Below the pieces are notes generated by a model, which saw only the letters and a list, made by a program, of their open reading frames with translations, made no database searches and was not told the origin of the DNA. Both the position numbers and the translations under genes were made by a program. A stretch of DNA of 64,000 bases from Marinomonas sp. UCMA 3892 (GTDB lineage Bacteria; Pseudomonadota; Gammaproteobacteria; Pseudomonadales; Marinomonadaceae), in NCBI RefSeq assembly GCF_012726345.1, contig NZ_PTXN01000009.1, positions 62,001 to 126,000 on the forward strand, written 5' to 3'. Every line of letters starts with the position of its first letter. Within the stretch, counting starts at the first letter, position 1. Positions 1 to 64,000 of the stretch are shown in pieces.

Positions 1-341
1 CGACACGCGTAAACTTTCCCGCCTTCTGCCATGAATTTTTTCAACTGATTGTTGAAGTTCATGTGGCCTGGAAATGCTTCATCACCCAAAGTAGGAAAAC
101 CACGTTGTACCCCCAAATTCACCCCAGGGCCGTAAAGTAGAATACTGGTTTCGTAGCCTTTACGAAGAAGACGAGTGGCTTGCAGCATGTTCACAAAGCC
201 AATGGAACCTTCAAAGGCAACCGTGTGAAAAGTCACTAAGGCTTTTTCTCCGGCTTCTGCTTTTACGTCTTCAAAGACTTTTTCTTCGTAATCAACTAGG
301 AAATCACCATCTTTGTTCAGTGTGTGTGTTACTTCTGGCAT
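1..341 (-). CDS. Sll0783/MSMEG_0572 family protein of the Nit1C cluster, partial (5' end)
   Basis: The reading frame opens with ATG at 341-339 and runs off the left edge after 113 codons, so the C-terminus is missing. The start has a GGAG ribosome binding site. The visible sequence has the features of the DsrE-like 'nitrogen starvation response' family (Synechocystis Sll0783, mycobacterial MSMEG_0572): [13 protein letters not shown] near residue 17, [11 protein letters not shown] near 36, [10 protein letters not shown] near 68, then [17 protein letters not shown] and GGKVYACR. Family members sit in the conserved Nit1C cluster, which also encodes a nitrilase, radical SAM, acetyltransferase and AIR-synthase-like proteins and is linked to cyanide assimilation in pseudomonads. 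The biochemical role is unknown. A sigma-54 promoter stands 63 bp upstream. The rest of the cluster should lie to the left of the window. Confidence 0.85.
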
Positions 342-403
342 GTTTTATCTCCGATCATGTTGTTGTGTAAGAAACCGATGTGTTCAATTTCAACTTAAGT
401 ATT

Positions 404-419
404 GCAACAGGAGTGCCAA
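404..419 (-). promoter_or_regulatory. Sigma-54 (RpoN) promoter of the Nit1C-type gene
   Basis: On the minus strand the bases read TGGCAC-TCCTG-TTGCA, a full match to the -24/-12 consensus TGGCAC-N5-TTGCW with correct spacing. It lies about 63 bp upstream of the ATG at 341 and points toward it. Nit1C clusters are known to carry a sigma-54-dependent activator (NitA type), so the promoter class fits. The remainder of the 342-779 gap holds a terminator at its right end. I see no further gene in it. An enhancer site for the activator was not recognised. Confidence 0.75.
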
Positions 420-720
420 TGATCGTATGAAAAAAAGCAATCAATATGCGATAAAGCAAAACATGATTGAAAAAATTCACGAGAAATTTTTTAAAAAATA
501 GATAAAACAGGTTTTAACCTAGATCTAGCCTAACTTCTGCTTCGCACTATAAAGTTTCATTATGTTTAGACAATCACCAATTGAGTGCAAAAAAAGCCAT
601 AAACAACAATCAATTCATAAAAAAGCGAAGCACTCGTAGAGGCACTTATAGAGGCCTTTGCAAAAAAGATGGCTTTTAAAAGAAGTCATAAAGACTTGGA
701 AAGGAGAATTAGAAAGACCT

Positions 721-755
721 GAAAAGAAAAAGAGGCAGATTAACAGAACCTGCCT
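721..755 (-). terminator. Rho-independent terminator of the nitrilase gene
   Basis: A 6-bp stem AGGCAG/CTGCCT (750-755 with 733-738) with an 11-nt loop is followed on the minus strand by a T-rich tract (732-721). It lies 25 bp after the nitrilase stop codon and separates that gene from the Nit1C-type operon. Confidence 0.7.
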
Positions 756-779
756 TTAAATAAGCCATTGTTGATTAGA

Positions 780-1703
780 CTATTTCTGAAACACCACGCC
801 AGACTTTGGGCGCTCATCTACCTTAAGTTCGAAAATATCGGGGCGTGAATAATGACCGGACACATCCAAGTCATAACGTGCCTTTGGAATATCCGCAAGA
901 TCAATCGACGCGCTAAGTAAACCTTCTCTATCTTGCAATGGTCCAGCAAGCACATTGCCCATAGGATCGACAATAATACTGCCTCCACGGATCAAACGGC
1001 GTTGATTATCCCAATGAGGAATATCAATACCAAGTACTTCTGGCGAAGGCTGAATCTGACACGCGCTCACCACAAAGCAGCGGCCTTCGTGACCAATATG
1101 ACGCATGGTGCTTTGCCAAATATCTCGCTCATCCACCGTTGGCGCGCACCAAATATCCACGCCTTTGGCATACATGGCGGCACGTAATAACGGCATATGG
1201 TTTTCCCAACAGATAGCGCCGCCCAATCGCCCTGCTTGGCTTTCTACCACAGGTAAGGTCGAACCATCACCCAGCCCCCAAATAAGACGCTCCGTTCCGG
1301 TGGGCATGAGTTTACGATGTTTCGCTTCAAGGCCATTCTCTGGGGTAAAGTACAAAGACGTACAGTAGAGCGTGCTACCACTGCGTTCAATCACACCAAT
1401 AACAATCGCCGCTTTGGTTCTTACTGATAACTCAGCCAAAGCATCGGTTTCCTCGCCCGGCACGGTCACGGCGCTATCGAAATAAGCGGCAAATGTCTCG
1501 CGGCCTTCATCGATTCGATAACCTAGGTAAGTACCAAAGGTTTCTCCTTTAGGATAACCACCCAACAAGGCTTCCGGCATCACCACCAGCTTGGATTGAG
1601 AGGCAATGATTTGCTCTTCAAAAGATAAAATATGTTCTAAAGTGCGAGCTTTGCCCTCAGGGTGAGAGCCAATTTGTAATGCACAGACGATAAACGCTGA
1701 CAT
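780..1703 (-). CDS. Nitrilase (carbon-nitrogen hydrolase family)
   Basis: This 307-residue protein is a nitrilase-branch member of the carbon-nitrogen hydrolase superfamily, which hydrolyses a nitrile to the acid and ammonia through a cysteine thioester. The catalytic triad is visible: Glu44 in MPEALLGG, Lys131 in [12 protein letters not shown] and Cys165 in [12 protein letters not shown]. The CWEN(H/Y)MPL signature is typical of true nitrilases rather than amidases. Length is slightly short for aromatic nitrilases (about 310-350). It is monocistronic, ending at its own terminator, with a LysR gene transcribed divergently from a 111-bp gap that probably controls it. The substrate (arylacetonitrile, aliphatic nitrile or cyanide-derived) cannot be read from sequence. 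It is distinct from the Nit1C nitrilase that would be expected outside the window. Confidence 0.9.
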
Positions 1704-1814
1704 AAATACTACCTCGTTAACGATGTTTTCTTGATGAAAGTATTGGTCACAAAACCTCTATTCAGAGTAAAGTCTTTTGATAAACTCCAACATCCCAATC
1801 CATGACTAAGCATT

Positions 1815-2732
1815 ATGAATGACATCAATATTTCATCGACTGACATGAACTTGTTAAAAGTATTTGAAGCCCTTTACATAGAAGGCAGCGCCAGTCGGGC
1901 AGCGCAGACTCTTGGCCTCACTCAATCAACGGTGAGTGCCTCTTTGCGTCGACTGAGAACACTTTATAACGATCGTTTGTTTGTAAGAGAAGGCAAGGGA
2001 TTAGCTCCAACGACCACAGCACATCAGCTAAAACCACTGATTTTTGATGCTCTCGATAAAATTCGTGAAACCCTACAATTGGTCAATCACAACACCACCA
2101 ACTATCAAAACCGTACCATAGTAATCGGCTTATCTGATGATTTTGAAATTGCGCTAGCCGGTAAATTGATTGAAAAATTAGCCTTAGATGCGCCGCATTT
2201 ACGTCCTATTTTTCGCCAAGCCTATAGCGTCATTGTGCCGGACTTATTACAAGACAACGTTATTGATGTTGCCATCACTTCTGGCACAGGAAATAGTCGC
2301 TTTATTCGCCGCCAATTATTGGGAAAAAGCCATTACAGTTGCATTATTAACCGTCGTTACACCCAAAAACTTCCATTACTGACCTTAGAAGAATTCATTA
2401 GCTTTGATCATGTTTTGGTGTCGTCCGCGGGTTATGTAGGCATTGTCGATAATGCCCTAGCAAGAAATCATTTGAAACGCCATGTTATTGCTTCAACCAC
2501 ACATTTCGCTGCTTTGCCCTTTTTTTTGCAACAAGAAAATCGTATCGCAACTATTCCAGCCCACGCTGCAAACGCCCTAGCACAACTAGATGATCTTACA
2601 GTTCTGCCATGTCCTCTTGAGCTAGAAAGTTATCCCGTTGAAGCGGCTTGGCGAGCAAAAGACGACCAAAGTCCGCTCATTCAAACAGTTGTGGCTTCGA
2701 TCAAAAATGTACTTGAAAGCACTTTGTCTTAA
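1815..2732 (+). CDS. LysR-family regulator, likely of the divergent nitrilase
   Basis: A 305-residue LysR-type regulator. The N-terminal winged helix (residues 10-70) contains NLLKVFEALYIEGSASRAAQTLGLTQSTVSASLRRLR, and a periplasmic-binding-protein-like effector domain follows from about residue 90. The N-terminal style (SxxDMNLLKVFEAL) is that of the NodD/NahR-like subgroup, whose ligands are often aromatic. It is divergent from the nitrilase, the usual arrangement of a LysR activator and its target. The start ATG at 1815 keeps the HTH intact. Confidence 0.88.
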   Translation: MNDINISSTDMNLLKVFEALYIEGSASRAAQTLGLTQSTVSASLRRLRTLYNDRLFVREGKGLAPTTTAHQLKPLIFDALDKIRETLQLVNHNTTNYQNRTIVIGLSDDFEIALAGKLIEKLALDAPHLRPIFRQAYSVIVPDLLQDNVIDVAITSGTGNSRFIRRQLLGKSHYSCIINRRYTQKLPLLTLEEFISFDHVLVSSAGYVGIVDNALARNHLKRHVIASTTHFAALPFFLQQENRIATIPAHAANALAQLDDLTVLPCPLELESYPVEAAWRAKDDQSPLIQTVVASIKNVLESTLS

Positions 2733-2738
2733 CAAAGA

Positions 2739-2795
2739 AAGTAGTAACTACTTGCGACATTTATAAAATTGATTGCATAATAAAATCCAATCAAT
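2739..2795. promoter_or_regulatory. Promoter/operator region of the MocR gene: two inverted repeats
   Basis: Two dyads lie in the 86-bp gap before the MocR start: AAGTAGT-A-ACTACTT (2739-2753) and ATTGATTG-N12-CAATCAAT (2768-2775 with 2788-2795). The second flanks a possible -10 (CATAAT). Autoregulation by the downstream MocR protein is inferred. Confidence 0.4.
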
Positions 2796-2818
2796 CTATC
2801 TACCTGAAAGAGCCAACT

Positions 2819-4219
2819 ATGTCGACATCACTTCTGGCCACTTGGAAAAAAGAACTCGATAACAAAGGCAAATATCCTGCCTACAAACGTATTGCCGAAC
2901 TGATTAACGAAAACATCGAATCAGGAAAACTGCAGCCGCAAGATAAGCTGCCGCCGATGCGTGATCTTGCGGAAGCCTTAGGAATTAATTACTCAACCGC
3001 TTCTCGTGCCTATAGCGAAGCGAAAAAGCGTGGACTCATCGATACTACAACAGGTGCAGGCAGTTTCATTAAAGGTAAAGTGCCCTCAGTAAAACCAAGT
3101 CTAGCACCCTATGAAATGACCATGAATTTGGTAATCGAACCATCGATTCCAACGCTATTAGAAGAGCTAAAAGACGGTGCGTTAAGTAGTATTGCCTCGG
3201 CAGACTTATTAAGCAGTATTCGTTACCAAGATTTTGGTGGTAGCCCAGAAACCAAACAATGCTTTTTAGGATTAATAAAACGACGCGTGATGAATGCCAC
3301 CATAGATAGAGTGGTTTCTTGCCCCGGCATCCACAGTGGCTTAGTCGCTTTGGTCACTCAGTTATGCAGTAATCAGCAAATTATCTGTGTCGATAGCCTT
3401 ACTTATCCGGGCATTAAAACCATTGCCGCTCAACTTGGCAAAACCCTTTTCTCTTTGGAAAGAGACAGTGACGGCCCATTGGTGAATGCCTTTGAAGACG
3501 CGTGTAAAACCCACGATGTCGCCGCGCTGTACATCAACCCAACCATGCAAAATCCAACCTCAGCCAGTATTTCAAAAAGTCGTCGAGAAGCGTTAGCAGA
3601 CGTCGCATTGCGCTTTAGTATTCCAATAATCGAAGACGATGCCTATGGTTTAATCAGCCATGATTCGGCTCCCACCTTTGCGACGCTTGCACCAGAATTA
3701 ACTTATTACATCAATGGCTTATCTAAGTGCTTTGGCCCCGGAATGCGCACCGGTTTTATATTGTGCCCAACGCATCGTAAAGCCGAATACACAGCCGGCG
3801 CATTACGCTCCTTGAATGTGATGGAAAACCCGATTATGCATGCCATTGTCTGTCGCTGGATAAACGAAGGGACGTTAGATCACATGATCCAAGCGATTAA
3901 AAGAGAAGCCAATGCGCGGCAAGCGATGATCAAAGAGACGTTAAAAACACACAGTGTGTCGATGGAAGAAAACGCCTTTCATTTTTGGATAAAACTGCCT
4001 AAACACCTAGGTTGGAATCCATCAGATTTGGCTACAAAGCTGCGTTCATTAGGGGTTAATGCGGTTTCTAGCGCGGCATTTGCCACGGACAATAATCCGC
4101 CACAAGCATTAAGAATTTGCTTTGGTGGTCCATCGTCAAGGCAACATTGCCAAGAGCAAATGACCATTTTATCTGAACTACTCAACCAGCCTGCACACTT
4201 AACCAGAGTCATGTATTAA
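2819..4219 (+). CDS. MocR-type regulator: GntR winged helix fused to class I aminotransferase domain
   Basis: This 466-residue protein has a GntR winged helix at residues about 15-80 (AYKRIAELINENIESGKL, LPPMRDLAEALGINYSTASRAY) joined to a fold-type I aminotransferase domain. The PLP lysine is visible at about residue 303 in NGLSKCFGPGMRTGFI, and EDDAYGL carries the PLP-ring aspartate. MocR proteins sense PLP or amino compounds and usually bind direct or inverted repeats near their own genes. No adjacent metabolic gene clearly pairs with it: the LysR gene lies upstream on the same strand and the cio operon ends convergently. A stem-loop follows the stop. The target is unknown. Confidence 0.88.
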   Translation: MSTSLLATWKKELDNKGKYPAYKRIAELINENIESGKLQPQDKLPPMRDLAEALGINYSTASRAYSEAKKRGLIDTTTGAGSFIKGKVPSVKPSLAPYEMTMNLVIEPSIPTLLEELKDGALSSIASADLLSSIRYQDFGGSPETKQCFLGLIKRRVMNATIDRVVSCPGIHSGLVALVTQLCSNQQIICVDSLTYPGIKTIAAQLGKTLFSLERDSDGPLVNAFEDACKTHDVAALYINPTMQNPTSASISKSRREALADVALRFSIPIIEDDAYGLISHDSAPTFATLAPELTYYINGLSKCFGPGMRTGFILCPTHRKAEYTAGALRSLNVMENPIMHAIVCRWINEGTLDHMIQAIKREANARQAMIKETLKTHSVSMEENAFHFWIKLPKHLGWNPSDLATKLRSLGVNAVSSAAFATDNNPPQALRICFGGPSSRQHCQEQMTILSELLNQPAHLTRVMY

Positions 4220-4244
4220 AAAAGGGAGCGCTTTAGCGTTCCCC
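4218..4244 (-). terminator. Terminator between the convergent MocR gene and cio operon
   Basis: Stem GGGAGCGC/GCGTTCCC (4224-4231 with 4236-4243, one G-T wobble) has a TTTA loop. Six T residues follow on the minus strand (4223-4218), a good terminator for the cio operon. The plus-strand tail is weaker but could also end the MocR transcript. Confidence 0.7.
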
Positions 4245-4280
4245 TTCTTCAATACAAAGGCATTTATTTAAATGAGGCTT

Positions 4281-4406
4281 TTATTTAGCTTCCATCCCAG
4301 CCAAGCTCATACCAAAGCGTATAATCGTCGCGACCACTAAAAGTGAACCAACGCCAAGCGCCCAAAAAATCAGTAACCATTTAAATTGATGAAGACTTTT
4401 TTTCAT
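4281..4406 (-). CDS. Small membrane subunit of cytochrome bd oxidase (DUF2474/CydX-like), 41 aa
   Basis: A 41-residue reading frame, too short for ordinary ORF callers, starts with ATG at 4406 behind a GGAGGA-type ribosome binding site and begins MKKSLHQFKWLLIFWALG. One hydrophobic segment (about residues 10-28) is followed by a positively charged step (IIRFGM), giving an inside-to-outside single-span topology. Its place 77 bp after cydB/cioB, length and Trp-rich first half match the DUF2474 proteins that trail CioAB operons and are functional analogues of CydX. CydX-type peptides bind next to the haems and stabilise the oxidase. Family assignment is by position and pattern. Confidence 0.75.
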   Translation of the reverse strand: MKKSLHQFKWLLIFWALGVGSLLVVATIIRFGMSLAGMEAK

Positions 4407-4483
4407 CGTATTTTCCTCCAAACTGACTTACTCACAGAACAGGCTGGCTCGCTGTAAACACCAGCCTTTTTGTTATCTGCTTT

Positions 4484-5491
4484 CTAGTGATAACCGTCGG
4501 TATCTACTACTTTTCCACGAAACACTCGATAAGACCAAAAGGTATAAATCAAGATGACAGGCACAATAAACACCACACCGACTAAGGTGAATTTGAGGCT
4601 AGACGTTGGTGCTGCGGCCTGATGAACCGTAATACTCGGTGGAATAATGTTTGGCCATAGACTGACACATAATCCCAAATACCCCAGAAACAGCATGCAT
4701 AAAGCGCAAATGAAAGCGCGATATTCTTCTTTGGTATGCGCCGCCCCCATCAGCAAAAACGCAAAAGTCGCAGTGAAAATCGGCAAAGGCGCCAAATAGA
4801 TAATATTCGACAAGTTAAACCATAAATCACGCACACTTTCGTTAATCATTGGCGTGTAAATGCTGATGATAAACATACAAGCCGCCAGTAACAGAGTTAA
4901 TGGTTTAATAAGTGCACGCATTTTTTTCTGTAAACTGTGCTCTGTTTTAATGACCAACCAGGTTACACCGAGCAACCCATAAGCAAACAGCAAACTAAAA
5001 CCGGTAAACAGGCTAAATGGACTCAACCAATCCAATCCACCGCCAGCGAACTCACCATTATCTACTTGAAAACCAAGGATCACAGCGCCCATTGCCACAC
5101 CCTGAGCAAAGGTGGCCATTAAGGAACCAACAAAGAATAGCTTGTCCCACATTGGGCGATGAGACTCCGTGGCTTTAAAACGAAACTCAAAGGCAACACC
5201 GCGTAAAATCAAACCAAATAGCATCAGTAAAATCGGCCCGTACAAGGCAGACAAAATCACCGAATACGCCATAGGAAACGCAGCCAATAAGCCTGCGCCA
5301 CCCAATACAAGCCAAGTTTCGTTGCCATCCCAAACGGGCGCAACCGAGTTCACCATAATATCTCGTTCATGTTTGTCTTTAATAAAAGGAAACAACAAGC
5401 CAATCCCTAAATCAAAGCCATCTAAGAACACATACATCATCAAGCCAAAGCCGATGACAAAGGCCCAAATAGTCGGTAAATCAAAATGCAT
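4484..5491 (-). CDS. cioB: Cytochrome bd ubiquinol oxidase subunit II (CioB/CydB)
   Basis: This 335-residue polytopic membrane protein is subunit II of cytochrome bd. The N-terminus (WAFVIGFGLMMYVFLDGFDLGIGLLFPF) and the WDGNETWLVLGGAGLLAAFP motif near residue 54 are family hallmarks. Eight or nine hydrophobic segments span the rest. It holds no haem itself but forms the heterodimer with CioA that couples quinol oxidation to oxygen reduction without proton pumping. It follows cioA by 11 bp in the same operon and is trailed by the DUF2474-like subunit. Whether it is a cyanide-insensitive form is inferred from the short Q-loop of the partner and the neighbouring Nit1C-type gene. Confidence 0.93.
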   Translation of the reverse strand: MHFDLPTIWAFVIGFGLMMYVFLDGFDLGIGLLFPFIKDKHERDIMVNSVAPVWDGNETWLVLGGAGLLAAFPMAYSVILSALYGPILLMLFGLILRGVAFEFRFKATESHRPMWDKLFFVGSLMATFAQGVAMGAVILGFQVDNGEFAGGGLDWLSPFSLFTGFSLLFAYGLLGVTWLVIKTEHSLQKKMRALIKPLTLLLAACMFIISIYTPMINESVRDLWFNLSNIIYLAPLPIFTATFAFLLMGAAHTKEEYRAFICALCMLFLGYLGLCVSLWPNIIPPSITVHQAAAPTSSLKFTLVGVVFIVPVILIYTFWSYRVFRGKVVDTDGYH

Positions 5492-5502
5492 GACACTGTC
5501 TC

Positions 5503-6903
5503 CTAAATTTCTACGCCATCAGCGGCGGATAGCGGACGGGCTGGGCGTTTATTTAAATGCTCATCGTCTTCAAGTGAATAATCATCTGCTGGGCCTTTGG
5601 TAATCAGCGCTAACATATAACGCACGCCTACACCAAAAACACAAATATACACCAACACAAAAATCAGCAACGACAAACTCATGGCAGTAACGCTGTTGGG
5701 AGAAGCGGCATCCACAGTGCGTTGCAAACCATAAACGACCCAAGGCTGACGGCCAACTTCCGTAACAAACCACCCTGTCAGCATAGCAATTAGGCCGCTT
5801 GGCCCCATAAGAACACAAAAACGCAAGAACCATTTTTTCTCGTAAATGTTGCCCTTTTTGCGAAGAGTCAATGCAGTTACTGCCAGCACAATCATCAACA
5901 CACCAAGCCCCACCATGATACGGAAGCTAAAAAAGACCACTGGGACATAGGGACGATCTTCCGCTGCAACAGAAGTCAAAGGCGGAATATCTCCATCCAA
6001 AGAGTGGGTCAAAATCAAACTGGCAAGATTCGGAATTTCAATCGCAAAATCATTTCTTTCCTTTTCCATATTCGGCCAACCAAACAAGACCAGCGGAACG
6101 CCTTCACCTTTTTCAGTTTGATGCCAATGCCCTTCCATGGCTGCGACTTTAATGGGTTGGTGCTCTAAAGTATTTAAGCCATGTTGATCACCGACCATCA
6201 CTTGCAAAGGTGCCGAAATAAGTAGCATCCACATTGCCATAGACAACATTTTTTTCGCTGCTTGCATGTGGCTTCCTTTAAGCAAATGCCAAGCACCTGA
6301 AGCACCGACCATCAATGCCGTTGCCAGAAATGCAGCCAAGCCCATATGTACTAAACGATATGGAAAAGAAGGATTAAAAATGATCTCGAACCAATCGACA
6401 GGCACCACGCGACCATCAACGATGTCGTAACCTTGGGGAGTTTGCATCCAACTGTTAGATGCCAAAATCCAAGTCATCGAGATTAAGGTCCCAATAGCGA
6501 CCAAAATAGTTGAAGCAAAATGTAGCTTTTCGCCGACTTTTTTCCAGCCAAACAACATAACACCCAAAAAGCCAGCTTCAAGGAAGAAAGCTGTCATCAC
6601 TTCATAACTCAGTAGTGGACCGGTAATCGCCCCTGCGAAGTTAGAAAATTGGCTCCAGTTGGTGCCAAATTGATACGCCATCACAATTCCGGAAACTACG
6701 CCCATAGCGAAGTTAACCGCGAATATTTTCATCCAAAATCGGCATAAGGTCATGTAAATAGGTTTTCTGGTGTACAACCACAAACCTTCTAATACCGCCA
6801 AATAACTGGCAAGACCAATCGTTATAGCGGGAAAAATAATATGGAACGAAACGGTGAACGCGAATTGTATTCGCGCCAAATCAATAGCGTTTAAATCAAT
6901 CAT
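5503..6903 (-). CDS. cioA: Cytochrome bd ubiquinol oxidase subunit I (CioA/CydA, short Q-loop)
   Basis: Subunit I, 466 residues when started at the ATG at 6903 (MIDLNAIDLARIQFAFTVSF). The frame stays open 29 codons further upstream, but that extension is not conserved and the chosen ATG has an AGGCAGGG ribosome binding site. Haem ligands lie in the regions SFHIIFPAITIG (His in helix 1) and RLVHMGLAAF. The signature GRQPWVVYG is present near residue 390. The length is well below the 522 residues of E. coli CydA because of a short quinol-binding loop, the feature of the CIO subgroup often associated with cyanide or sulfide tolerance. The gene heads the operon cioA-cioB-DUF2474 and is divergent from a MocR gene. 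Confidence 0.93.
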   Translation of the reverse strand: MIDLNAIDLARIQFAFTVSFHIIFPAITIGLASYLAVLEGLWLYTRKPIYMTLCRFWMKIFAVNFAMGVVSGIVMAYQFGTNWSQFSNFAGAITGPLLSYEVMTAFFLEAGFLGVMLFGWKKVGEKLHFASTILVAIGTLISMTWILASNSWMQTPQGYDIVDGRVVPVDWFEIIFNPSFPYRLVHMGLAAFLATALMVGASGAWHLLKGSHMQAAKKMLSMAMWMLLISAPLQVMVGDQHGLNTLEHQPIKVAAMEGHWHQTEKGEGVPLVLFGWPNMEKERNDFAIEIPNLASLILTHSLDGDIPPLTSVAAEDRPYVPVVFFSFRIMVGLGVLMIVLAVTALTLRKKGNIYEKKWFLRFCVLMGPSGLIAMLTGWFVTEVGRQPWVVYGLQRTVDAASPNSVTAMSLSLLIFVLVYICVFGVGVRYMLALITKGPADDYSLEDDEHLNKRPARPLSAADGVEI

Positions 6904-6980
6904 TGTGCCCTGCCTACCCTCTACACTGTCAGAAAGCAAAAAATAATTACTTTGTTGAGTGTAAGACTTAAAAAAATACA

Positions 6981-7015
6981 GAACAGGCACAATAAATTAA
7001 TTTAGAATAGGCACA
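6981..7015. promoter_or_regulatory. Direct repeat GAAYAGGCACA, candidate MocR operator in the cioA/mocR promoter
   Basis: Two 11-bp copies, GAACAGGCACA (6981-6991) and GAATAGGCACA (7005-7015), start 24 bp apart in the 135-bp divergent gap between cioA and the MocR gene. MocR proteins such as GabR bind paired direct repeats. A related pair with the same 24-bp period precedes cysI. Confidence 0.5.
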
Positions 7016-7038
7016 GATTCATTATTAGGGGTGCAACC

Positions 7039-8448
7039 ATGAGTCAGTTTAAATACCTAGAACTGGAACATTTGTTACGCAAAGACATAAAAGCCAATCA
7101 TTTTTTACCAAGTGGAAAGCTTCCTTCTGTCCGAGAAATGTGCAAGAGTTTGGGCTTTTCTAAAGCCACGGTGTTACATGCCTTGCATCGACTCGAAGCT
7201 GAGGGACTGATCTTTTCTAAACCCAAATCAGGTTACTTTGTCAAAGCAGCTACACTAGGCGACCGCCTATCACCAAAGCGCATTGACCCACCTGCCGCTC
7301 CTAGAGATGTAACCGTTCCAGCCATCTTAAAAGACATCATGACGCGCAGTGCTGCCTTTGATATTTTACCAACAGCTGGCGCTACTAATGATACGAATCA
7401 CCTCATTACATTGAACCGACACTTAAGCAAAGCACTGCGCTCCAGACCCACTCAAAAAGCTCTATACTACAGCGACTCAAGCGGCGATATACGTTTAAAA
7501 GACGCCATTGTGGCTCACTATCGCCATCGTAGTTTGAATCAAGATCCATCACAGGTTTGCATTACTGGTGGCTGCCAACACGCCTTATTCATTTCTCTCA
7601 TGGCGACGTGTTCACCCGGTGATACTGTGGCAGTGGAATCGCCTGCATTTTATGGCGTACTGCAAATCATGGAACAACTCAAACTGAAAATCATCGAGGT
7701 CGCTGCTGACCCTGAAGAAGGTTTGAGCGTTGAAGATTTGACCGAGAAAATAACAGAGTGGCCAATTAAAGCCTGTATTGTGTCCCCAAATTACGCCACG
7801 CCCACGGGGGCATTTATGCCAGAAAAAGCCCGCCGAGCGCTCATCAATTTAGCGGTCGAAAAAGATTTTTGCATCATAGAGGACGATATTTATGGGGATT
7901 TGGCTTTTCCACCTTTTACTGCAGAACCATTGAAAAAATTCGATTCTAATGGACAAGTTATTCTGTGCAGCTCTTTCTCGAAAAGCCTATCACGAGATTT
8001 AAGGATTGGTTGGGTGTTTGGTGGCAAATGGCACGACAAGATTACTCAATTGAAGCTAGTTACCCAGCTATCCTCTAGCGAATCCACTCAGCAAGGGCTG
8101 GCGACATTTTTAGAAGAAGGTCATTATCGTCGCTACCTAGCTCAACAGGTCAATACGCTAAAGCAACAACAAAGGGAACTGATGATTTTATTAGATACCC
8201 ATTGGCGTGACAAGATTCGCTATACCCACGCCCAAGGCGGCATTTCTATGTGGGTAGAATTAGACGGATCCATTAATACACAACGCAGTTATAACAAAGT
8301 ATTAGAGCAAGGCGTGATCATGACACCCGGCTCACTTTTCTCGGCATCGGGTCAATATAAAAACTTTTTACGTTTAAGCTATATCCATCCGTTAACCGAA
8401 CAAAGGCAAGCCGCTGTCAAAAAGCTGTTTAGCGTACTACTTGAATAA
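7039..8448 (+). CDS. MocR-type regulator, candidate regulator of cioAB and cysI
   Basis: A 469-residue GntR/aminotransferase fusion. The winged helix occupies residues about 5-72 (LPSGKLPSVREMCKSLGFSKATVLHALHRLEAEGLI), and the PLP-binding domain has Lys315 in SSFSKSLSRDLRIGW and EDDIYGD for the pyridine nitrogen. It lies between two operons on the opposite strand: divergent from cioAB and convergent with the DUF934/cysI pair. Matching direct repeats before cioA and before cysI suggest that it controls both. The effector is unknown. Start ATG at 7039 follows a plausible TTAGGGG ribosome binding site. Confidence 0.87.
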   Translation: MSQFKYLELEHLLRKDIKANHFLPSGKLPSVREMCKSLGFSKATVLHALHRLEAEGLIFSKPKSGYFVKAATLGDRLSPKRIDPPAAPRDVTVPAILKDIMTRSAAFDILPTAGATNDTNHLITLNRHLSKALRSRPTQKALYYSDSSGDIRLKDAIVAHYRHRSLNQDPSQVCITGGCQHALFISLMATCSPGDTVAVESPAFYGVLQIMEQLKLKIIEVAADPEEGLSVEDLTEKITEWPIKACIVSPNYATPTGAFMPEKARRALINLAVEKDFCIIEDDIYGDLAFPPFTAEPLKKFDSNGQVILCSSFSKSLSRDLRIGWVFGGKWHDKITQLKLVTQLSSSESTQQGLATFLEEGHYRRYLAQQVNTLKQQQRELMILLDTHWRDKIRYTHAQGGISMWVELDGSINTQRSYNKVLEQGVIMTPGSLFSASGQYKNFLRLSYIHPLTEQRQAAVKKLFSVLLE

Positions 8449-8467
8449 GCTGTTTAACACGTTAAAC

Positions 8468-8965
8468 CTATCGACGAACCCTTTTATATAGCGGGTTCGG
8501 TTGCGATACGCTACCACTATAAGTGACTGACAAGCCTTTGATGCCTTTCGCCGCATCATGGGGGTCCTTACCTTCTTTAATTGCAAAACTGTCAAAACCG
8601 CATTGGCGCATTAGGCTCAACTGATCTCTTAGTACATCACCAAAGGCACGTAACTCCCCTTGATAATTTAACCGCTTACGCAGTAAATACGCCGTCGAGT
8701 AGCCACGTCCATCTTTGAAATCAGCAAAGAAAATACAGATAAACGATAACTTATCGATATCGCCTTTTAATTCCATTGGATCATCGTCTACATCAACCCA
8801 AACAGCCGTTGGCGTGTTGTCGCCTCGCTCAACTCGCGCTAACCAAGCCTTCATAGGTAAGATTTGATGGGACTCAAGTGAGTCACAATCCTTTTCTAAA
8901 ATAGCCCAATCATCGGCTTTACTGATCGTCATATCATTAGACTGAATATGGATAATATTCTTCAT
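8468..8965 (-). CDS. DUF934 protein, sulfite-reductase partner
   Basis: This 165-residue protein belongs to DUF934, a family almost always encoded beside a siroheme sulfite/nitrite reductase and the cysH region. The C-terminal half holds the recognisable core (FKDGRGYSTAYLLRKRLNYQGELRAFGDVLRDQLSLMRQCGFDSFAI). No catalytic motif is known and the molecular function is unresolved. It starts one base after the cysI stop and so is translationally linked to it. A short GTTTAAC/GTTAAAC hairpin (8452-8467) lies between its end and the convergent MocR gene. Confidence 0.85.
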   Translation of the reverse strand: MKNIIHIQSNDMTISKADDWAILEKDCDSLESHQILPMKAWLARVERGDNTPTAVWVDVDDDPMELKGDIDKLSFICIFFADFKDGRGYSTAYLLRKRLNYQGELRAFGDVLRDQLSLMRQCGFDSFAIKEGKDPHDAAKGIKGLSVTYSGSVSQPNPLYKRVRR

Positions 8966-8966
8966 A

Positions 8967-10634
8967 CTAAGCTCCTACCGACTCATAAGCAGCCAACTTG
9001 AATGGTTCCAAACCTATGCGTAAAAAGGTTTCATGAAACGTTTCGCTGTCATCTCGATTCGCTAGATACGCATTGGTAATGTTTTTAACCACTCTTGGCA
9101 GCGCGTCTTCACTCACCGCAGGGCCAATCACTTTGCCGATTTGACTGTCTTTGCCTTGAGCTCCGCCAATGGTAATTTGGTAATAATCTTCGCCTGATTT
9201 ATTCAGCCCTAGAATACCGATATTGCCAATATGGTGATGAGCACAAGCATTAATACAACCAGATAAGTTAATACTGATGTCACCGACTTCTAGCTGCTCT
9301 TCAATGCTGTAAGCCTCAGCTACTTTTTTGGCGACAGGAAATGAATGTGCTGTTGCCAAACTACAATAGCTTGCTCCGGGACAAACAATCATATCACTCA
9401 CTAAGCCCACATTCGGTAAGGCCAAACCCACTTCGCATAAACTTGACCAGACATTGAAAAGGTACTTTTTCGGAATGTCAGGCAACACCACGTTTTGTTC
9501 GTGAGCAATGCGAATCACACCAAACCCATAAAGATCAGCAAGATCGGCTATACGCTGCATTTGCTCAGCATTTAAGTCACCCGGCGTGTTGGTAGGAAAC
9601 TTGGTAGAAATCGCCACCGACGCATAACCACTGACTTTATGAGGTTTCACGCTGCGTGATACCCACGAAGCAAACTCGTCGTTACTTGCTATATGATTGC
9701 CATATCTAAGATCAGTATCATCTAAGGTTTTGTAGAGTGGCGACAAGAACTGAGAAGCCACGCGGCTTAATTCATCATCGGTAAGTGTAGAAAAGCCCTC
9801 ACGAATTTGCAGCCATTCGGCTTCCACTTCTTCACGAAAAGCGTCTACACCTAATGAATTCACAAGAATTTTAATACGCGCTTTGTACTTATTGTCGCGT
9901 CGCCCATAGCGGTTAAAGACGCGAAGAACTGCTTCAATATATGACAATACTTCCGACCAATGTAGATCTTCTTTCACGGCTTTATTCAAGAAAGGCGTAC
10001 GACCTAATCCACCGCCAACCATAACCTGAAAGCGCAATATTTCTTCTTCGTCACGATACAAATACAAACCGATATCGTGCATACGCACTGCCGCTCTGTC
10101 TTCTTTGCTAGAACTAACCGCAATTTTGAATTTACGAGGCAAGAACAAAAACTCAGGATTCACTGTTGCCCATTGACGAATAATCTCGGCAAAAATACGC
10201 GGATCATATTCTTCATCGGGAGCTACGCCCGCGTAAGCTTCGGTAGTAACATTACGCACACAATTGCCTGATGTTTGAATTGCATGCATATCAATAGATG
10301 CCAAATGCGCCAAAATATCTGGCGTATCTGCCAATTCAATCCAGTTGAACTGGATATTTTGACGAGTGGTAAAGTGCCCATAACCACGATCAAATTCATT
10401 GGCAATGACTGCCAAACCACGCATTTGATCACTGGATAACGCACCATAAGGAATAGCGACCCGCATCATATAAGCGTGTTTTTGCAAATACAGCCCATTT
10501 TGCAAACGCAACGGTAAAAATTCGTCTTCCGTTAATTCACCACTCATCCGACGCGCCACTTGATCGCGAAACTCTTCTACTCGCTCATTAACCAACGCCC
10601 TGTCATATTCATCATATCGATACATTTTTGTCAT
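8967..10634 (-). CDS. cysI: Nitrite/sulfite reductase, siroheme [4Fe-4S] haemoprotein
   Basis: A 555-residue siroheme reductase reducing sulfite to sulfide in assimilation. The tandem ferredoxin-like/siroheme repeats are visible: the first with HFTTRQNIQFNWI near residue 90 and TSGNCVRNVTT near 123, the second with FGVIRIAHEQNVVLPDI near 375. The cluster cysteines occur as CPGASYC near 420 and INLSGCINACAHHHIGNIGI near 458. The DUF934 gene is downstream. The paired arrangement is the beta-/gammaproteobacterial cysI-DUF934 type, which lacks a separate flavoprotein subunit nearby. A direct repeat resembling that before cioA lies 54-86 bp upstream, so control by the neighbouring MocR protein is plausible. 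Confidence 0.92.
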   Translation of the reverse strand: MTKMYRYDEYDRALVNERVEEFRDQVARRMSGELTEDEFLPLRLQNGLYLQKHAYMMRVAIPYGALSSDQMRGLAVIANEFDRGYGHFTTRQNIQFNWIELADTPDILAHLASIDMHAIQTSGNCVRNVTTEAYAGVAPDEEYDPRIFAEIIRQWATVNPEFLFLPRKFKIAVSSSKEDRAAVRMHDIGLYLYRDEEEILRFQVMVGGGLGRTPFLNKAVKEDLHWSEVLSYIEAVLRVFNRYGRRDNKYKARIKILVNSLGVDAFREEVEAEWLQIREGFSTLTDDELSRVASQFLSPLYKTLDDTDLRYGNHIASNDEFASWVSRSVKPHKVSGYASVAISTKFPTNTPGDLNAEQMQRIADLADLYGFGVIRIAHEQNVVLPDIPKKYLFNVWSSLCEVGLALPNVGLVSDMIVCPGASYCSLATAHSFPVAKKVAEAYSIEEQLEVGDISINLSGCINACAHHHIGNIGILGLNKSGEDYYQITIGGAQGKDSQIGKVIGPAVSEDALPRVVKNITNAYLANRDDSETFHETFLRIGLEPFKLAAYESVGA

Positions 10635-10687
10635 TCTCCCCTAAACCTGAAATATGCGGAGAAAATATCAATAAGACAGTGTCTCTA

Positions 10688-10720
10688 ATAGGACAAGAAA
10701 AAATAAAAATGATAGGTACA
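10688..10720. promoter_or_regulatory. Candidate MocR direct repeat upstream of cysI
   Basis: ATAGGACA (from 10688) and ATAGGTACA (from 10712) start 24 bp apart, the same period as the GAAYAGGCACA pair in front of cioA. The second copy continues ACAGAT as does the second cioA copy. The first copy lacks one base of the motif, so the match is imperfect. Confidence 0.35.
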
Positions 10721-11311
10721 GATAATAAAAAAACAGCCTTAACGGCGGTCAAAAAAACGTAATTACTATTTGCTTTCTTACATTGCAATTCGAAAATGAG
10801 TAAATACCACTCTTTTTTAGGCTTTAATATATGCTAAGAATCTATATTGCGACGTTGAAAGAAAAACAGATGCTTCCTGTCAGGTGTATGTACTTGATTC
10901 AAAAGAAACACCAAATTCTACCTGTAACAACAGCACTATTTTCGGAGCAATTAATTAATATTTTTTCTGAGTAAAAGAATTTATAGCTATGGAGAATACT
11001 AGGGTACGTTTAAACTTTATAAAAACAAAAGCATGATACGATGTCTCACAGAAACACTTTGAGTATTGGATAACTAAAACTAACGTTTCATGGCAAGCAA
11101 TAAAGCCGTATCTGGGTGATGTTATGAACAAAGCCAAAGGTTTTTCGACCTGATACCTTTGCTCTCTATCCAATGCATGAAAAGTATAAGCTCCAACTGA
11201 GAGAACATTAACAAAGGCTTAGAAGTGTCTAGAAAAGTCCCGTTAAGTCACTACATTCGAACTTACCCAAAATTCGATACAAAATAGAATAGAGGTCTGT
11301 AGAGTAAATAT
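10721..11311. other. AT-rich gap of about 590 bp with a possible decayed reading frame
   Basis: No supported gene. On the plus strand a frame from ATG 10989 reads MENTRVRLNFIKTKA, then TGA at 11034-11036, then 38 codons (YDVSQKHFEYWITKT and PYLGDVMNKAKGFST included) to TGA at 11151. The composition is protein-like but I recognise no family, and two stops in 55 codons make it at best a remnant. The cysI and LysR promoters must also lie in this gap. Confidence 0.3.
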
Positions 11312-12226
11312 ATGACTAATAAATCAACAAATCCACGCCGACTTACTCCATCTATGCCTTGGCTATTAGCTTTTGAATCTGCAGCAAGAAATCTTAGCTT
11401 TACATTAGCAGCCAAAGAGCTTTCTCTCACACAAAGCGTTATAAGCAGACACATACAATCTTTGGAGGACTTACTGGAGGTTGAACTCTTTCACCGAAAT
11501 GGTAAGCAGTTACAGTTGAACGAAGCTGGCGCGATGTACATGAGAGAAGTAAGCAGCGGACTTCAACGAATACGTAATGCATCACAAAATTTAAACACAT
11601 ATAAATCCGCGGCAACATCAATTAACCTTGCTTGCTTGCCAACTTTCGCCGCAAAATGGTTAATGCCGCGTTTGGCCGATTTCTATGTTAAACACCCCAA
11701 CATTCTTGTACACATACATGCAAAAATCCGCCAATTTAATATGGAATTAGAGGGAATGGATTGCGCTATAAGTGGTGGTGGGCGAGCTTGGCCTGGAATG
11801 GCATCCTATCCTCTAGTCAAGGGCTATCTAGTTCCAGTAATTAGCCCAGCATTGCATGAAAGAGTGCCTTTCAACACGCCATCTGATGCCGGATTACATA
11901 CGCTTTTACAAGTATCTACAAGGCCTGACGATTGGTTCCAATGGTTTTCTGTCCATGATCTTTCAACAACTAATATACGTCTTGGCCCTCAATTCGAAAT
12001 GACTTCTCATGTACTCCAAGCCGCTATCGCTGGAATTGGAATTGCATTGGTGCCTTCTTGTCTCGTTGAAGATGAACTTACAAACGGATCATTAATTATG
12101 CCTTTCAGTCCGTCAAAAGTAGATACGCTAAAATATGACTACTCTCTACACATCACTCCTCATCAAGACCAATCTCCTACTGTTTCGGCTTTACGGGAGT
12201 GGCTTCTAGAACTGTCGACCCAATAA
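11312..12226 (+). CDS. LysR-family regulator (GcvA-like), candidate regulator of the D-2-hydroxyglutarate module
   Basis: A 304-residue LysR regulator of the GcvA-like subgroup: PSMPWLLAFESAARNLSFTLAAKELSLTQSVISRHIQSLE at residues about 12-52, followed by an effector domain with AIAGIGIALVPSCLVEDEL near residue 235. This subgroup typically begins with a few residues before a P-x-L-xx-L-xx-FE start, as here. It is convergent with the etfA end of the operon rather than divergent from a promoter, so its target is not fixed by position. The tct/D2HGDH/etf operon or hglS are the nearest candidates. Confidence 0.85.
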   Translation: MTNKSTNPRRLTPSMPWLLAFESAARNLSFTLAAKELSLTQSVISRHIQSLEDLLEVELFHRNGKQLQLNEAGAMYMREVSSGLQRIRNASQNLNTYKSAATSINLACLPTFAAKWLMPRLADFYVKHPNILVHIHAKIRQFNMELEGMDCAISGGGRAWPGMASYPLVKGYLVPVISPALHERVPFNTPSDAGLHTLLQVSTRPDDWFQWFSVHDLSTTNIRLGPQFEMTSHVLQAAIAGIGIALVPSCLVEDELTNGSLIMPFSPSKVDTLKYDYSLHITPHQDQSPTVSALREWLLELSTQ

Positions 12227-12299
12227 TTAATCCCATCAGCTGTATGGCTCAAAAAAATTAAAAGCGCCTCCGAGAGCCAGCCCAAATTTAGATATCGAT

Positions 12300-12503
12300 A
12301 CTCCAAAATTGCGAGAGTAAAACAGCTCATCACAAGATCAACATGCCCTATCTCATGACTGTATGAGCACCTTTAATCTTACTGAAATTGAAAGTACCGA
12401 CATTGCAACCGATCAATAAGCCACCAGGAAATATCATCTTTGGTAGAGAATTAAACCGACCTTAATTATAGCTCGAGCACCATAGGCCAAATTTGATTCT
12501 AAA
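12300..12503 (-). pseudogene. Remnant of ETF-quinone oxidoreductase C-terminal region
   Basis: Downstream of etfA on the same strand, translation of 12500-12343 gives [13 protein letters not shown], then after a frame change near 12457 [36 protein letters not shown] and a stop. The segments YGARAI, [15 protein letters not shown] and xxxKIKGxHTAM are consecutive hallmarks of ETF-ubiquinone oxidoreductase. After the stop, GML and further fragments can still be read to about 12300 with more stops. The gene is therefore frameshifted, nonsense-mutated and lacks its N-terminal two thirds. It shows that the operon once ended with its own ETF-QO, so the remaining ETF must now pass electrons to an ETF-QO encoded elsewhere. 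Confidence 0.75.
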
Positions 12504-12532
12504 TCATGTGATTAGAAATTCTGATAGCAGTT

Positions 12533-13462
12533 TTAGAGCTTTGTTTCCAATTCAGGTAGAACCTCAAACAGATCACCTACCAAGCCATAATCAGCCACCT
12601 GGAAAATTGGCGCTTCGCCATCCTTATTAATAGCCACAATTACCTTAGATTCTTTCATCCCAGCTAAATGCTGAATCGCACCAGAAATCCCCACTGCAAT
12701 ATATAACTCTGGTGCCACAATTTTTCCGGTCTGACCAACTTGCAGATCATTGCTTACAAAACCTGCATCCACCGCTGCACGGGACGCACCGACCGCGGCT
12801 CCTAGTTTGTCAGCAACCTTTTCAAGCAAGCTAAAGTTCTCAGCAGAGCCCAGCCCCCTTCCACCGGAAATTACTGTACTTGCTGCGGTCAACTCTGGGC
12901 GGCCTGACTTAACCAACTCTTCACTAACGAAACGCGAGCCCCCTATATCGAAGACAACATCTACAACCTCAGTATTTGCATTTCCACCCTCCGCCTTAGC
13001 CTTCTCAAAAGCTGAAGCCCGAACGGTTATAACCTTGACCGTATCTAAAGATTGCACTGTTGCAATAGCATTACCCGCATAAATCGGGCGCTTAAATGTA
13101 TCTGCTGATTCCACAGCAACAATCTCTGAGAGCTGACCAACATCAAGTAGGGCTGCAACGCGTGGCATCGTATCCTTAATAGTACTGCTCGCTGCTGCAA
13201 TAATATGGTTATAGTCAGCCGCCAGCTCAACAATCAAGACACTTAGATTTTCAGCCAGCCCCTTCTCATAACAAGCATTATCAGCCAACAAAACCTTACT
13301 AATACCCATAACTTGTGCAGCTTCATCAGCAACACTCTGGCAACCGCTACCTGCGACCAGTATTGAAATATCACCGCCAAGCTGACTCGCGGCCGTCACA
13401 GCACTAAGAGTCGCTGGATTGAGTGTGCTATTATCATGTTCAGCAATCAGTAAAATACTCAT
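12533..13462 (-). CDS. etfA: Electron transfer flavoprotein alpha subunit
   Basis: ETF alpha, 309 residues, the FAD-binding partner of EtfB that takes electrons from flavin dehydrogenases. The N-terminal adenine-nucleotide-alpha-hydrolase-like domain (residues 1-185) is followed by the conserved FAD domain with VSGGRGLGSAENF near 198, GASRAAVDAGF near 222, QVGQTGKIVAPELYIAVGISGAIQHLAGM near 239-268 and VAINKDGEAPIF near 275. All key FAD contacts appear intact. It is 10 bp after etfB and precedes a degraded ETF-QO remnant. Context says it serves the D-2-hydroxyglutarate dehydrogenase encoded upstream. Confidence 0.95.
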   Translation of the reverse strand: MSILLIAEHDNSTLNPATLSAVTAASQLGGDISILVAGSGCQSVADEAAQVMGISKVLLADNACYEKGLAENLSVLIVELAADYNHIIAAASSTIKDTMPRVAALLDVGQLSEIVAVESADTFKRPIYAGNAIATVQSLDTVKVITVRASAFEKAKAEGGNANTEVVDVVFDIGGSRFVSEELVKSGRPELTAASTVISGGRGLGSAENFSLLEKVADKLGAAVGASRAAVDAGFVSNDLQVGQTGKIVAPELYIAVGISGAIQHLAGMKESKVIVAINKDGEAPIFQVADYGLVGDLFEVLPELETKL

Positions 13463-13472
13463 TCCATTCTCC

Positions 13473-14222
13473 TTAAATAACTTTGGCTTCGTTTTTCAAC
13501 TTGTCGATCAACGCATCTACACTGTCCAGCTTAATACCTGCTTGTCGCTGAGCTGGTGTTTCCACTTTTAATTGTGAAATATGCTGCTTGAACTCCACAC
13601 CAAAATCAGCTGGAGTCTTCACTTCTAGAGGCTTTCGCTTAGCTTTCATAATGTCTGGTAATTTGGCATAACGTGGTTCATTCAGACGAAGGTCTGTCGT
13701 AACAATCGCTGGTAGTGTCAATGATAAGGTACGTAGACCACCATCAACTTCTCGAGTAACCAGAACATCGCCTCCTTCAACCGTTACTTTCGAGGCAAAA
13801 GTGCCCTGAGGACGACGAGTTAAAGCGGCAAGCATCTGGCCAACTTGATTATTATCGGAATCGATCGATTGCTTGCCTAGTATCACCAATTCTGGCGCCT
13901 CAACTTCCATTACTTTGGCAAGCAGCTTAGCGACATTTAATGGCTCAGGTTGGCTGTCAGTTTCGATATGAATAGCGCGATCCGCACCAAGCGCCATGGC
14001 AGTACGTAGCTGTTCCTGAACGGCATTAGGACCAATTGAAACCACCACTATTTCAGAAGCTATGCCAGCTTCTTTTAGACGTATTGCCTCTTCAACGGCA
14101 ATTTCACAAAAGGGATTAAGAGCCATTTTTACATTGCTCAAATCTACGTCTGAATTATCAGACTTCACGCGCACTTTTACGTTGTAATCAATAACGCGCT
14201 TGACGCTAACAATTATTTTCAT
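13473..14222 (-). CDS. etfB: Electron transfer flavoprotein beta subunit
   Basis: ETF beta, 249 residues, starting [20 protein letters not shown]. The family signature [31 protein letters not shown] (about residues 123-153) that binds AMP is present, as is [18 protein letters not shown] near 36. The C-terminal arm, which wraps EtfA and contains the [18 protein letters not shown] end, carries the conserved Leu-rich recognition-loop context used to dock partner dehydrogenases. It lies 31 bp downstream of the D2HGDH-like gene and 10 bp upstream of etfA. Confidence 0.95.
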
Positions 14223-14253
14223 AAATAGGTCTCGATATTATTTATTAAGTGAT

Positions 14254-15657
14254 TTAGTTTTTATTCGGCAAAACTTTTCCACGATTCAATAAACCTTTTG
14301 GGTCCATCGCTTCCTTTAGCCTCATCATCAGTGCTATTTCACCAGGGTTTCTAGATATGCTTAGGTGATCTTTTTTCTTTAATCCTATTCCATGTTCAGC
14401 TGAAATGGATCCACCTATTTCCTTCAGTGGCTTATAAACTAAACTCTCAATTTTAATACGCGTTTCTTCATTGGAATCCCCTGTCGAAATTGAGACATGC
14501 AAATTACCATCACCTAAATGCCCAAATACAACGACTTTGGCATCTGGCCAGATTTCTCTTACTGACGCCTCTAGTTCATTAACATAAGTATCCATGCTTA
14601 TAATCGGTAAGCTAATATCAAAAACAAAGCGTGGAGCAATTAATTCAGAAAGCCCTTCGATATCCTCTCGAATAGCCCAAAGACGGTCACTTTGTGTATC
14701 GGAATTTGCAACCACGGCGTCGCTTAAAAGCTCTTTTTCAAAAGCCAATGTAATAGCCTGCTCAAATCGTTGTGCTGTCTCCGCTTGGTCATTCCCCAAC
14801 CCCTCTATCAATACATAAAAAGGCGCATCCGTATCTAGAGGGGCATTATGACGACCACTTTCTTTCGTCAATAATGCATAATAACTGCGCCACATCACCT
14901 CAAATGCGCCGAGCTCTCCTCCCAATGTTTGTCTCATGTGCTGCAGTAATCCAACAAGACTTTCAAAGCTATCGCATGCAACTAGGGCCGTTTGTGACGC
15001 AGACTGCTGTGGTTGCAACTTGAGAACTGCACGGGTAACTATTCCAAGTGTTCCTTCACTTCCGATGAACATATGTTTTAAATCATAACCAGCATTATTC
15101 TTCAGCATATTGTTCATTGAACTGACCACTGAACCGTCAGCCAGTACTACTTCGAGGCCTAGCACTTGATCACGCATCATGCCGTAACGGATAACTCTTA
15201 TACCACCTGCATTCGTCGCAATATTGCCACCGATAGTACAAGACCCTCGTGCCCCTAAATCCAAAGCAAATTGCATCCCGATTTGCTCCGCAGCCTCTTG
15301 AACGATTTGAAGTGGCACCCCAGCCTGAACGGTCAAAGTGCCGCCCACAGGATCGACCGATTCAATTTCAGTCATACGCTCAAGCGAGATAACTAACTCA
15401 TTCGATGCTGCTACAGCACCGCGCACCAACCCAGTCAAACCACCATGTGTTACGACTGGCTGGTCCGCTTCGTAACACAAAGCCATTACTTGCGATAACT
15501 GTTCAGCATTAGCGGGTCTAACAAGCGCTAACGCCAAACACGGCTCTTTTGTAATCCAATCTGCAGGTCGAGCACGGACATCCTCACCACGAAGGATATT
15601 TTTTGCTCCCACCACTTTTTCTATGAAATCCAACAAAGTATCCATGCGAACCCTCAA
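14254..15657 (-). CDS. FAD-linked oxidase, D-2-hydroxyglutarate dehydrogenase-like
   Basis: A 467-residue VAO/PCMH-fold flavoprotein oxidising a D-2-hydroxy acid. FAD domain: PVVTHGGLTGLVRGA near residue 67, GARGSCTIGGNIATNAGG near 135, GYDLKHMFIGSEGTLGIVT near 193. The substrate/metal domain has the histidine motif GHLGDGNLH (about 379-387) and SAEHGIGLKKK (about 419-428), shared by D-2-hydroxyglutarate, D-lactate and glycolate oxidases. The identity as D-2-hydroxyglutarate dehydrogenase is chosen because the gene is followed by etfBA, the known electron acceptor of bacterial D2HGDH, and because an hglS homologue making D-2-hydroxyglutarate is 3.6 kb away. D-lactate dehydrogenase is the alternative. 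ATG at 15645 is a second possible start. Confidence 0.85.
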   Translation of the reverse strand: MRVRMDTLLDFIEKVVGAKNILRGEDVRARPADWITKEPCLALALVRPANAEQLSQVMALCYEADQPVVTHGGLTGLVRGAVAASNELVISLERMTEIESVDPVGGTLTVQAGVPLQIVQEAAEQIGMQFALDLGARGSCTIGGNIATNAGGIRVIRYGMMRDQVLGLEVVLADGSVVSSMNNMLKNNAGYDLKHMFIGSEGTLGIVTRAVLKLQPQQSASQTALVACDSFESLVGLLQHMRQTLGGELGAFEVMWRSYYALLTKESGRHNAPLDTDAPFYVLIEGLGNDQAETAQRFEQAITLAFEKELLSDAVVANSDTQSDRLWAIREDIEGLSELIAPRFVFDISLPIISMDTYVNELEASVREIWPDAKVVVFGHLGDGNLHVSISTGDSNEETRIKIESLVYKPLKEIGGSISAEHGIGLKKKDHLSISRNPGEIALMMRLKEAMDPKGLLNRGKVLPNKN

Positions 15658-15777
15658 CCTTATAATAAGTTTGAATATAAAAATCTTTATAAACAGGCAG
15701 GGTTAACCCTTACCTTAAAAAGGAAATAAATAATTTTTTAATTTAGAATTAAGTCTTTAAATAAGAATAATGGCTTT

Positions 15778-17250
15778 CTATTTATTCCTATAAGCAAGCC
15801 ATCGTTTAAAAGAAAAGAAAATTGACCCAAGTGTCAGCACGATAAAGAACCATGTAATCGGTCCTCTAAAGAAAATAGACATATCATAGTTACCAATTAA
15901 CAATGATCTCCTAAGGTTATCTTCGAACATGGGGCCTAATATGAATCCAATTAAAAAAGGTGCAGAAGCAATCCCTGTTTTATTGAATATATAACCTAGA
16001 ACACCAAAGCCCATCATTAACCAAATATCAAATGTATTGTTATTGACGGCATAGGCTCCATAGACACAAAACATCACGATGATTGGGAATAATATTTCCT
16101 TTGGAACATCTGCGATTTTTGAGAAATATTTTATAGCGCCAAGCCCAACTACTAATAAAAACAAGGAGCTGACCATGATTCCTATAAAGAGCGCGTAGAT
16201 GAGTGATAGATTATCTTGGAACATTAAAGGACCCGGCGTCAGTCCATGAATCATGAATGCCCCCAGAATAATCGCCGTCACCACATCGCCAGGGATTCCA
16301 AGAGAAAGCAAAGGAATCATAGTCGCCCCTGCTACACCATTGTTTCCAGCTTCGGCTGCTGCAACGCCCTCTATTTCACCTTTACCAAAATTTTCTCTAT
16401 TAGGAGATTTTCTTCTCGCCTCACTATAAGAAATAAAGGCGGCTGCGGTCGCACCACTACCTGGAATAGCGCCAATGATGACACCAATGAAACTGCCTCG
16501 AACAATCGTTTTAAAACATTTTTTGAATTCACTCCAAGATACCTCTGTACCATTTGCGCTAATAACGATTTTTGATGCAACTTTTCGTTGGTAAAAATCA
16601 ATCACCTCAGGGATAGCGAAAAGGCCAATTAGCAAGGGAATAAACGAAATCCCATCCATCAAATTATAGTCGTCAAAAGTGAGTCTTTGAGATCCATAAA
16701 CAGGGTCTAAACCTACTAAGGAAATCATAAGACCTAATGCAGCCGCTAAAAAGCCTTTGAGAACAGCCCCACCAGATAAAGACACAATAATGGTCAGGGA
16801 GAAGCAAATAAGCCAAAAAAATTCTGGAGCACCAAAATTTAAAGCGATTTTCGCAAGATACGCCGCAAAAAATATCAGTGAAATATTAGATATGATATCG
16901 GCTATCACTGAAGAATATAGGGACATTTTTAGCGCTTTCTTCGCCTCGCCATTTTTCGCCATAGGATAGCCATCCAGTAGCGTACAAGCTGATGCAGGTG
17001 TACCTGGTGTACGGATCAATATTGCGGTTATTGATCCACCGTACATACCTCCTTTATATATCCCAACTAATAGCAGTATCGCTGAGACAGGTTCCATAGA
17101 GAATGTAAAAGGCAAAGCTAACGCCACAGCCATGGTTGTTGTAAGTCCAGGGATAGCACCAATTACAACACCTAAAAAGACACCAATAGCAATTGCAATG
17201 AAGTTATCCCACACAAAAAAGAGCGATAATACTTCTGAAAAATTTTCCAT
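15778..17250 (-). CDS. Tripartite tricarboxylate transporter, large membrane subunit TctA
   Basis: This 490-residue protein is the TctA permease (12 or so membrane segments) of a TTT solute carrier. Conserved patterns include GVVIGAIPGLTTTMAVALALPFTF near residue 24, the GGSITAILIRTPGTPASACTLLDGYPMAKNGEAKKAL motif near 71-108, and a second IGAIPGSGATAAAFISY near 260. It is the third gene of tctC-tctB-tctA and is followed after 120 bp by the D2HGDH-like gene. That arrangement suggests the imported acid feeds that enzyme. TTT substrates are carboxylates; the exact one cannot be read from the permease. Confidence 0.93.
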   Translation of the reverse strand: MENFSEVLSLFFVWDNFIAIAIGVFLGVVIGAIPGLTTTMAVALALPFTFSMEPVSAILLLVGIYKGGMYGGSITAILIRTPGTPASACTLLDGYPMAKNGEAKKALKMSLYSSVIADIISNISLIFFAAYLAKIALNFGAPEFFWLICFSLTIIVSLSGGAVLKGFLAAALGLMISLVGLDPVYGSQRLTFDDYNLMDGISFIPLLIGLFAIPEVIDFYQRKVASKIVISANGTEVSWSEFKKCFKTIVRGSFIGVIIGAIPGSGATAAAFISYSEARRKSPNRENFGKGEIEGVAAAEAGNNGVAGATMIPLLSLGIPGDVVTAIILGAFMIHGLTPGPLMFQDNLSLIYALFIGIMVSSLFLLVVGLGAIKYFSKIADVPKEILFPIIVMFCVYGAYAVNNNTFDIWLMMGFGVLGYIFNKTGIASAPFLIGFILGPMFEDNLRRSLLIGNYDMSIFFRGPITWFFIVLTLGSIFFSFKRWLAYRNK

Positions 17251-17282
17251 AAAACAATCCTAAATATACTCAAAAATCTTAT

Positions 17283-17774
17283 TTAATAAGGCATTACAGG
17301 TAATGGCACACCTAGAACTTTGGTAAACAATAAAGTGATAACTACAGGAATAATAAATGCGAGGCTATATACCCATTTTTTTTCAATTGGGTGAGCAACA
17401 AAGAGTATAAGAGTGGCAAGAATCCCACTAAATATGGCGCCAATTAACTCAAACAAAGACAAATAGACTACCAACGCCAGAGCCATTAACAAAAAACGTA
17501 AAACGGAACCTCGTTCAGAACCAACGTATTCCTTATTGTCTTTATAATTACGGAATAAACCTTGAATAATGAGCAAAATCGCTATTAGAAAAATCAACCA
17601 CCCTATATAACGAGGTAGCCAGCTTGGAGACATCATAGGATTCTGAACCAGTGCAGGCTCAATCACATATTGAGGGATAAGATAAAACAATAACAGGCAA
17701 GCGAAGGCCAGCATCACACCGCCAACCAAGACTGTCGAAATATCAGCAGATGATTGCTTAAAACCTTTGAACAT
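17283..17774 (-). CDS. TTT transporter small membrane subunit TctB
   Basis: The frame is open from 17849, but the conserved part starts at the ATG at 17774 (MFKGFKQSSADISTVLVGGVMLAF), which has an AGGT ribosome binding site. That gives 163 residues with four hydrophobic segments, normal for TctB. The N-terminal amphipathic stretch and the long loop with PSWLPRYIGWL before TM2 are typical. It sits between tctC and tctA, separated from tctC by an intercistronic hairpin that lies partly in the rejected upstream extension. TctB is needed for transport, though its role is not well defined. Confidence 0.85.
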   Translation of the reverse strand: MFKGFKQSSADISTVLVGGVMLAFACLLLFYLIPQYVIEPALVQNPMMSPSWLPRYIGWLIFLIAILLIIQGLFRNYKDNKEYVGSERGSVLRFLLMALALVVYLSLFELIGAIFSGILATLILFVAHPIEKKWVYSLAFIIPVVITLLFTKVLGVPLPVMPY

Positions 17775-17804
17775 TTTAGGTACCTTATTAAGCTTACTAG
17801 TATT

Positions 17805-17834
17805 GAGAGAGGTAAGAAAAAACCTACCTCTCTC
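17805..17834 (-). other. Intercistronic hairpin between tctC and tctB
   Basis: A perfect 10-bp stem GAGAGAGGTA/TACCTCTCTC with a 10-nt loop lies right after the tctC stop codon. There is no T tract after it on the transcribed strand. Such hairpins commonly protect the binding-protein message and lower expression of downstream membrane subunits. That role is inferred here. Confidence 0.5.
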
Positions 17835-17848
17835 GCTCGGTAGCCACA

Positions 17849-18835
17849 TTAGTTCTGACGAACACCAGCTTCTTCAGCAACCATTTTCCAACGCTCAACT
17901 TCTGAGGCAATAAACGACTTAAAGTCCTCACCAGAAACAGAGCTCTTCTCAGCGCCCATTTTGTCGATGAATTCAGTAAACTCTTTTCTTTCTTTCACAC
18001 GTTGCAATGCTGCTTGTAATACCTCAACGCCTTCATCCGGGAAGCCATTTCCTGCAATTACGCCATTCCACACGGTTGTCACAAATCCACCCAAATCATA
18101 ACCTTCAGTTTCTATAACCGTTGGCACATCAGGTAATGCCTTGAAACGAGTTTTTGAAGTGACGGCAAGAGCTTTCAACCCACCAGACTGAATATGAGGA
18201 AGAACGGTAGAAGCATTTTCAAATGAAACATCAACATCACCACTTAAAAGAGCAGGAAGTGCTGCACCACTGCCAGGGAATGGAACAGCAGTGAGTTTTG
18301 TTTTAGTCAGTGTTTTAAATAACTCCCCAGACATATGTATGGAGCTGCCAACGCCTGGATGACTGAAGGTCATAGGCTTAGATTTAGCCGCTGTAATAAA
18401 TTCAGCAACGGTGTTGTATGGACTACTAGAAGGCACAACCATAATATTTGGAGCATCAAGCAGCTTTTCTATAAATTTAAAATCGTTTACAGCGTCATAA
18501 GGAAGGTTAGGATAGATGGAGGCTCCAATTACATGCCCAGGTGATGCCATCAAAATAGTGTGATCAGCATCGCGACCACCACGAGCAAGTCGCCCCGTCG
18601 CTACTGTTGAACCGGCACCAGGTCGGTTCTCTACTATAATGTTTACGTCTAGTTCTTTTTGCAGTAAATCCGCCACCTGACGCGACAGTACATCCGTATT
18701 GCCGCCCGCAGAATACGGCACTACTAAGTGGATGTCCTTGGTTGGCCAATCAGCATAAGCAGAACTTGCCCCCAATCCCATCACAACACTTGAAGTAACA
18801 AGGGAAATCGCGATAACTGCATTTTTAATCTTCAT
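17849..18835 (-). CDS. TTT transporter periplasmic solute-binding protein TctC
   Basis: A 328-residue Bug/TctC-family binding protein. The signal peptide (about residues 1-29, cleaving after SSAYA) is followed by the family motif DWPTKDIHLVVPYSAGGNTDVLSRQVA and by VENRPGAGSTVATGRLA near 76, which form the carboxylate-binding loops. TFSHPGVGSSIHMSGELF near 158 is a second conserved loop. It heads the operon tctC-tctB-tctA-D2HGDH-etfBA. A 443-bp AT-rich gap separates it from the divergent hglS-like gene. Its likely ligand is a C5-C6 hydroxy- or oxo-dicarboxylate, inferred from neighbours. Confidence 0.92.
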   Translation of the reverse strand: MKIKNAVIAISLVTSSVVMGLGASSAYADWPTKDIHLVVPYSAGGNTDVLSRQVADLLQKELDVNIIVENRPGAGSTVATGRLARGGRDADHTILMASPGHVIGASIYPNLPYDAVNDFKFIEKLLDAPNIMVVPSSSPYNTVAEFITAAKSKPMTFSHPGVGSSIHMSGELFKTLTKTKLTAVPFPGSGAALPALLSGDVDVSFENASTVLPHIQSGGLKALAVTSKTRFKALPDVPTVIETEGYDLGGFVTTVWNGVIAGNGFPDEGVEVLQAALQRVKERKEFTEFIDKMGAEKSSVSGEDFKSFIASEVERWKMVAEEAGVRQN

Positions 18836-19278
18836 TTTTTGCCTCTTTTATTTTTATTTCGGCTTTGGGTTTTTATTTGTATGTTCAATACGCATACACA
18901 TACTCTTAAAAAGAAAAGCACAAGACAACATCAAAATATGAACACCTTTCATTCATTTTATGAATGCATAATTTTTTATGCTTTACTCTCCTCTAAAAAA
19001 ATACATTTAGAAAAATTAAAAAAAACCAACCAAAACAAAAACCTCATCAAAAAAGCCCCTTCCCAAACCTTAAACAACTTCAGGATCAATGCCCTTATCG
19101 TGCTAAAAAATTTTGAACTCCAAGCCTTCCATTCAAATTTGGAATGATGTTATGCATATAAATCGCTTTATGTTTTAAGCTAACCTAAACCAAACTGATT
19201 CGTGTTAAAGGTATAAATGAGCGTACTAGTCCGCAGATTAAAAAAATCCAATTAAATAATTCCAAAAGGTTTTTAACC
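18836..19278. promoter_or_regulatory. Divergent promoter region tctC/hglS with two CATTC...GAATG dyads
   Basis: This AT-rich gap contains no gene. Two dyads with the same outer half-sites are visible: CATTCAT-TTT-ATGAATG (18950-18966, perfect 7-3-7) and CATTC-N7-GAATG (19130-19134 with 19142-19146) around a CAAATTTG core. They are candidate operators for a shared regulator of the two divergent transcription units. The short plus-strand frame at 18839-19147 is lysine/asparagine-rich low-complexity translation and not a gene. Confidence 0.35.
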
Positions 19279-20685
19279 ATGCAGCCAAAGAATGAGAATT
19301 TTGTTAACCCATCTGAAATCCGCGCGCAGTTTTCTAAGCACATGTCTGATATGTATCGAGAAGAAGTACCTCTTTATGGTGACCTGCTCTCTTTGGTGGA
19401 GGACATCAATCAAGAAGTACTAGAAAAATCACCAAATACTAAAGCTCATTTAGAACGAACTGGCGAGTTGAAACGCCTATCCATGGAACGTCATGGAGCT
19501 ATTCGTGTAGGCACACCATCTGAGCTTTCCACGATTCGTCGTCTTTTTGCCGTCATGGGAATGGAACCAGTTGGATACTACGATTTAACACCAGCGGGTG
19601 TACCAGTGCACTCCACAGCGTTTCGCGCAATACATGAGGAAGACTTACAAATCAGTCCTTTTCGAGTGTTCACATCGTTACTTAGACTAGAATTGATAGA
19701 TAACGCAGAGACACAAAAATTCGCAGCAAACACGTTGGCTAAACGACAAATATTCACTCCGAGAGTATTAGAACTAATCGAACAGTGTGAACTCAACGGT
19801 GGACTGAGCCAAGTTGATTCTGAGACTTTCATTAATGAAGCGTTAGAAACGTTTCGCTGGCACAAGACTGCAACCGTCACAAGTGATGAATATATAAAAC
19901 TGCATGATCAGCACAGATTAATTGCGGATGTGGTTGCCTTCAAGGGACCTCACATCAACCACCTGACTCCCCGCACACTAGATATCGACCAAGTTCAAAC
20001 TCAAATGCCAACTCGAAACATTACGCCAAAAGCCGTTGTTGAAGGCCCACCACGTCGTAATTGTCCTATTTTACTACGTCAAACTAGCTTCAAAGCCTTA
20101 CAAGAAAAAGTGGCGTTCAGCGATCAAGACAGTGAAGCAGGCAGTCACACTGCTCGTTTCGGTGAGATTGAACAACGCGGTGCGGCTTTAACTCCAAAGG
20201 GTAGAACGCTATATGATGAATTGCTGAATGCTAGTCGGTCTGAATTGAAAGAGTTTCCTAATGAGGAAAACGCACAACGCTACACAGAAATACTAGAAAA
20301 ACACTTCTCTCAGTTCCCCGATAATCATAAGGAAATGCACGATCAGAACCTCGCCTACTTCCGCTATTTTGTAACGGATAAAGGCTATGAAGCATTAAAC
20401 AATACGACTATTCCAACAAACTTAAAGGACTTAATTGATGCAGGCTACATCGAGTATGAACCGTTAGTATATGAAGACTTCTTACCAGTTAGTGCTGCCG
20501 GAATCTTCCAGTCAAATCTCGGAGATAACGCTCAAACAGACTACAAAATTTCATCCAATCAGACAGAATTTCAAAATTTTCTTGGAGCAGAAGTACTTAA
20601 CGAGCTAGCTCTTTACGCTAATACGCAAAAGCGATCAATAATCAAATGTGGCGAAGCACTCAATATTGCACAGCTTAAAGCTTAA
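19279..20685 (+). CDS. hglS: HglS-like 2-oxoadipate dioxygenase/decarboxylase (DUF1338)
   Basis: A 468-residue DUF1338 protein. The family founder HglS (Pseudomonas putida, D-lysine catabolism) converts 2-oxoadipate to D-2-hydroxyglutarate, CO2 and a reduced product by a non-haem iron mechanism related to hydroxymandelate synthase. Its metal ligands His70, His226 and Glu294 align with His72 (ERHGAIR), His228 (HINHLTPR) and Glu296 (FGEIEQRG) here, all offset by two, and the substrate arginine corresponds to Arg76. The gene is monocistronic and divergent from the tct-D2HGDH-etfBA operon, whose dehydrogenase would oxidise its product to 2-oxoglutarate. A strong hairpin follows the stop. No lysine-transaminating genes are visible, so 2-oxoadipate or its precursor may come from elsewhere or be imported. 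Confidence 0.9.
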   Translation: MQPKNENFVNPSEIRAQFSKHMSDMYREEVPLYGDLLSLVEDINQEVLEKSPNTKAHLERTGELKRLSMERHGAIRVGTPSELSTIRRLFAVMGMEPVGYYDLTPAGVPVHSTAFRAIHEEDLQISPFRVFTSLLRLELIDNAETQKFAANTLAKRQIFTPRVLELIEQCELNGGLSQVDSETFINEALETFRWHKTATVTSDEYIKLHDQHRLIADVVAFKGPHINHLTPRTLDIDQVQTQMPTRNITPKAVVEGPPRRNCPILLRQTSFKALQEKVAFSDQDSEAGSHTARFGEIEQRGAALTPKGRTLYDELLNASRSELKEFPNEENAQRYTEILEKHFSQFPDNHKEMHDQNLAYFRYFVTDKGYEALNNTTIPTNLKDLIDAGYIEYEPLVYEDFLPVSAAGIFQSNLGDNAQTDYKISSNQTEFQNFLGAEVLNELALYANTQKRSIIKCGEALNIAQLKA

Positions 20686-20715
20686 TATCAAATAGTGAAG
20701 CCAACTCCAAACAAG

Positions 20716-20749
20716 CTGTTTGCAATGCGCTTGTGAACATTGCAAACAG
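20716..20749. terminator. Hairpin between convergent hglS and the flavoprotein gene
   Basis: A perfect 12-bp stem CTGTTTGCAATG/CATTGCAAACAG with a 10-nt loop lies 30 bp after the hglS stop. There is no clear T tract on either strand, so it may act as a 3'-end stabiliser or a Rho-independent terminator of moderate strength. Confidence 0.5.
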
Positions 20750-20864
20750 TCTAACTGCATGTAAGTACACCGCTGAATAAGTACTATAATGCACTAAATT
20801 TATCAGGGAATTTTGCCCCCTTTCAATAGACTGTGTTTGTTATTTAACAAATCATTATTGAATA

Positions 20865-22157
20865 TTATAGTCGTTCAAACCTATATGGAGTTGGATCAAT
20901 AATAGGCCCCATGTTGGAGACTAGATCGGCCGCTAATTGCCCAGCTGCGGGGCCGGTGCCAAAGCCATGCCCAGAGAACCCAGTAGCCACGGTCAAACCA
21001 GGAATAGATTTAACATGATCTATTACTGGGTTAGAGTCAGGTGTCACATCAATGATTCCTGCCCATGCTTCCGCAATTTCAGCCTTCTCGAAAATTGGCC
21101 AAGCCTGTCTAAGATTGTTTAAAGCCTGTTGATTCAAATCGGGATTGTATTGCGGATCATTCGTTCTGACTTTTTCGAACGGTGTGTGGCTCTTTGCATT
21201 CCAACGACGTGCTAGTCCTAGGTCTTTAAAGAAGTAACTTCCCATCGAAATATTTAAAAAACTCCGTTGAGTACGAAGTTGATCCAAATATTTATGACCA
21301 ATAAGTAAGTGGTCAAAAGTAATTGGAGCATCCAACTTGCCACGTTGCGTTATGATATAGCCGCCATCTTGATGTTTACGAAAAGAAAAATCTGGCCCAC
21401 CAACCGCAATATTGGTTGGACCTTCCATGGGTTTCGTTCGCAAAACTGAACAAATTAACGGCAAGGTTGGAAAAGAAATGCCTAGATTTCCCAAAAAACG
21501 TCGTGACCAAGCACCGCCCGCTAATAAGACTTGCTCACAGCGAATTTCCCCTTTCTCGGTGACCACACCACTGATTTTTCCACCTTCCATAGACAGGGTT
21601 CGAACAGCACACTGCTGAACGATAATTGCCCCCTTTTTAATGGCACCATTGGCTATAGCTGTGGCAGCAATGGCAGGTTCGGCATTACCATCTGAAGGCG
21701 TATAAATACCACCCAGCCACTTTCCTTTTCCGCCAGGCACTAACTCATCAATTTCTTCAGGGGTTACTATTCTTGAATCCAAAGAAAGAGATTCTACAGA
21801 CTTCAACCAGTCCTTATGCATAGCAAGCTGTGCTTCTGTTTTCGCTAGAAACATAATACCAGCTTGTTTATAACCGACATCGCATCCGACTCGATCTGGC
21901 ATTTCAGCCCATAGTTTATCTGCCGCTTGCGCCAAAGGAACGTCATGTAAATGACGGTTAGTTTTGCGAATCCAACCTAAGTTTCGGGAAGATTGTTCAC
22001 CAGCAATATGCCCTTTCTCCAGAAGCACGACAGAGATATTTCGTTCGGCTAAAGCAAGAGCGGCGGTCACCCCAACAATGCCACCACCTATGATGACAAC
22101 GCTTGCTGATTGAGGAAGTTGATCTTGAGTCTCAACCTTTTCGAGTGTTTTTGTCAT
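20865..22157 (-). CDS. FAD-dependent amine/amino-acid oxidoreductase (DAO family)
   Basis: A 430-residue DAO-family flavoprotein oxidising a C-N bond to an imine. The FAD Rossmann motif VVIIGGGIVGVTAALALAERNISVVLLEKG is at residues about 20-49, SSRNLGWIRK near 56 is typical of the glycine/D-amino-acid/gamma-glutamylputrescine oxidase branch, and the C-terminus ends TVATGFSGHGFGTGPAAGQLAADL. No signal peptide or membrane helix is present, unlike respiratory DadA. It is the last gene of a run with RidA, which hydrolyses enamine/imine products, and a tyramine-oxidase-B-like protein. I therefore favour an amine such as tyramine or dopamine as substrate, with a D-amino acid as the alternative. Confidence 0.85.
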   Translation of the reverse strand: MTKTLEKVETQDQLPQSASVVIIGGGIVGVTAALALAERNISVVLLEKGHIAGEQSSRNLGWIRKTNRHLHDVPLAQAADKLWAEMPDRVGCDVGYKQAGIMFLAKTEAQLAMHKDWLKSVESLSLDSRIVTPEEIDELVPGGKGKWLGGIYTPSDGNAEPAIAATAIANGAIKKGAIIVQQCAVRTLSMEGGKISGVVTEKGEIRCEQVLLAGGAWSRRFLGNLGISFPTLPLICSVLRTKPMEGPTNIAVGGPDFSFRKHQDGGYIITQRGKLDAPITFDHLLIGHKYLDQLRTQRSFLNISMGSYFFKDLGLARRWNAKSHTPFEKVRTNDPQYNPDLNQQALNNLRQAWPIFEKAEIAEAWAGIIDVTPDSNPVIDHVKSIPGLTVATGFSGHGFGTGPAAGQLAADLVSNMGPIIDPTPYRFERL

Positions 22158-22216
22158 AACTTTTTCCTAAAGGCATAGGGAGATTACACTAGTATTTAAC
22201 CTCCCCTGATGAGCGA

Positions 22217-22639
22217 TTATTGGCTGATAAGGATTTCTTCAACATCAGCAGTAGAAGCGCCACGATAGGCTGTCACTTCAATCTCCACCTTGTAGACAGT
22301 TGAACCTAATGGCGGACATGTCGCTGTGGAGGCTGGATTCACCCCTTTAAATTTCTTACCAATATAGCCCATCACATCATGAATATGGGCTGGATCTTGA
22401 ATAAAAACACGCGACATCACTACATCAGCCAAAGTAGCGTTCACTGAGGCCAATGCGCGTTCGATGTTATTAAAAACTTGTTCTGTTTGTTCTATCACAT
22501 CATCTGGTATTTCTTGTGTTTCTGGATTACGACCTGCGGTATTGGAAACATAAATCCAATTATCTACGGCGACCAAACGTGAGTAACTTGCAATTTCTTC
22601 GAATTTTGAACCGGTTTTCACTTTTACAATTTTTGTCAT
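22217..22639 (-). CDS. RidA-family enamine/imine deaminase
   Basis: A 140-residue YjgF/YER057c/UK114 (RidA) protein. Conserved features are IYVSNTAGRNPETQEIPDDVIEQTEQVFNNIERALASVNATLADVVMSRVFI, and the C-terminal STATCPPLGSTVYKVEIEVTAYRG in which the usual catalytic Arg of the Rid subfamily (R-x-CxP) is replaced by Thr-Ala-Thr-Cys-Pro. That places it in an Rid1-7-type branch rather than archetypal RidA. It lies 59 bp before the DAO-family oxidoreductase and probably speeds hydrolysis of that enzyme's imine product to aldehyde or keto acid plus ammonia. Confidence 0.88.
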   Translation of the reverse strand: MTKIVKVKTGSKFEEIASYSRLVAVDNWIYVSNTAGRNPETQEIPDDVIEQTEQVFNNIERALASVNATLADVVMSRVFIQDPAHIHDVMGYIGKKFKGVNPASTATCPPLGSTVYKVEIEVTAYRGASTADVEEILISQ

Positions 22640-22734
22640 GGGATTTACCTAATCTAAAATACATCTTGTTTTAAAATCAGGACATCTGGCAGCTAAGAAT
22701 TGCTTACCACATGCCCTGAAAAATATCGTGGGAC

Positions 22735-23874
22735 TTAACGCAATACCGGCACATCCCATAAGTTAAGTGATACCCCAATGCCTTTTTCAATTGCATTGCG
22801 ATAGACCACTGTTGCCCAAGCCACATCTTCTACTGGCATACCACCAACAGATAAAATAATGATTTCTTCATCATTCTGACGTGCAGGAGAGTCGCCATAA
22901 ACAATCTTGCCGAGGTCCTCCAATTCATCAAGCGTTAACTTGCCCTCTGCAATCATGTCCATACAGCGAACACCGACCAAAGGAATCACATGATGAGCCG
23001 GTTTTGGTACTTCTTCATACCAAGCTTCATACAAGCCTGTGTTATCTAGTACCTTACGTACGTCTGATTTTTCCATGCCTTCATCTAAACTACAGCTCGC
23101 TGGCATCGCCAAGAATGCACCAGGTTTCACCCATTCCCGCTTAACAATTGGGTATGTCGTTGGGTCGCCAACCTCGCCTGAATTACAGTAAGTCACAAGA
23201 TCCGAATCACGTACTACGGCTTCAATGCTGTCGACAACCTCAATCGTTGTCACTTGTGGATAGGTCTCTTTAACCCAAAGAATAAAGCTGTCTAAGCTCT
23301 TCTGCCCACGACCTTTTAATTTTATCGTATCGACTTGAGGGCAAGCCGCAATGAAAGCCGCCACCGTGGTTTTCCCCATAACGCCAGGACCCAACAGACC
23401 AATGACTTTCGAATCTTTACGGGCCAGATAACGCGCTCCCACCCCAGGAATTGCCCCTGTTCGATAGGCGGAAAGCAAATTAGCAGACATACAAGCCAAA
23501 GGTGCTCCAGTATCGATATCATTCAAAATCATCATCAGTATGGAACGAGGCAAACCTTTTTCTCGGTTTTCAATATTAGACCCGTACCACTTCACGCCAG
23601 AGGTTTGGAAGTTCCCACCTAAATAAGCTGGCATCGCCATTAAACGACGATCTGCTGTCGGTTTAGGCATGGTTGGAAAAGGAGATTCATCAGGGAAGGT
23701 AATCATCGCACCGTGAGAGTCACTGTTAGGCCCAGCCATACGGTAGTCTCCCGTATACAAAAGCTTAAACATCTCTTCCATGGTGTCTACGCAACTTGGC
23801 ATATCCGTTACACCAGCTTTGATCATGTCTGGTTCAGAAAGATAAATAAAATCGATTTTTGTATTCTCGGTCAT
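22735..23874 (-). CDS. Ornithine cyclodeaminase/mu-crystallin family protein, tyramine oxidase subunit B-like
   Basis: With the ATG at 23874 (MTENTKIDFIYLSEPDMIKAG) the protein has 379 residues. The open frame extends 32 codons upstream but that part is lysine/isoleucine-rich and unconserved. The OCD/mu-crystallin fold is clear: ACMSANLLSAYRTGAIPGVGARYLARKDSKVIGLLGPGVMGKTTVAAFIAACP holds the Arg of the active site and the NAD-binding GxGxxG-type loop. The length (about 40 longer than ornithine cyclodeaminase) and the neighbouring DAO oxidoreductase, RidA and hpa genes match proteins annotated as tyramine oxidase subunit B. Function in tyramine breakdown is inferred. It heads the three-gene run, and a TGTCCCT-N2-AGGGATA dyad lies 278 bp upstream. 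Confidence 0.8.
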   Translation of the reverse strand: MTENTKIDFIYLSEPDMIKAGVTDMPSCVDTMEEMFKLLYTGDYRMAGPNSDSHGAMITFPDESPFPTMPKPTADRRLMAMPAYLGGNFQTSGVKWYGSNIENREKGLPRSILMMILNDIDTGAPLACMSANLLSAYRTGAIPGVGARYLARKDSKVIGLLGPGVMGKTTVAAFIAACPQVDTIKLKGRGQKSLDSFILWVKETYPQVTTIEVVDSIEAVVRDSDLVTYCNSGEVGDPTTYPIVKREWVKPGAFLAMPASCSLDEGMEKSDVRKVLDNTGLYEAWYEEVPKPAHHVIPLVGVRCMDMIAEGKLTLDELEDLGKIVYGDSPARQNDEEIIILSVGGMPVEDVAWATVVYRNAIEKGIGVSLNLWDVPVLR

Positions 23875-24151
23875 GGTGCAGCCTATTTTAAAAATGTTTA
23901 TTTTTATATTAATAATGACGTCTTCTAGGAGCTTATAACGCGAGCGGTTAAACCAAATTAATACGAACATGCATTCTTAAAAATAAGGTCTTAACGTATT
24001 TCAGCATTTATTATTGATCCGGCGCGCTCCCCTTATGAGTAACACTAAAGCTAACTTAGTCTTCTCAAAATCGAATAACTTAAACGCCTTCTCCTAAAAG
24101 AAGATAAAACGAAACATTTTTAATCGTATCGACAAAAAAACATGGTTTATA

Positions 24152-24167
24152 TATCCCTTTAGGGACA
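24152..24167. promoter_or_regulatory. Dyad TATCCCTTTAGGGACA, shared with the HPA hydroxylase promoter
   Basis: The 16-bp inverted repeat TATCCCT-TT-AGGGACA has one mismatch in the half-sites and is followed (minus strand) by a TATATAAA stretch. A perfect version occurs at 42311-42326. It lies in the 417-bp gap (23875-24290) upstream of the OCD-like gene. The rest of that gap holds the hpaD terminator and no recognised gene. Confidence 0.45.
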
Positions 24168-24241
24168 TTTGAGCTTGTTTTATAGAGAGTCAGAATGAGG
24201 AGCTGATGACGAATAAAGGAAGGTATTATTTACTCATAAAT

Positions 24242-24272
24242 AATGGCTGCTCGACGGTTCGAAGCAGCCATT
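24242..24272 (-). terminator. Terminator after hpaD
   Basis: The stem AATGGCTGC-TCGA pairs with TCGA-(A)GCAGCCATT, a 13-bp pairing with one bulged A and a CGGT loop. On the minus strand an AT-rich tail (TATTTATGAG) follows. It closes the hpaE-hpaF-dctPQM-hpaD operon 19 bp past the hpaD stop. Confidence 0.65.
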
Positions 24273-24290
24273 AGGAGCGGATTTTTGAAG

Positions 24291-25220
24291 TTACAAACGG
24301 CTTTTGCCGTACACAAAGCTACCATTTTCCACTGAAGCCTGAGGGCCAGGAACCGCATCACCGGTTTGAGGGGATACTGGGAAAATAGCATTAATTTGTC
24401 CCGTACCAGAGCTGCCAAAATACGGGGTAACCACTTCGACTTTTTGATCGTAATCAGACCAACCTAACGCACCAAGTAGCATGGCTGTATCATGCATAAA
24501 ACCTTCACCATGACCTTTCGCTGCATATTCAGGAAGCATGTCGCAAAATGTTTTCCACTCTGCGTTTTGCCACATCTCAACCACGCTATGATCTAATGTT
24601 TCAAGGAATGGGCTCCAGACTTTTGTCGAGAAATTTGGCGCCTGACCATTTTGTGCAAAGCGATGGGATAAAGACCCACTCGCTAAAATAGCCACAGTAC
24701 CATCGTAGTGCTTTTCAATTGCCTCACGAATGGCCCAACCTAAACGAGCTGAGTCATTCAGGTAATGAACCGTTAACAAGGCAGACACCGAAATACACTT
24801 AAAATGCTGATCAGGATTCATATAACGCATGGGAACTAATGCGCCGTATTCTGGCGCTAACGTAGTGGCATCGTGTGCCATGGTTTCCACACCCTGCTCA
24901 TTGCACACCTGCGCAATAATTCGTCCCAACTCTGGGTTCCCATCAAGGCTGTATGGCATATTATTTATAAAATGCGGCAGCTCGTTACTGGTATACACGC
25001 CTTCCCAGTGTGGCGCACAGTTAATGTGGTAATTTGCGTTCACTAACCAATGAGTATCAAACACCACAATGGTATCGACACCCAGTTCGCGACAGCGTTT
25101 CGATATTTCCAGATGGCCATCTATCGCTGCCTGACGAAAACCTTTTTGAGGGCCATCCAGCTCAGAAAGATACATAGAAGGTACGTGTGTTATTTTTGCG
25201 GCTAGAGCAAGCTTACCCAT
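24291..25220 (-). CDS. hpaD: 3,4-dihydroxyphenylacetate 2,3-dioxygenase
   Basis: A 309-residue class III (LigB-type) extradiol dioxygenase that opens the homoprotocatechuate ring to 5-carboxymethyl-2-hydroxymuconate semialdehyde. Iron-site motifs typical of HpaD/HpcB are present: AKITHVPSMYLSELDGPQKG at the N-terminus, VVFDTHWLVNANYHINCAPHWEG near residue 52, and ILASGSLSHRFAQNG near 178. The C-terminal AKGHGEGFMHDTAMLLGALGW is conserved too. It is the last gene of the operon, 21 bp after dctM. The substrate is supplied by the HPA hydroxylase encoded at 42.5-44.7 kb and the product goes to HpaE. Confidence 0.95.
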   Translation of the reverse strand: MGKLALAAKITHVPSMYLSELDGPQKGFRQAAIDGHLEISKRCRELGVDTIVVFDTHWLVNANYHINCAPHWEGVYTSNELPHFINNMPYSLDGNPELGRIIAQVCNEQGVETMAHDATTLAPEYGALVPMRYMNPDQHFKCISVSALLTVHYLNDSARLGWAIREAIEKHYDGTVAILASGSLSHRFAQNGQAPNFSTKVWSPFLETLDHSVVEMWQNAEWKTFCDMLPEYAAKGHGEGFMHDTAMLLGALGWSDYDQKVEVVTPYFGSSGTGQINAIFPVSPQTGDAVPGPQASVENGSFVYGKSRL

Positions 25221-25241
25221 ACAAAATCTCCGAAATAATAG

Positions 25242-26570
25242 TTATCTATATAATAATTCTGGTAAGAAAAGAGCAACGGATGAAAAGAACACAATTAAAG
25301 CCAGCCGAACCATATCCGCACACCAAAATGGCGTAATGCCTTTAAAGATAGTTCCAGCTTTTACATCTTTCAGCACAGCACTCAAAACAAATACATTCAT
25401 CCCCACTGGCGGCGTAATAAGACTAATTTCAGTCACCACAACCACCACGATACCAAACCAGACCAAATCAAAACCAAGGCTCTGTACCAAGGGGTAAAAA
25501 ATAGGAACCGTCAAAAGAATCATAGATAGACTTTCAAACACCATTCCTAGCACAAGATAAATAGCGATAATGATTAAAATGACACCAAAGGCCGACAGAT
25601 TAAAGCTTTGTACAAACGCCAATAACTCTGCGGGCAAACCAGCAATGGTAATAAAGTCAGAAAATATTAAGGCGCCAATTAATACCGAAAACAACATCGC
25701 CGTGGTTCTGCCCGTATCAATCAAGGCATGAAAAACGGCTTCTACTGTCAGTGATTTACGCATTAGGGCAATTAAGAAAGCACCACCAGCGCCGACCCCA
25801 GCCGCTTCTGAAGGTGTGAAAACACCAAGGTAAATGCCTCCCATCACAATCAGGAATAAAGCCAAAACACCCCAGACATTTTTAAGCGCCACCATGCGTT
25901 CTGCAAAATTCGTCCGCTCTGCGCTTGGCCCTTTTTCAGGATGACGCCAAACAACGTATCTGACCGCAACCAAATACAACAGAATGCCCAACAAACCAGG
26001 TAGAAAACCAGCGGCAAACAGCTCGCGGATACTGGTCTCAGTCAACAATCCATACATCAACAGAATAACACTAGGTGGAATCAAAATACCGAGTGTCGAT
26101 CCCGCCGCGATAGAAGCACTGGCTAAACCATCACTGTAACCATATTTCCTCATCGGTGGCATGGCGACTTTCGCCATGGTCGCAGAGGTCGCCAAACTCG
26201 ATCCACAAATCGCCGAGAAACCACCACAGGCCACAATCGTTGCCATAGCTAAGCAACCTTTTCGATGTCCCATAAAGGCATTGGAAGCTTTGTAGAGTTC
26301 TCCTGATAAATTGGCTTTGGTGACAAAGTTTCCCATCAAAATGAACAGAGGTATTACCGACAGACCGTACTCTTGCGAGGTATCGATAATGCGATTGGCT
26401 GCCAGAGACAAAGGCCCAGTCCAGCGGAAATCCAATACATTATCAAAACTCAAACCTTGCAGATAACCGAATCCAACAATACCAACCGTGCCCATAGCAA
26501 AGGCAATCGGCATTCTAAAAATCAAGATCAATACCAACAGAATGGCAAAACCAAAAGCAGAAACTATCAT
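25242..26570 (-). CDS. TRAP transporter large permease DctM
   Basis: A 442-residue DctM-type permease with about 12 membrane segments. Family patterns include VIPLFILMGNFVTKANLSGELYKASNAFMGHRKGCLAMATI near residue 55, GGFSAICGSSLATSATMAKVAMPPMRKYGYSDGLASASIAAGSTLGILIPPSVILLMYGLLTETS near 116, and SLITPPVGMNVFVLS near 377. It overlaps dctQ by four bases (ATGA), indicating coupled translation. Embedded in the hpa operon between hpaF and hpaD, it probably takes up 4-hydroxyphenylacetate or homoprotocatechuate, replacing HpaX of enteric bacteria. The ligand is inferred. Confidence 0.93.
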   Translation of the reverse strand: MIVSAFGFAILLVLILIFRMPIAFAMGTVGIVGFGYLQGLSFDNVLDFRWTGPLSLAANRIIDTSQEYGLSVIPLFILMGNFVTKANLSGELYKASNAFMGHRKGCLAMATIVACGGFSAICGSSLATSATMAKVAMPPMRKYGYSDGLASASIAAGSTLGILIPPSVILLMYGLLTETSIRELFAAGFLPGLLGILLYLVAVRYVVWRHPEKGPSAERTNFAERMVALKNVWGVLALFLIVMGGIYLGVFTPSEAAGVGAGGAFLIALMRKSLTVEAVFHALIDTGRTTAMLFSVLIGALIFSDFITIAGLPAELLAFVQSFNLSAFGVILIIIAIYLVLGMVFESLSMILLTVPIFYPLVQSLGFDLVWFGIVVVVVTEISLITPPVGMNVFVLSAVLKDVKAGTIFKGITPFWCADMVRLALIVFFSSVALFLPELLYR

Positions 26571-27088
26571 TCAGACACCTCCGCTCTTGCAAGCAAGCTA
26601 TGGAAAGCCTTAAGCACAAGAATAATGCCAGTTACCAACATCATGATGGCAATAAACTGGATAAAATAAGCCACTGGGATGTGTAAAAACTCAGTCTCAA
26701 CACCGCGGCGTAGCGATCTTGCCGCCTGAAACCAAATTCGCTCTGACAAAAAGAAAAAACCAGCTGCAATCCCTAAATTAATCACCAAACCACTTACTTT
26801 CATAAACATGGCGGGCAATACACGATCTAGAATATCGACCACCACATGAGCACTAGTCAAAGTCACGATAGGCAACTGACAAAACACCACAATACAAAGC
26901 GCCAGCTCAGTAAGTTCAGTAGTGCCATTGACCGAATTATTGAAAACATAGCGACCAATCACGTCAGAACAAGTCAATAACATCAAGGCCAATAACACCA
27001 ATGACGACACCATTTCGAGAACAAAGGCTAGCCACTTAGCTAGCCCAAATTCTCCATGATGTTTATTAACCATCGCAGATAACCACAT
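26567..27088 (-). CDS. TRAP transporter small permease DctQ
   Basis: A 173-residue DctQ protein with four hydrophobic segments. The conserved TCSDVIGRYVFNNSVNGTTELTELALCIVVFCQLP motif is at about residues 38-72, and the SAHVVVDIL loop follows. It lies two bases after dctP and overlaps dctM by four. DctQ forms the membrane complex with DctM that receives ligand from DctP and drives uptake with a sodium gradient, an arrangement frequent in marine bacteria. Confidence 0.9.
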   Translation of the reverse strand: MWLSAMVNKHHGEFGLAKWLAFVLEMVSSLVLLALMLLTCSDVIGRYVFNNSVNGTTELTELALCIVVFCQLPIVTLTSAHVVVDILDRVLPAMFMKVSGLVINLGIAAGFFFLSERIWFQAARSLRRGVETEFLHIPVAYFIQFIAIMMLVTGIILVLKAFHSLLARAEVSE

Positions 27089-27090
27089 TG

Positions 27091-28116
27091 TTATTCTCCA
27101 TGCTTATCTGCGTACTGATGGGCGGTGTCGCGAAGAAATGTCAGCGCTTTCTTGCCGTCATAGCCTTTGTCATCAGCGGCTTTAATCCAGCTGGCACTGG
27201 CATCAGACAAGGTCGCTTCAACCTCTTTAACAAGCGCATCGTCGGCAGACAAAGTGGTGACAGTGACGCCATTTTCACGTGCCGATTCTATCCCTGCTGC
27301 ATCACTTTCATCCCACGCTTTACCCGCTAAAATAGATAGCACTTCACCAGAGGCGTCATTAATCGCTTTTTGATCATCCTTATCGAGGTCTTCAAAAACA
27401 TCAGGGTTCATGAACATAGAGAAACTGCCCATGTAAAGGCCATCAGGGAAAATGGTCAAATACTTAGTGACTTCGGAAAGACGCAAGACTTTCTGCTCTA
27501 CCGCGGGTAAAAACGCCCCATCAATAACGCCTTGTTGCATCATTTCATAGACTTTTGGGGCGGGAGCCCCCACGGTTGTCACGTGAAATTTCTCCGCAAT
27601 AATGCTTTGTACACCGCCGCCAATGCGGATCTTTTTATCTTTAAGATCCGCAAGAGAATTAACCGGGAAATTAGAATGGATTTGGCCTGGGCCGTGGGTA
27701 AATAACGCCAGCAGTTTTAAGCCATCGAATTCGTGAGAGTCAGAAAAAAACTTTTCGTAAGTCGTCCACAAGGCATAAGACGCGGCTTCTGCATTCGTTC
27801 CCAGTCCTGGTTGTTCCACCACTTGTGGTAACTCAAAGCGACCTGGAGCATAACCATGGTAGCTATAGCTGGCATCAACAATGCCGTCTTCTACCAGATT
27901 CCACATGGTTTTCGGATGACCTAAACCATAAACGATCTCGACATTGATTCGTCCATCAGTGGCATCAGAAATGGCTTTACCCCACGCAGGGATAACAACT
28001 TGGTTCATAGGATTCGTTGGCGGCAGCCAACTTGCAACGCGGATTGTTTCTGCAAATGTCATACTAGACAAAGTGGTTGCTACAGCAATAGAAAAAATCT
28101 TTTTAAGACTCATCAC
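27091..28116 (-). CDS. TRAP transporter solute-binding protein DctP
   Basis: A 341-residue DctP-type binding protein with an N-terminal signal peptide (about residues 1-23, cleavage after MTFA). The long 'backbone helix' region and the conserved arginine that clamps the ligand carboxylate (DLKDKKIRIGGGVQSIIAEKFH, near residue 160) are visible. The mature start ETIRVASWLPPTNPMNQVV is typical of the branch binding aromatic or other monocarboxylates. It follows hpaF by 51 bp in the hpa operon and directs the TRAP uptake of a pathway substrate, most likely HPA (inference). Confidence 0.92.
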   Translation of the reverse strand: MMSLKKIFSIAVATTLSSMTFAETIRVASWLPPTNPMNQVVIPAWGKAISDATDGRINVEIVYGLGHPKTMWNLVEDGIVDASYSYHGYAPGRFELPQVVEQPGLGTNAEAASYALWTTYEKFFSDSHEFDGLKLLALFTHGPGQIHSNFPVNSLADLKDKKIRIGGGVQSIIAEKFHVTTVGAPAPKVYEMMQQGVIDGAFLPAVEQKVLRLSEVTKYLTIFPDGLYMGSFSMFMNPDVFEDLDKDDQKAINDASGEVLSILAGKAWDESDAAGIESARENGVTVTTLSADDALVKEVEATLSDASASWIKAADDKGYDGKKALTFLRDTAHQYADKHGE

Positions 28117-28167
28117 GATTACCCTCTATTTATAATTATTTGAAATCGTTATTTACGCAATTACGCC

Positions 28168-28548
28168 CTACTTAAAGAGAGCGTGAATATTGTTCTTATT
28201 AAATTTAAGAACGGGATCCAGTTCCGTCAGTTCAAAAGAGATCTGGCAATAACTGTTATCCGTGATCGGTTTCATCCATTCGCAGAAAATAGCAAAGACC
28301 TTTTCCGCCACTTCTTGACGAATTTCCATACTACGTCCATGACCTATTTTTAAATTTAAATTAATCAGGGCGAAGTCCTCACGGCCATCCGCGACACGAA
28401 AATGGTCGCAACAAATTGCCCGACTACGCACACCACCAAGCGGAAAGTGCCCAGTAGACACTATGTATTCATGCAGGGCTTTAAACACTGGCTGAAAATC
28501 TAAACGACCTTCAAGGTTGGCAGAATATTCAAAAACAAAATGTGGCAT
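28168..28548 (-). CDS. hpaF: 5-carboxymethyl-2-hydroxymuconate delta-isomerase
   Basis: Starting at the ATG at 28548 the 126-residue protein reads MPHFVFEYSANLEG. The upstream extension to 28590 is rejected because this tautomerase-superfamily enzyme needs Pro as residue 1 of the mature chain for catalysis, and a GGAGC ribosome binding site precedes this ATG. The motifs GGVRSRAICCDHFRVADGREDFALINLNLKIGHGRS contain the conserved arginine pair of CHMI. It isomerises 5-carboxymethyl-2-hydroxymuconate to its oxo form between HpaE and HpaG. It lies 50 bp after hpaE. Confidence 0.93.
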   Translation of the reverse strand: MPHFVFEYSANLEGRLDFQPVFKALHEYIVSTGHFPLGGVRSRAICCDHFRVADGREDFALINLNLKIGHGRSMEIRQEVAEKVFAIFCEWMKPITDNSYCQISFELTELDPVLKFNKNNIHALFK

Positions 28549-28598
28549 AAGAATGCTCCGACAAGCGCGAGGGCATGATGCCCTCGCCAAGATTTAAA

Positions 28599-30062
28599 CT
28601 AAACGCCCCATTTAGGGATATGATGAGAACCCATGCTGATACAGACATTCTTTGGTTCACAGAACACTTCGAAGCTGTAATCACCGCCTTCACGGCCAGT
28701 ACCAGATGCTTTCATGCCACCGAATGGGGTACGAAGATCACGTACGTTTTGTGAGTTAACAAACATCATGCCGGCGTCTACTTTTTGCGCAATACGATGT
28801 ACTTTGCTGACATCTTGAGTCCATAAGTAAGACGCCAAGCCATATTCGTTGTCATTAGCCATGGCAACCACATCGGCTTCATCTTCAAAAGGAATCAACA
28901 CCGCCACAGGGCCAAAGATTTCTTCTCGGGCTATACGCATATCGTTGGTGACATCACGGAATACGGTTGGGCGAACAAAATGGCCGCCTTTTAGGTGATC
29001 TGGCAATTCATCAACCGGCTTATCAGGACCACCAGCAATTAAAGTTGCCCCTTCTTCAATACCAATACGAATGTAACCGGTCACTTTGTCGAAGTGCTGC
29101 TGGCTGATCAATGAGCCCACTTGCGTATTTAGATCGTTAGGATCGCCCACTCTGATTTTGCTAGCACGCTCAGCAAATTCCGTAGCAAATTTATCGTAAA
29201 TGCCTTTTTGCACGAAGATACGAGAACCGGCAGTACAGCGTTCACCATTGATTGAAAAGATACCGAACACAGCCGCATCCATGGCACGCTCGTAGTCACA
29301 ATCTTCAAAGATCATCACGGGAGATTTACCGCCCAGCTCCATAGAGAACTTTTTAAGACCTGCATTGGCAATAATGTGTTTACCTGTTGATGTACCACCC
29401 GTAAACGAAATGGCATCGACATCCTCATTGGTGATGATGGCGTTACCGGTAGTCGCACCAAAACCATGAACTATATTAAACACGCCTGGTGGTACGCCTG
29501 CTTCAATCGTTAAACGGCCTAAAAAGTCGGTCGTTAACGGAGACAGCTCAGACTGTTTCATCACCACGGTATTGCCCAAGGCTAATGCAGGAGCCGTTTT
29601 CCACGTACCTGTCATGAAAGGTACGTTCCATGGAGAAATTAACGCGCACACACCCGTTGGTTGATACAAGGTGTAGTTCAACATCTGGTCATCCACTGGG
29701 TAAGTATGACCATTCATTTGTCTTGATTTTTCAGCGAAGAAATAAAAGTTATTTGATGAACGAGGAATCAGCGCATTCAATGTTTGGTAAAGTGGCAGAC
29801 CTGTATCGGCTGTTTCAAGACGGGCGATTTCTTCCACATTCTCAGCGATTAGGTCACCCAATTTTTCGATAATTTTAGAGCGTTTTGCTATCGGCATAGC
29901 TGCCCATGCTGGAAAAGCATCTTTCGCCGCTTGAACCGCTTCAGCCACCTGCTCATCGGATGCATGAGCCACTTCAGCTAATACTTCACCTGTAGCTGGA
30001 TTAAAAGTCTGAAAAGTCTCTTTGCTCTCAACCCATTTGCCGTTTATCAAGTTCTTAATCAT
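28599..30062 (-). CDS. hpaE: 5-carboxymethyl-2-hydroxymuconate semialdehyde dehydrogenase
   Basis: A 487-residue NAD-dependent aldehyde dehydrogenase. Catalytic residues are visible: Glu in MELGGKSPVMIF near 252 and Cys in INGERCTAGSRIF near 287. SPWNVPFMTGTWKTAPALALGNTVVMKQSE near 147 is the cofactor region. The C-terminus (KNVCISMGSHHIPKWGV) is typical of HpaE. It heads the hpaE-hpaF-dctPQM-hpaD operon, whose promoter carries two HpaR-type dyads around the -10. It oxidises the ring-cleavage semialdehyde to 5-carboxymethyl-2-hydroxymuconate. Confidence 0.95.
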   Translation of the reverse strand: MIKNLINGKWVESKETFQTFNPATGEVLAEVAHASDEQVAEAVQAAKDAFPAWAAMPIAKRSKIIEKLGDLIAENVEEIARLETADTGLPLYQTLNALIPRSSNNFYFFAEKSRQMNGHTYPVDDQMLNYTLYQPTGVCALISPWNVPFMTGTWKTAPALALGNTVVMKQSELSPLTTDFLGRLTIEAGVPPGVFNIVHGFGATTGNAIITNEDVDAISFTGGTSTGKHIIANAGLKKFSMELGGKSPVMIFEDCDYERAMDAAVFGIFSINGERCTAGSRIFVQKGIYDKFATEFAERASKIRVGDPNDLNTQVGSLISQQHFDKVTGYIRIGIEEGATLIAGGPDKPVDELPDHLKGGHFVRPTVFRDVTNDMRIAREEIFGPVAVLIPFEDEADVVAMANDNEYGLASYLWTQDVSKVHRIAQKVDAGMMFVNSQNVRDLRTPFGGMKASGTGREGGDYSFEVFCEPKNVCISMGSHHIPKWGV

Positions 30063-30117
30063 TTTTCTTCTCTCTCCCGATAAGGAATCGAACGAGAATG
30101 TCTCGACATCGATTTAG

Positions 30118-30161
30118 TTAACATGTTAAATAAATTAAACTTAACATGTGTAGTATGTCAA
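30118..30161 (-). promoter_or_regulatory. hpaE promoter with two HpaR-type operators
   Basis: On the minus strand, -35 TTGACA (30161-30156), a 16-bp spacer and -10 TTTAAT (30139-30134) precede hpaE by about 70 bp. A full palindrome TTAACATGTTAA (30118-30129) lies just downstream of the -10. A partial copy (TTAACATGTGTA, 30141-30152) fills the spacer. This geometry suits repression by a MarR dimer at each site. Regulator identity (HpaR) is inferred. Confidence 0.65.
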
Positions 30162-30312
30162 GCCTACTTACTGAATTTGAAATGCAATTAAATAAAAAAA
30201 GAGACTGGTACAAATGGAAAATTCTTTTGCATTATTTGACTTTTAGTCCAGATGTGGAATTATCCCCACCAGTGCCCTATCAAATAATTAACAATAAACG
30301 GGAGCGCATAAT

Positions 30313-31074
30313 ATGCTGAATACACGCCTTTATGACACCTTGCCTTCTCTTATCAAAGGCATTGGTGAACATCACTTCTATGACCAAGTTGCCTACTCAA
30401 TCAAAGCGTTAGACCCAATCTCTAACATTAGAATTGTTAGTTATTCGAAGACCAATCACCCTGTTTTCTTAAGTGGAAACGAAATGTCAGAAATTGATGA
30501 GGTGTATTGCGAATCAGCGTACTTGCTTGATCCTGTCTATGACATGATCTGTGGCAATAGAGATCAAAAAGAACTCGTTACCTTAGACAGTCTCGTCAAT
30601 GATGATTTTCGCAATTCCGCTTACTACGATACATTTTACCAACGATTAGATTGGTGTAATGAAACCAACATAGTTATCGGTACAAGTGATGACACCAAAA
30701 TTTGCATCGTCTACTCAACCAAAGACAATGGCGCCTCTATTCAAGCAGTCAACCGTGAACTCATTCCGTGCATCAACTCAATCAAAGCCGCCATATTGAC
30801 CCATGAGCGCATTGGAAATGCATTACAAGCCAATCAAGCCAATCAAGCCATTAATCTAGAAAACATAAACAGCCGTAGCTATATGCTTGAATATCAACAC
30901 CTTACCAAGCGAGAAAAAGAAATCGTAAAGCTTATTCTGACCGGTTTGTCCTCTGCCGCTATCGCTGAAAAATGCTTTGTTTCGGAAGGAACCGTCAAGA
31001 ATCATCGCAAAAATATCTACCGCAAACTCAATATCAAATCCCAAGCGGAACTATTCAGAAAATTCATTCAATAA
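30313..31074 (+). CDS. LuxR-family transcriptional regulator (solo)
   Basis: A 253-residue regulator with a GerE/LuxR helix-turn-helix at residues about 193-250 (YQHLTKREKEIVKLILTGLSSAAIAEKCFVSEGTVKNHRKNIYRKLNIKSQAELF). The N-terminal 180 residues form an unassigned sensor domain without the usual homoserine-lactone Trp/Asp pattern that I can identify. Its architecture resembles the LuxR gene at 52516. It lies between the divergent hpaE operon and the hpaG operon and could respond to a pathway intermediate rather than a quorum signal. No luxI homologue is present in the window. Confidence 0.85.
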   Translation: MLNTRLYDTLPSLIKGIGEHHFYDQVAYSIKALDPISNIRIVSYSKTNHPVFLSGNEMSEIDEVYCESAYLLDPVYDMICGNRDQKELVTLDSLVNDDFRNSAYYDTFYQRLDWCNETNIVIGTSDDTKICIVYSTKDNGASIQAVNRELIPCINSIKAAILTHERIGNALQANQANQAINLENINSRSYMLEYQHLTKREKEIVKLILTGLSSAAIAEKCFVSEGTVKNHRKNIYRKLNIKSQAELFRKFIQ

Positions 31075-31086
31075 AACAGTCGTGTA

Positions 31087-31132
31087 TTGACAAGGAATGT
31101 TTTTTACGAAACTATAGTTAACATGTTAACTA
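31087..31132 (+). promoter_or_regulatory. hpaG promoter with 18-bp perfect HpaR-type palindrome
   Basis: A consensus -35 TTGACA (31087-31092) is followed by TATAGT (31113-31118, spacer 20). The perfect palindrome TAGTTAACATGTTAACTA occupies 31115-31132, overlapping the -10 and the start point. This is the longest and most symmetrical copy in the window. The TTG of the -35 box is also the first codon of a longer open frame, which is why that start is rejected for hpaG1. Confidence 0.65.
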
Positions 31133-31149
31133 CATTTGGTAAGAAGAAA

Positions 31150-31887
31150 ATGTTTCATTACAGACAAAAAGAATCAAATGAAGTGGTATCGAAAACTGCG
31201 AATGCCAGCTTTGAAATCAAGTTAGACGACACCATACTCCCGCCCACCTCTGGTAATGTGATTGGCGTCGCTTTGAACAACAAAGCCTTGGCGAAATCGT
31301 TAGAAAAAGCTTTTAACGAAAAGCCACACGTCCAACCGCCCAAAACCCCTGTATTACACATCAAAACCGATAATACACACATCGGCTATGGCAAGAATAT
31401 CAAGCTACCAAGCGATAAAGGCGCGGTTTTTGCCGGTCCATCCTTGGGTATCGTTATTGGTAAAAAAGCCACTCGTGTTGATGCCAGCAACGCCTTAGAT
31501 TTCGTGGCGGGCTTTACCGTTGTAAACGAAGTGAGCTTAGCGGAAACCTCCTTTTATCGCCCCGCTGTAAAAGCAAAATGCCGTGATACTTTTTGTCCGA
31601 TTGGCCCATGGACAGTCGACAAAAGCGCAGTAAGTACGCCAAATAAGTTAAGCATCAAGACATTCATTAATGATGCGTTAGTGCACGAAACCAATACCGA
31701 TCAGCTGATTTACTCAGTAGAAGAAATAATAAGCTACATCAGCAGTTTCATGACGCTAGAAGCTGGAGACATCATCATCGCAGGTACGCCGGAACGCACA
31801 GCCGATTTAGCCATTAACCCCGGAGACAGTGTCATGATCGATATCGAAGGCGTCGGCCGCCTAGTCAACCCAGTGGAACAAGAATAG
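31150..31887 (+). CDS. hpaG1: HpaG1: N-terminal-type subunit of OPET decarboxylase/HHDD isomerase
   Basis: The ATG at 31150 (MFHYRQKESNEVV) gives 245 residues. The frame is open to a TTG at 31087, but that covers the promoter and operator. It is an FAA-hydrolase-fold protein equivalent to the N-terminal half of E. coli HpaG, which decarboxylates 5-oxo-pent-3-ene-1,2,5-tricarboxylate. The core GNVIGVALNNKALAKSL and the FVAGFTVVNEVSLAETSFYRPAVKAKCRDTFCPIGPW block are visible. Where HpaG2 has the metal-site acids in YECELVVVIG, this protein has AGPSLGIVIG, so the ligands appear lost, as in an inactive or modified half. It needs HpaG2 as partner and is encoded 9 bp before it. Confidence 0.88.
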   Translation: MFHYRQKESNEVVSKTANASFEIKLDDTILPPTSGNVIGVALNNKALAKSLEKAFNEKPHVQPPKTPVLHIKTDNTHIGYGKNIKLPSDKGAVFAGPSLGIVIGKKATRVDASNALDFVAGFTVVNEVSLAETSFYRPAVKAKCRDTFCPIGPWTVDKSAVSTPNKLSIKTFINDALVHETNTDQLIYSVEEIISYISSFMTLEAGDIIIAGTPERTADLAINPGDSVMIDIEGVGRLVNPVEQE

Positions 31888-31896
31888 GAAGCAGTC

Positions 31897-32658
31897 ATGA
31901 AAAGCGCCCGTATACTTTTTAACAATGAAACACTCGCTGTCACAGTAAACGATCAAGACCAAGTTGTGACTCAACAAGGCAAGATTCTTGAAGAAGGTTC
32001 TTTCACTTGGTTACCACCCTGCGAAGGCAAAATATTTGTTTTAGCGATTAACTACGCTGACCACGCAGCCGAATTGTCTTTTAAAGCACCAGACGAGCCT
32101 TTGGTTTTTTTGAAGAACAAAAACTCTCTTATCGGTCACGATCAACAAACCTACCGTCCAGATAACGTGGATTACATGCACTATGAATGTGAATTGGTAG
32201 TCGTTATCGGCAAAGAAGCGAAAAACGTCTCAATAGAGGACGCGATGGACTATGTCGGTGGTTACACAGTAGGAAATGACTACGCCATCCGAGATTACCT
32301 AGAAAATTACTACCGACCTAATCTAAGAGTAAAAAGTCGCGATACTTGTACGCCAATTGGCCCTTATATTGTGGATGCCAAAGACATTAAAGATCCGCAC
32401 AATCTGGTGCTTCGCACTTATATAAATGGCGAATTGAAGCAAGAAGGCAACACCGAGGATTTAGTGTTTAACATCCCACATTTGATCGCTTACTTGAGCG
32501 AGATTATGACATTAACCCCAGGGGATATGATCTTTACCGGAACCCCAGAAGGTTTAGCCGATGTGAAACCTGGCGATGTGGTAACCACAGAAGTCGAAGG
32601 TGTGGGCGTTCTGAAAAACACCATTATTTCTGAATCTGAATACCTAAAAACAATTTAA
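31897..32658 (+). CDS. hpaG2: HpaG2: 2-hydroxyhepta-2,4-diene-1,7-dioate isomerase/OPET decarboxylase subunit
   Basis: A 253-residue FAA-hydrolase-family enzyme equal to the C-terminal half of E. coli HpaG. The divalent-metal ligands are intact: Glu-x-Glu in MHYECELVVVIG near residue 107 and Asp in GGYTVGNDYAIRDY near 128. SRDTCTPIGPYIV and the C-terminal MTLTPGDMIFTGTPEGLADVKPGD motif complete the fold. It acts after HpaF, decarboxylating and isomerising the linear tricarboxylate to 2-oxohept-3-ene-1,7-dioate. It follows hpaG1 by 9 bp and precedes hpaH by 18 bp. Confidence 0.93.
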   Translation: MKSARILFNNETLAVTVNDQDQVVTQQGKILEEGSFTWLPPCEGKIFVLAINYADHAAELSFKAPDEPLVFLKNKNSLIGHDQQTYRPDNVDYMHYECELVVVIGKEAKNVSIEDAMDYVGGYTVGNDYAIRDYLENYYRPNLRVKSRDTCTPIGPYIVDAKDIKDPHNLVLRTYINGELKQEGNTEDLVFNIPHLIAYLSEIMTLTPGDMIFTGTPEGLADVKPGDVVTTEVEGVGVLKNTIISESEYLKTI

Positions 32659-32676
32659 ATAATTAAGGGTGACGAC

Positions 32677-33480
32677 ATGCTTTCAAAAGACATTATTACA
32701 GCTTGCGCCAACAGGCTGAATCAGGCAGAAAAAGAGCGCGTTCAAATTCGTCAAATTTCATTAGATTACCCAGATATCACTTTTGATGATGCCTATGCTA
32801 TTCAACGAGAATGGGTACAAATGAAGCTCAATGAAGGCCGCAAAGTTATTGGTCATAAAATTGGTCTAACTTCGCGCGCAATGCAAATGAGTTCACAAAT
32901 TGATGAACCAGATTACGGCACACTGCTTGATGACATGCTGTATTACGATGGCTGCGAAATTGAAACAGACAAGTTCATTGTGCCACGCATTGAAGTGGAA
33001 TTAGCCTTCATTCTAAAGAAACCTCTGAAAGGCCCTAACTGCACCATCTTTGATGTTTATAACGCAACAGATTACGTCATTCCTGCGCTTGAACTTATTG
33101 ATGCTCGCAGTCAATCTATCGACCCAGAAAGCAAACGCCCACGCAAAGTCTTCGATACCATTGCTGATAACGCCGCCAATGCTGCAATTATTTTAGGTGG
33201 CCGCCCGATCAAAATAGATGAAATGGATTTACGTTGGGCATCCGCCATTATGCAGCGAAACGGCATTATTGAAGAAACTGGTGTTGCCGCTGGCGTACTC
33301 AATCACCCTGCCAATGGCGTTGCATGGTTAGCCAATAAATTAGCGCCATTTGATGTTGAACTTGAACCTGGTCAGATCATTCTTGGTGGCTCTTTTACTC
33401 GCCCAATAGCAGCACGCAAAGGGGATACTTTCACCGTAGATTACGGTCCATTGGGTTCTGTATCTTGTCATTTTGCTTAG
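32677..33480 (+). CDS. hpaH: 2-oxo-hept-4-ene-1,7-dioate hydratase
   Basis: A 267-residue hydratase of the FAA/MhpD-like family adding water to the oxoheptenedioate to give 4-hydroxy-2-oxoheptanedioate. The magnesium-site acids are in [12 protein letters not shown] near residue 107 and [14 protein letters not shown] near 136. [31 protein letters not shown] near 61 is diagnostic for HpaH/HpcG. It lies in the tight operon hpaG1-G2-H-I with 18-bp and 9-bp gaps. Confidence 0.95.
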
Positions 33481-33489
33481 GAGATAGAC

Positions 33490-34296
33490 ATGGCCGCTCC
33501 TAAAAATACATTTAAAACTGCGCTACAAAACCGCCAACCTCAGATTGGTCTGTGGCTTGGTTTAGCAAATAACTACACCGCTGAACTGATTGCGAGCGCA
33601 GGATTTGATTGGTTATTAATCGACGGAGAACACGCACCAAATACTTTGCAGACCATGGTTGGGCAACTGCAAGCAATCGCGCCTTTTTCTAGCCACCCAA
33701 TTGTTCGTCCAGCCTGGGCTGATCATGTCGCGCTTAAGCAAATACTTGATCTTGGTGTGCAAACCGTCCTAGCACCTATGGTAGATAATGCTGAGCAAGC
33801 GCTGGAGATAGTCAAAGCAACACGCTATCCACCAGCTGGTATTCGTGGTGTCGGCAGTGCACTAGCACGTGCCTCGCAGTTCAATAGAACACCTGAATAC
33901 TTGACGACTGCGAACGATGAAATTTGTGTACTGGTTCAAATTGAGTCTCTTCGTGCTGTTGAAGAACTGGATAACATTCTTGCTGTAGATGGGGTTGACG
34001 GTGTCTTTATTGGACCTGCGGACCTTAGCGCATCACTTGGCTATATTGGTCAACCTAACCACCCTGAAGTGGTTAAAGTGATAGAGCAAAGTATTGCAAA
34101 AATTGTTGCAGCTGGAAAAGCACCAGGCATTTTGATGGCAGACAAAGTACAAGCGAAACATTACTTGTCACTCGGCGCATTATTTGTCGCAGTAGGCAGT
34201 GATACTGGCTTACTAATGAACAGTACTAAAGTTTTGGTGAATGAGTTCAAGCCTGAACAACATTCCCATGAAGAAACAACAGCGTCTGTCTATTGA
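33490..34296 (+). CDS. hpaI: 4-hydroxy-2-oxoheptanedioate aldolase
   Basis: A 268-residue class II pyruvate aldolase splitting 4-hydroxy-2-oxoheptanedioate to pyruvate and succinate semialdehyde. Catalytic and metal residues are visible: His in [11 protein letters not shown] near residue 45, Arg in [10 protein letters not shown] near 70, Glu in [14 protein letters not shown] near 149, and Asp in [14 protein letters not shown] near 175. It is the last gene of the operon and is followed by a strong terminator. The succinate semialdehyde can be oxidised by the gabD-like enzyme at 57251, whose promoter region has the same HpaR-type palindrome. Confidence 0.95.
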
Positions 34297-34370
34297 ATGC
34301 TGCTTGTGATCTAAACTATCGCATACCTGCCTGCTGGTTTAGAGATTTGATCTTTGATCACCCTTACTTT

Positions 34371-34408
34371 GCCCAGCATGATGTCTACTCACATGCTGGG
34401 CTTTTTTT
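34371..34408 (+). terminator. Strong terminator after the hpaG1-G2-H-I operon
   Basis: A perfect 10-bp stem GCCCAGCATG/CATGCTGGGC (34371-34380 with 34392-34401) is followed by seven T residues. It lies 75 bp past the hpaI stop. Confidence 0.88.
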
Positions 34409-34512
34409 ATTATGACGTCGAACAAAATAATATTTCTATATCGTATTCTTAACAGCCAGTAAAAGATGTATTAAAAAATAATAAGCCACTGCCCACAATA
34501 GAAGCCGACTCG

Positions 34513-35415
34513 ATGAAAAAAGAATGGATACCCAACATAACCATTGGACAAGACTATGATGTAGCCTATAGAGATGCGACGATCCATTTTGATGTACTCG
34601 GAAAAATGGCGGATTTCTTTGGCCGTGATATGCCAATGCATTTACATGCAGAATATTGCCAAATACATCTTATTTTATCTGGTAATACTTTGTTTAATAT
34701 TGATCAAAATGTCTATGAAACACAAAGCTGTGCCGCTTTCTATACACCACCAGCCACGCCACATGCGTTTCTAACCGAGCCGACTGCACCTGGCTATGTC
34801 ATTACTATTCACAACACCCACTTACAGAAAATCATGGCTGAGCTTAATGCCTACAGTCACCACAATTCGCTATTAATGCCATTTCACATTGATCAACAAA
34901 AAGACACCAAACCTGAGCAACAACACTGGGAACAGCTATTAAACCTTTTTGAGATGCTTAAGCTAGAATGGAGTCGGTCTTCCCTGTATCAGCACGACAG
35001 CATTGAAGCCATTGTGAAGTTAATTTTGATCAGCATGCTCAGACTTTCCGGTACTGAGCAGCCACAAAAACAACATAACCAATCCGAAATTCTCTGTTTT
35101 AGGGAATTTAGCACCCTGCTGGAACATCACTTTTTAACCGAAAAAAACATTCAATTTTATTGCGAAGCGCTTCAAATCAATGAAAGTAGACTGAATTATT
35201 TGTGCAATAAAATCACCAAGCTTAGCCCCAAAAAAATGATAAATGGCCGAATTCTTCTCGAAGCCAAACGCTTATTGTCCCATACCAATAAAAACCTAAC
35301 TGAAATCGCTTATACCTTGGGCTATATCGACCCTTCATATTTCTCACGATTCTTCTTAAAAAAGACAGGAATGAGTCCTTCAGATTTTCGCAAACACTAC
35401 CGTAACGAGGAATAA
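34513..35415 (+). CDS. hpaA: AraC-family regulator HpaA of 4-hydroxyphenylacetate catabolism
   Basis: A 300-residue AraC regulator. The N-terminal cupin sensor (about residues 10-130) begins with IPNITIGQDYDVAYRDATIHFDVLGKMADFFGRDMPMHLHAEYCQIHLI, the pattern seen in HpaA, which activates the HPA hydroxylase genes on sensing HPA. The two AraC helix-turn-helices lie at about 205-295 (NIQFYCEALQINESRLNYLCNKIT and NLTEIAYTLGYIDPSYFSRFFLKKTGMSPSDFRKHY). It is transcribed alone, after the hpaI terminator. The presumed targets at 42.5 kb are 8 kb away. Confidence 0.88.
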   Translation: MKKEWIPNITIGQDYDVAYRDATIHFDVLGKMADFFGRDMPMHLHAEYCQIHLILSGNTLFNIDQNVYETQSCAAFYTPPATPHAFLTEPTAPGYVITIHNTHLQKIMAELNAYSHHNSLLMPFHIDQQKDTKPEQQHWEQLLNLFEMLKLEWSRSSLYQHDSIEAIVKLILISMLRLSGTEQPQKQHNQSEILCFREFSTLLEHHFLTEKNIQFYCEALQINESRLNYLCNKITKLSPKKMINGRILLEAKRLLSHTNKNLTEIAYTLGYIDPSYFSRFFLKKTGMSPSDFRKHYRNEE

Positions 35416-35448
35416 CGTGATCTAGCTGTTTTTTTCATCAAAACATAG

Positions 35449-35460
35449 TTAACAAGTTAA
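35449..35460 (+). promoter_or_regulatory. HpaR-type operator TTAACAAGTTAA before the GlcG-like/MFS pair
   Basis: The palindrome TTAACAAGTTAA (one central mismatch), preceded by TAG as in the hpaG copy, lies 19 bp upstream of the GlcG-like start. An identical 12-mer precedes the second MFS gene at 44754. Confidence 0.6.
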
Positions 35461-35478
35461 ATAAATACAGAGAACAAT

Positions 35479-35898
35479 ATGCTTAACATTATCAACAAAA
35501 AAGAGCTAACCACACGGGCCGCGCTGGGTTTATGTAGCACAGCAATCGACCATGCAAAACAGCTTGGCATCAACATCTGCATCACGGTCGTTACTACTTC
35601 AGGCCAGCAGCTTGCCAGTGCCTCAATGAATAATGCCCCCCTTATTTCCCAAGGTGTCGCCTATAAAAAAGCCCTTACCGCGGCTTCTTTCGGCATTCCC
35701 ACTAAAGAATGGCAAAGCAAACTGGCTGACAGAAACAACACCTTATTTGCTTTACAAAGTGAGCCAAACTTTACCTTTTTGGGTGGCGGTTTACCGATTG
35801 AAATGGAAGGGGTTGTGGTGGGTGCTATTGGTATTTCTGGTGGTAGCGAACAACAAGATATTGATTGCGCAACCAAAGCCATCAACAGCCTGTCATAA
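35479..35898 (+). CDS. GlcG/HbpS-family protein
   Basis: A 139-residue protein of the GlcG/HbpS (haem-degrading, PduO C-terminal-like) family. Typical features are TRAALGLCSTAIDHAKQLGINICITVVTTSGQQLASASMNNAPLISQGVAYKKALTAASFGIPT and the C-terminal LGGGLPIEMEGVVVGAIGISGGSEQQDIDCATKAI. These proteins are often encoded in aromatic, glycolate or nitroaromatic catabolic operons; their exact biochemical role is unsettled. It is followed after 26 bp by an MFS gene and preceded by an HpaR-type operator, so it is placed in the hpa regulon. Confidence 0.85.
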   Translation: MLNIINKKELTTRAALGLCSTAIDHAKQLGINICITVVTTSGQQLASASMNNAPLISQGVAYKKALTAASFGIPTKEWQSKLADRNNTLFALQSEPNFTFLGGGLPIEMEGVVVGAIGISGGSEQQDIDCATKAINSLS

Positions 35899-35924
35899 AA
35901 ACAGCCAATGAAAAAGGAGCCTCC

Positions 35925-37112
35925 ATGTCTTCCGCTTTAAGCAAACTCACCATTCCACTGCTTGGCTTTCTGGTCGCATTTGGGCCGCTTTCTATCGATA
36001 TGTATTTGCCAAGCCTACCCACCATAGCCAAGAGTTTACATAGCAGCGATCAGCTTATACAAACAACGATTACGGTATTTTTACTCGGCATGGCAATCGG
36101 TATGCTCATCTTTGGGCCTTTATCCGATATGATGGGCAGAAAGCGCTTGCTGCTGATCGGCATCGGCTTTTATTTTATAAGCAGTATTGGCTGTGCTCTC
36201 GCGTCAACGGGTGAGAGTCTGATTCTATTTAGATTCTTACAATCTCTAGGGGGAGCAGCCGCGGCGGTGCTTGCTAGAGCCTTAGTGCGTGATTTGTATG
36301 AACTCAAAAGAGCCGCCAATATTTTGTCACACATGCATGTCATCTCCATGATGGTCATGCTGATATCGCCAATCTTGGGTGCCTATATTGTCAGCTATTT
36401 TGAGTGGCGCTGGATCTTCTACTTTCTCGCTTTATTCTCTACGGTTGCCTTTATTGGCAGTGCCTTATTATTACCTAACACAGAAATATCCAGACCGACC
36501 GTTAAGCCCAGTTTCAGCCATTACGCTAAAAACTATATCGACTGCCTAGGTGCGCCTTTACTGGTTCAATACGTACTGGCCAATGCGTTTTCATTTGCCG
36601 GTATGTTTGCCTTTATTGCAACATCAGCCTTTGTCTATATCGAATACTTTCAGCTTTCAGAAACCTATTATGCGCTTCTATTTTCCGCCAATATTTTCGC
36701 CATTATTATCACTACCTTGCTCAACTCTTATTTGAGTAAACGCTATAACGTTGGTCTCGCATTAAATGTTGCGATTGGCATCTCTTTTACGGCGACCTTA
36801 TTGATTTGGGGAATGGTTGGTTTGGGCAGCACATCCATGGTTCTATTTGTGATCACCACCATGATGTATATCAGCGTAACAGGAGCCATTGGCGCCAACA
36901 GCTTAGCGACATTATTTGAGCAATTACCAGAAAAAGCGGGGACGGTTTCGGGGTTATTGGTGGCCACTCAATTTGCGGTGGGAGGTTTCATCAGTTATCT
37001 AGCCAGCTTAATATTTGATGGCTCACCAAACAGTCTACTCATCATGATGGCCTGCTGCGGCACGCTTTGCACAATTTTCTACCTGAGTACTCGGATAAAT
37101 AAAGTCATCTAG
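35925..37112 (+). CDS. MFS transporter, Bcr/CflA drug-efflux type
   Basis: The ATG at 35925 (MSSALSKLTIPLLGF) follows an AAGGAG site, giving 395 residues. The open frame upstream overlaps the previous gene and is rejected. Twelve membrane segments are expected. The FGPLSIDMYLPSLPTIAKSL start and LIFGPLSDMMGRKRLLLIG loop 2-3 motif are typical of the Bcr/CflA subfamily. Such transporters export drugs or small aromatics. With an HpaR-type operator before the GlcG-MFS pair, it may export a toxic catechol or phenolic intermediate (inference). It is similar in type to the MFS gene at 44782. Confidence 0.88.
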   Translation: MSSALSKLTIPLLGFLVAFGPLSIDMYLPSLPTIAKSLHSSDQLIQTTITVFLLGMAIGMLIFGPLSDMMGRKRLLLIGIGFYFISSIGCALASTGESLILFRFLQSLGGAAAAVLARALVRDLYELKRAANILSHMHVISMMVMLISPILGAYIVSYFEWRWIFYFLALFSTVAFIGSALLLPNTEISRPTVKPSFSHYAKNYIDCLGAPLLVQYVLANAFSFAGMFAFIATSAFVYIEYFQLSETYYALLFSANIFAIIITTLLNSYLSKRYNVGLALNVAIGISFTATLLIWGMVGLGSTSMVLFVITTMMYISVTGAIGANSLATLFEQLPEKAGTVSGLLVATQFAVGGFISYLASLIFDGSPNSLLIMMACCGTLCTIFYLSTRINKVI

Positions 37113-37230
37113 CTTTCATAGCAATAAATGCAATTTAGAGGGTATTTTTGCAGAGGCGCAAAATCTGCTTCAATCGCTATTATTTTCAGCAAATTCAAAT
37201 AAAGAAAGATGTGGAGCGTGGTGGGAGCGT

Positions 37231-37264
37231 GAATAGAAGGGCCTCAAATAAGGCACTTCTATTC
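37231..37264. terminator. Hairpin between convergent MFS and tctA genes
   Basis: GAATAGAAG-g-GCCT pairs with AGGC-a-CTTCTATTC, a 13-bp stem with one internal mismatch and a CAAATA loop. No T tract follows on either strand. It probably acts as a 3'-end structure for both convergent units. Confidence 0.45.
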
Positions 37265-37295
37265 TGCCTAAACAAGCTATGTAGCTAGGTCTAAA

Positions 37296-38780
37296 TCAAA
37301 CAGCGCGACGTTTTTCTCTTATTTTACTGTAAGTAAACACTATAATAGATAGAACCGTCACCGTAAGCAGTGTTAAAGCTATAGGACGCTCAATAAAAAT
37401 ACTAAACTCCCCATTAGAAACTCCCAGTGTTTGGCGCATACGATTCAAAAATACCGGGCCCAACACCAAACCTAAAATGATAGGCACAGCAGGAATATTG
37501 TTTCGCTTCATGATATAGCCAATCACAGAAAAGCCGAGGGCAATGAAGGCATCGGTGAACTGATAATTCTGGCTATAAGCCCCTAAGAAACCGAGCACAA
37601 AGATCAATGCACCAATAAAGCGGCCACGAATCCGCGTGATATTGACAATGAATCTAGAAGCAAAAGTTAAATAGATGAAGATAAAAATATTCATCACAAA
37701 CAGAGCCACATACAGACCCGAAATAAATTCTGGATGCTCCGTAAAGAGCCTTGGACCTGGCGTGTAGTTATGCACCATAAACACAGATAAAAGCATCGCC
37801 ATTAAGGCATCAGCTGGAATACCAAAGGCCAGCAAAGGCACCAATACAGACGCGGTGACGGCATTGTTTGAGGTTTCTGAGGCAACAATACCGGCTTCTG
37901 CCCCTTTACCAAATTCATCTGGGTTCTTAGAAAATTTCTGCGCCAAGGTATAAGAGAAAAACTGTGAGCCAAACTCACCAACACCTGGTAGCAACCCCAT
38001 GACTACCCCCAACAAGGCAGAACGAATAGCGGTTACCTTATTGCGCAATAGCACAGTAAAACCTTCAAAACGGCCAGATCCTTCCAACTTGGTTTTAAAT
38101 GAATCGCCGCCTTTTGCAGAGATCAATATATAAGCTTGAGACATGGCAAAAAGACCAATAACAGCTGGCACTAAAGGCACGCCAGCTAACAGCCAAGATT
38201 GATCAAAGGTATAAACTTGCGTATTAAAAGAGCGATCAATACCGACCGAGCCCAAAAACATTCCTAAACCAATCATGGCCGCGGCTTCTAAAGCATATTT
38301 ATTGTGAGCGAGCACCACAAACACCATCCCAAGTAAAGCCAGCATGGCAAACTCTGCACTGCCAAATAAGGTGGCGACTTGGGACAAAGTTGGCGCAAAA
38401 AATACCAGAGACAAGACACTAACCATGCCCCCAAAAAATGACGACGTGTAGGCAATCGATAGGGCTTTTTTACCTTCTCCCCTTTTCGCCATGGGGTAGC
38501 CATCATAGGTGGTAAGTACCGCCACCGGTGTACCGGGCGTATTCATTAATATGGCGGGAATAGCCCCACCGTACCAAGCGCCACCATAAACCCCTAACAA
38601 TAAAGTCACACCAAACAATGGCTCCATGGTAAAGGTTAATGGCAGCAAAATGGCCATCACCCCAGCGGGTTCTAAGCCTGGAATCGAGCCAATAGTTACC
38701 CCAATAAGGGCACCGATAATAACGGCCCAAATAACACCGTTACCAAATACTTCATGGATACCTAATGCGATTAAATCCAT
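37296..38780 (-). CDS. TTT transporter large membrane subunit TctA (HPA-hydroxylase locus)
   Basis: A 494-residue TctA permease. GVTIGSIPGLEPAGVMAILLPLTFTMEP near residue 26 and WYGGAIPAILMNTPGTPVAVLTTYDGYPMAKRGEGKKAL near 69 match the family motif pair. The second half repeats the pattern (VVMGLLPGVGEFGSQFFSYTL near 259). It is the last gene of an unusual operon tctC-aldehyde dehydrogenase-usp-tctB-tctA. The operon diverges from the HPA hydroxylase genes, so an aromatic acid such as HPA is a candidate substrate. Confidence 0.93.
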   Translation of the reverse strand: MDLIALGIHEVFGNGVIWAVIIGALIGVTIGSIPGLEPAGVMAILLPLTFTMEPLFGVTLLLGVYGGAWYGGAIPAILMNTPGTPVAVLTTYDGYPMAKRGEGKKALSIAYTSSFFGGMVSVLSLVFFAPTLSQVATLFGSAEFAMLALLGMVFVVLAHNKYALEAAAMIGLGMFLGSVGIDRSFNTQVYTFDQSWLLAGVPLVPAVIGLFAMSQAYILISAKGGDSFKTKLEGSGRFEGFTVLLRNKVTAIRSALLGVVMGLLPGVGEFGSQFFSYTLAQKFSKNPDEFGKGAEAGIVASETSNNAVTASVLVPLLAFGIPADALMAMLLSVFMVHNYTPGPRLFTEHPEFISGLYVALFVMNIFIFIYLTFASRFIVNITRIRGRFIGALIFVLGFLGAYSQNYQFTDAFIALGFSVIGYIMKRNNIPAVPIILGLVLGPVFLNRMRQTLGVSNGEFSIFIERPIALTLLTVTVLSIIVFTYSKIREKRRAV

Positions 38781-38789
38781 ACGAAATCT

Positions 38790-39317
38790 CTATAAATATT
38801 TGTTCATAAACCAGAGGGTTTGACCACTGAATAAGGTCTCATACAAAGCAACATCTGGAATCCAGATATTCACCCCGACTCTAAAAATGAGGATAATCAG
38901 CGCCACAGCGATGACTGTGTTCAGCACCCAAATTGGCGACATTAGCCGACTCAGCCAAACGATAGACAAGACAAAAAGCATCGTTGATAACGTAAAACCA
39001 ACGACCGTAATCGCATTGACATAGACGAAGAAAAGAACGCCGGTTATAACCACCATGTAGTAGGAACTTAAGCTTTCAACAAAGCTCTCCAGCAAGGCTT
39101 TCTCTCCCTCTATCGGTCTAATCAACAACATGAGTTTGATAAAAGAAAATAAAGCCAAAATCCCTAAACCAAATAACGGCGCGACATAAGGTTCGGTGTA
39201 CCAACCGTGATCGCGCTTAATCTCTATGGTATGACTTTGATAAGTAAAGATTAGATAGACACTAACAATGGTCATCACCAAGAAAAACAATTTGGATTTA
39301 CGATGTTCATATTCCAT
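38790..39317 (-). CDS. TTT transporter small membrane subunit TctB
   Basis: A 175-residue TctB-like protein with four hydrophobic segments and the variable N-terminus MEYEHRKSKLFFLVMTIVSVYLIF. Its first codons overlap the end of the usp gene by 11 bp, so the two are translationally coupled. It ends 9 bp before tctA. Sequence similarity to the other TctB in the window is low, as is usual for this subunit, and the assignment rests on size, topology and position. Confidence 0.82.
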   Translation of the reverse strand: MEYEHRKSKLFFLVMTIVSVYLIFTYQSHTIEIKRDHGWYTEPYVAPLFGLGILALFSFIKLMLLIRPIEGEKALLESFVESLSSYYMVVITGVLFFVYVNAITVVGFTLSTMLFVLSIVWLSRLMSPIWVLNTVIAVALIILIFRVGVNIWIPDVALYETLFSGQTLWFMNKYL

Positions 39318-39819
39318 TTTTGGCCTCCCCTTTTTTACTCATAACCGTATTAGAAATAGGCACAATCAAAACCGGAACACTCGAATTATGAATGACTTTC
39401 TGTGCGGTTGAACCAAGGAACATTCGAGACAAGGCGTTAACACGACGGTCTCCCATCACCACCATGCTCGCCTGCACATCTTTGATGGTGTCGACAATCT
39501 TTTTAGCGGGATCACCAAATCGAACCACAACTTCGATATCGTCTTTATTAAATTCAATATCGCTCAACTCTTCGCCAACGAAGTTATGAATTCGCTGCTT
39601 CATGTAAGTTCGTAACTCTTCTTTCAAAGATTCCAAATGCGCATCGTGCGCTTTCTTCAATTTGAACCCTACAAAAGAGTCATCGTTACCGCGGTGAAAC
39701 TGTTCAGAAACATGCAGAAAAAAAATCTTGCCTTCAAAGCAAGCGGCTTGCTCTAACGCCGCACGCAAAACGTCGCGACTGCCTTGCTCTAGATCGGATG
39801 CATATAAAATATTTCGCAT
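39307..39819 (-). CDS. Universal stress protein family protein within a TTT operon
   Basis: A 170-residue single-domain UspA-fold protein. The start MRNILYASDLEQGSRDVLRAALEQAA and the ATP-binding signature VMGDRRVNALSRMFLGSTAQKVIHNSSVPVLIV (G-x2-G-x9-GS-like pattern) are intact, so nucleotide binding is likely. USP proteins are known partners of TRAP and TTT transporter operons (for example TeaD regulating ectoine uptake in Halomonas). Here it is coupled to tctB by an 11-bp overlap and may tune transport activity (inference). Confidence 0.88.
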   Translation of the reverse strand: MRNILYASDLEQGSRDVLRAALEQAACFEGKIFFLHVSEQFHRGNDDSFVGFKLKKAHDAHLESLKEELRTYMKQRIHNFVGEELSDIEFNKDDIEVVVRFGDPAKKIVDTIKDVQASMVVMGDRRVNALSRMFLGSTAQKVIHNSSVPVLIVPISNTVMSKKGEAKNGI

Positions 39820-39881
39820 TTATGGACTCCAAAAATATAGCCACCTACTTCGAATAGATGGCTATATTTGAGTATCAGAAC

Positions 39882-41240
39882 TTACTTCGCGCGGTTCACA
39901 ACCTTACGAACTGTGTTCTCTAATAAACCTTCCATACCAAACTCGACGCCTAATCCAGAAGACTTATTACCACCAAACGGAACATGAGGGAGTACCTCGG
40001 CATGGTTATTCACCCACACGGTTCCTGAATCCAGTTGTTCAACAACCCAATCCAGTTCAGCACATGGTTCGCCCCACACTGAGCCACCTAGCGCAAAGTC
40101 TTCATGAATGGCTTTTGACATAACCTCGTGGAGATTATCGTAAGGAATCACTGGCAACACTGGACCGAATTGTTCATGACAAACAACGTCGATACTGTGC
40201 TGAGGATTTTTGATAATAGTCGGAGCGATAAAATAACCGTCCAAACCCGCTGGTAGCTCGGCCGCAATCACTTCCGCGCCAGACTCGCGGGCATCCGCAA
40301 TCATAGCTTTCACTTTTTCATACTGATTAACGTTTTGCACTGGACCGAAAGTCACGCCGTCATTCAGGCCATTACCCACCACTTGCGCGGCGGCTATTTT
40401 CACTAGCGCATCACATAACGCATCGTATTTAGAACGATGGACATAGAGACGTTTCAAACAAGCGCAGGTTTGACCCATATTGATAAAAGATGTCATGAAA
40501 ACCTTTTCTGCAATCTTCTCAATATTGGCATTTTCTAAAACGATACCGGCGTCATTACCCCCTAGCTCCAAGGTGACTTTTTTAAGATCACCAGCCACCA
40601 AAGAAGCAATACGCTTGCCTACAGCGGTTGATCCCGTAAAGACAATTTTTTTCACATCTGGGTGTGAAACCAAAGGCTCACCGACTTCTTTTTCACCAAT
40701 CACCGCCTGCACCAAATTTGGCACGGTATGCTCGTTAATAATCTCCACTAAACGAAGTGTATTAACGGGCGTGAAAGAAGAGGGTTTAATCACCACGCTA
40801 TTACCCGCACGAAGGGCTGGCATGATGTGCCAAATAGCGATCATTAAAGGCCAGTTCCAAGGTGTAATAGAAGCGACAACACCAACAGGTAAACGCTGTA
40901 CTTCAACACGGCGCTCCGCGCTATCTTCCAGCACTTCAGGTTCCAGCTTTAGATCCGCATTGTAGTGCGTCCAAGCCACGGCTCCGCCCACTTCAAACTG
41001 AGCCAGAAACAGTGGTTTCCCTTGTTCCGATGTAATAATTTCGGCTAACTCAGGAGCGGCAGCCTCTATGGCATTGGCGACTTTATGCAAGGCCGCAGTA
41101 CGCTCTTCGTGCGATTTTGCACTCCATTGTTTAAAAGCGGCTTTCGCCTTTTCAACGGCACTATTTACATCGTCTAGAGTGGAAGTCGATATCGACTTAT
41201 AAGTCTGCTTTGTCGCGGGATTAATAATGTCTAAAGCCAT
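39882..41240 (-). CDS. Aldehyde dehydrogenase in the TTT operon, candidate (hydroxy)phenylacetaldehyde dehydrogenase
   Basis: The ATG at 41240 (MALDIINPATKQTYKSI) gives 452 residues; ten upstream codons in the open frame are not conserved. Catalytic Glu lies in TLELGGNDAGIVL near 234 and Cys in NMGQTCACLKRLYVH near 267, and PWNWPLMIAIWHIMPALRAGNSVVIKPSSFTPV forms the NAD site. The closest families act on aliphatic or aryl aldehydes. Given the nearby amine-oxidising genes and divergent HPA hydroxylase, 4-hydroxyphenylacetaldehyde to HPA is the most useful hypothesis. Placement between tctC and usp is unusual. Confidence 0.87.
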   Translation of the reverse strand: MALDIINPATKQTYKSISTSTLDDVNSAVEKAKAAFKQWSAKSHEERTAALHKVANAIEAAAPELAEIITSEQGKPLFLAQFEVGGAVAWTHYNADLKLEPEVLEDSAERRVEVQRLPVGVVASITPWNWPLMIAIWHIMPALRAGNSVVIKPSSFTPVNTLRLVEIINEHTVPNLVQAVIGEKEVGEPLVSHPDVKKIVFTGSTAVGKRIASLVAGDLKKVTLELGGNDAGIVLENANIEKIAEKVFMTSFINMGQTCACLKRLYVHRSKYDALCDALVKIAAAQVVGNGLNDGVTFGPVQNVNQYEKVKAMIADARESGAEVIAAELPAGLDGYFIAPTIIKNPQHSIDVVCHEQFGPVLPVIPYDNLHEVMSKAIHEDFALGGSVWGEPCAELDWVVEQLDSGTVWVNNHAEVLPHVPFGGNKSSGLGVEFGMEGLLENTVRKVVNRAK

Positions 41241-41291
41241 GTTTTCACCATTCTTTTTTATTTTTCGCAATACAATAGGTTGAGTAGATAA

Positions 41292-42248
41292 CTACTTAGT
41301 TTCAGCGGCTAATTTTTTGGCGTTTGCTAAATCAAGACTGATCAACTTTTGTGCATTTTTTTCGTTTGTCCAATACACACTAGCACCCGTATTTTCTTGC
41401 AGTTTCAACACATCAGGTGACTGCAAAGCCTTCTCTGAAATAGCGGCAATTTTGTCGATAATGGGTTGTGGCGTGCCTTTTTTCACAAACAAACCATTCC
41501 ACAGGGTCTGAGAAATTCCCGTTTCTTCGTTTAGCGTTGGAACGTCAGGCAGAATGGACAAGCGTTGGAAGGTAAAAGAGGTTAAAACTTTCACGTCTTT
41601 TGAATCCAAACAAGGAAGGATCTGCTGAGTCGTTGTATTGATAACCTGTGCATCCCCGTTCGCTAAAACAGAACAATCCAATGCGTCAAACGCAGAGTCA
41701 GAGGCAAATTTAAAGCCTAATTTTTTCGCTGCTTGGAAAGTAATTGCGGTTGGCGTCGCTTCATAACCAAAGTGACCTAAAGACACATCATGAGTTTTAG
41801 CGTATTCCGCCAATTCAGGTAGAGTGTTATAGGGCGCATCGGATTTAACTGCCAACACAAATGGGTAATCTAGAAAAATACCAACCGGTACAAAAGCATC
41901 TTCAGCATAAGGCGCATTGCCGCCGACTACTTGGCTGGTTACCAGATCCACCACAAACGAACCAATAACACTGCCATCTGGACGAGATTGGGCAACCGTT
42001 GTTGCACCTAGCACACCGCCACCACCCGGTTTATTGACGACCGTCGCAGGCACACCGGTTTCTTTGGACATTTCTTCCGCGATAACACGCGTCAACACAT
42101 CTTCCAAATCACCAGGCGGCCATGGAACGATAAATTTAACCGGACGATTTGGGTAATCGGCTGCAAAGCTCGCGGTGCTTGCCATTGAGGAGATAACGAT
42201 AGTTGAAGCGGCTAGCGCTTTTAAAGCAAAAGAAAGTGGTTTTTTCAT
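41292..42248 (-). CDS. TTT transporter periplasmic binding protein TctC (HPA-hydroxylase locus)
   Basis: A 318-residue TctC/Bug protein with a signal peptide (about residues 1-29, cleavage after ASFA). Family loops: DYPNRPVKFIVPWPPGDLEDVLTRVIAEEM and TVVNKPGGGGVLGATTVAQSRPDG. The first loop has PPGDLED instead of the usual PPGGxxD/SAGGxTD, which may reflect a different ligand. It is the first gene of its operon and diverges from the HPA oxygenase gene across 261 bp that contain the TGTCCCT-N2-AGGGACA dyad. Confidence 0.92.
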   Translation of the reverse strand: MKKPLSFALKALAASTIVISSMASTASFAADYPNRPVKFIVPWPPGDLEDVLTRVIAEEMSKETGVPATVVNKPGGGGVLGATTVAQSRPDGSVIGSFVVDLVTSQVVGGNAPYAEDAFVPVGIFLDYPFVLAVKSDAPYNTLPELAEYAKTHDVSLGHFGYEATPTAITFQAAKKLGFKFASDSAFDALDCSVLANGDAQVINTTTQQILPCLDSKDVKVLTSFTFQRLSILPDVPTLNEETGISQTLWNGLFVKKGTPQPIIDKIAAISEKALQSPDVLKLQENTGASVYWTNEKNAQKLISLDLANAKKLAAETK

Positions 42249-42310
42249 TTTGATTGTTCCTTTTTTTAATTATTGAAACCAAAACTACACTCTCCAACAC
42301 ACTCCTTCTA

Positions 42311-42326
42311 TGTCCCTAAAGGGACA
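42311..42326. promoter_or_regulatory. Perfect dyad TGTCCCTAAAGGGACA in the tctC/HPA-oxygenase divergent promoter
   Basis: Seven-base arms TGTCCCT/AGGGACA with a 2-bp centre lie 63 bp before tctC and 184 bp before the oxygenase gene. A one-mismatch version occurs at 24152-24167. No HpaR-type palindrome is present in this gap. The cognate regulator is unknown; HpaA or one of the two LuxR proteins are candidates. No gene was seen in the rest of 42249-42509. Confidence 0.55.
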
Positions 42327-42509
42327 TTTTTATCTCTATCACCTAGCAATTCAGCAGGTGCCTTAATGAAGCCTATCAACCTGCAAGCCCCCAATTTTTT
42401 TAACTTTCTAGAAAAGTCCTAAGTTTTGCCTGAAAAACACATTCATTAAAAATCAGCAAATACCAATACTGAAAAGACTTGATACAAAAAAAATAAGAGG
42501 TCAACACGA

Positions 42510-43679
42510 ATGAAACGTCAAAATCCGTTATTAGAAGAGTTAAAAAAAGTCCTTCCTGAAATCGCTAACAACGCCGACAAAGCAGAAGAGCTTAGAAAAG
42601 TACCTAGCGAAAATATTGAGCTACTCAAAAAAATAGGCTTACACAAAGCCTTCCTACCTAAAGTCTATGGTGGATATGAAATCTCTTTACCTGAGTTCGG
42701 TGATTGTATTACGACACTCGCTGGAGCTTGCGCTAGTACGGCTTGGGCGTTTAGCTTACTTTGTACACACAGCCATCAAATTGCCTTGTTCCCAAAGCAG
42801 GCTCAGGAAGACGTTTGGAAAGAAGATCCAGACATGTTGGCCAGCAGTAGTATTGCCCCTTTCGGTAAATATCAGGAAACCGAGGGTGGTGTGATGTTTA
42901 CAGGTGATATGCGCTGGAGCAGTGGCTGTGATCATGCCCAGTGGGCGCTTTGCGGTTTTCTAAGAGAAAATAAAGAAGGCACAAAAGACCACTGCTTTGC
43001 ACTGATCCCTGCAACGGATTACACCATAGAGGACGACTGGCATGCTGCGGCAATGAAAGGCAGTGGCACAAAAACGCTGGTCATTCGTGACAAATTTGTA
43101 CCAGAGCACAGAATCCAAAAAGCCAAAGATATGATGGAAGGAAAATCAGGCGGCTTTGGTTTATACCCAGACAGCAAAATCTTCTACGCGCCTTACCGCC
43201 CTTACTTTGCCTCTGGTTTTTCAGCAATCAGTTTAGGCATTGCAGAACGTATGCTAGAAGCCTTTAAAGAAGCCACTCAGGGTCGAATTCGTGCCTATAC
43301 AGGTGCAAAAGTAGGAACTGCCACTCCTGCACTATTACGTATTGCCGAATCCACTCACCAAGTCATGGCGGCTCGAGCTTTCTTAGAAAAAACCTGGGAT
43401 GAACACGCCGAATACGCTGAAGCCCATCAATATCCTGATCGAGCAAAACTGGCCGAGTGGCGCACCAACCAAGCTTATGTAGTAAAAATGTGTATTGACG
43501 CCGTTGACCGTTTATTCAGCAGCATGGGGGCAAGTCACTGGTATCTGGATAAAGAAGCACAGCGCTTATTCCGTGATAGTCACGTCACAGGCGCTCATGC
43601 CTACACGGATTACGATGTTTGTGCGCAAATCTTTGGACGCGAATTAATGGGATTAGAACCAGATCCATCTCTACTTTAA
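42510..43679 (+). CDS. 4-hydroxyphenylacetate 3-hydroxylase oxygenase component (C2 type)
   Basis: A 389-residue acyl-CoA-dehydrogenase-fold flavin monooxygenase. It has the pattern of the reduced-flavin-dependent oxygenase C2 of Acinetobacter baumannii HPA 3-hydroxylase: an N-terminal helical domain with GLHKAFLPKVYGGYEISLPEFGDC, the mid-domain MRWSSGCDHAQWALCGF near residue 130 and MKGSGTKTLVIRDKFVP near 178, and the C-terminal RLFRDSHVTGAHAYTDYDV near 352. The reductase downstream is of the diagnostic MarR-fused C1 type, which fixes the system. It hydroxylates HPA to homoprotocatechuate. It differs from the FAD-dependent HpaB of enteric bacteria. Confidence 0.85.
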   Translation: MKRQNPLLEELKKVLPEIANNADKAEELRKVPSENIELLKKIGLHKAFLPKVYGGYEISLPEFGDCITTLAGACASTAWAFSLLCTHSHQIALFPKQAQEDVWKEDPDMLASSSIAPFGKYQETEGGVMFTGDMRWSSGCDHAQWALCGFLRENKEGTKDHCFALIPATDYTIEDDWHAAAMKGSGTKTLVIRDKFVPEHRIQKAKDMMEGKSGGFGLYPDSKIFYAPYRPYFASGFSAISLGIAERMLEAFKEATQGRIRAYTGAKVGTATPALLRIAESTHQVMAARAFLEKTWDEHAEYAEAHQYPDRAKLAEWRTNQAYVVKMCIDAVDRLFSSMGASHWYLDKEAQRLFRDSHVTGAHAYTDYDVCAQIFGRELMGLEPDPSLL

Positions 43680-43686
43680 TCTCACC

Positions 43687-43709
43687 TTAAAGGGGTCAGA
43701 TCCCTTTAA
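43687..43709 (+). other. Intercistronic hairpin between oxygenase and reductase genes
   Basis: A perfect 8-bp stem TTAAAGGG/CCCTTTAA with a 7-nt loop lies in the 73-bp gap, 8 bp after the C2 stop. The AAAGGGGTCAGA text resembles repeat sequences often associated with REP-type (RAYT) elements in gammaproteobacteria, but only this one copy was seen. It may set oxygenase to reductase stoichiometry. Confidence 0.4.
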
Positions 43710-43752
43710 AAACACTTTAAAAAATAAATACATAAGAATAAGAGAGAATATT

Positions 43753-44667
43753 ATGAGCTTCGACCCTAAAGAATTCCGTCGCTGCCTAGGAAATTTTGCC
43801 ACAGGCGTGACCGTCATTACCGCCAAGTCCTCTGATGGTACACAGGTGGGCGTAACCGCTAACAGCTTTAACTCCGTGTCTCTTGATCCACCACTGATAC
43901 TTTGGAGCATTGTTAAAACATCCAGCAGTTATGCTGTATTTGAAAATTCGGACCATTTCGCTGTCAATATTTTAGCGGCAGATCAAATTGATCTATCCAA
44001 TAACTTTGCCAAACCAAGTGACGATAAATTTGCCAATGTAGAAACACAGCCCGGTATTGGCGGTGCTCCACTGCTTCAAAATACGGCGGCCAATTTCCAG
44101 TGTGAAAAATACCAAGTTGTCGATGGGGGTGATCACTGGATCATGATTGGTAAAGTGGTTGCATTTGAAAGCCTAGGCCGCGCGCCATTACTTTATGTTC
44201 AGGGCAGCTATGCTGGCGCGATTCCTTTCACTGGTGCCAAAACACCCGCGAAAAACGTTGCCTCGGATAAAACATTAGCGCGTTTACACGACAGTGCTAT
44301 ATATCTAATCCATAAGGTTTTGCAAAAGGTTCAAGAGAACTATCTGCCAAAGCAGTCAGCAACTGGATTAAGCACAAGCGAAGCTCGAATGTTGCTTGTG
44401 TTGAGTGATACTACAGGAATCACCGTCGATGATTTAAGCAATTTGGTTACAATTCCGGCAGTGGATGTGGTTGATGGGGTTGAAAGTTTAAAAGGCTTTG
44501 GCTTGATTAACAGTGATCTCGCACTGACTGAAAAAGGTCACGATATAGCCGAAAGATTATGGGCTATTTCAGATAAGCAGCAAGCTGATATTTTTGCGGA
44601 CTTTAAAGAGGATGAATTAGCCAATTTTAAAAAGCAGCTGCAACAATTACTGAAACAACTCAGTTAA
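43753..44667 (+). CDS. 4-hydroxyphenylacetate 3-hydroxylase reductase component with MarR-like domain (C1 type)
   Basis: A 304-residue two-domain protein. Residues 1 to about 160 are an NADH:flavin reductase (FRRCLGNFATGVTVITAKS, GVTANSFNSVSLDPPLILWSI, NFQCEKYQVVDGGDHWIMIGKV). Residues about 180-304 are a MarR-like winged-helix domain (LSTSEARMLLVLSDTTGITVDDLSNLVTIPAVDVVDGVESLKGFGLI). This architecture is that of A. baumannii C1-HPAH, in which the MarR-like domain binds HPA and relieves autoinhibition of flavin reduction. It supplies reduced flavin to the preceding oxygenase. A strong terminator follows. Confidence 0.88.
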   Translation: MSFDPKEFRRCLGNFATGVTVITAKSSDGTQVGVTANSFNSVSLDPPLILWSIVKTSSSYAVFENSDHFAVNILAADQIDLSNNFAKPSDDKFANVETQPGIGGAPLLQNTAANFQCEKYQVVDGGDHWIMIGKVVAFESLGRAPLLYVQGSYAGAIPFTGAKTPAKNVASDKTLARLHDSAIYLIHKVLQKVQENYLPKQSATGLSTSEARMLLVLSDTTGITVDDLSNLVTIPAVDVVDGVESLKGFGLINSDLALTEKGHDIAERLWAISDKQQADIFADFKEDELANFKKQLQQLLKQLS

Positions 44668-44703
44668 TTATCTACGATTAATCGACCTGTAAAAGCAAAG
44701 CAT

Positions 44704-44730
44704 AAAAAAATCCCCTCGTGGGATTTTTTT
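44704..44730 (+). terminator. Strong terminator after the HPA hydroxylase operon
   Basis: The 11-bp stem AAAAAAATCCC/GGGATTTTTTT has a CTCGT loop and ends in a T run. It sits 37 bp past the reductase stop and just before the promoter of the MFS/hpaR unit. It would function on both strands. Confidence 0.88.
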
Positions 44731-44737
44731 ATATATG

Positions 44738-44765
44738 TATAATAACTTCTTAATTAACAAGTTAA
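44738..44765 (+). promoter_or_regulatory. Promoter and HpaR-type operator of the MFS-hpaR unit
   Basis: A consensus -10 TATAAT (44738-44743) is followed by the palindrome TTAACAAGTTAA (44754-44765), placed near +5 to +16, a position suited to repression. It is 17 bp before the MFS start and would give autoregulation of hpaR, which is encoded next. Confidence 0.6.
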
Positions 44766-44781
44766 ATTATTAGTTATACCA

Positions 44782-45936
44782 ATGATCCCCTTTCCGTATT
44801 TCATTTTGATGGCGATGTGCAGTCCTATCGCCCTGAATGCCATTTTGCCGGCTTTACCGGATATCGCTAAACAACTAGGCATTGACTCATCAACGGTACA
44901 ATTAAACTATTCTCTTTATTTAGCCGCGCTTGCCTTAGGCCAGTTTTCTGTAGGAGCCGTCATTGCCAGACTCGGAAACCGCTCTACCATTATATTAGGC
45001 ATCTCTTTCTTTGTGCTTGGTGGATTAATCGCGTTGGCAACAGAGCAGTTATTTTTTATGCTGCTGGGTCGGGTACTGCAAGGTATTGGTGGCGCCTTTA
45101 CCCTTTCAATGTCCAGAGCATTATTGGTCGCCAGTTCTGGCGGAAAGCGCGCGTCACAGCAAATGGGTTATCTGGTCATGGCCATCGCCTTATCACAAGG
45201 CATTGCTCCCTTAATTGGTGGCTCATTGAATACCCATATAGGTTGGCAAGCTATCTTTGCTCTTTCAGCCATTCAAGGGGCTATTTTACTGTTTTTTAGT
45301 CTAAAACTGATTCAACCAGCGGCGCAAAAACCACCTAAGTTACCATTAAAAATGTTGCTTAGTCATTATATGAGCCTCATTCGTCTGTCTTCTTTTAGAC
45401 ATTACGCCATGGCAAATACACTGATCGCTCTGTGTTTTTATCTGTTTATTAGTGCCTCTCCCTATCTAACCAAAGACCTGAGCGACAACAGGCTCGCTTA
45501 TGGTTATTGGTTCATCTTGGTGTCTGGCGCCTTTATGCTGGGTGGATACCTAAGTACATTATTTAATAAGCGATTGGCGTTAGATAAATCCATCCAACTT
45601 GGAAATTACTTATGCATTCTTGGCGCCACGGCTTTATTGATACTGCAACTTAGCATGCCGATGAGTTTTGCCTCACTCTTTTTACCCATGTCTGTCATTA
45701 CGCTGGGGCGCGGTATCAGCCAAGCAAGCTATCAAAGCGCTGCCATAGCAACGGCCGATAAATTATCAGGCATGGCCTCAGGATTACTCGGTTTTCTCCA
45801 ATTAAGTTTTGGGGCAATTTTTTCTCAAGTTGTTCCCTTATTGATCGACCTGCATCCTCATGCCATTGGCTTTGCCATCTTGGGCTGTACCCTTTTAGCG
45901 ACCATGGTCCATAGAAATATACGAACAATGAAATAA
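44782..45936 (+). CDS. MFS transporter, Bcr/CflA type
   Basis: A 384-residue MFS protein with twelve predicted membrane segments. LNAILPALPDIAKQLGIDSSTVQLNYSLYLAALALGQFSVG is the first helix pair and GRVLQGIGGAFTLSMSRALLV the motif near residue 97. It belongs to the same efflux subfamily as the gene at 35925, and both share the exact operator TTAACAAGTTAA. It is upstream of hpaR on the same strand (79-bp gap). A role in exporting catecholic or phenolic compounds under HpaR control is inferred. A short leader (5 codons) before TM1 supports the ATG at 44782. Confidence 0.87.
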   Translation: MIPFPYFILMAMCSPIALNAILPALPDIAKQLGIDSSTVQLNYSLYLAALALGQFSVGAVIARLGNRSTIILGISFFVLGGLIALATEQLFFMLLGRVLQGIGGAFTLSMSRALLVASSGGKRASQQMGYLVMAIALSQGIAPLIGGSLNTHIGWQAIFALSAIQGAILLFFSLKLIQPAAQKPPKLPLKMLLSHYMSLIRLSSFRHYAMANTLIALCFYLFISASPYLTKDLSDNRLAYGYWFILVSGAFMLGGYLSTLFNKRLALDKSIQLGNYLCILGATALLILQLSMPMSFASLFLPMSVITLGRGISQASYQSAAIATADKLSGMASGLLGFLQLSFGAIFSQVVPLLIDLHPHAIGFAILGCTLLATMVHRNIRTMK

Positions 45937-46014
45937 CACACCTGTGCGCTAGCATTTATTTATGAAACGTATTTGATACTATCAAAATCATATTTTAGGA
46001 ATTATCGAGATTAC

Positions 46015-46437
46015 ATGAAAAGATTAGAAGACTCCCTAACACTGCAATTGTTAAGAGCACGTGAATCATCCATGACTTTTTTTAGACCTGTACTGCAAAA
46101 GGCAGGTTTTACCGAACAACAATGGCGAGTCTTACGGGTTTTAAATGATCATGAAGAACTAGAGGCTAAACAACTGGCTCATCTATGCTGCATTCTTAGC
46201 CCAAGTTTGACGCGAATTATTACGCGCTTTGAAGAAGATGGCTTTATCATTCGCAAAAAATCACCAACGGATCAGCGTATCTCTTTGCTTTCTTTAACCC
46301 CTATGGCGATGAAAATTGTTAAAGAGTTCCGTCCAGAAGTGGATGCCGCTTACCAACGCATCATCGAAAAGCTAGGGGAAGACAAACTAAAAGAACTTAG
46401 CCGACTGTTGAGCGATATTATTGCTCTAGAAAGCTAA
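46015..46437 (+). CDS. hpaR: MarR-family repressor HpaR of homoprotocatechuate degradation
   Basis: The ATG at 46015 (MKRLEDSLTLQLLRARESSMTFFRPVLQ) gives 140 residues; the 14 codons upstream are not conserved. The sequence follows HpaR closely: the 'LxxxRE' N-terminal helix, FTEQQWRVLRVLNDHEELEAKQLAHLCCILSPSLTRIITRFEEDGFIIRKKSPTDQRISLLSLT for the winged helix with its wing, and a C-terminal dimer helix. HpaR represses hpa operons and is released by homoprotocatechuate-pathway ligands. Seven copies of a MarR-length palindrome around this locus are its presumed operators. The gene is convergent with the broken AraC gene. Confidence 0.9.
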   Translation: MKRLEDSLTLQLLRARESSMTFFRPVLQKAGFTEQQWRVLRVLNDHEELEAKQLAHLCCILSPSLTRIITRFEEDGFIIRKKSPTDQRISLLSLTPMAMKIVKEFRPEVDAAYQRIIEKLGEDKLKELSRLLSDIIALES

Positions 46438-46460
46438 GCAATCCTGATAATAAGCAGTTC

Positions 46461-47411
46461 TCAGACAAGATTCTGCCTTTTTTGTTGTCTGGTTAAATGA
46501 GGAGACTCATTAAAATACTGCTTATAGGCTCGACTAAAATGTGAAGAGTGATTGAATCCCCACTTATAAGCGATGTCGGTGATACTCAAATTATCCAAAT
46601 TCAATATATCTTCACGGCTTTTATGCAACCTTGATTGCCAAACATACCGGCTCATCGTCATACCATGAGCTGCGAACGCTCGAGATATTTGACGACAAGA
46701 CACGGATAATTGTTTGCTTATCATTTCAGCATTCAAATCCGGTGAGGTTAAATGTTGTTCGATTAATGCTTTGCATTTGAAAAACAATAAATGTCGATTT
46801 TTCTGATTGAACTTCGCGCCATGTAATCCAGACAGTACTTGAATATGATGCATCACCTCTTCTGCTTTTAATTGAAAAGCATGATGGCTAACGGGGTTAC
46901 TCTCTAATAATTTGAAAATTGCACTTGTTGACGAAGTACCACATTGCAAAGTGCGATCTACTTTAATAAGGCCATCGACAACCCCTAACTCCCGCTCCAC
47001 AATAGATCGCGGCACATCCAAAACATACATTCCCATATTCTCGGGAAATCCATGTCCATAAGGTTTTGCAGTGTCATAAATGACCATATCTCCTGGCATA
47101 TGACTCGCGCAATTTACACCTTAATATGAATAACCATTCCCCTTTGTCATTAGACAAACGAAGAAACCATCGCGGCTATCTTCATCAATATCAATACGGC
47201 TGCGTTGCACAGAGTGCCTATTCGCCTCAATATAATTCACATTAATGATATCACCGTGAGAATGTCGTAATTCCGCCTCCAGTGGTGAATCTGACGACAC
47301 AGGACAATCAATATGAATCACATACTGGTTAACGGCTTTTTCCCAATAATGGTGTCGAGACATAAGATCTATATCTCGAGTAGATACTCGGACTTGTCCT
47401 GAAAATGACAT
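46461..47411 (-). pseudogene. AraC-family regulator interrupted by one in-frame nonsense codon
   Basis: Residues 1-96 (start at 47411, MSFSGQVRVSTRDIDLMSRHHYW) end at TAA 47123-47121. Translation in the same frame continues after the stop through GVNCASHMPGDMVIYDTAKPYGHG to a complete AraC DNA-binding domain (QISRAFAAHGMTMSRYVW, ITDIAYKWGFNHSSHFSRAYKQYFNESP). Read through, the gene would encode 316 codons, the normal length. The stop differs from CAA (Gln) by one base, and Gln is plausible in GYSY-Q. So this is a recent nonsense mutation, a read-through codon, or a sequencing error. The downstream part also has an ATG at 47099 that might yield a truncated DNA-binding protein of 212 residues. 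The ligand is unknown. Confidence 0.8.
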
Positions 47412-47493
47412 AAATCCCTCAATGTAGTTTTTGTTTTTAAGGATGCATATCTAAAATGATGTCACTTGGATCATAACCCTAGCCAAATATTTA

Positions 47494-47507
47494 GTAAACA
47501 TGTTAAC
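47494..47507. promoter_or_regulatory. HpaR-type operator GTAAACATGTTAAC between the AraC and GMC genes
   Basis: It differs by one base from the perfect 14-mer GTTAACATGTTAAC. It lies 83 bp before the AraC start and 143 bp before the GMC oxidoreductase start. A TTGACA hexamer (47512-47517) follows on the plus strand. Confidence 0.5.
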
Positions 47508-47649
47508 TAAATTGACAGCTACGTGTCTTGGCAAAATGTCCTGCTGAGTCAAATCCCCCGTCTGATGAGATCAATTTTCTCTTTCAATAAAGCCCTATCC
47601 TCATCCATATCAACACCCAAACATAAGAATAAGAGCAAGAGGTTTACTC

Positions 47650-49239
47650 ATGAAGTCCATTGATTTCATCGTCGTTGGCGGTGGCTCATCAGGTTGCACC
47701 GTAACACACAGGCTTGTAAAAGCAGGTTTTCAAGTAGTTTTGCTGGAAGATGGTCCAAAAGACGATTCTATATTCGTCCAAATGCCTGCCACTTTCATTC
47801 GTGTTATTGGGTCAAAGCGATCCGTGATATATGAAAGCGAACCCCAACCCGACGCTGGCGGCCGAAAAACCTATGTGCTACAAGGCCGCACACTCGGTGG
47901 AGGTAGCTCAATCAATGCCATGCTTTACATCCGTGGCCAGAAAGAAGATTACGATGAATGGGAGCGCAACGGCTGCGATGGCTGGGGTTGGGAAAATGTC
48001 CTAGCAAGCTTTAAACGCTCAGAAAACCATATGCGTCTAAGCGAGCCATTTCACGGCACGAATGGCCCTTTGCGTGTAAGCGACACTCGTTTTAGACACC
48101 CCCTCAGCCAAGCTTTTTTAAAAGCCGCACAACAAACGGGCATCCCTTATAACGATGATTTTAACGGTGAAAAACAAGATGGAATTGGCTTCTATCACAC
48201 CACGACTTTTGATGGTCGTCGTGGTAGTACCGCTGCAACGTACCTCAACGAGGTAGAGAACGCGCCAAACCTAGAAATCCGCACAGGATGTTACGTTAAC
48301 AAGATCATCTTTGATGCTAATAACAACGCGACAGGTATTGAGTTGCGTAATGAGTCCGGCAAAATAGAAATACTTTCGGTGAAGAAAGAAGTCATCCTAG
48401 CCGCTGGCGCGTTATCCACACCCAAAATATTAATGCTGTCGGGGGTTGGTCCAAAAGAGCAGTTATCTAAACACGGCATATCAACGCTTTACGACTCTCC
48501 AGAAGTGGGCGAAAACTATCAGGACCACCTAGAAGTCAGTATCTATGGTCGAGCGAAACATCCAATTAGCTTACTTGGCAGCGATAAAGGCCTCAAAGCA
48601 CTGTCCTATGGTTTCCAGTGGACTTGTTTTAAAACAGGTTTATTGACTTCTAACGTTGTTGAGTCTGGTGGCTTTGTGGATACTAGCAACTGTGGCCGTC
48701 CTGATATTCAATTCCATGTACTGCCTACTTTGGTTGGTGACGTAGACCGCGAGCCCATTGAAGGTCACGGCATTTCCATCAACCCTTGTTTCTTACGTCC
48801 TAAATCCCGAGGTTTCGCCCGACTACGCAGTGCAAACCCAACAGATTCAATGATTTTCGAAAGTGGTGCGTTATCACATCGTGACGACGTTGATACGCTT
48901 ATCCGTGGTGTTAAATTGGCCCGCAAGATTATACGGGCACCGGCCATGGCAGAACTGATCAGCGAAGAACTTCGTCCCTCCGCCAAAGAAGATATTTCAG
49001 ATGCTGAAATCGAAGCCCACATTCGCAGCCATGCTAAAACCGTCTACCACCCTGTTGGCACTTGCCGCATGGGCTCTGATGAACAAGCTGTTGTCGACAC
49101 TAAGCTCCGTGTTAATGGTGTCAAAGGAGTACGTATCTGCGATGCCTCTATTATGCCAACTATTATCTCGGGGAATACCAATGCTCCGACGATTATGATC
49201 GCAGAACGTTGCGCTGAATTTATCCTCAACGAAGAATAA
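47650..49239 (+). CDS. GMC-family oxidoreductase (choline/alcohol dehydrogenase-like)
   Basis: A 529-residue GMC flavoprotein oxidising an alcohol. The ADP-binding motif DFIVVGGGSSGCTVTHRLVKAGFQVVLLEDGP is at residues 5-36, the GMC signature QGRTLGGGSSINAMLYIRGQKEDYDEWE at 78-106, and the catalytic His467 in VYHPVGTCRMG with SGNTNAPTIMIAERCA near 507. It resembles alcohol/choline dehydrogenases with no special substrate determinant visible. An HpaR-type palindrome upstream ties it to the aromatic regulon, so an arylalkyl alcohol such as tyrosol (4-hydroxyphenylethanol) is a reasonable hypothesis. A terminator follows the stop. Confidence 0.9.
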   Translation: MKSIDFIVVGGGSSGCTVTHRLVKAGFQVVLLEDGPKDDSIFVQMPATFIRVIGSKRSVIYESEPQPDAGGRKTYVLQGRTLGGGSSINAMLYIRGQKEDYDEWERNGCDGWGWENVLASFKRSENHMRLSEPFHGTNGPLRVSDTRFRHPLSQAFLKAAQQTGIPYNDDFNGEKQDGIGFYHTTTFDGRRGSTAATYLNEVENAPNLEIRTGCYVNKIIFDANNNATGIELRNESGKIEILSVKKEVILAAGALSTPKILMLSGVGPKEQLSKHGISTLYDSPEVGENYQDHLEVSIYGRAKHPISLLGSDKGLKALSYGFQWTCFKTGLLTSNVVESGGFVDTSNCGRPDIQFHVLPTLVGDVDREPIEGHGISINPCFLRPKSRGFARLRSANPTDSMIFESGALSHRDDVDTLIRGVKLARKIIRAPAMAELISEELRPSAKEDISDAEIEAHIRSHAKTVYHPVGTCRMGSDEQAVVDTKLRVNGVKGVRICDASIMPTIISGNTNAPTIMIAERCAEFILNEE

Positions 49240-49260
49240 CGAACAAGAGCCATCATCATC

Positions 49261-49290
49261 AAAAACAGGCGGTTTTCACAGCCTGTTTTT
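49261..49290. terminator. Bidirectional terminator between GMC and LLM genes
   Basis: The perfect 10-bp stem AAAAACAGGC/GCCTGTTTTT with a 10-nt loop gives a T run on either strand. It sits between the two convergent genes. Confidence 0.85.
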
Positions 49291-49318
49291 ATTTGTACGT
49301 CATGGTGAGTACTAGAGC

Positions 49319-50326
49319 TTATAAGTTGTTTGCCAACAAACGGTAACTGTCTAGACGATCGGCTTGACTATGGGTAACCGTTACTAAAGAGATTTCATCA
49401 ACGTTGAATGACCTTGCAAGGTCATTCATTTCAACCCAACATTGTTCTGGTGTACCAATGGTATAGCTGGCTTCAATTCGATCAAACAAGGCTTGATGAG
49501 AGACAGGCATATCGCGATATCTATCACGAACTTGAGCTGGTGTTAAAAAGTCTTCCCGCTGACCTATTTGAGTGGCAAATTTACGATACACCGCCGTTCC
49601 CGCTCTGAGCTTGGCTTCCTCTCCTGTTTCTGCACAAATACAAGCAATAGCCAACATCCTTTGTAATGGACGTTCATGCCCAGCCTGTTGCCACGTTTTC
49701 TGATGCGCGTCAAAAATACGCGGATGACAATTTTCAGAATCAATAAATCGAGCCAAAGCCAAATGATAGCCCAGCTGTCCCGCCAACTCTGCACTGCCAC
49801 CACTGGAACCAAGCATCCATAAATCGGGCACATCAACGACTTCTGGCATCACATGTATCGCGCCAAAAGGATGGTCTTCCTCAAAAGAGCCATGAATAAA
49901 ACTTTCCAGCAATGCCGCTTGTTCTGCATAAAACTGACCACTCGACGCTTTATTTGGAAAGGCCAAAGCGGCGGATGTCATCGCCGAACCACCAGGTGCA
50001 CGCCCAACCCCAAGGTCGATACGCCCGGGGAAAAGTGAGGCCAACATGGCAAAGCACTCAGCCACTTTTAACGGACTATAATTAGATAACATCACGCCGC
50101 CACTGCCGACTTTGATGCGTTTAGTAATACTGGCCAAATGAGCCACTAAGATCTCAGGACAAGGATTAGCAAAATGCACGCTATCATGATGTTCCGCAAC
50201 CCAATAACGATGGTAATTCCATTCATCACAATACTTTGCTAACTCCACGGTTAATGAAGGAGCCGCTTTTTTATTATGGGAGCCATGTACTGGTGTTTGG
50301 TCCACAACGGACAATTTTATCTTCAT
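49319..50326 (-). CDS. LLM-class flavin-dependent oxidoreductase (luciferase-like monooxygenase)
   Basis: A 335-residue bacterial-luciferase-like protein of the YhbW/'alternative alpha-beta' group. Signature stretches are LSVVDQTPVHGSHNKKAA near the N-terminus, YHRYWVAEHHDSVHFANPCPEILVAHLASITKRIKVGSGGVMLSNYSPLKVAECFAMLASLFPGRIDLGVGRAPGG near 40-112, and LWMLGSSGGSAELAGQLG near 168. The group uses FMN, and most members lack defined substrates. The gene is alone on its strand. An HpaR-type palindrome lies 28 bp upstream of its start, suggesting a link to the aromatic pathway. Confidence 0.87.
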   Translation of the reverse strand: MKIKLSVVDQTPVHGSHNKKAAPSLTVELAKYCDEWNYHRYWVAEHHDSVHFANPCPEILVAHLASITKRIKVGSGGVMLSNYSPLKVAECFAMLASLFPGRIDLGVGRAPGGSAMTSAALAFPNKASSGQFYAEQAALLESFIHGSFEEDHPFGAIHVMPEVVDVPDLWMLGSSGGSAELAGQLGYHLALARFIDSENCHPRIFDAHQKTWQQAGHERPLQRMLAIACICAETGEEAKLRAGTAVYRKFATQIGQREDFLTPAQVRDRYRDMPVSHQALFDRIEASYTIGTPEQCWVEMNDLARSFNVDEISLVTVTHSQADRLDSYRLLANNL

Positions 50327-50353
50327 AGATCGCTCTCATCATTAAAAAAATAA

Positions 50354-50365
50354 TTAACATGTTAA
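50354..50365. promoter_or_regulatory. HpaR-type operator TTAACATGTTAA between LLM and FAD-monooxygenase genes
   Basis: A perfect 12-bp palindrome. It lies 28 bp upstream of the LLM start (minus strand) and 129 bp upstream of the FAD monooxygenase start, so the LLM gene is its more likely target. Confidence 0.6.
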
Positions 50366-50493
50366 CTTATTTATTCTGATTGATGAAGTTTCACTAAGCC
50401 CCCATTTTTAGATGACATATCCCATTAGCTAATCCACGTACTCTTTACCTCATCAGTAAACGAACCAGCCAACTAATAAGAAAAAAGGATAAT

Positions 50494-52425
50494 ATGATGC
50501 AATATCACCTCAATGGTTTTAAGCCCGGTAACTATCAAGTTCCAGATTCCGTACGACTACCTGCTGCTCCACCAGCTATTGTTGACTTGCCCAAAAAAGT
50601 CGATGTGTTAATTGTGGGCTGTGGCCCTGCAGGACTAGCCTTAGCAAGGCAACTGTCGGAGTTTTCTGATATTACAACTTGCATCGTTGAACTTAAGTCC
50701 GGCCCCTTATTATTTGGTCAGGCAGATGGTATATCTTGTCGCACAATGGAAATCATGGAAGCATTTAATTGTAGCGAAATGCTTGTTAAGGAAACCTACC
50801 AGCTTAATAGAAATGCTTTCTGGGAGCCGGATGATAAGCAACCAGAGAACATAAAACGTACTCACAAAGTTCCTGACGCAAGAATTGGGCTCTCCGAATT
50901 TTCCCATGGGGTTGTAAATCAAGCTCGTCTGCAAGATTTATTACTTGAAGGCATGGAAAATTCAATCACGAAACTTGTTCCCCATTACAATCGTCGGCTA
51001 CTTGAGCTGCATGTTGACCCTAATCTTACTCAAGATTTGAATGCCCACCCTATTACGGCAAAATTCGCACGCCACGACATGTCACAATCAAGCAATGTCG
51101 AGACTATCCAAGCGCGATATGTCGTAGGTTGTGATGGTGCTAGAAGTGCAGTCCGTAAAAATCTATCAATAATGCTAGAAGGTGACTCAGCCAACAAAGC
51201 ATGGGGAGTCATGGATGTTTTATTAGTGACAGACTTTCCCGATATCAGAGTGAAGTGCTTTATCCAATCAAAAGAAAACGGCGCCGTAATGCTCGTTCCC
51301 CGTGAAGGTGGTTATCTAGTCAGACTATATGTAGAACTCGGCCTGCTGGAGAAAGATCAAAGAGCATCTCATCTTGACCTTACCATTGAAGATATTATTG
51401 AAAAAGCACAACTCATTATGACGCCTTATCAAATGGATGTTAAAGAGGTTGCTTGGTGGTCTATCTATGAGGTTGGTCAACGAGTAGCAGATCGCTTTGA
51501 TGATACACCTGCTGATAATTCAGAAGGTTTGATTCCTCGTGCATTTGTTGCAGGTGACGCCTGCCATACACACAGTCCAAAAGGTGGATGGGGACTAAAT
51601 ACCTCACTACCAGATACTTTCAACTTGGGGTGGAAGCTAGCAGCTGTTTTATTGGGCAAAAGTCAGCCTAAATTGCTACAAACATACTCTTCGGAAAGAC
51701 GAAAAGTGGCGCAACAACTCATTAATGCAGATAAACAAATGTCCAGTCTGGTGGCAACTCGACCTACTGCTAAGTCCGGTGCTATACAAGCCAAGACCAA
51801 TACGGCTGATATTGAAGAATTCATTGCCAGACAAAACGGTTTTATTGCCGGAACCTCCATTCAATATGACGCTTCATTTATCTGTACAGGGCACACACAT
51901 CAAGACTTGGCGACCGGATTTATCATAGGCCAACGCTTCCACTCAGCAACCGCCATTCGAGTTGCAGATGGTAGACGACAACATTTAGGACATCTGAATA
52001 AAGCAGATGGTCGCTGGCGTATTTTCATTTTTGGAAATCAACAAAATCCAATGGATACCACTTCAGATTCGTACAAGCTTATAGATTTTCTAGATCGCTC
52101 TGAATCTTCTCCTGTCCGAAAATACACCTCAAGCAGTAGCGACATTGACTCTGTCATTGATATCTATGCTGTCTTTCAGCAACAAGATTTATCCATAGAA
52201 AATATGCCTAATTTCTTATGGCCAGCAAAAGGAAAATACGGGCTAAGAGATTACGAAAAGGTGTTCCATACAGAAGAAGGTAACGATATATTTGAGCAAC
52301 GTGGTATCAATCGCTCAAACGGCTGTATGGTTGTAGTACGTCCAGATCAGCATATTGCTAATATATTACCTCTCAATGCTTTTGATGAATTGAGTGATTT
52401 TTTTGATGGTTTCATGATTTCCTAA
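50494..52425 (+). CDS. FAD-dependent aromatic monooxygenase (phenol 2-monooxygenase-like)
   Basis: A 643-residue class A flavoprotein hydroxylase with the three-domain layout of phenol 2-monooxygenase and 3-hydroxybenzoate 4-hydroxylase. The Rossmann motif VDVLIVGCGPAGLALARQLSEF is at 36-57, the DG motif ARYVVGCDGARSAVRKNL near 207, and the second FAD motif AFVAGDACHTHSPKGGWGLNTSLPDTFNLGWKLAAVLLGK near 350-389. A C-terminal thioredoxin-like domain (about 450-643) follows. In most relatives the loop reads GQGMN; GWGLN here may change substrate choice. Neighbours suggest a hydroxyphenyl substrate, perhaps a side-branch of HPA or tyramine metabolism. A LuxR gene follows in the same direction. 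Confidence 0.88.
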   Translation: MMQYHLNGFKPGNYQVPDSVRLPAAPPAIVDLPKKVDVLIVGCGPAGLALARQLSEFSDITTCIVELKSGPLLFGQADGISCRTMEIMEAFNCSEMLVKETYQLNRNAFWEPDDKQPENIKRTHKVPDARIGLSEFSHGVVNQARLQDLLLEGMENSITKLVPHYNRRLLELHVDPNLTQDLNAHPITAKFARHDMSQSSNVETIQARYVVGCDGARSAVRKNLSIMLEGDSANKAWGVMDVLLVTDFPDIRVKCFIQSKENGAVMLVPREGGYLVRLYVELGLLEKDQRASHLDLTIEDIIEKAQLIMTPYQMDVKEVAWWSIYEVGQRVADRFDDTPADNSEGLIPRAFVAGDACHTHSPKGGWGLNTSLPDTFNLGWKLAAVLLGKSQPKLLQTYSSERRKVAQQLINADKQMSSLVATRPTAKSGAIQAKTNTADIEEFIARQNGFIAGTSIQYDASFICTGHTHQDLATGFIIGQRFHSATAIRVADGRRQHLGHLNKADGRWRIFIFGNQQNPMDTTSDSYKLIDFLDRSESSPVRKYTSSSSDIDSVIDIYAVFQQQDLSIENMPNFLWPAKGKYGLRDYEKVFHTEEGNDIFEQRGINRSNGCMVVVRPDQHIANILPLNAFDELSDFFDGFMIS

Positions 52426-52515
52426 AATAAGAATAAATACTCTGAAGTGTCTCTTAAATGATGAATTAATAGAGACACTAACTTAAATCACAACATTGGG
52501 CAGTTTAAAGAGTAT

Positions 52516-53268
52516 ATGCATAACTCAAGAGATATCTGGCCGGATATATCCCAACAGATTGCTGGCTGCATAGACAAGCTTGGTAGCGGTGAATTTTACC
52601 CTAGATTTTTTCAGATGATGAAACACCTTGTTCACGTCGATCAATACATGGTGTTTGAGTTTTCCCCCAATGGCGATTATGCAACCTGCCGCCTAGCACA
52701 CAATATAGAACACCCTGACCTGGGGGTAGAGCTGGCTTCACTGTATTTGGACGGTGCCTATTTAGATGACATTATGCTAAAAGAATTAAAAGAGTCACTT
52801 CTTTCCCAAATGGACGTGGCATCGTGTCGTCTACTCGAGAAAAGAAAGCTTCCTCCCGTTTATCGGCAGCGATTTTTTAATGTTCCTAACTTCGATACTA
52901 AGTTTTCATTTGTAGTGATGGACCGAAAAAGCCAACATATCTTTTACATCAACTTTTACAGCAAAATAGAACATAGCTTTGCAGAAGAACAACTTGACTC
53001 GCTGAAATCGATATCTTCCCTAATAGGTTCATTGTTGTTAAAACATTTTCGAGATGAACGCAAACAACGCGGAACGATTAAATCTCTACTGGCATCCGGC
53101 CTTTCTGAACGCGAATCTCAAATCTGCAATATGATACTTCAAGGCCATACAGCAAAATCAATCGGTAATCATCTTGAGTTGTCCGAATCAACAGTCATCA
53201 CTTATAAAAAAAGAGCATTCAAAAAGCTAAGAATCAATCGCAAGTCTGAGTTAGTTCGGTTTATCTGA
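52516..53268 (+). CDS. LuxR-family transcriptional regulator (solo)
   Basis: A 250-residue protein with a C-terminal LuxR HTH at residues about 193-250 (LASGLSERESQICNMILQGHTAKSIGNHLELSESTVITYKKRAFKKLRI). The N-terminal 170 residues are a sensor domain of unassigned type with HVDQYMVFEFSPNGDY near 47. It resembles the LuxR gene at 30313 in size and layout, though the two are diverged. It follows the FAD monooxygenase by 90 bp and precedes a convergent decarboxylase, and might control either. The 175-bp gap after it holds nothing I recognise. Confidence 0.84.
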   Translation: MHNSRDIWPDISQQIAGCIDKLGSGEFYPRFFQMMKHLVHVDQYMVFEFSPNGDYATCRLAHNIEHPDLGVELASLYLDGAYLDDIMLKELKESLLSQMDVASCRLLEKRKLPPVYRQRFFNVPNFDTKFSFVVMDRKSQHIFYINFYSKIEHSFAEEQLDSLKSISSLIGSLLLKHFRDERKQRGTIKSLLASGLSERESQICNMILQGHTAKSIGNHLELSESTVITYKKRAFKKLRINRKSELVRFI

Positions 53269-53443
53269 TTAAGGACGAACAACCCTCCATTCCCGCAAAG
53301 TAGACACATCAATTGAATAGATTGCAACTGCATAGCCGCTGGCAGAGTAAAGCGCAAACTGAAAGACGCCTACCGATTGGCATACAGGTGGTTATACCCT
53401 CAAACATAACCTTCCTGCATGCCATTTAAACCTATTTTACGGG

Positions 53444-54790
53444 TTATAGTTCGTTCTGAACTTTATCTAGAATAGACCAAATTAAATCTAACCAATCCTC
53501 ATGCTCAGGTTTCATCAAAGAGGAACGTAGACAAGTCGTATATTCACTATCAACTACCACGTCTGGATATGCTTTTTTTATCAAATAAGATGGAAAACTA
53601 AAGGTAGCCAAATACAAATGCTGTTCTTCTGCTGCATGAAATGTCGCTTCAGATAGCCTTGAGATTTCACTCGTACTCATCGCTTTTGGTGCCCACATCA
53701 CAATATCCATATCTGGTACAAGTGGCGTAATGAAGCGATCATCCTGTGCTAAGCGAGAAAAAAGCGCTTCCGCCGCGCGACGACAGCTCGCTAAACCATT
53801 AGAAAATTCACCACCAACGTCCAACGGGAACATTTGCATAGTAGTCCACAATGCTACAGCCGAAGCTCCAGCACGAGAACATTCGAGACTGATTTCACCT
53901 AAATGAAGTTCGTCTGAACTAAAATAAGTATAAGGTGAATCGTGTTTATAAAAACGTCCCACCTCTGGGTCTTTGAATATGACACAACCACACCCATAAG
54001 GCTGTAAGCCATGTTTATGGGGATCAATGACGATGGAGTCAACGCGATGTGTTAACGCAAACGCATCACAAACGTTAGACGGCAAGGTATCGACCAACTT
54101 GTAATAACCGCCGTAAGCCGAATCGATATGTATTCTAAAGTCATACTTATCTTGCAATGCCAGTATTTCTGGTAGCGGATCAACCGAACCCACTGCCGTG
54201 GTACCTAGCGTCACTACAACAGTACCAATATCCCCCTGCTTTAGTTTTTCTTCTAGGGCCGCAACATCCATACGTGCGTTGTCATCTACCGCGACCGATT
54301 CGAAAGGAATTTGTAGCACACCACAAATACGGTTATGGGTGTAGTGCGCCTGTTGTGAAGCAACAATTTTCTTACCCGGATGCACCTGATTAGCAATCCA
54401 TAAAGCCTCTAAATTCGCAAGTGTTCCACCACCTGTAAGGTGTCCTAAATGCTCTTGCCAACCGAACATTTTAGCAATTCCAGCAACCGCTTCTTTTTCC
54501 ATGGCTGAACTGGCTTTACCTCCATCCAAAGCATGATTATTTGGATTGATCCACATGGCCATCATGTAAGCCATGCGCGCAACAGGATGAGGAGGCTTCA
54601 GCATTTGTCCTGCATAAAGTGGATGTGGATAAGGATAGTTATCCCACATTCTTTCTGCTGCTAATAACAAAACGTCTTCTGCACGTTGTTGATCGTATTC
54701 CGTCTGAAACTCAGGCAGATCTGTGTAGCCCTTGGCTAATTTATGCATCGCTTTTTCTAAAATTCCGATACTTTGCATTTCTATAGTCAT
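53444..54790 (-). CDS. PLP-dependent group II decarboxylase, aromatic L-amino-acid/tyrosine decarboxylase-like
   Basis: A 448-residue fold-type I PLP decarboxylase. The Schiff-base lysine is Lys259 in IDPHKHGLQPYGCG, Asp223 in HIDSAYGGYY contacts the PLP nitrogen, and GHLTGGGTLANLEAL near 116 binds the phosphate. Overall it fits the pyridoxal-dependent decarboxylase family of tyrosine/DOPA and glutamate decarboxylases, in a branch close to pseudomonad TyrDC-like and MfnA-like enzymes. The surrounding amine-oxidising and HPA genes favour tyrosine to tyramine (or DOPA to dopamine). Its promoter region carries a 45-bp element that recurs upstream of a collapsed TTT operon 2 kb away. Confidence 0.83.
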   Translation of the reverse strand: MTIEMQSIGILEKAMHKLAKGYTDLPEFQTEYDQQRAEDVLLLAAERMWDNYPYPHPLYAGQMLKPPHPVARMAYMMAMWINPNNHALDGGKASSAMEKEAVAGIAKMFGWQEHLGHLTGGGTLANLEALWIANQVHPGKKIVASQQAHYTHNRICGVLQIPFESVAVDDNARMDVAALEEKLKQGDIGTVVVTLGTTAVGSVDPLPEILALQDKYDFRIHIDSAYGGYYKLVDTLPSNVCDAFALTHRVDSIVIDPHKHGLQPYGCGCVIFKDPEVGRFYKHDSPYTYFSSDELHLGEISLECSRAGASAVALWTTMQMFPLDVGGEFSNGLASCRRAAEALFSRLAQDDRFITPLVPDMDIVMWAPKAMSTSEISRLSEATFHAAEEQHLYLATFSFPSYLIKKAYPDVVVDSEYTTCLRSSLMKPEHEDWLDLIWSILDKVQNEL

Positions 54791-54904
54791 GTTGTTTCCT
54801 ATAATCTTGTTGCAATGCAGGTAGGCGTAGTCACTGTCATATCAAAAGGTCAGACACTCATACCTGATGAAGAAGAATAGTAAGAGTAAGACTGTGCAGG
54901 CCAT

Positions 54905-54949
54905 CTGAGAAATGATTCATGCTCACAAGTTCTGTGCAGAAAATTCATA
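54905..54949. repeat. 45-bp element, copy 1 (upstream of the decarboxylase gene)
   Basis: It matches 56899-56943 at 38 of 45 positions with no gaps, and shared blocks include CTGAGAAATGA, TCTGTGC and AAATTCATA. It lies about 115 bp upstream of the decarboxylase start in a 361-bp gap (54791-55151) otherwise without recognised content. It is a candidate LysR operator. Confidence 0.6.
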
Positions 54950-55151
54950 TGCGCAGCCTTCTTAAAGTTTTTAGACATCAAGCTGTTGGTCAACCTTGCT
55001 ATTGATAGTTTTTTTCATTCCAATAACTTGATTTCCGAGTTCAGGATTGCCGAGCTCAGATAAAGGCTTAGCGTAATGGAGAGGCAAGACCAATAATCCG
55101 CTCTGTATGAATGCAGATAGAATGACTGATTGAGAAATCAATAAGATAGAA

Positions 55152-56075
55152 TTACGTTATGCCTCTAGGTGAGTAAATAGAACGACATATTTGATCAGCG
55201 ATAATTTCCCGAAGCCATCTATGAGCGCTGTCATGTTGATGGATACTGTGCCAGAGCACGTAATAATTATGTTCAGGGATATTATCCATTGGCAAACTTA
55301 CATGAGTTAAATCATAGATTTCACTTGCTTTTAACGCTATGTGCTTAGGTGCGACCAACAACATATCCGTACTCGCGATCACCTTAAAAGCGGACGTATA
55401 AAAAGGCACCTCAAACGCAATGCGCCTTTGTTTATGCAAGCGACTTAGCTCTATATCAAAGAAACTATCCTTATCGCCACCAATGGTAATACTAACAAAC
55501 GGATACGCTAGCAGCTGCTCTAGACTGAGATCACTTTTTTGTAATAAAGGATGGTCTTTGTGCAGCAACAAAGCAGGTTCATCACGGCCTAAATGAATAC
55601 CATAAAGATTATCTGGAACTTGATTAATCATGGTAGCGACAAAATCAATTGGTTTTGAACCCAAGCTATCTAACCAATCTGATTGCCAAGTTTTATAAAT
55701 TAAATCTATTTGATTGGGTTGTTGGTGCAGAGAAGACAAAATATCAGGAAAAATAAAGTTGGCGACATAATCGGTACAGGCAAACGTAAAACGTCGCTGG
55801 CACAAAGAAGGGTCAAAAGCCTCCTGTTGACGCAAGTTATCAATCTGATTAAGCAAATCCTGCAATCTGGGCTTTAGCTGTTGGGCCATCGCCGTCAGTA
55901 AATAATCATTACCTTCTCTTACCAGAAGTTGGTCGCCAAAATACTCCCTCAACTGTGCCAACTGTCGGCTAATAGCAGATTGTGTCAAGTGCAAGATTTT
56001 TGCGGCACCTGTCACATTACGCTGCTCAAGCAGTACCGCTAAAGCTCGCAACAGGTTGAGGTTTAAGCGCTCCAT
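55152..56075 (-). CDS. LysR-family regulator
   Basis: A 307-residue LysR regulator. The HTH is at residues about 4-62 (MERLNLNLLRALAVLLEQRNVTGAAKILHLTQSAISRQLAQLREYFGDQLLVREG), with an effector domain whose RRFTFACTDYVANFIFPDIL start is typical of the NodD/PcpR-like subgroup. It lies between the decarboxylase gene and the collapsed TTT operon, all on the minus strand. Both of those have the 45-bp repeat upstream, which makes this protein the natural candidate to bind it. The spacing between the gene and the degenerate TctA tail upstream is 141 bp. Confidence 0.87.
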   Translation of the reverse strand: MERLNLNLLRALAVLLEQRNVTGAAKILHLTQSAISRQLAQLREYFGDQLLVREGNDYLLTAMAQQLKPRLQDLLNQIDNLRQQEAFDPSLCQRRFTFACTDYVANFIFPDILSSLHQQPNQIDLIYKTWQSDWLDSLGSKPIDFVATMINQVPDNLYGIHLGRDEPALLLHKDHPLLQKSDLSLEQLLAYPFVSITIGGDKDSFFDIELSRLHKQRRIAFEVPFYTSAFKVIASTDMLLVAPKHIALKASEIYDLTHVSLPMDNIPEHNYYVLWHSIHQHDSAHRWLREIIADQICRSIYSPRGIT

Positions 56076-56216
56076 AAAACTCTCTTTCTGAAAAAGAAAT
56101 AAGGTTGAACAATATCACTTTGCCTGTAGCGAAACCACTGGATACCAAAACACATTAAAAACGCCTTTTACACTGATAGAAAGTACCCTGCGCTTCAATT
56201 CGGGTTAAACCCAATT

Positions 56217-56633
56217 TTAGCTTTTATTGTCTTCTTGTTGCTTCCTACTCTTAACTGAGGATCTAATTCCTAGCCAGTAAATTGAAAAAACTGACATAAG
56301 CAACAAGACAGCAGCAATCGGATGATTAATGAAATTCGTGATATCCCCATGAAGAATAGTCGCAGTTTGGCCTAAGGCAAGCTCAAACCGTGGACCAAGG
56401 AATCAAGCTGGCGCCCCCCACCGCGGAGTTCGCCGATTTACAATAACATTCCACCCAGTGTCTTCTTCCACTTGAGTCGCAATCGCACGGGCCAAGGTGT
56501 CGGTGCTACCGTCAGCACCAAAGCCAACTTCTAATGTGATTGAGCCATTCGGCTGCCAATCAGCTAAAGCGAATGCTGGCATCGTCATTACAGCAGCACA
56601 CGTCGCCACTTTCAGGATATTGGTGAGCTTCAT
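56217..56633 (-). pseudogene. Collapsed TTT operon: tctC head joined to tctA tail by internal deletion
   Basis: From the ATG at 56633 the frame gives an intact TctC signal peptide and first lobe (ADWQPNGSITLEVGFGADGSTDTLARAIATQVEEDTGWNVIV) of about 65 residues, then diverges and stops at 56405. Directly after, from about 56402 to the stop at 56217, the strand encodes LGPRFELALGQTATILHG, DITNFINHPIAAVLLLMSVF and a charged tail, the typical C-terminus of a TctA permease. So most of tctC, all of tctB and about 85% of tctA are missing, and a GC-rich stretch (56402-56436) marks the joint. The signal peptide could still be made but no functional transporter could. Confidence 0.8.
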
Positions 56634-56705
56634 CTTTCTTACCTCTTTTAGGTTTTTATATGGATAGAAACAAGGCTTAACTGGTTTTGCTTAACATGCA
56701 CTCGG

Positions 56706-56825
56706 TCATATTTCAGGCAGGGCTTCAGAGCATCTTGCTAGTCCGTAGATATCCATGAGCCGACGCCCTATATTGAGATCATTACAAACATTCACATTGG
56801 CGCTCGTTCGAATTTCGTTATTCAC
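56706..56825 (-). CDS. Possible small ORF (39 aa) or gene remnant with strong Shine-Dalgarno
   Basis: A GTG at 56825 is preceded by GGAGG with a 6-nt spacing, the best ribosome binding site in this gap, and opens 39 codons (VNNEIRTSANVN..., ending RCSEALPEI). No family is recognised. It lies between the second copy of the 45-bp repeat and the collapsed tctC, and so would be the first gene of that ancestral transcription unit. It could be the truncated front of a lost enzyme or a leader peptide. Confidence 0.35.
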   Translation of the reverse strand: MNNEIRTSANVNVCNDLNIGRRLMDIYGLARCSEALPEI

Positions 56826-56898
56826 TTAGAACCTCCAAGGGATTATTTTTATAATGAAATATAAGGAAGAACCTAAAGAGTAAAACTCTGCTTACTCG

Positions 56899-56943
56899 CT
56901 GAGAAATGAGTCGTACTCATAAGCTCTGTGCGGGAAATTCATA
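56899..56943. repeat. 45-bp element, copy 2 (upstream of the collapsed TTT unit)
   Basis: It matches 54905-54949 at 38 of 45 positions. Within this copy a clear dyad ATGAGT-CGT-ACTCAT is visible (56906-56920), weaker in copy 1. It lies in the gap 56634-57250 between divergent units. That gap also holds the small ORF and an HpaR-type palindrome. Confidence 0.6.
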
Positions 56944-57065
56944 AGCAACCAACAGCGGCATGAGTTAACCGCGACAAGCTTGAGCCAGACTAGAAGGAAC
57001 GAATAAAATGGAAGACATAACTTAAAGGCGTATTCAAAGAACGATCTTTTTATCAAATAAAATTA

Positions 57066-57079
57066 GTTAACATGTTAAC
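57066..57079. promoter_or_regulatory. HpaR-type operator GTTAACATGTTAAC upstream of the gabD-like gene
   Basis: A perfect 14-bp palindrome preceded by TTA as in the hpaE copy, 171 bp before the aldehyde dehydrogenase start. The distance allows for a 5' leader of about 150 nt. Confidence 0.6.
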
Positions 57080-57250
57080 CTATTTACTTTGATCGATGAA
57101 GATTTGATAATAGCTAGGTATTAGTACAAGAATAACTTACTTTGAGACCGTTTCACGATATGGTGAACTAGGCTAAGACGAATGCCTTGGTGCTACATTG
57201 TTGTGTAACGATCTCACTTTATTTAATTACCCAATATATAGGTGATACTC

Positions 57251-58693
57251 ATGTTAAAGGATATGTCCCTTCTTAAGTCTCGTTGTTTAATCAATGGTGA
57301 GTGGGTTGAAGCAAAAGCCAAAACCACCCACCCTGTTACCAACCCAGCGACGGGGAAAACCATTGTCGAGATTCCTCACCTTTCTCCTGAAGAAATCCCT
57401 GCGGTAATCGAAGCCTCTAAAATCGCCCAAAAGAAATGGGCCGCTTTACCTGCCAAAGAACGTTCGGCTATTTTGCGCCGTTGGTTTACCTTAATCATTG
57501 AAAACACCGATGACCTAGCGTTACTCATGACCACTGAACAAGGCAAACCGCTGGCGGAAGCCAAAGGTGAAATTGCTTATGCCGCATCTTTTATTGAATG
57601 GTTCGCAGAAGAAGCCAAACGCATTTATGGCGACACCATTCCCGCACCACGAGCAGACCAACGACTGACGGTTATTCGTCAACCTATTGGCGTGACCGCC
57701 GCCATTACACCGTGGAACTTTCCGGCGGCCATGATCACACGCAAAGCGGCTCCTGCGTTGGCTGCTGGTTGTTCGATGATTGTTCGCCCTGCCGATTTAA
57801 CCCCACTTACCGCGTTAGCATTGGCAGAATTGGCACAACGTGCAGGTATCCCAGCGGGTGTATTCCAAGTAGTCACAGGCTCAGCAAGCAAAATTGGTAA
57901 GGTACTCACTGACAGCCATGTGGTTAGCAAACTGTCTTTTACCGGCTCGACCGAAGTTGGTCGCTTACTGATGGCTCAATGCGCAGACACCATCAAAAAA
58001 GTGTCCCTTGAATTAGGTGGCAACGCGCCCTTCATCGTTTTTGACGATGCCGACTTGGATAAAGCGGTTGAAGGCGCCATGGCCTCTAAATACCGTAATG
58101 CCGGTCAGACTTGTGTATGTGCAAACCGAATTCTGGTTCAGCGAGGTATTTACGATGCCTTTGCCGCCAAACTAACGGAAAAGGTCAAAGCCCTAAAAGT
58201 GGGTAATGGCACAGAAGCAGGCATAGACATTGGTCCAATGATCGAAGAAAAAGCCATTCTGAAAGTGGAAGAACACATCAAAGACGCTGTCAGCAAAGGC
58301 GCGACTTTGGTTCATGGTGGCAAGCGTTTAGGTGGTTTATTTATTGAGCCCGCTGTATTAACGGGTGTAACTGCAGATATGAATGTTGCTCAAGAAGAGA
58401 CCTTTGGCCCCCTTGCTCCGCTTTTCCCATTTGATACAGAAGAAGAAGCCATTGCGATGGCCAACGACACTATCTTTGGCTTAGCCGCTTACTTCTTTAC
58501 CCGTGACCATGCTCGCATGATTCGCGTATCTGAAGCGCTAGAGTACGGCATGGTTGGTCATAACACAGGTTTGATCTCCAATGAAGTCGCGCCTTTCGGT
58601 GGGGTTAAACAATCCGGTCTTGGTCGTGAAGGCTCTAAGTACGGCATCGAAGATTATCTAGAATTGAAGTACATCTGTAGCTCCATTGCTTAG
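57251..58693 (+). CDS. Succinate-semialdehyde dehydrogenase (GabD-like aldehyde dehydrogenase)
   Basis: The ATG at 57251, with AGGTG seven bases upstream, gives 480 residues (GabD of E. coli has 482). ATG 57263 is an alternative. The protein matches the GabD branch: TEQGKPLAEAKGEIAYAASFIEWFAEEAKRIYGDTIP near 93, ITPWNFPAAMITRKAAPALAAGCSMIVRPAD near 153, catalytic Glu in KVSLELGGNAPFIVFDDAD near 250 and Cys in RNAGQTCVCANRI near 285 (the CxC redox pair of GabD). It oxidises succinate semialdehyde, a product of HpaI, to succinate. The upstream HpaR-type palindrome supports that link. A GABA role is the alternative. Confidence 0.9.
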   Translation: MLKDMSLLKSRCLINGEWVEAKAKTTHPVTNPATGKTIVEIPHLSPEEIPAVIEASKIAQKKWAALPAKERSAILRRWFTLIIENTDDLALLMTTEQGKPLAEAKGEIAYAASFIEWFAEEAKRIYGDTIPAPRADQRLTVIRQPIGVTAAITPWNFPAAMITRKAAPALAAGCSMIVRPADLTPLTALALAELAQRAGIPAGVFQVVTGSASKIGKVLTDSHVVSKLSFTGSTEVGRLLMAQCADTIKKVSLELGGNAPFIVFDDADLDKAVEGAMASKYRNAGQTCVCANRILVQRGIYDAFAAKLTEKVKALKVGNGTEAGIDIGPMIEEKAILKVEEHIKDAVSKGATLVHGGKRLGGLFIEPAVLTGVTADMNVAQEETFGPLAPLFPFDTEEEAIAMANDTIFGLAAYFFTRDHARMIRVSEALEYGMVGHNTGLISNEVAPFGGVKQSGLGREGSKYGIEDYLELKYICSSIA

Positions 58694-58733
58694 CATTTAG
58701 ACCTATACTCTAGATAAAGCTAAGCAAAATGAC

Positions 58734-58763
58734 GGATAGTGGCCAGACACCTAGCCACTATCC
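58734..58763 (+). terminator. Hairpin after the gabD-like gene
   Basis: A perfect 10-bp stem GGATAGTGGC/GCCACTATCC with a 10-nt loop lies 41 bp past the stop. There is no T tract, so it may be a Rho-dependent or stabilising 3' end. Confidence 0.5.
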
Positions 58764-58931
58764 ACATTACCAACAAGACGAAAGGTTTGTACTACCAAAG
58801 GTGTAACGACGCTCCAACACATAAAATTGAGTATCCGTTTTTAGCAAAATACTTTAACCCGCTTTTTATAGGTACGTGCCTTGCATTAACCGATTAAGAA
58901 GTTCAAATAAAAATTATTCAGGGTAAAAAAT

Positions 58932-59900
58932 ATGCTCCAAAATAGTGCTTTTGAAATTCAACCTCAATCCCCTCTTTCTTTTAAAGAGACGATTGATATT
59001 GAAGAACATGCAGGAAACATGTCGGGATGGAAGGTTCGATATGACCAAATATCCGCAGGTCAATTTGCAGGAAGCATTACTGAACTCAACTTAACTGGCA
59101 TGCAGTTAATTCGGGACAAGTCTAATCAGGCCATTATCAAAAGTGGTGAATCAATACCTGACACCATTATGTTTACTTTGCCTTTAGCCCCCGCCGCTGA
59201 GAACCTCTATTGCGAAGGTCATATTTTCACGCCTTCAAATTTACTGGTTTCTAACTGGCGAAATCTACCTGAACTTAAAACCCCAGCAAACCTAGACGTC
59301 ATCTGCATTAACGCTTCGCAAGACCTTTTGCAAAATGCCCTTGATCGACAAAATATCATTCTTGATCTATCGGATAGCGCCCATTGTTATCAGCTCGATA
59401 AAATAGGCAATCAGGATGAACTACTGACCTTATTAAAAACGGTCATGACCCCAAATAACCTTCAACCTCTGTTAGAACATGAGGCGATTCGAAAAGGCAT
59501 TCGAGACACTTTATTGCAAAACTTGCTTGAGCTGATTAATGAAGAAGAAGTCCAATATTTAACGTCTTTAGCGCGCAAGCGTATCGTCGATAAAGCAAGA
59601 GACTATGTATTAGCCAACATTAACGATAACCCTTCTATCGTTGATTTGTGTAATGCAGTGGGAGCAAGTCGTAGAAAGCTTCAATATTGTTTTCAGGAAA
59701 CATTGGGCATCAACCCTGTCACTTACCTTAGAACCATTCGTCTAAATTCCGCACATCGGGAATTATTAATGCAAGATGGCACTAAACAAGTGCAGAACAT
59801 AGCGGCAAAATGGGGATTTTTACACCTAAGCCGCTTTGCAAACGACTATAAGCAACTCTTTGGCGAGCTGCCCTCCGACACAATTAAAAGAAAACAATAG
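58932..59900 (+). CDS. AraC-family regulator of the porin/MFS/amidase unit
   Basis: A 322-residue AraC-type regulator. The N-terminal 210 residues form a sensor domain with no recognised ligand pocket (ETIDIEEHAGNMSGWKVRYDQISAGQFAGSITELNLTGMQLIRDKSNQ, a pattern of the EutR-like group). The DNA-binding domain lies at about 220-320 (PSIVDLCNAVGASRRKLQYCFQETLGINPVTYLRTIRL and IAAKWGFLHLSRFANDYKQLFGELPSD). It is followed on the same strand by the outer-membrane channel, MFS and amidase genes, which it probably activates. Confidence 0.86.
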   Translation: MLQNSAFEIQPQSPLSFKETIDIEEHAGNMSGWKVRYDQISAGQFAGSITELNLTGMQLIRDKSNQAIIKSGESIPDTIMFTLPLAPAAENLYCEGHIFTPSNLLVSNWRNLPELKTPANLDVICINASQDLLQNALDRQNIILDLSDSAHCYQLDKIGNQDELLTLLKTVMTPNNLQPLLEHEAIRKGIRDTLLQNLLELINEEEVQYLTSLARKRIVDKARDYVLANINDNPSIVDLCNAVGASRRKLQYCFQETLGINPVTYLRTIRLNSAHRELLMQDGTKQVQNIAAKWGFLHLSRFANDYKQLFGELPSDTIKRKQ

Positions 59901-59939
59901 AATGTTTGCCAATTTCGGATAACACCTTTTTTGCCCCCT

Positions 59940-59971
59940 TATGTAATGTGAAAAGACAAAATAATTACATA
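59940..59971. promoter_or_regulatory. Inverted repeat TATGTAAT/ATTACATA before the porin gene
   Basis: Eight-base perfect arms with a 16-nt spacer end 13 bp before the porin start. It could be an operator or a 5'-UTR hairpin covering the area next to the ribosome binding site (AGGGAA). Confidence 0.35.
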
Positions 59972-59984
59972 TAGGGAACAAAAA

Positions 59985-60926
59985 ATGAAAACACTAAAAA
60001 GCAAAATACTACTAACTGCTGTGGGAAGCGCCACCTTATTAGGTTTCCCCGGCTGGGCATTAGCAACCGAAAACGGTGCTCCAACAACCGCAATGGGCGT
60101 ATATGACTTTGGCGCAGGCTTCATGCCACCAGCAACAGATATTGGTGCCTTTGGTTTACGTACCGCCTACTACAGCTCTAATTCAAACAGAAATGCGACT
60201 GGCAATGATAATGGTACTGACTTTTCACTCGACGTACTAAGCCTTGGTTTAGCTTATGTGAAAATGACCAACCATGAAATTTTTGGCGCTAAATATGGCT
60301 TCAGTACGGTTGTACCGTTCTTTAGTATGGACGCATCACTAAAAATCCCCATTGCTTCAATTGATCGCAGCGCATCCGTTACAAGACAAGCCGATTTGCA
60401 GATCACGCCATTGATATTACAGTGGACCTTGTCTCCAAACTTGGCCATGAATGCCCAATTTCAAATTCAAGCACCTACAGGAGACTACGACAAGAACCGC
60501 CTTGTTTCCCCAGGTCTGAACCATTGGGCTTTCTCTCCGATTTATAATGTTAGCTATATTTCCAATACAGGTTTTGAAGTCTCTTCCAGCTTTGAGTTAG
60601 ACATTAATACCAAAAACTCAGACACAGACTATAAAAACGGTATCGAATATCGTCATGAATTTGCCGTTGGGCAACACGTCAATGAGTGGACCCTAGGCTT
60701 AGGTGGCTATTACTACCGTCAGCTAACTGATGACAAAACTTATTCAGGCTATTCAGGCCAACCTATCACCGATGGCAATCGTGCGGAAACCTTAGCCGCA
60801 GGACCAGCATTAACCTACTTTAAACCGGGATTACCCATGGTTTCTTTCCATGCCTACAAAGAGTTTAGAACGTATAACCGATCTCAAGGTTACAACCTAG
60901 CTTTAAGAATTTCTCAATCATTCTAA
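59985..60926 (+). CDS. Outer-membrane channel of the SphA/phenol-MetA family
   Basis: A 313-residue protein with a signal peptide (about residues 1-28, cleavage after WALA). The mature chain starts TENGAPTTAMGVYDFGAGFMPPATDIGAFGLRTAYYSS and ends in a beta-strand with C-terminal Phe (LALRISQSF), the outer-membrane insertion signal. Alternating-strand texture and the GVYDFGAGFMPP motif fit PF13557 (MetA-pathway of phenol degradation), channels often found in aromatic catabolic operons. It is followed after 13 bp by an MFS gene, together giving outer- and inner-membrane passage for one substrate. Confidence 0.87.
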   Translation: MKTLKSKILLTAVGSATLLGFPGWALATENGAPTTAMGVYDFGAGFMPPATDIGAFGLRTAYYSSNSNRNATGNDNGTDFSLDVLSLGLAYVKMTNHEIFGAKYGFSTVVPFFSMDASLKIPIASIDRSASVTRQADLQITPLILQWTLSPNLAMNAQFQIQAPTGDYDKNRLVSPGLNHWAFSPIYNVSYISNTGFEVSSSFELDINTKNSDTDYKNGIEYRHEFAVGQHVNEWTLGLGGYYYRQLTDDKTYSGYSGQPITDGNRAETLAAGPALTYFKPGLPMVSFHAYKEFRTYNRSQGYNLALRISQSF

Positions 60927-60939
60927 AAGGTAATCTCCT

Positions 60940-62184
60940 ATGTCGAATAATAATGCACTCTCTAGACAAGCATCAGGTAACAAGGAAGGTATCGTATTAG
61001 TACTTGGAAGTAGCTTAACTATCATGGGGTCCGTCATGGTGGCACCGATGATTCCTAAAATTGGCGCAGAATTTGGACCAATAACGCCAGATGCAGCAAC
61101 GCTCGTGCCGCTAGCAATAGCTGGCCCCGCTTTGGCCATAGCTCTTTTTGCTCCCTTAGCTGGCTTATTGGCCGATAAAGCAGGACGTAAGAAATTACTT
61201 ATTATTGCTACTTTTTTATATGCCCTGTTTGGCTTTGTTCCTGCTCTATTAGGTGATCTGCATAGTATTGTCATCTCCCGACTTCTTTTCGGTTGCGCTG
61301 AAGCCGCCATAATGACCTGCTGTACGACATTAATCGCCGACTATTGGCATGGCGATCAAAGGATGAAATTTATCAACCTTCAGGTCGTCGCCATTGGATT
61401 GATTGGTTCTATCTTCTTTGTCATTGGCGGAATGCTCGGTGAGTCTTCTTGGCGAATTCCATTCTACTTGTATTTACTGCCTTTATTGCTGATCCCTTTC
61501 ATGGTCAAAGTGCTATGGGAACCAAGTAAAGAGTCAAAATCACCAGAAGCGGAAGTCGTTGCACAAGCGCCAGCCTCAGCAGAAAAAACCGCTATGTTTC
61601 CGCTTATCATCAGTTATCTAATGATCCTATTTGGTATGGTGCTGAACTTTGTGGTTCCTATTCAAACGCCAACTTTACTGGTTCAAATGGGAGTGACATC
61701 CACCACAGAAATTGGCATGTCCGCAGGACTAAGCTTACTGGCGACCTTAATAGGTTCCATTCTTTGGCCGGTATTACGTCGTTTATTCGGACTAAATCTT
61801 TGTAATGCCATACTGTTTACTTTGGTTGGTACCGGATTATGGCTATTGTCTAATGCAGCGACTTATCAGCAAGTGCTTTTTGCAGTCACGATTCAAGGCA
61901 TTGGTGCCGGTCTCATGGTACCAAATATCATGGCGGCAACAATGAATATCCTTCCAGCAAAAGTACGTGGACGTGGCTTGGGTATTTTTACATCCAGCTT
62001 GTATCTTGGTCAGTTTGTCAGCCCAATTATCGTGAGCATTATTTTAACTACAGGCTCAGACCTTCGCGGCACTATTTATAACCTTGCTATTGCAGGCCTT
62101 GTTGTTGCTGTTCTTTGGGTGATATCCAGTCTTTTTCTTAGCAATAAAAGCACCAGCCCAGAATCGAAACACTCTTTATCCTAG
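60940..62184 (+). CDS. MFS transporter, putative importer
   Basis: A 414-residue MFS protein with twelve predicted helices. VMVAPMIPKIGAEFGPITPDAATLVPLAIAGPALAIALFAPLAGLLADKAGRKKLLII contains the loop 2-3 motif (G-x-LADKAGRKK). The C-terminus ends in a short hydrophilic tail whose last codons are tandemly duplicated beyond the stop. Its position between an aromatic outer-membrane channel and an amidase suggests uptake of an amide or aromatic acid. Its ATG is 13 bp after the porin stop. Confidence 0.87.
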   Translation: MSNNNALSRQASGNKEGIVLVLGSSLTIMGSVMVAPMIPKIGAEFGPITPDAATLVPLAIAGPALAIALFAPLAGLLADKAGRKKLLIIATFLYALFGFVPALLGDLHSIVISRLLFGCAEAAIMTCCTTLIADYWHGDQRMKFINLQVVAIGLIGSIFFVIGGMLGESSWRIPFYLYLLPLLLIPFMVKVLWEPSKESKSPEAEVVAQAPASAEKTAMFPLIISYLMILFGMVLNFVVPIQTPTLLVQMGVTSTTEIGMSAGLSLLATLIGSILWPVLRRLFGLNLCNAILFTLVGTGLWLLSNAATYQQVLFAVTIQGIGAGLMVPNIMAATMNILPAKVRGRGLGIFTSSLYLGQFVSPIIVSIILTTGSDLRGTIYNLAIAGLVVAVLWVISSLFLSNKSTSPESKHSLS

Positions 62185-62201
62185 AAACACTCTTTATCCT
62201 A
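62166..62201 (+). repeat. Perfect 18-bp tandem duplication across the MFS stop codon
   Basis: GAAACACTCTTTATCCTA occurs twice in direct succession (62166-62183 and 62184-62201). The stop codon TAG (62182-62184) straddles the joint, so the second copy is untranslated. It looks like recent replication slippage. Confidence 0.85.
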
Positions 62202-62216
62202 GATAAAACCTTAACC

Positions 62217-62240
62217 GGGCAACGCAATGTTGCCCCTTTT
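62217..62240 (+). terminator. Terminator or attenuator between MFS and amidase genes
   Basis: Stem GGGCAAC/GTTGCCC (62217-62223 with 62229-62235) with a GCAAT loop is followed by CTTTT. The T tract is short, so partial read-through into the amidase gene is possible. Confidence 0.6.
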
Positions 62241-62257
62241 AAAGTGGATATTTTTTT

Positions 62258-63694
62258 ATGAAAGACATACATAACTTAGTCGACTCGCATGATGGAATAG
62301 ATCTTGCCGAATTCGTTAAAAAAGGTGAGATCAAAAGCGAGGAATTACTAGAGTGCTGCATAGAACGCGCTGAAAAAGTGAATCCGGAAATCAATGCGAT
62401 TGCGGAAACGCTTTATGACTCTGCACGCAAGGCAACACCACATGAAGGTTTATTTTCTGGCGTTCCAACCTTTGTAAAAGACTTATTTGCTCCTGTAGCA
62501 GAAGCCCGCATGACCAATGGTTCAAACGCACTGGGCGAAGCCCGCCCAGGAATGGACGATAATCTTGTCAGCCGTTTACGCAAAACAGGCTGTACCTTTA
62601 TTGGTACCAGTACCTCACCTGAATTTGGCGCATCCTACACCACAGAATCCACTCGCTTTGGACCAACCCGTAATCCATGGAACACAAAACATAGTAGTGG
62701 TGGTTCTAGCGGTGGCTCTGCCGCATTGGTCGCTGCACGCGTTGTGCCCTTTGCTCATGCCAATGATGGAGGCGGTTCCATTCGAGTTCCTGCTTCATGT
62801 TGCGGTCTATTTGGTATGAAGCCAACTCGTGGCCGTATGCCAAGTGGCCCATTAACGGGTGAAGGTTGGGGAGGCTTCGGCACAGCTCATGCCATTTCTC
62901 TTTCGGTACGTGACAGCGCCGCTCTAATGGATCTCACTGCGGGAATGGATCTTGGGGCGCCCTATGCCTCACCTAGTCAATCCATGTCATTTCTTGATGC
63001 AACCAAAACACCAGTACGCCCATTGCGTATCGCACTGGTAGAAAGTATGGATCCTTGGCCTAGTTCACCAGAATCTTTAGCCGCAGTAAGGCATGCCGCA
63101 AAATTGTGTGAAAGCTTAGGACACGAGGTAACTCAAGCCGAATTACCTGTCGATTTATACCAGTTCTTTGACCAGTGCTTCGACATCATTGGCACCAACA
63201 CAAGAAACTATGTTGAACTCTTAGGACAAATGCGCGGTAAAGACGTTTCTCTAGATGAATTGCAGGTTCATACCCGCATTATGCTCCGAGAAAAAGGCAA
63301 CATTGGTGCGGTTCAATATGTAAGAGCCATTGAATCCATGCATGCACTAGGTCGCCGCTTTGCTAATCTGATGACGGAATATGATGTGATTCTGACGCCA
63401 ACACTGGCCAAACCACCCGTCTTGATTGGTACTTTGGATGTGATCGATGAAAACAAGTCTGCCGATGACCTTATTCAGCATTACCACAGTTACTCCCCCT
63501 ACACCTGTCTCTTCAATGCCACAGGGCAACCCGCCATGTCAGTGCCACTGTACTGGACAGAACAAGGTTTACCCATTGGCGCACATTTTTCTGGCCGCTT
63601 TGGTGACGAAGAAACCCTTTTCTCACTTGCTGCCCAACTCGAACTAGCACAACCTTGGTTCAATAACAGACCAAAAGTAAACGCTTGCCTATGA
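62258..63694 (+). CDS. Amidase (amidase-signature family)
   Basis: A 478-residue amidase-signature hydrolase. The Ser-cisSer-Lys triad is visible: Lys in [12 protein letters not shown] near residue 75, the Gly/Ser-rich signature [54 protein letters not shown] at about 146-200 with the cis-Ser and nucleophilic Ser. It cleaves an amide to acid and ammonia. The closest general relatives are bacterial amidases and 6-aminohexanoate-cyclic-dimer-hydrolase-like enzymes; no substrate can be fixed. It ends the AraC-porin-MFS-amidase unit and is followed by a strong terminator. Confidence 0.92.
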
Positions 63695-63726
63695 CCTTTT
63701 TTTGATTTTAACTCACTGCCCTTTAA

Positions 63727-63756
63727 ACCCCGAACGATTCATTCGGGGTCTTTTTT
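63727..63756 (+). terminator. Strong terminator after the amidase gene
   Basis: An 8-bp stem ACCCCGAA/TTCGGGGT (63727-63734 with 63742-63749) has a 7-nt loop and is followed by C and six T residues. It lies 32 bp after the stop. A plus-strand open frame running through it is thereby unlikely. Confidence 0.88.
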
Positions 63757-63758
63757 CC

Positions 63759-63932
63759 TCAAAAACCGTCCATGAGGCCGCAAGCAGCATAGAAGATCCC
63801 ACAACTGATAACAGTTGCAGATACCTTAAAATCAAGGTCAAGGAAAGTTTTTTTGGTGTTCACAACCTTGCTGGTCAGCCCAATCATTACGTCGATAAAG
63901 CTATTAAAGATGGCTTCAAATAGTTGTTTCAT
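63759..63932 (-). CDS. Possible small ORF, 57 aa, unrecognised
   Basis: A minus-strand frame from ATG 63932 to TGA 63759 encodes 57 residues starting MKQLFEAIFNSFIDVMIGL and ending CGIFYAACGLMDGF. Two moderately hydrophobic stretches flank a lysine-containing middle (VVNTKKTFLDLDFKVSA). The ribosome binding site is weak. It reads more like protein than the opposite strand does, but no family is recognised. It may be a small membrane-associated protein or chance. Confidence 0.35.
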   Translation of the reverse strand: MKQLFEAIFNSFIDVMIGLTSKVVNTKKTFLDLDFKVSATVISCGIFYAACGLMDGF

Positions 63933-63946
63933 CGGTAGGTCAGAAA

Positions 63947-63978
63947 AATATGGCGCTTCATACTTGAAACGCCATTAT
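63947..63978 (-). terminator. Hairpin near the right edge, possible terminator of a gene beyond the window
   Basis: AATATGGCG-c-TTC pairs with GAA-a-CGCCATTATT, a stem of about 12 bp with one mismatch. On the minus strand the stem is followed by TATTTTTCTG, so it could end a minus-strand gene located to the right of the window. Confidence 0.4.
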
Positions 63979-64000
63979 TCTGAAATGACTATTTAATATA

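Follow-up and report, generated by a model that had tools for sequence, protein, structure and literature searches.

The 4-hydroxyphenylacetate (4-HPA) locus of Marinomonas sp. UCMA 3892 raises the question of which regulator reads a palindrome that recurs there over 27 kb, and how many genes this regulator governs. The genome has 5,033,590 bases (5.03 Mb), and the stretch of it that we analysed, hereafter the window, is 64,000 nucleotides long. An earlier note on this DNA listed seven copies of the palindrome and proposed that they are operators of an HpaR regulon much wider than the classical one.

Genes and boxes of the locus

The genes and the boxes are collected in Table 1. From their spacing, hpaE, hpaF, dctPQM, and hpaD are probably one operon. 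The succinate-semialdehyde dehydrogenase (SSADH) scored 791.4 against the GabD equivalog NF008415, which is under the cut-off of 828, and the FAD hydroxylase is here called MobA-like. The hpaR gene, which is genetically linked to the hpa genes in the window, is the only one above the HpaR cut-off among the 12 TIGR02337 matches in the genome. Residues C59, I60, L61, P63, S64, T66, R71, and E73 are invariant in seven HpaR sequences, that of E. coli included, and we take them to be the DNA-recognition segment.

Table 1. Genes and predicted HpaR boxes of the 4-HPA locus, in window coordinates
Feature	Position	Strand	Remarks
hpaD, homoprotocatechuate 2,3-dioxygenase	24291..25220	-	TIGR02298 454.6 bits, cut-off 315.95; PF02900; last gene of hpaE run
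dctPQM TRAP transporter	25242..28116	-	between hpaF and hpaD; PF03480, PF04290, PF06808
hpaF, CHM isomerase	28168..28590	-	PF02962
hpaE, CHMS dehydrogenase	28599..30062	-	TIGR02299 704.3 bits, cut-off 638.35
Box 1, TTAACATGTTAA	30118..30129		55 bp upstream of hpaE ATG; common to divergent LuxR-type gene
Partial second copy, weak	30141..30152		2 core mismatches
LuxR-type regulator 1	30313..31074	+	GerE domain
Box 2, perfect 18-bp palindrome	31118..31129		20 bp upstream of likely hpaG1 ATG (31150)
hpaG1, hpaG2, hpaH, hpaI	31150..34296	+	TIGR02305, TIGR02303, TIGR02312, TIGR02311 above cut-offs
hpaA-like AraC activator	34513..35415	+	TIGR02297 258.4 bits, under cut-off 274.65
Box 3, TTAACAAGTTAA	35449..35460		18 bp upstream of GlcG/HbpS-like gene
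GlcG/HbpS-like gene and Bcr/CflA MFS gene 1	35479..37112	+	frames overlap; PF03928; TIGR00710 273.2 bits, cut-off 200.9
Two-component 4-HPA hydroxylase, C2 oxygenase and C1 reductase	42510..44667	+	NF045920, NF045919 above cut-offs; PDB 2jbr 617.2 bits
Box 4, TTAACAAGTTAA	44754..44765		16 bp upstream of Bcr-type MFS gene 2, itself preceding hpaR
Bcr-type MFS gene 2	44782..45936	+	TIGR00710 143.2 bits, under cut-off 200.9
hpaR, MarR-family repressor	45973..46437	+	ATG probably 46015; TIGR02337 164.6 bits, cut-off 121.2; PDB 7el2 HpaR 130.7 bits
Box 5, TAAACATGTTAA, one mismatch	47495..47506		between FeaR-like gene and GMC oxidoreductase
GMC oxidoreductase	47650..49239	+	
LLM flavoprotein, MsnO8 family	49319..50326	-	TIGR03558 296.1 bits, cut-off 166.95
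Box 6	50354..50365		between LLM gene (-) and MobA-like hydroxylase (+)
MobA-like FAD hydroxylase	50494..52425	+	PDB 2dkh 3-hydroxybenzoate hydroxylase, 672.2 bits, residues 2-641
Box 7	57067..57078		163 bp upstream of SSADH gene
SSADH, GabD-type	57242..58693	+	TIGR01780 726.7 bits, cut-off 646.35

The exact box is confined to 27 kb

The coordinates given in the earlier note were confirmed for the seven sites and for the partial copy. Six of the sites are exact copies of TTAACAWGTTAA, and the 31118 copy is a perfect palindrome over 18 bp. If the start of hpaG1 is taken to be the ATG at 31150 rather than a TTG further upstream, every site is intergenic. The claim that the palindrome occurs nowhere else in the window is true of exact copies, but copies with one mismatch are present at 1846 and 8454. 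When the whole genome was scanned, exact TTAACAWGTTAA was found at six places, every one of them inside the 27-kb stretch, and the reversed control gave one forward match; the motif is thus not common in this genome away from aromatic genes. With one mismatch allowed, matches numbered 34 on the forward and 34 on the reverse strand, and 43 and 36 for the control. Since this is no excess, we build no genome-wide claim on one-mismatch sites. Allowing up to 3 mismatches, the 18-mer TAGTTAACATGTTAACTA matched 6 places, which all lie in the cluster and of which 47495 is one; this 18-mer was derived from the same sites and its reversed control gave 4 places, so the clustering is informative and the number of matches is not. 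The site at 44754 is outside these six places; its 12-bp core is exact and was found again in four relatives. TTAA-N4-TTAA is exact in 6/7 sites, and 47495 (TAAA-CATG-TTAA) is one base away and was retained as a member of the regulon only because of its conservation.

Recognisable -10/-35 elements had been said to overlap the boxes at hpaE and hpaG. In a scan at all seven sites, promoter-like matches overlapped four boxes (30118, 35449, 47495, and 50354), a count to be read with the half-site TTAACA being itself 5/6 like TTGACA. The match at 30118 faces the LuxR-type gene rather than hpaE, there is none at hpaG, and the counts in six stretches (7, 1, 3, 1, 0, and 1) are near those of shuffles (3.5, 1.6, 1.4, 0.8, 1.0, and 1.0), so we draw no support from the overlap.

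HpaR is very probably the binder

The comparison set consisted of 48 congeneric genomes, 21 with intact HpaR and 27 without. At least two TTAACATGTTAA sites were present in 21/21 genomes with intact HpaR and in 0/27 without it, four of the latter having a single site, and in G023, where hpaR is only a broken remnant, there is no TTAACATGTTAA site. The co-occurrence gives a Fisher p of 4e-14 with the kinship of the genomes ignored. A chance origin of the motif set was rejected because of this co-occurrence and the confinement of the exact copies to 27 kb.

Two other regulators of the locus have to be weighed as readers of the palindrome. The LuxR-type gene at 30313 sits between two boxes and has one of them in common with hpaE, and in G001 a variant of the box lies 74 bp upstream of a second LuxR homologue. 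If this regulator, or its relative at 52516, were the binder, HpaR would be incidental. We consider this most improbable because some genomes with the motif cluster do not have the regulator: a close orthologue was found in only 13/21 HpaR genomes (partial in G043) and is absent from G003, G019, G029, G032, G037, G038, G042, and G045, where the sites are kept, and among the fetched stretches only those of G025 and G033 contained the second LuxR. The AraC-type activator HpaA, reading the palindrome and activating all targets, tracks the motif nearly as well as HpaR does, with a close orthologue in 20/21 motif-bearing HpaR genomes. However, AraC proteins usually bind direct repeats, and G038 is without HpaA yet has a pair of boxes at hpaE/hpaG and another at the hydroxylase. 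The box also matches the TTAA-N4-TTAA pattern described for Yersinia HpaR footprints in the accessible text of PMC7180172, which argues against a LuxR-type reader, and the same text reports Y. pseudotuberculosis, where these footprints lie, to be without HpaA. HpaA as the binder is therefore very unlikely as well.

HpaR was also followed into other genera. The one E. coli strain examined has TTAACATATTAA 31 bp upstream of hpaG. There were 78 occurrences of TTAAYATRTTAA in 52/80 HpaR loci against 0, 0, 0, 1, and 0 for five control patterns; 50/78 lie near hpaG or hpaR matches and 14/78 have no listed gene nearby. Exact TTAAYATRTTAA was absent from 28/80 HpaR loci, including 21/37 of Pseudomonas (one of the 37 being Stutzerimonas) and 1/6 of Marinomonas. 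The proposal that HpaR is the binder is thus borne out by the co-occurrence in 48 genomes, the absence of the other two regulators where the motif stays, the footprint consensus, and the box at hpaG/hpaR elsewhere, and on these comparisons of sequence the palindrome is very probably bound by HpaR.

A target set wider than the hpa operons

Conservation differs from box to box. For hpaE, every relative whose fetched stretches contain the gene (17/17) has a box within 350 bp that differs in the core by no more than one mismatch. For hpaG1 a box is nearby in 16/19 annotations, and by a looser rule the exact box is found in 19 relatives. The GlcG gene has a box within 350 bp in only 5/18 relatives. 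For hpaR, a box is upstream in 10/22 copies among relatives. The core of box 4 stands directly before hpaR in G001, G025, and G033 and before the MFS gene in G039, and CATG/CATA-type boxes stand directly before hpaR in G003, G019, G029, G037, G042, and G045. With box 4 upstream of MFS gene 2 and hpaR, autoregulation of HpaR is possible. The LLM gene has the box in 12/14 genomes, the window counted (G015 and G045 are without), the MobA-like hydroxylase in 5/5 relatives and in G047, and SSADH in 11/30 best matches, a count over all 30 genes, one per genome, with all 11 in HpaR genomes. No box accompanies the two-component 4-HPA hydroxylase in this genome. In the 20 related HpaR genomes there are 75 TTAACATGTTAA sites, 73 of them in fetched stretches, the G047 site having been read in addition and the G045 site left out; for six of the 73 no target was assigned within 350 bp, and one of these six is inside an ORF.

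It could be argued that HpaR reads only the boxes at hpa, MFS, and hpaR, and that those at the GMC, LLM, hydroxylase, and SSADH genes are bystanders of linkage or of promoter duplication. Sites 50354 and 57067 have about 70 bp of similar flanking sequence and are probably duplicates, and where this genome has two sites between LLM and SSADH, only one is present in G001, G002, G039, G043, G044, and G047. Against this, the box is kept at the hydroxylase gene of G038, 0.85 Mb from the cluster, at the LLM gene of G003, 0.3 Mb away, and, in draft assemblies, at hydroxylase (G002 and G047) and SSADH (G042) genes on contigs other than that of the cluster. SSADH-like genes at 19 other loci are without the box. 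The 18-mer at 47495 is letter-identical in 5/5 relatives with the GMC gene in the fetched stretches, and in Acinetobacter loci L132 and L135 a box separates an MFS gene from a GMC gene. Bystander boxes are therefore improbable. Conservation of the boxes, including those at genes away from the cluster, supports a predicted HpaR regulon wider than the classical one, and this wide regulon is a real comparative signal. The targets had been called unexpected, which hardly holds for SSADH and the hydroxylase; both fit metabolically.

Proposed mechanism and comparison with known systems

It is highly probable that the palindrome is the operator of HpaR and that HpaR represses the hpa genes and a wider set until an aromatic ligand releases it. 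The sites, their confinement to 27 kb, their conservation, and the tracking of HpaR are read from the genomes, and papers on relatives supply that HpaR represses, that it recognises TTAA-N4-TTAA, and that a ligand releases it; we infer that HpaR here binds directly and represses at every box, and likewise the ligand, the extents of the operons, and the substrates of the enzymes. An HpaR dimer at each box would block transcription, and 4-HPA, 3-HPA, or 3,4-dihydroxyphenylacetate, as substrate or intermediate, would release it. Release would turn on ring cleavage through hpaG1G2HI and hpaEF-dctPQM-hpaD together with the two Bcr-type MFS genes, hpaR, the MobA-like hydroxylase, the GMC oxidoreductase, the LLM flavoprotein, the GlcG-like protein, and SSADH, which would remove the succinic semialdehyde produced by HpaI.

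The best-scoring solved HpaR is PDB 7el2, and we take 7el2 and 7el3 to be HpaR of Acinetobacter baumannii. The A. baumannii 4-HPA system also has a two-component C1/C2 hydroxylase; in contrast to it, the Marinomonas SSADH lies apart from the hpa operons with its own predicted HpaR box. PDB 5aip, presumably NadR of Neisseria meningitidis, scored 106.1 bits against the HpaR of the window. In the accessible text of the NadR paper HpaR is the closest MarR neighbour of NadR (PMC2791445), but NadR controls an adhesin and not a catabolic regulon. The HpaR of Yersinia and E. coli belongs to the same protein family and has the same operator, and the direct targets described in the accessible text are the meta operon and hpaR, with T6SS4 in Yersinia through a different sequence (PMC7180172), whereas the Marinomonas box also marks MFS, GlcG, GMC, LLM, MobA-like, and SSADH genes. 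The 3,4-dihydroxyphenylacetate catabolon of Pseudomonas putida U likewise joins hpa genes to a peripheral route, but in that organism the meta operon is the target of two HpaR-like proteins, and that text does not describe a shared operator on the peripheral genes (PMC7180172). The accessible text of a 2025 paper describes the TH operon as the only reported one containing an ssadh gene (PMC12718150). On an Azotobacter plasmid an annotated SSADH lies beside hpaI and hpaR, so linkage of SSADH to 4-HPA genes is not unique. A full-text literature search found no earlier account of HpaR in Marinomonas; RegPrecise and most subscription papers were outside its reach, so an earlier database prediction is possible. 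The kind of system is known, and the target set, notably SSADH, is new within the literature searched.

Conclusions

The box precedes about ten genes or operons for 4-HPA breakdown, which are more gene kinds than are described in the literature searched. We lean, by a small measure, to the view that HpaR acts pathway-wide in Marinomonas, one box putting under a single on/off unit whole peripheral routes, an SSADH paralogue, and enzymes that would be new to the pathway (the MobA-like enzyme, with a predicted 4-hydroxylation of 3-hydroxyphenylacetate; GMC, with a predicted oxidation of an arylethanol; the LLM monooxygenase; and a class II aldolase present in relatives). The box, found in exact form at six places in 5 Mb, has the specificity needed for a pointer: any gene that follows it has a predicted role in 4-HPA catabolism, and the LLM flavoprotein, the GMC oxidoreductase, the GlcG-like protein, and the Bcr-type transporters are thereby given testable functions. 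According to the accessible text of the 2025 paper, the synchronising of GabD and Sad expression with the 4-HPA operon remained ambiguous, and HpaE is proposed there as a stand-in for SSADH (PMC12718150). A Marinomonas SSADH with its own predicted HpaR box is a direct and testable answer to this question for this genus, and if true, a pathway-wide HpaR would explain how the disposal of succinic semialdehyde is synchronised with 4-HPA breakdown.

The probable HpaR box in the window and in the genome

The gene cluster is that of the 4-hydroxyphenylacetate (4-HPA) pathway. The profile scores of hpaE, hpaG1, hpaG2, hpaH, and hpaI are above the NCBIfam cut-offs, HpaR scores above its cut-off, and HpaA scores slightly under its own; hpaF, a TRAP transporter, and hpaD lie leftward of hpaE, and the 4-HPA hydroxylase is of the two-component C1/C2 type. 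The seven palindromes reported here by the earlier note were all at the correct coordinates when the window sequence was re-read, and four of them (31118, 35449, 44754, and 50354) are 16-27 bp away from a start codon. The pattern TTAAYATRTTAA occurs four times in the 64 kb window versus a mean of 0.02 in shuffles. The HpaR-less genomes have four single sites across about 104 Mb, a density that predicts 0.001 sites per 27 kb; the cluster has four of the CATG type. The proposed motif scan of the source genome (5,033,590 bases, the window being C15:62001-126000) found the exact pattern TTAACAWGTTAA in six places, all in the cluster at window 30118-57078. One-mismatch matches in this genome were not in excess over the reversed pattern and, therefore, the signal resides in the full palindrome. 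With up to three mismatches the 18-mer TAGTTAACATGTTAACTA was found in six places, every one in the cluster and 47495 included, and its reversed control in four. Site 44754 is missing from these matches because its flanks differ. It has an exact core nevertheless, and four other genomes of the genus share this core, G001, G025, and G033 immediately ahead of hpaR and G039 ahead of the MFS gene. As to the earlier claim that the boxes at hpaE and hpaG overlap -10/-35 elements, four boxes coincide with promoter-like matches, the hpaG box not being one of the four, and such matches are about as numerous as in shuffles.

Coordinates of boxes and other features (window positions unless a locus of a relative is named)
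Feature	Position	Remark
Box	30118	hpaE/LuxR1
Box	31118	hpaG1
Box	35449	GlcG-like gene
Box	44754	MFS gene 2, then hpaR
Box	47495	GMC oxidoreductase gene; one mismatch
Box	50354	LLM gene/MobA-like hydroxylase
Box	57067	SSADH
LuxR-type regulator (LuxR1)	30313-31074	in or behind HpaR-box unit
LuxR-type regulator (LuxR2)	52516-53268	in or behind HpaR-box unit
LuxR-type regulator, relative	L065 10262	in or behind HpaR-box unit
tctC/C2-hydroxylase spacer	42249-42509
C1 reductase	43753-44667 (+)
FeaR-like AraC regulator	46461-47411 (-)	interrupted by one in-frame stop
Insert	50326-57242 (putative)
Class II aldolase family gene (PRK07044)	L085 509-3042	behind HpaR box
Class II aldolase family gene (PRK07044)	L071 4858-5628	behind HpaR box
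Class II aldolase family gene (PRK07044)	L094 3401-4171	behind HpaR box
Class II aldolase family gene (PRK07044)	L090 5050-5820	behind HpaR box
Acinetobacter box TTAATATATTAA	L132 10431-13407 (MFS-box-GMC stretch)	between MFS and GMC genes
Acinetobacter box TTAATATATTAA	L135 559-3529 (MFS-box-GMC stretch)	between MFS and GMC genes
Broken hpaR remnant	within L110 (G023:C10:203000-222999)

The stretch of the FeaR-like gene is open in all five relatives checked (G001, G016, G025, G043, and G044). Near its C-terminus (residues 187-303) the C1 reductase weakly matches the MarR-type model TIGR04472 (E 0.00013, below cut-off).

HpaR as the probable regulator

The box is very probably bound by HpaR. 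Intact HpaR above cut-off is present in 21 of the 48 genomes of the genus, and all 21 have two to six TTAACATGTTAA sites; among the 27 genomes without intact HpaR, 23 have none and four have a single site. G023, which has an hpaR fragment with a stop, has zero TTAACATGTTAA sites. The Fisher p of 4e-14 for this co-occurrence overstates the independent evidence because the genomes are related. The G023 remnant stands alone, no match to the other window genes that were searched being found in the 20 kb around it. HpaA is present in 20 of the 21 HpaR genomes and a close LuxR1 orthologue in 13; of the fetched stretches, only those of G025 and G033 gave highly identical matches to LuxR2 and the LysR gene. 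G038 has neither HpaA nor a close LuxR1, yet its HpaR is present and so are three boxes, a pair at hpaE/hpaG and a single one at the MobA-like hydroxylase. In the LuxR-type regulators of the table Pfam matches only the C-terminal GerE region, plus weak HTH overlaps; G001 has another such homologue, with a separate box variant.

In one E. coli strain the box lies 31 bp before hpaG, and we take this to be operator OPR1 of Galan et al. 2003. Among the matches listed of one scan, the best 80 HpaR loci (six from Marinomonas) have 78 copies of TTAAYATRTTAA in 52 loci, and five rearranged control patterns gave 0, 0, 0, 1, and 0; 50 of the 78 sites are near hpaG or hpaR and 14 are near none of the listed genes. 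Of the 74 non-Marinomonas loci, 47 have the pattern, with 72 sites in all, and an hpaG or hpaR match is near 47 of these sites. The boxes of the two Acinetobacter loci are flanked by gene types, MFS and GMC, that are also in the Marinomonas regulon. The HpaR footprints of Y. pseudotuberculosis include TTAA-N4-TTAA (accessible part of PMC7180172).

HpaR would repress from the boxes and be released by an aromatic ligand, as its relatives are. Repression at each box is likely, somewhat less surely than binding by HpaR.

Breadth of the proposed regulon

The stretches of 20 related HpaR genomes were picked around HpaR and the sites and hence are not random samples; in them 73 of 75 exact sites were read, 67 near a gene of the set (targets found in relatives included) and six not, near being at most 350 bp upstream of, or 80 bp into, a BLAST match. 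If a copy close to the gene start is accepted as a box when its core has no more than one mismatch, the fetched stretches have a box at hpaE in 17/17, at the LLM gene in 11/11 (12/14 genome-wide with the window counted), at GMC in 5/5, at the MobA-like hydroxylase in 5/5 plus G047, at GlcG in 5/18, and at hpaR in 10/22, where the 22 copies include the G023 remnant. The LLM gene is present in 14 of the 48 genomes, all with HpaR. SSADH was compared by the best match from 30 genomes, out of 46 in which the limit used gave a match. In 11, all HpaR genomes, a box is within 400 bp and SSADH is 89-100% identical to that of the window; the other 19, seven in HpaR genomes and 12 not, are boxless, 62-90% identical, and at least six bases off the 18-mer.

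The most telling for a wide regulon are the genes outside the cluster that retain the box. It is kept far from hpaR at the MobA-like hydroxylase in G038 (0.85 Mb) and the LLM gene in G003 (0.3 Mb). Draft assemblies, which do not give the distance, have it on contigs other than that of the cluster, at the MobA-like hydroxylase in G002 and G047 and at SSADH in G042. The G042 match (L201) has one internal TGA. In the scan of related genomes that the earlier note had suggested, conservation supported the wider target set, genes away from the cluster included. Extra candidate targets in relatives are a class II aldolase (G003, G025, G032, and G037), a LysR gene, and a ketopantoate-reductase-like gene. 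The aldolase is a possible further pathway step; its neighbours in G025 include a gene for tyramine oxidase subunit B.

Probable duplication and loss of boxes

The flanks of sites 50354 and 57067 are alike and each resembles the single LLM/SSADH spacer of G001. On the simplest reading of these spacers, a single LLM/SSADH operator was split, and thereby doubled, when an insert with four genes arrived (the MobA-like hydroxylase, LuxR2, a tyrosine-decarboxylase-like gene, and a LysR gene), and so the seven sites would not be seven independent events.

The divergent tctC/C2-hydroxylase spacer has a near-exact box variant in G001, G025, G033, and G039, and G014 has an exact box before the C2 gene; the G002 spacer has no box. 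In this genome about 100 bp, box included, are missing from the spacer and, therefore, the 4-HPA entry hydroxylase may have escaped HpaR control here.

Implications

The best solved relative of the MobA-like hydroxylase is 3-hydroxybenzoate hydroxylase, and by pathway logic the enzyme could hydroxylate 3-hydroxyphenylacetate at the 4-position to give the ring-cleavage substrate. HpaE has been proposed to be able to replace SSADH (accessible part of PMC12718150), and if it does, the SSADH box would be useful, not essential. HpaR and its operator are already known; the target set here is wider than in the accessible parts of published HpaR descriptions.
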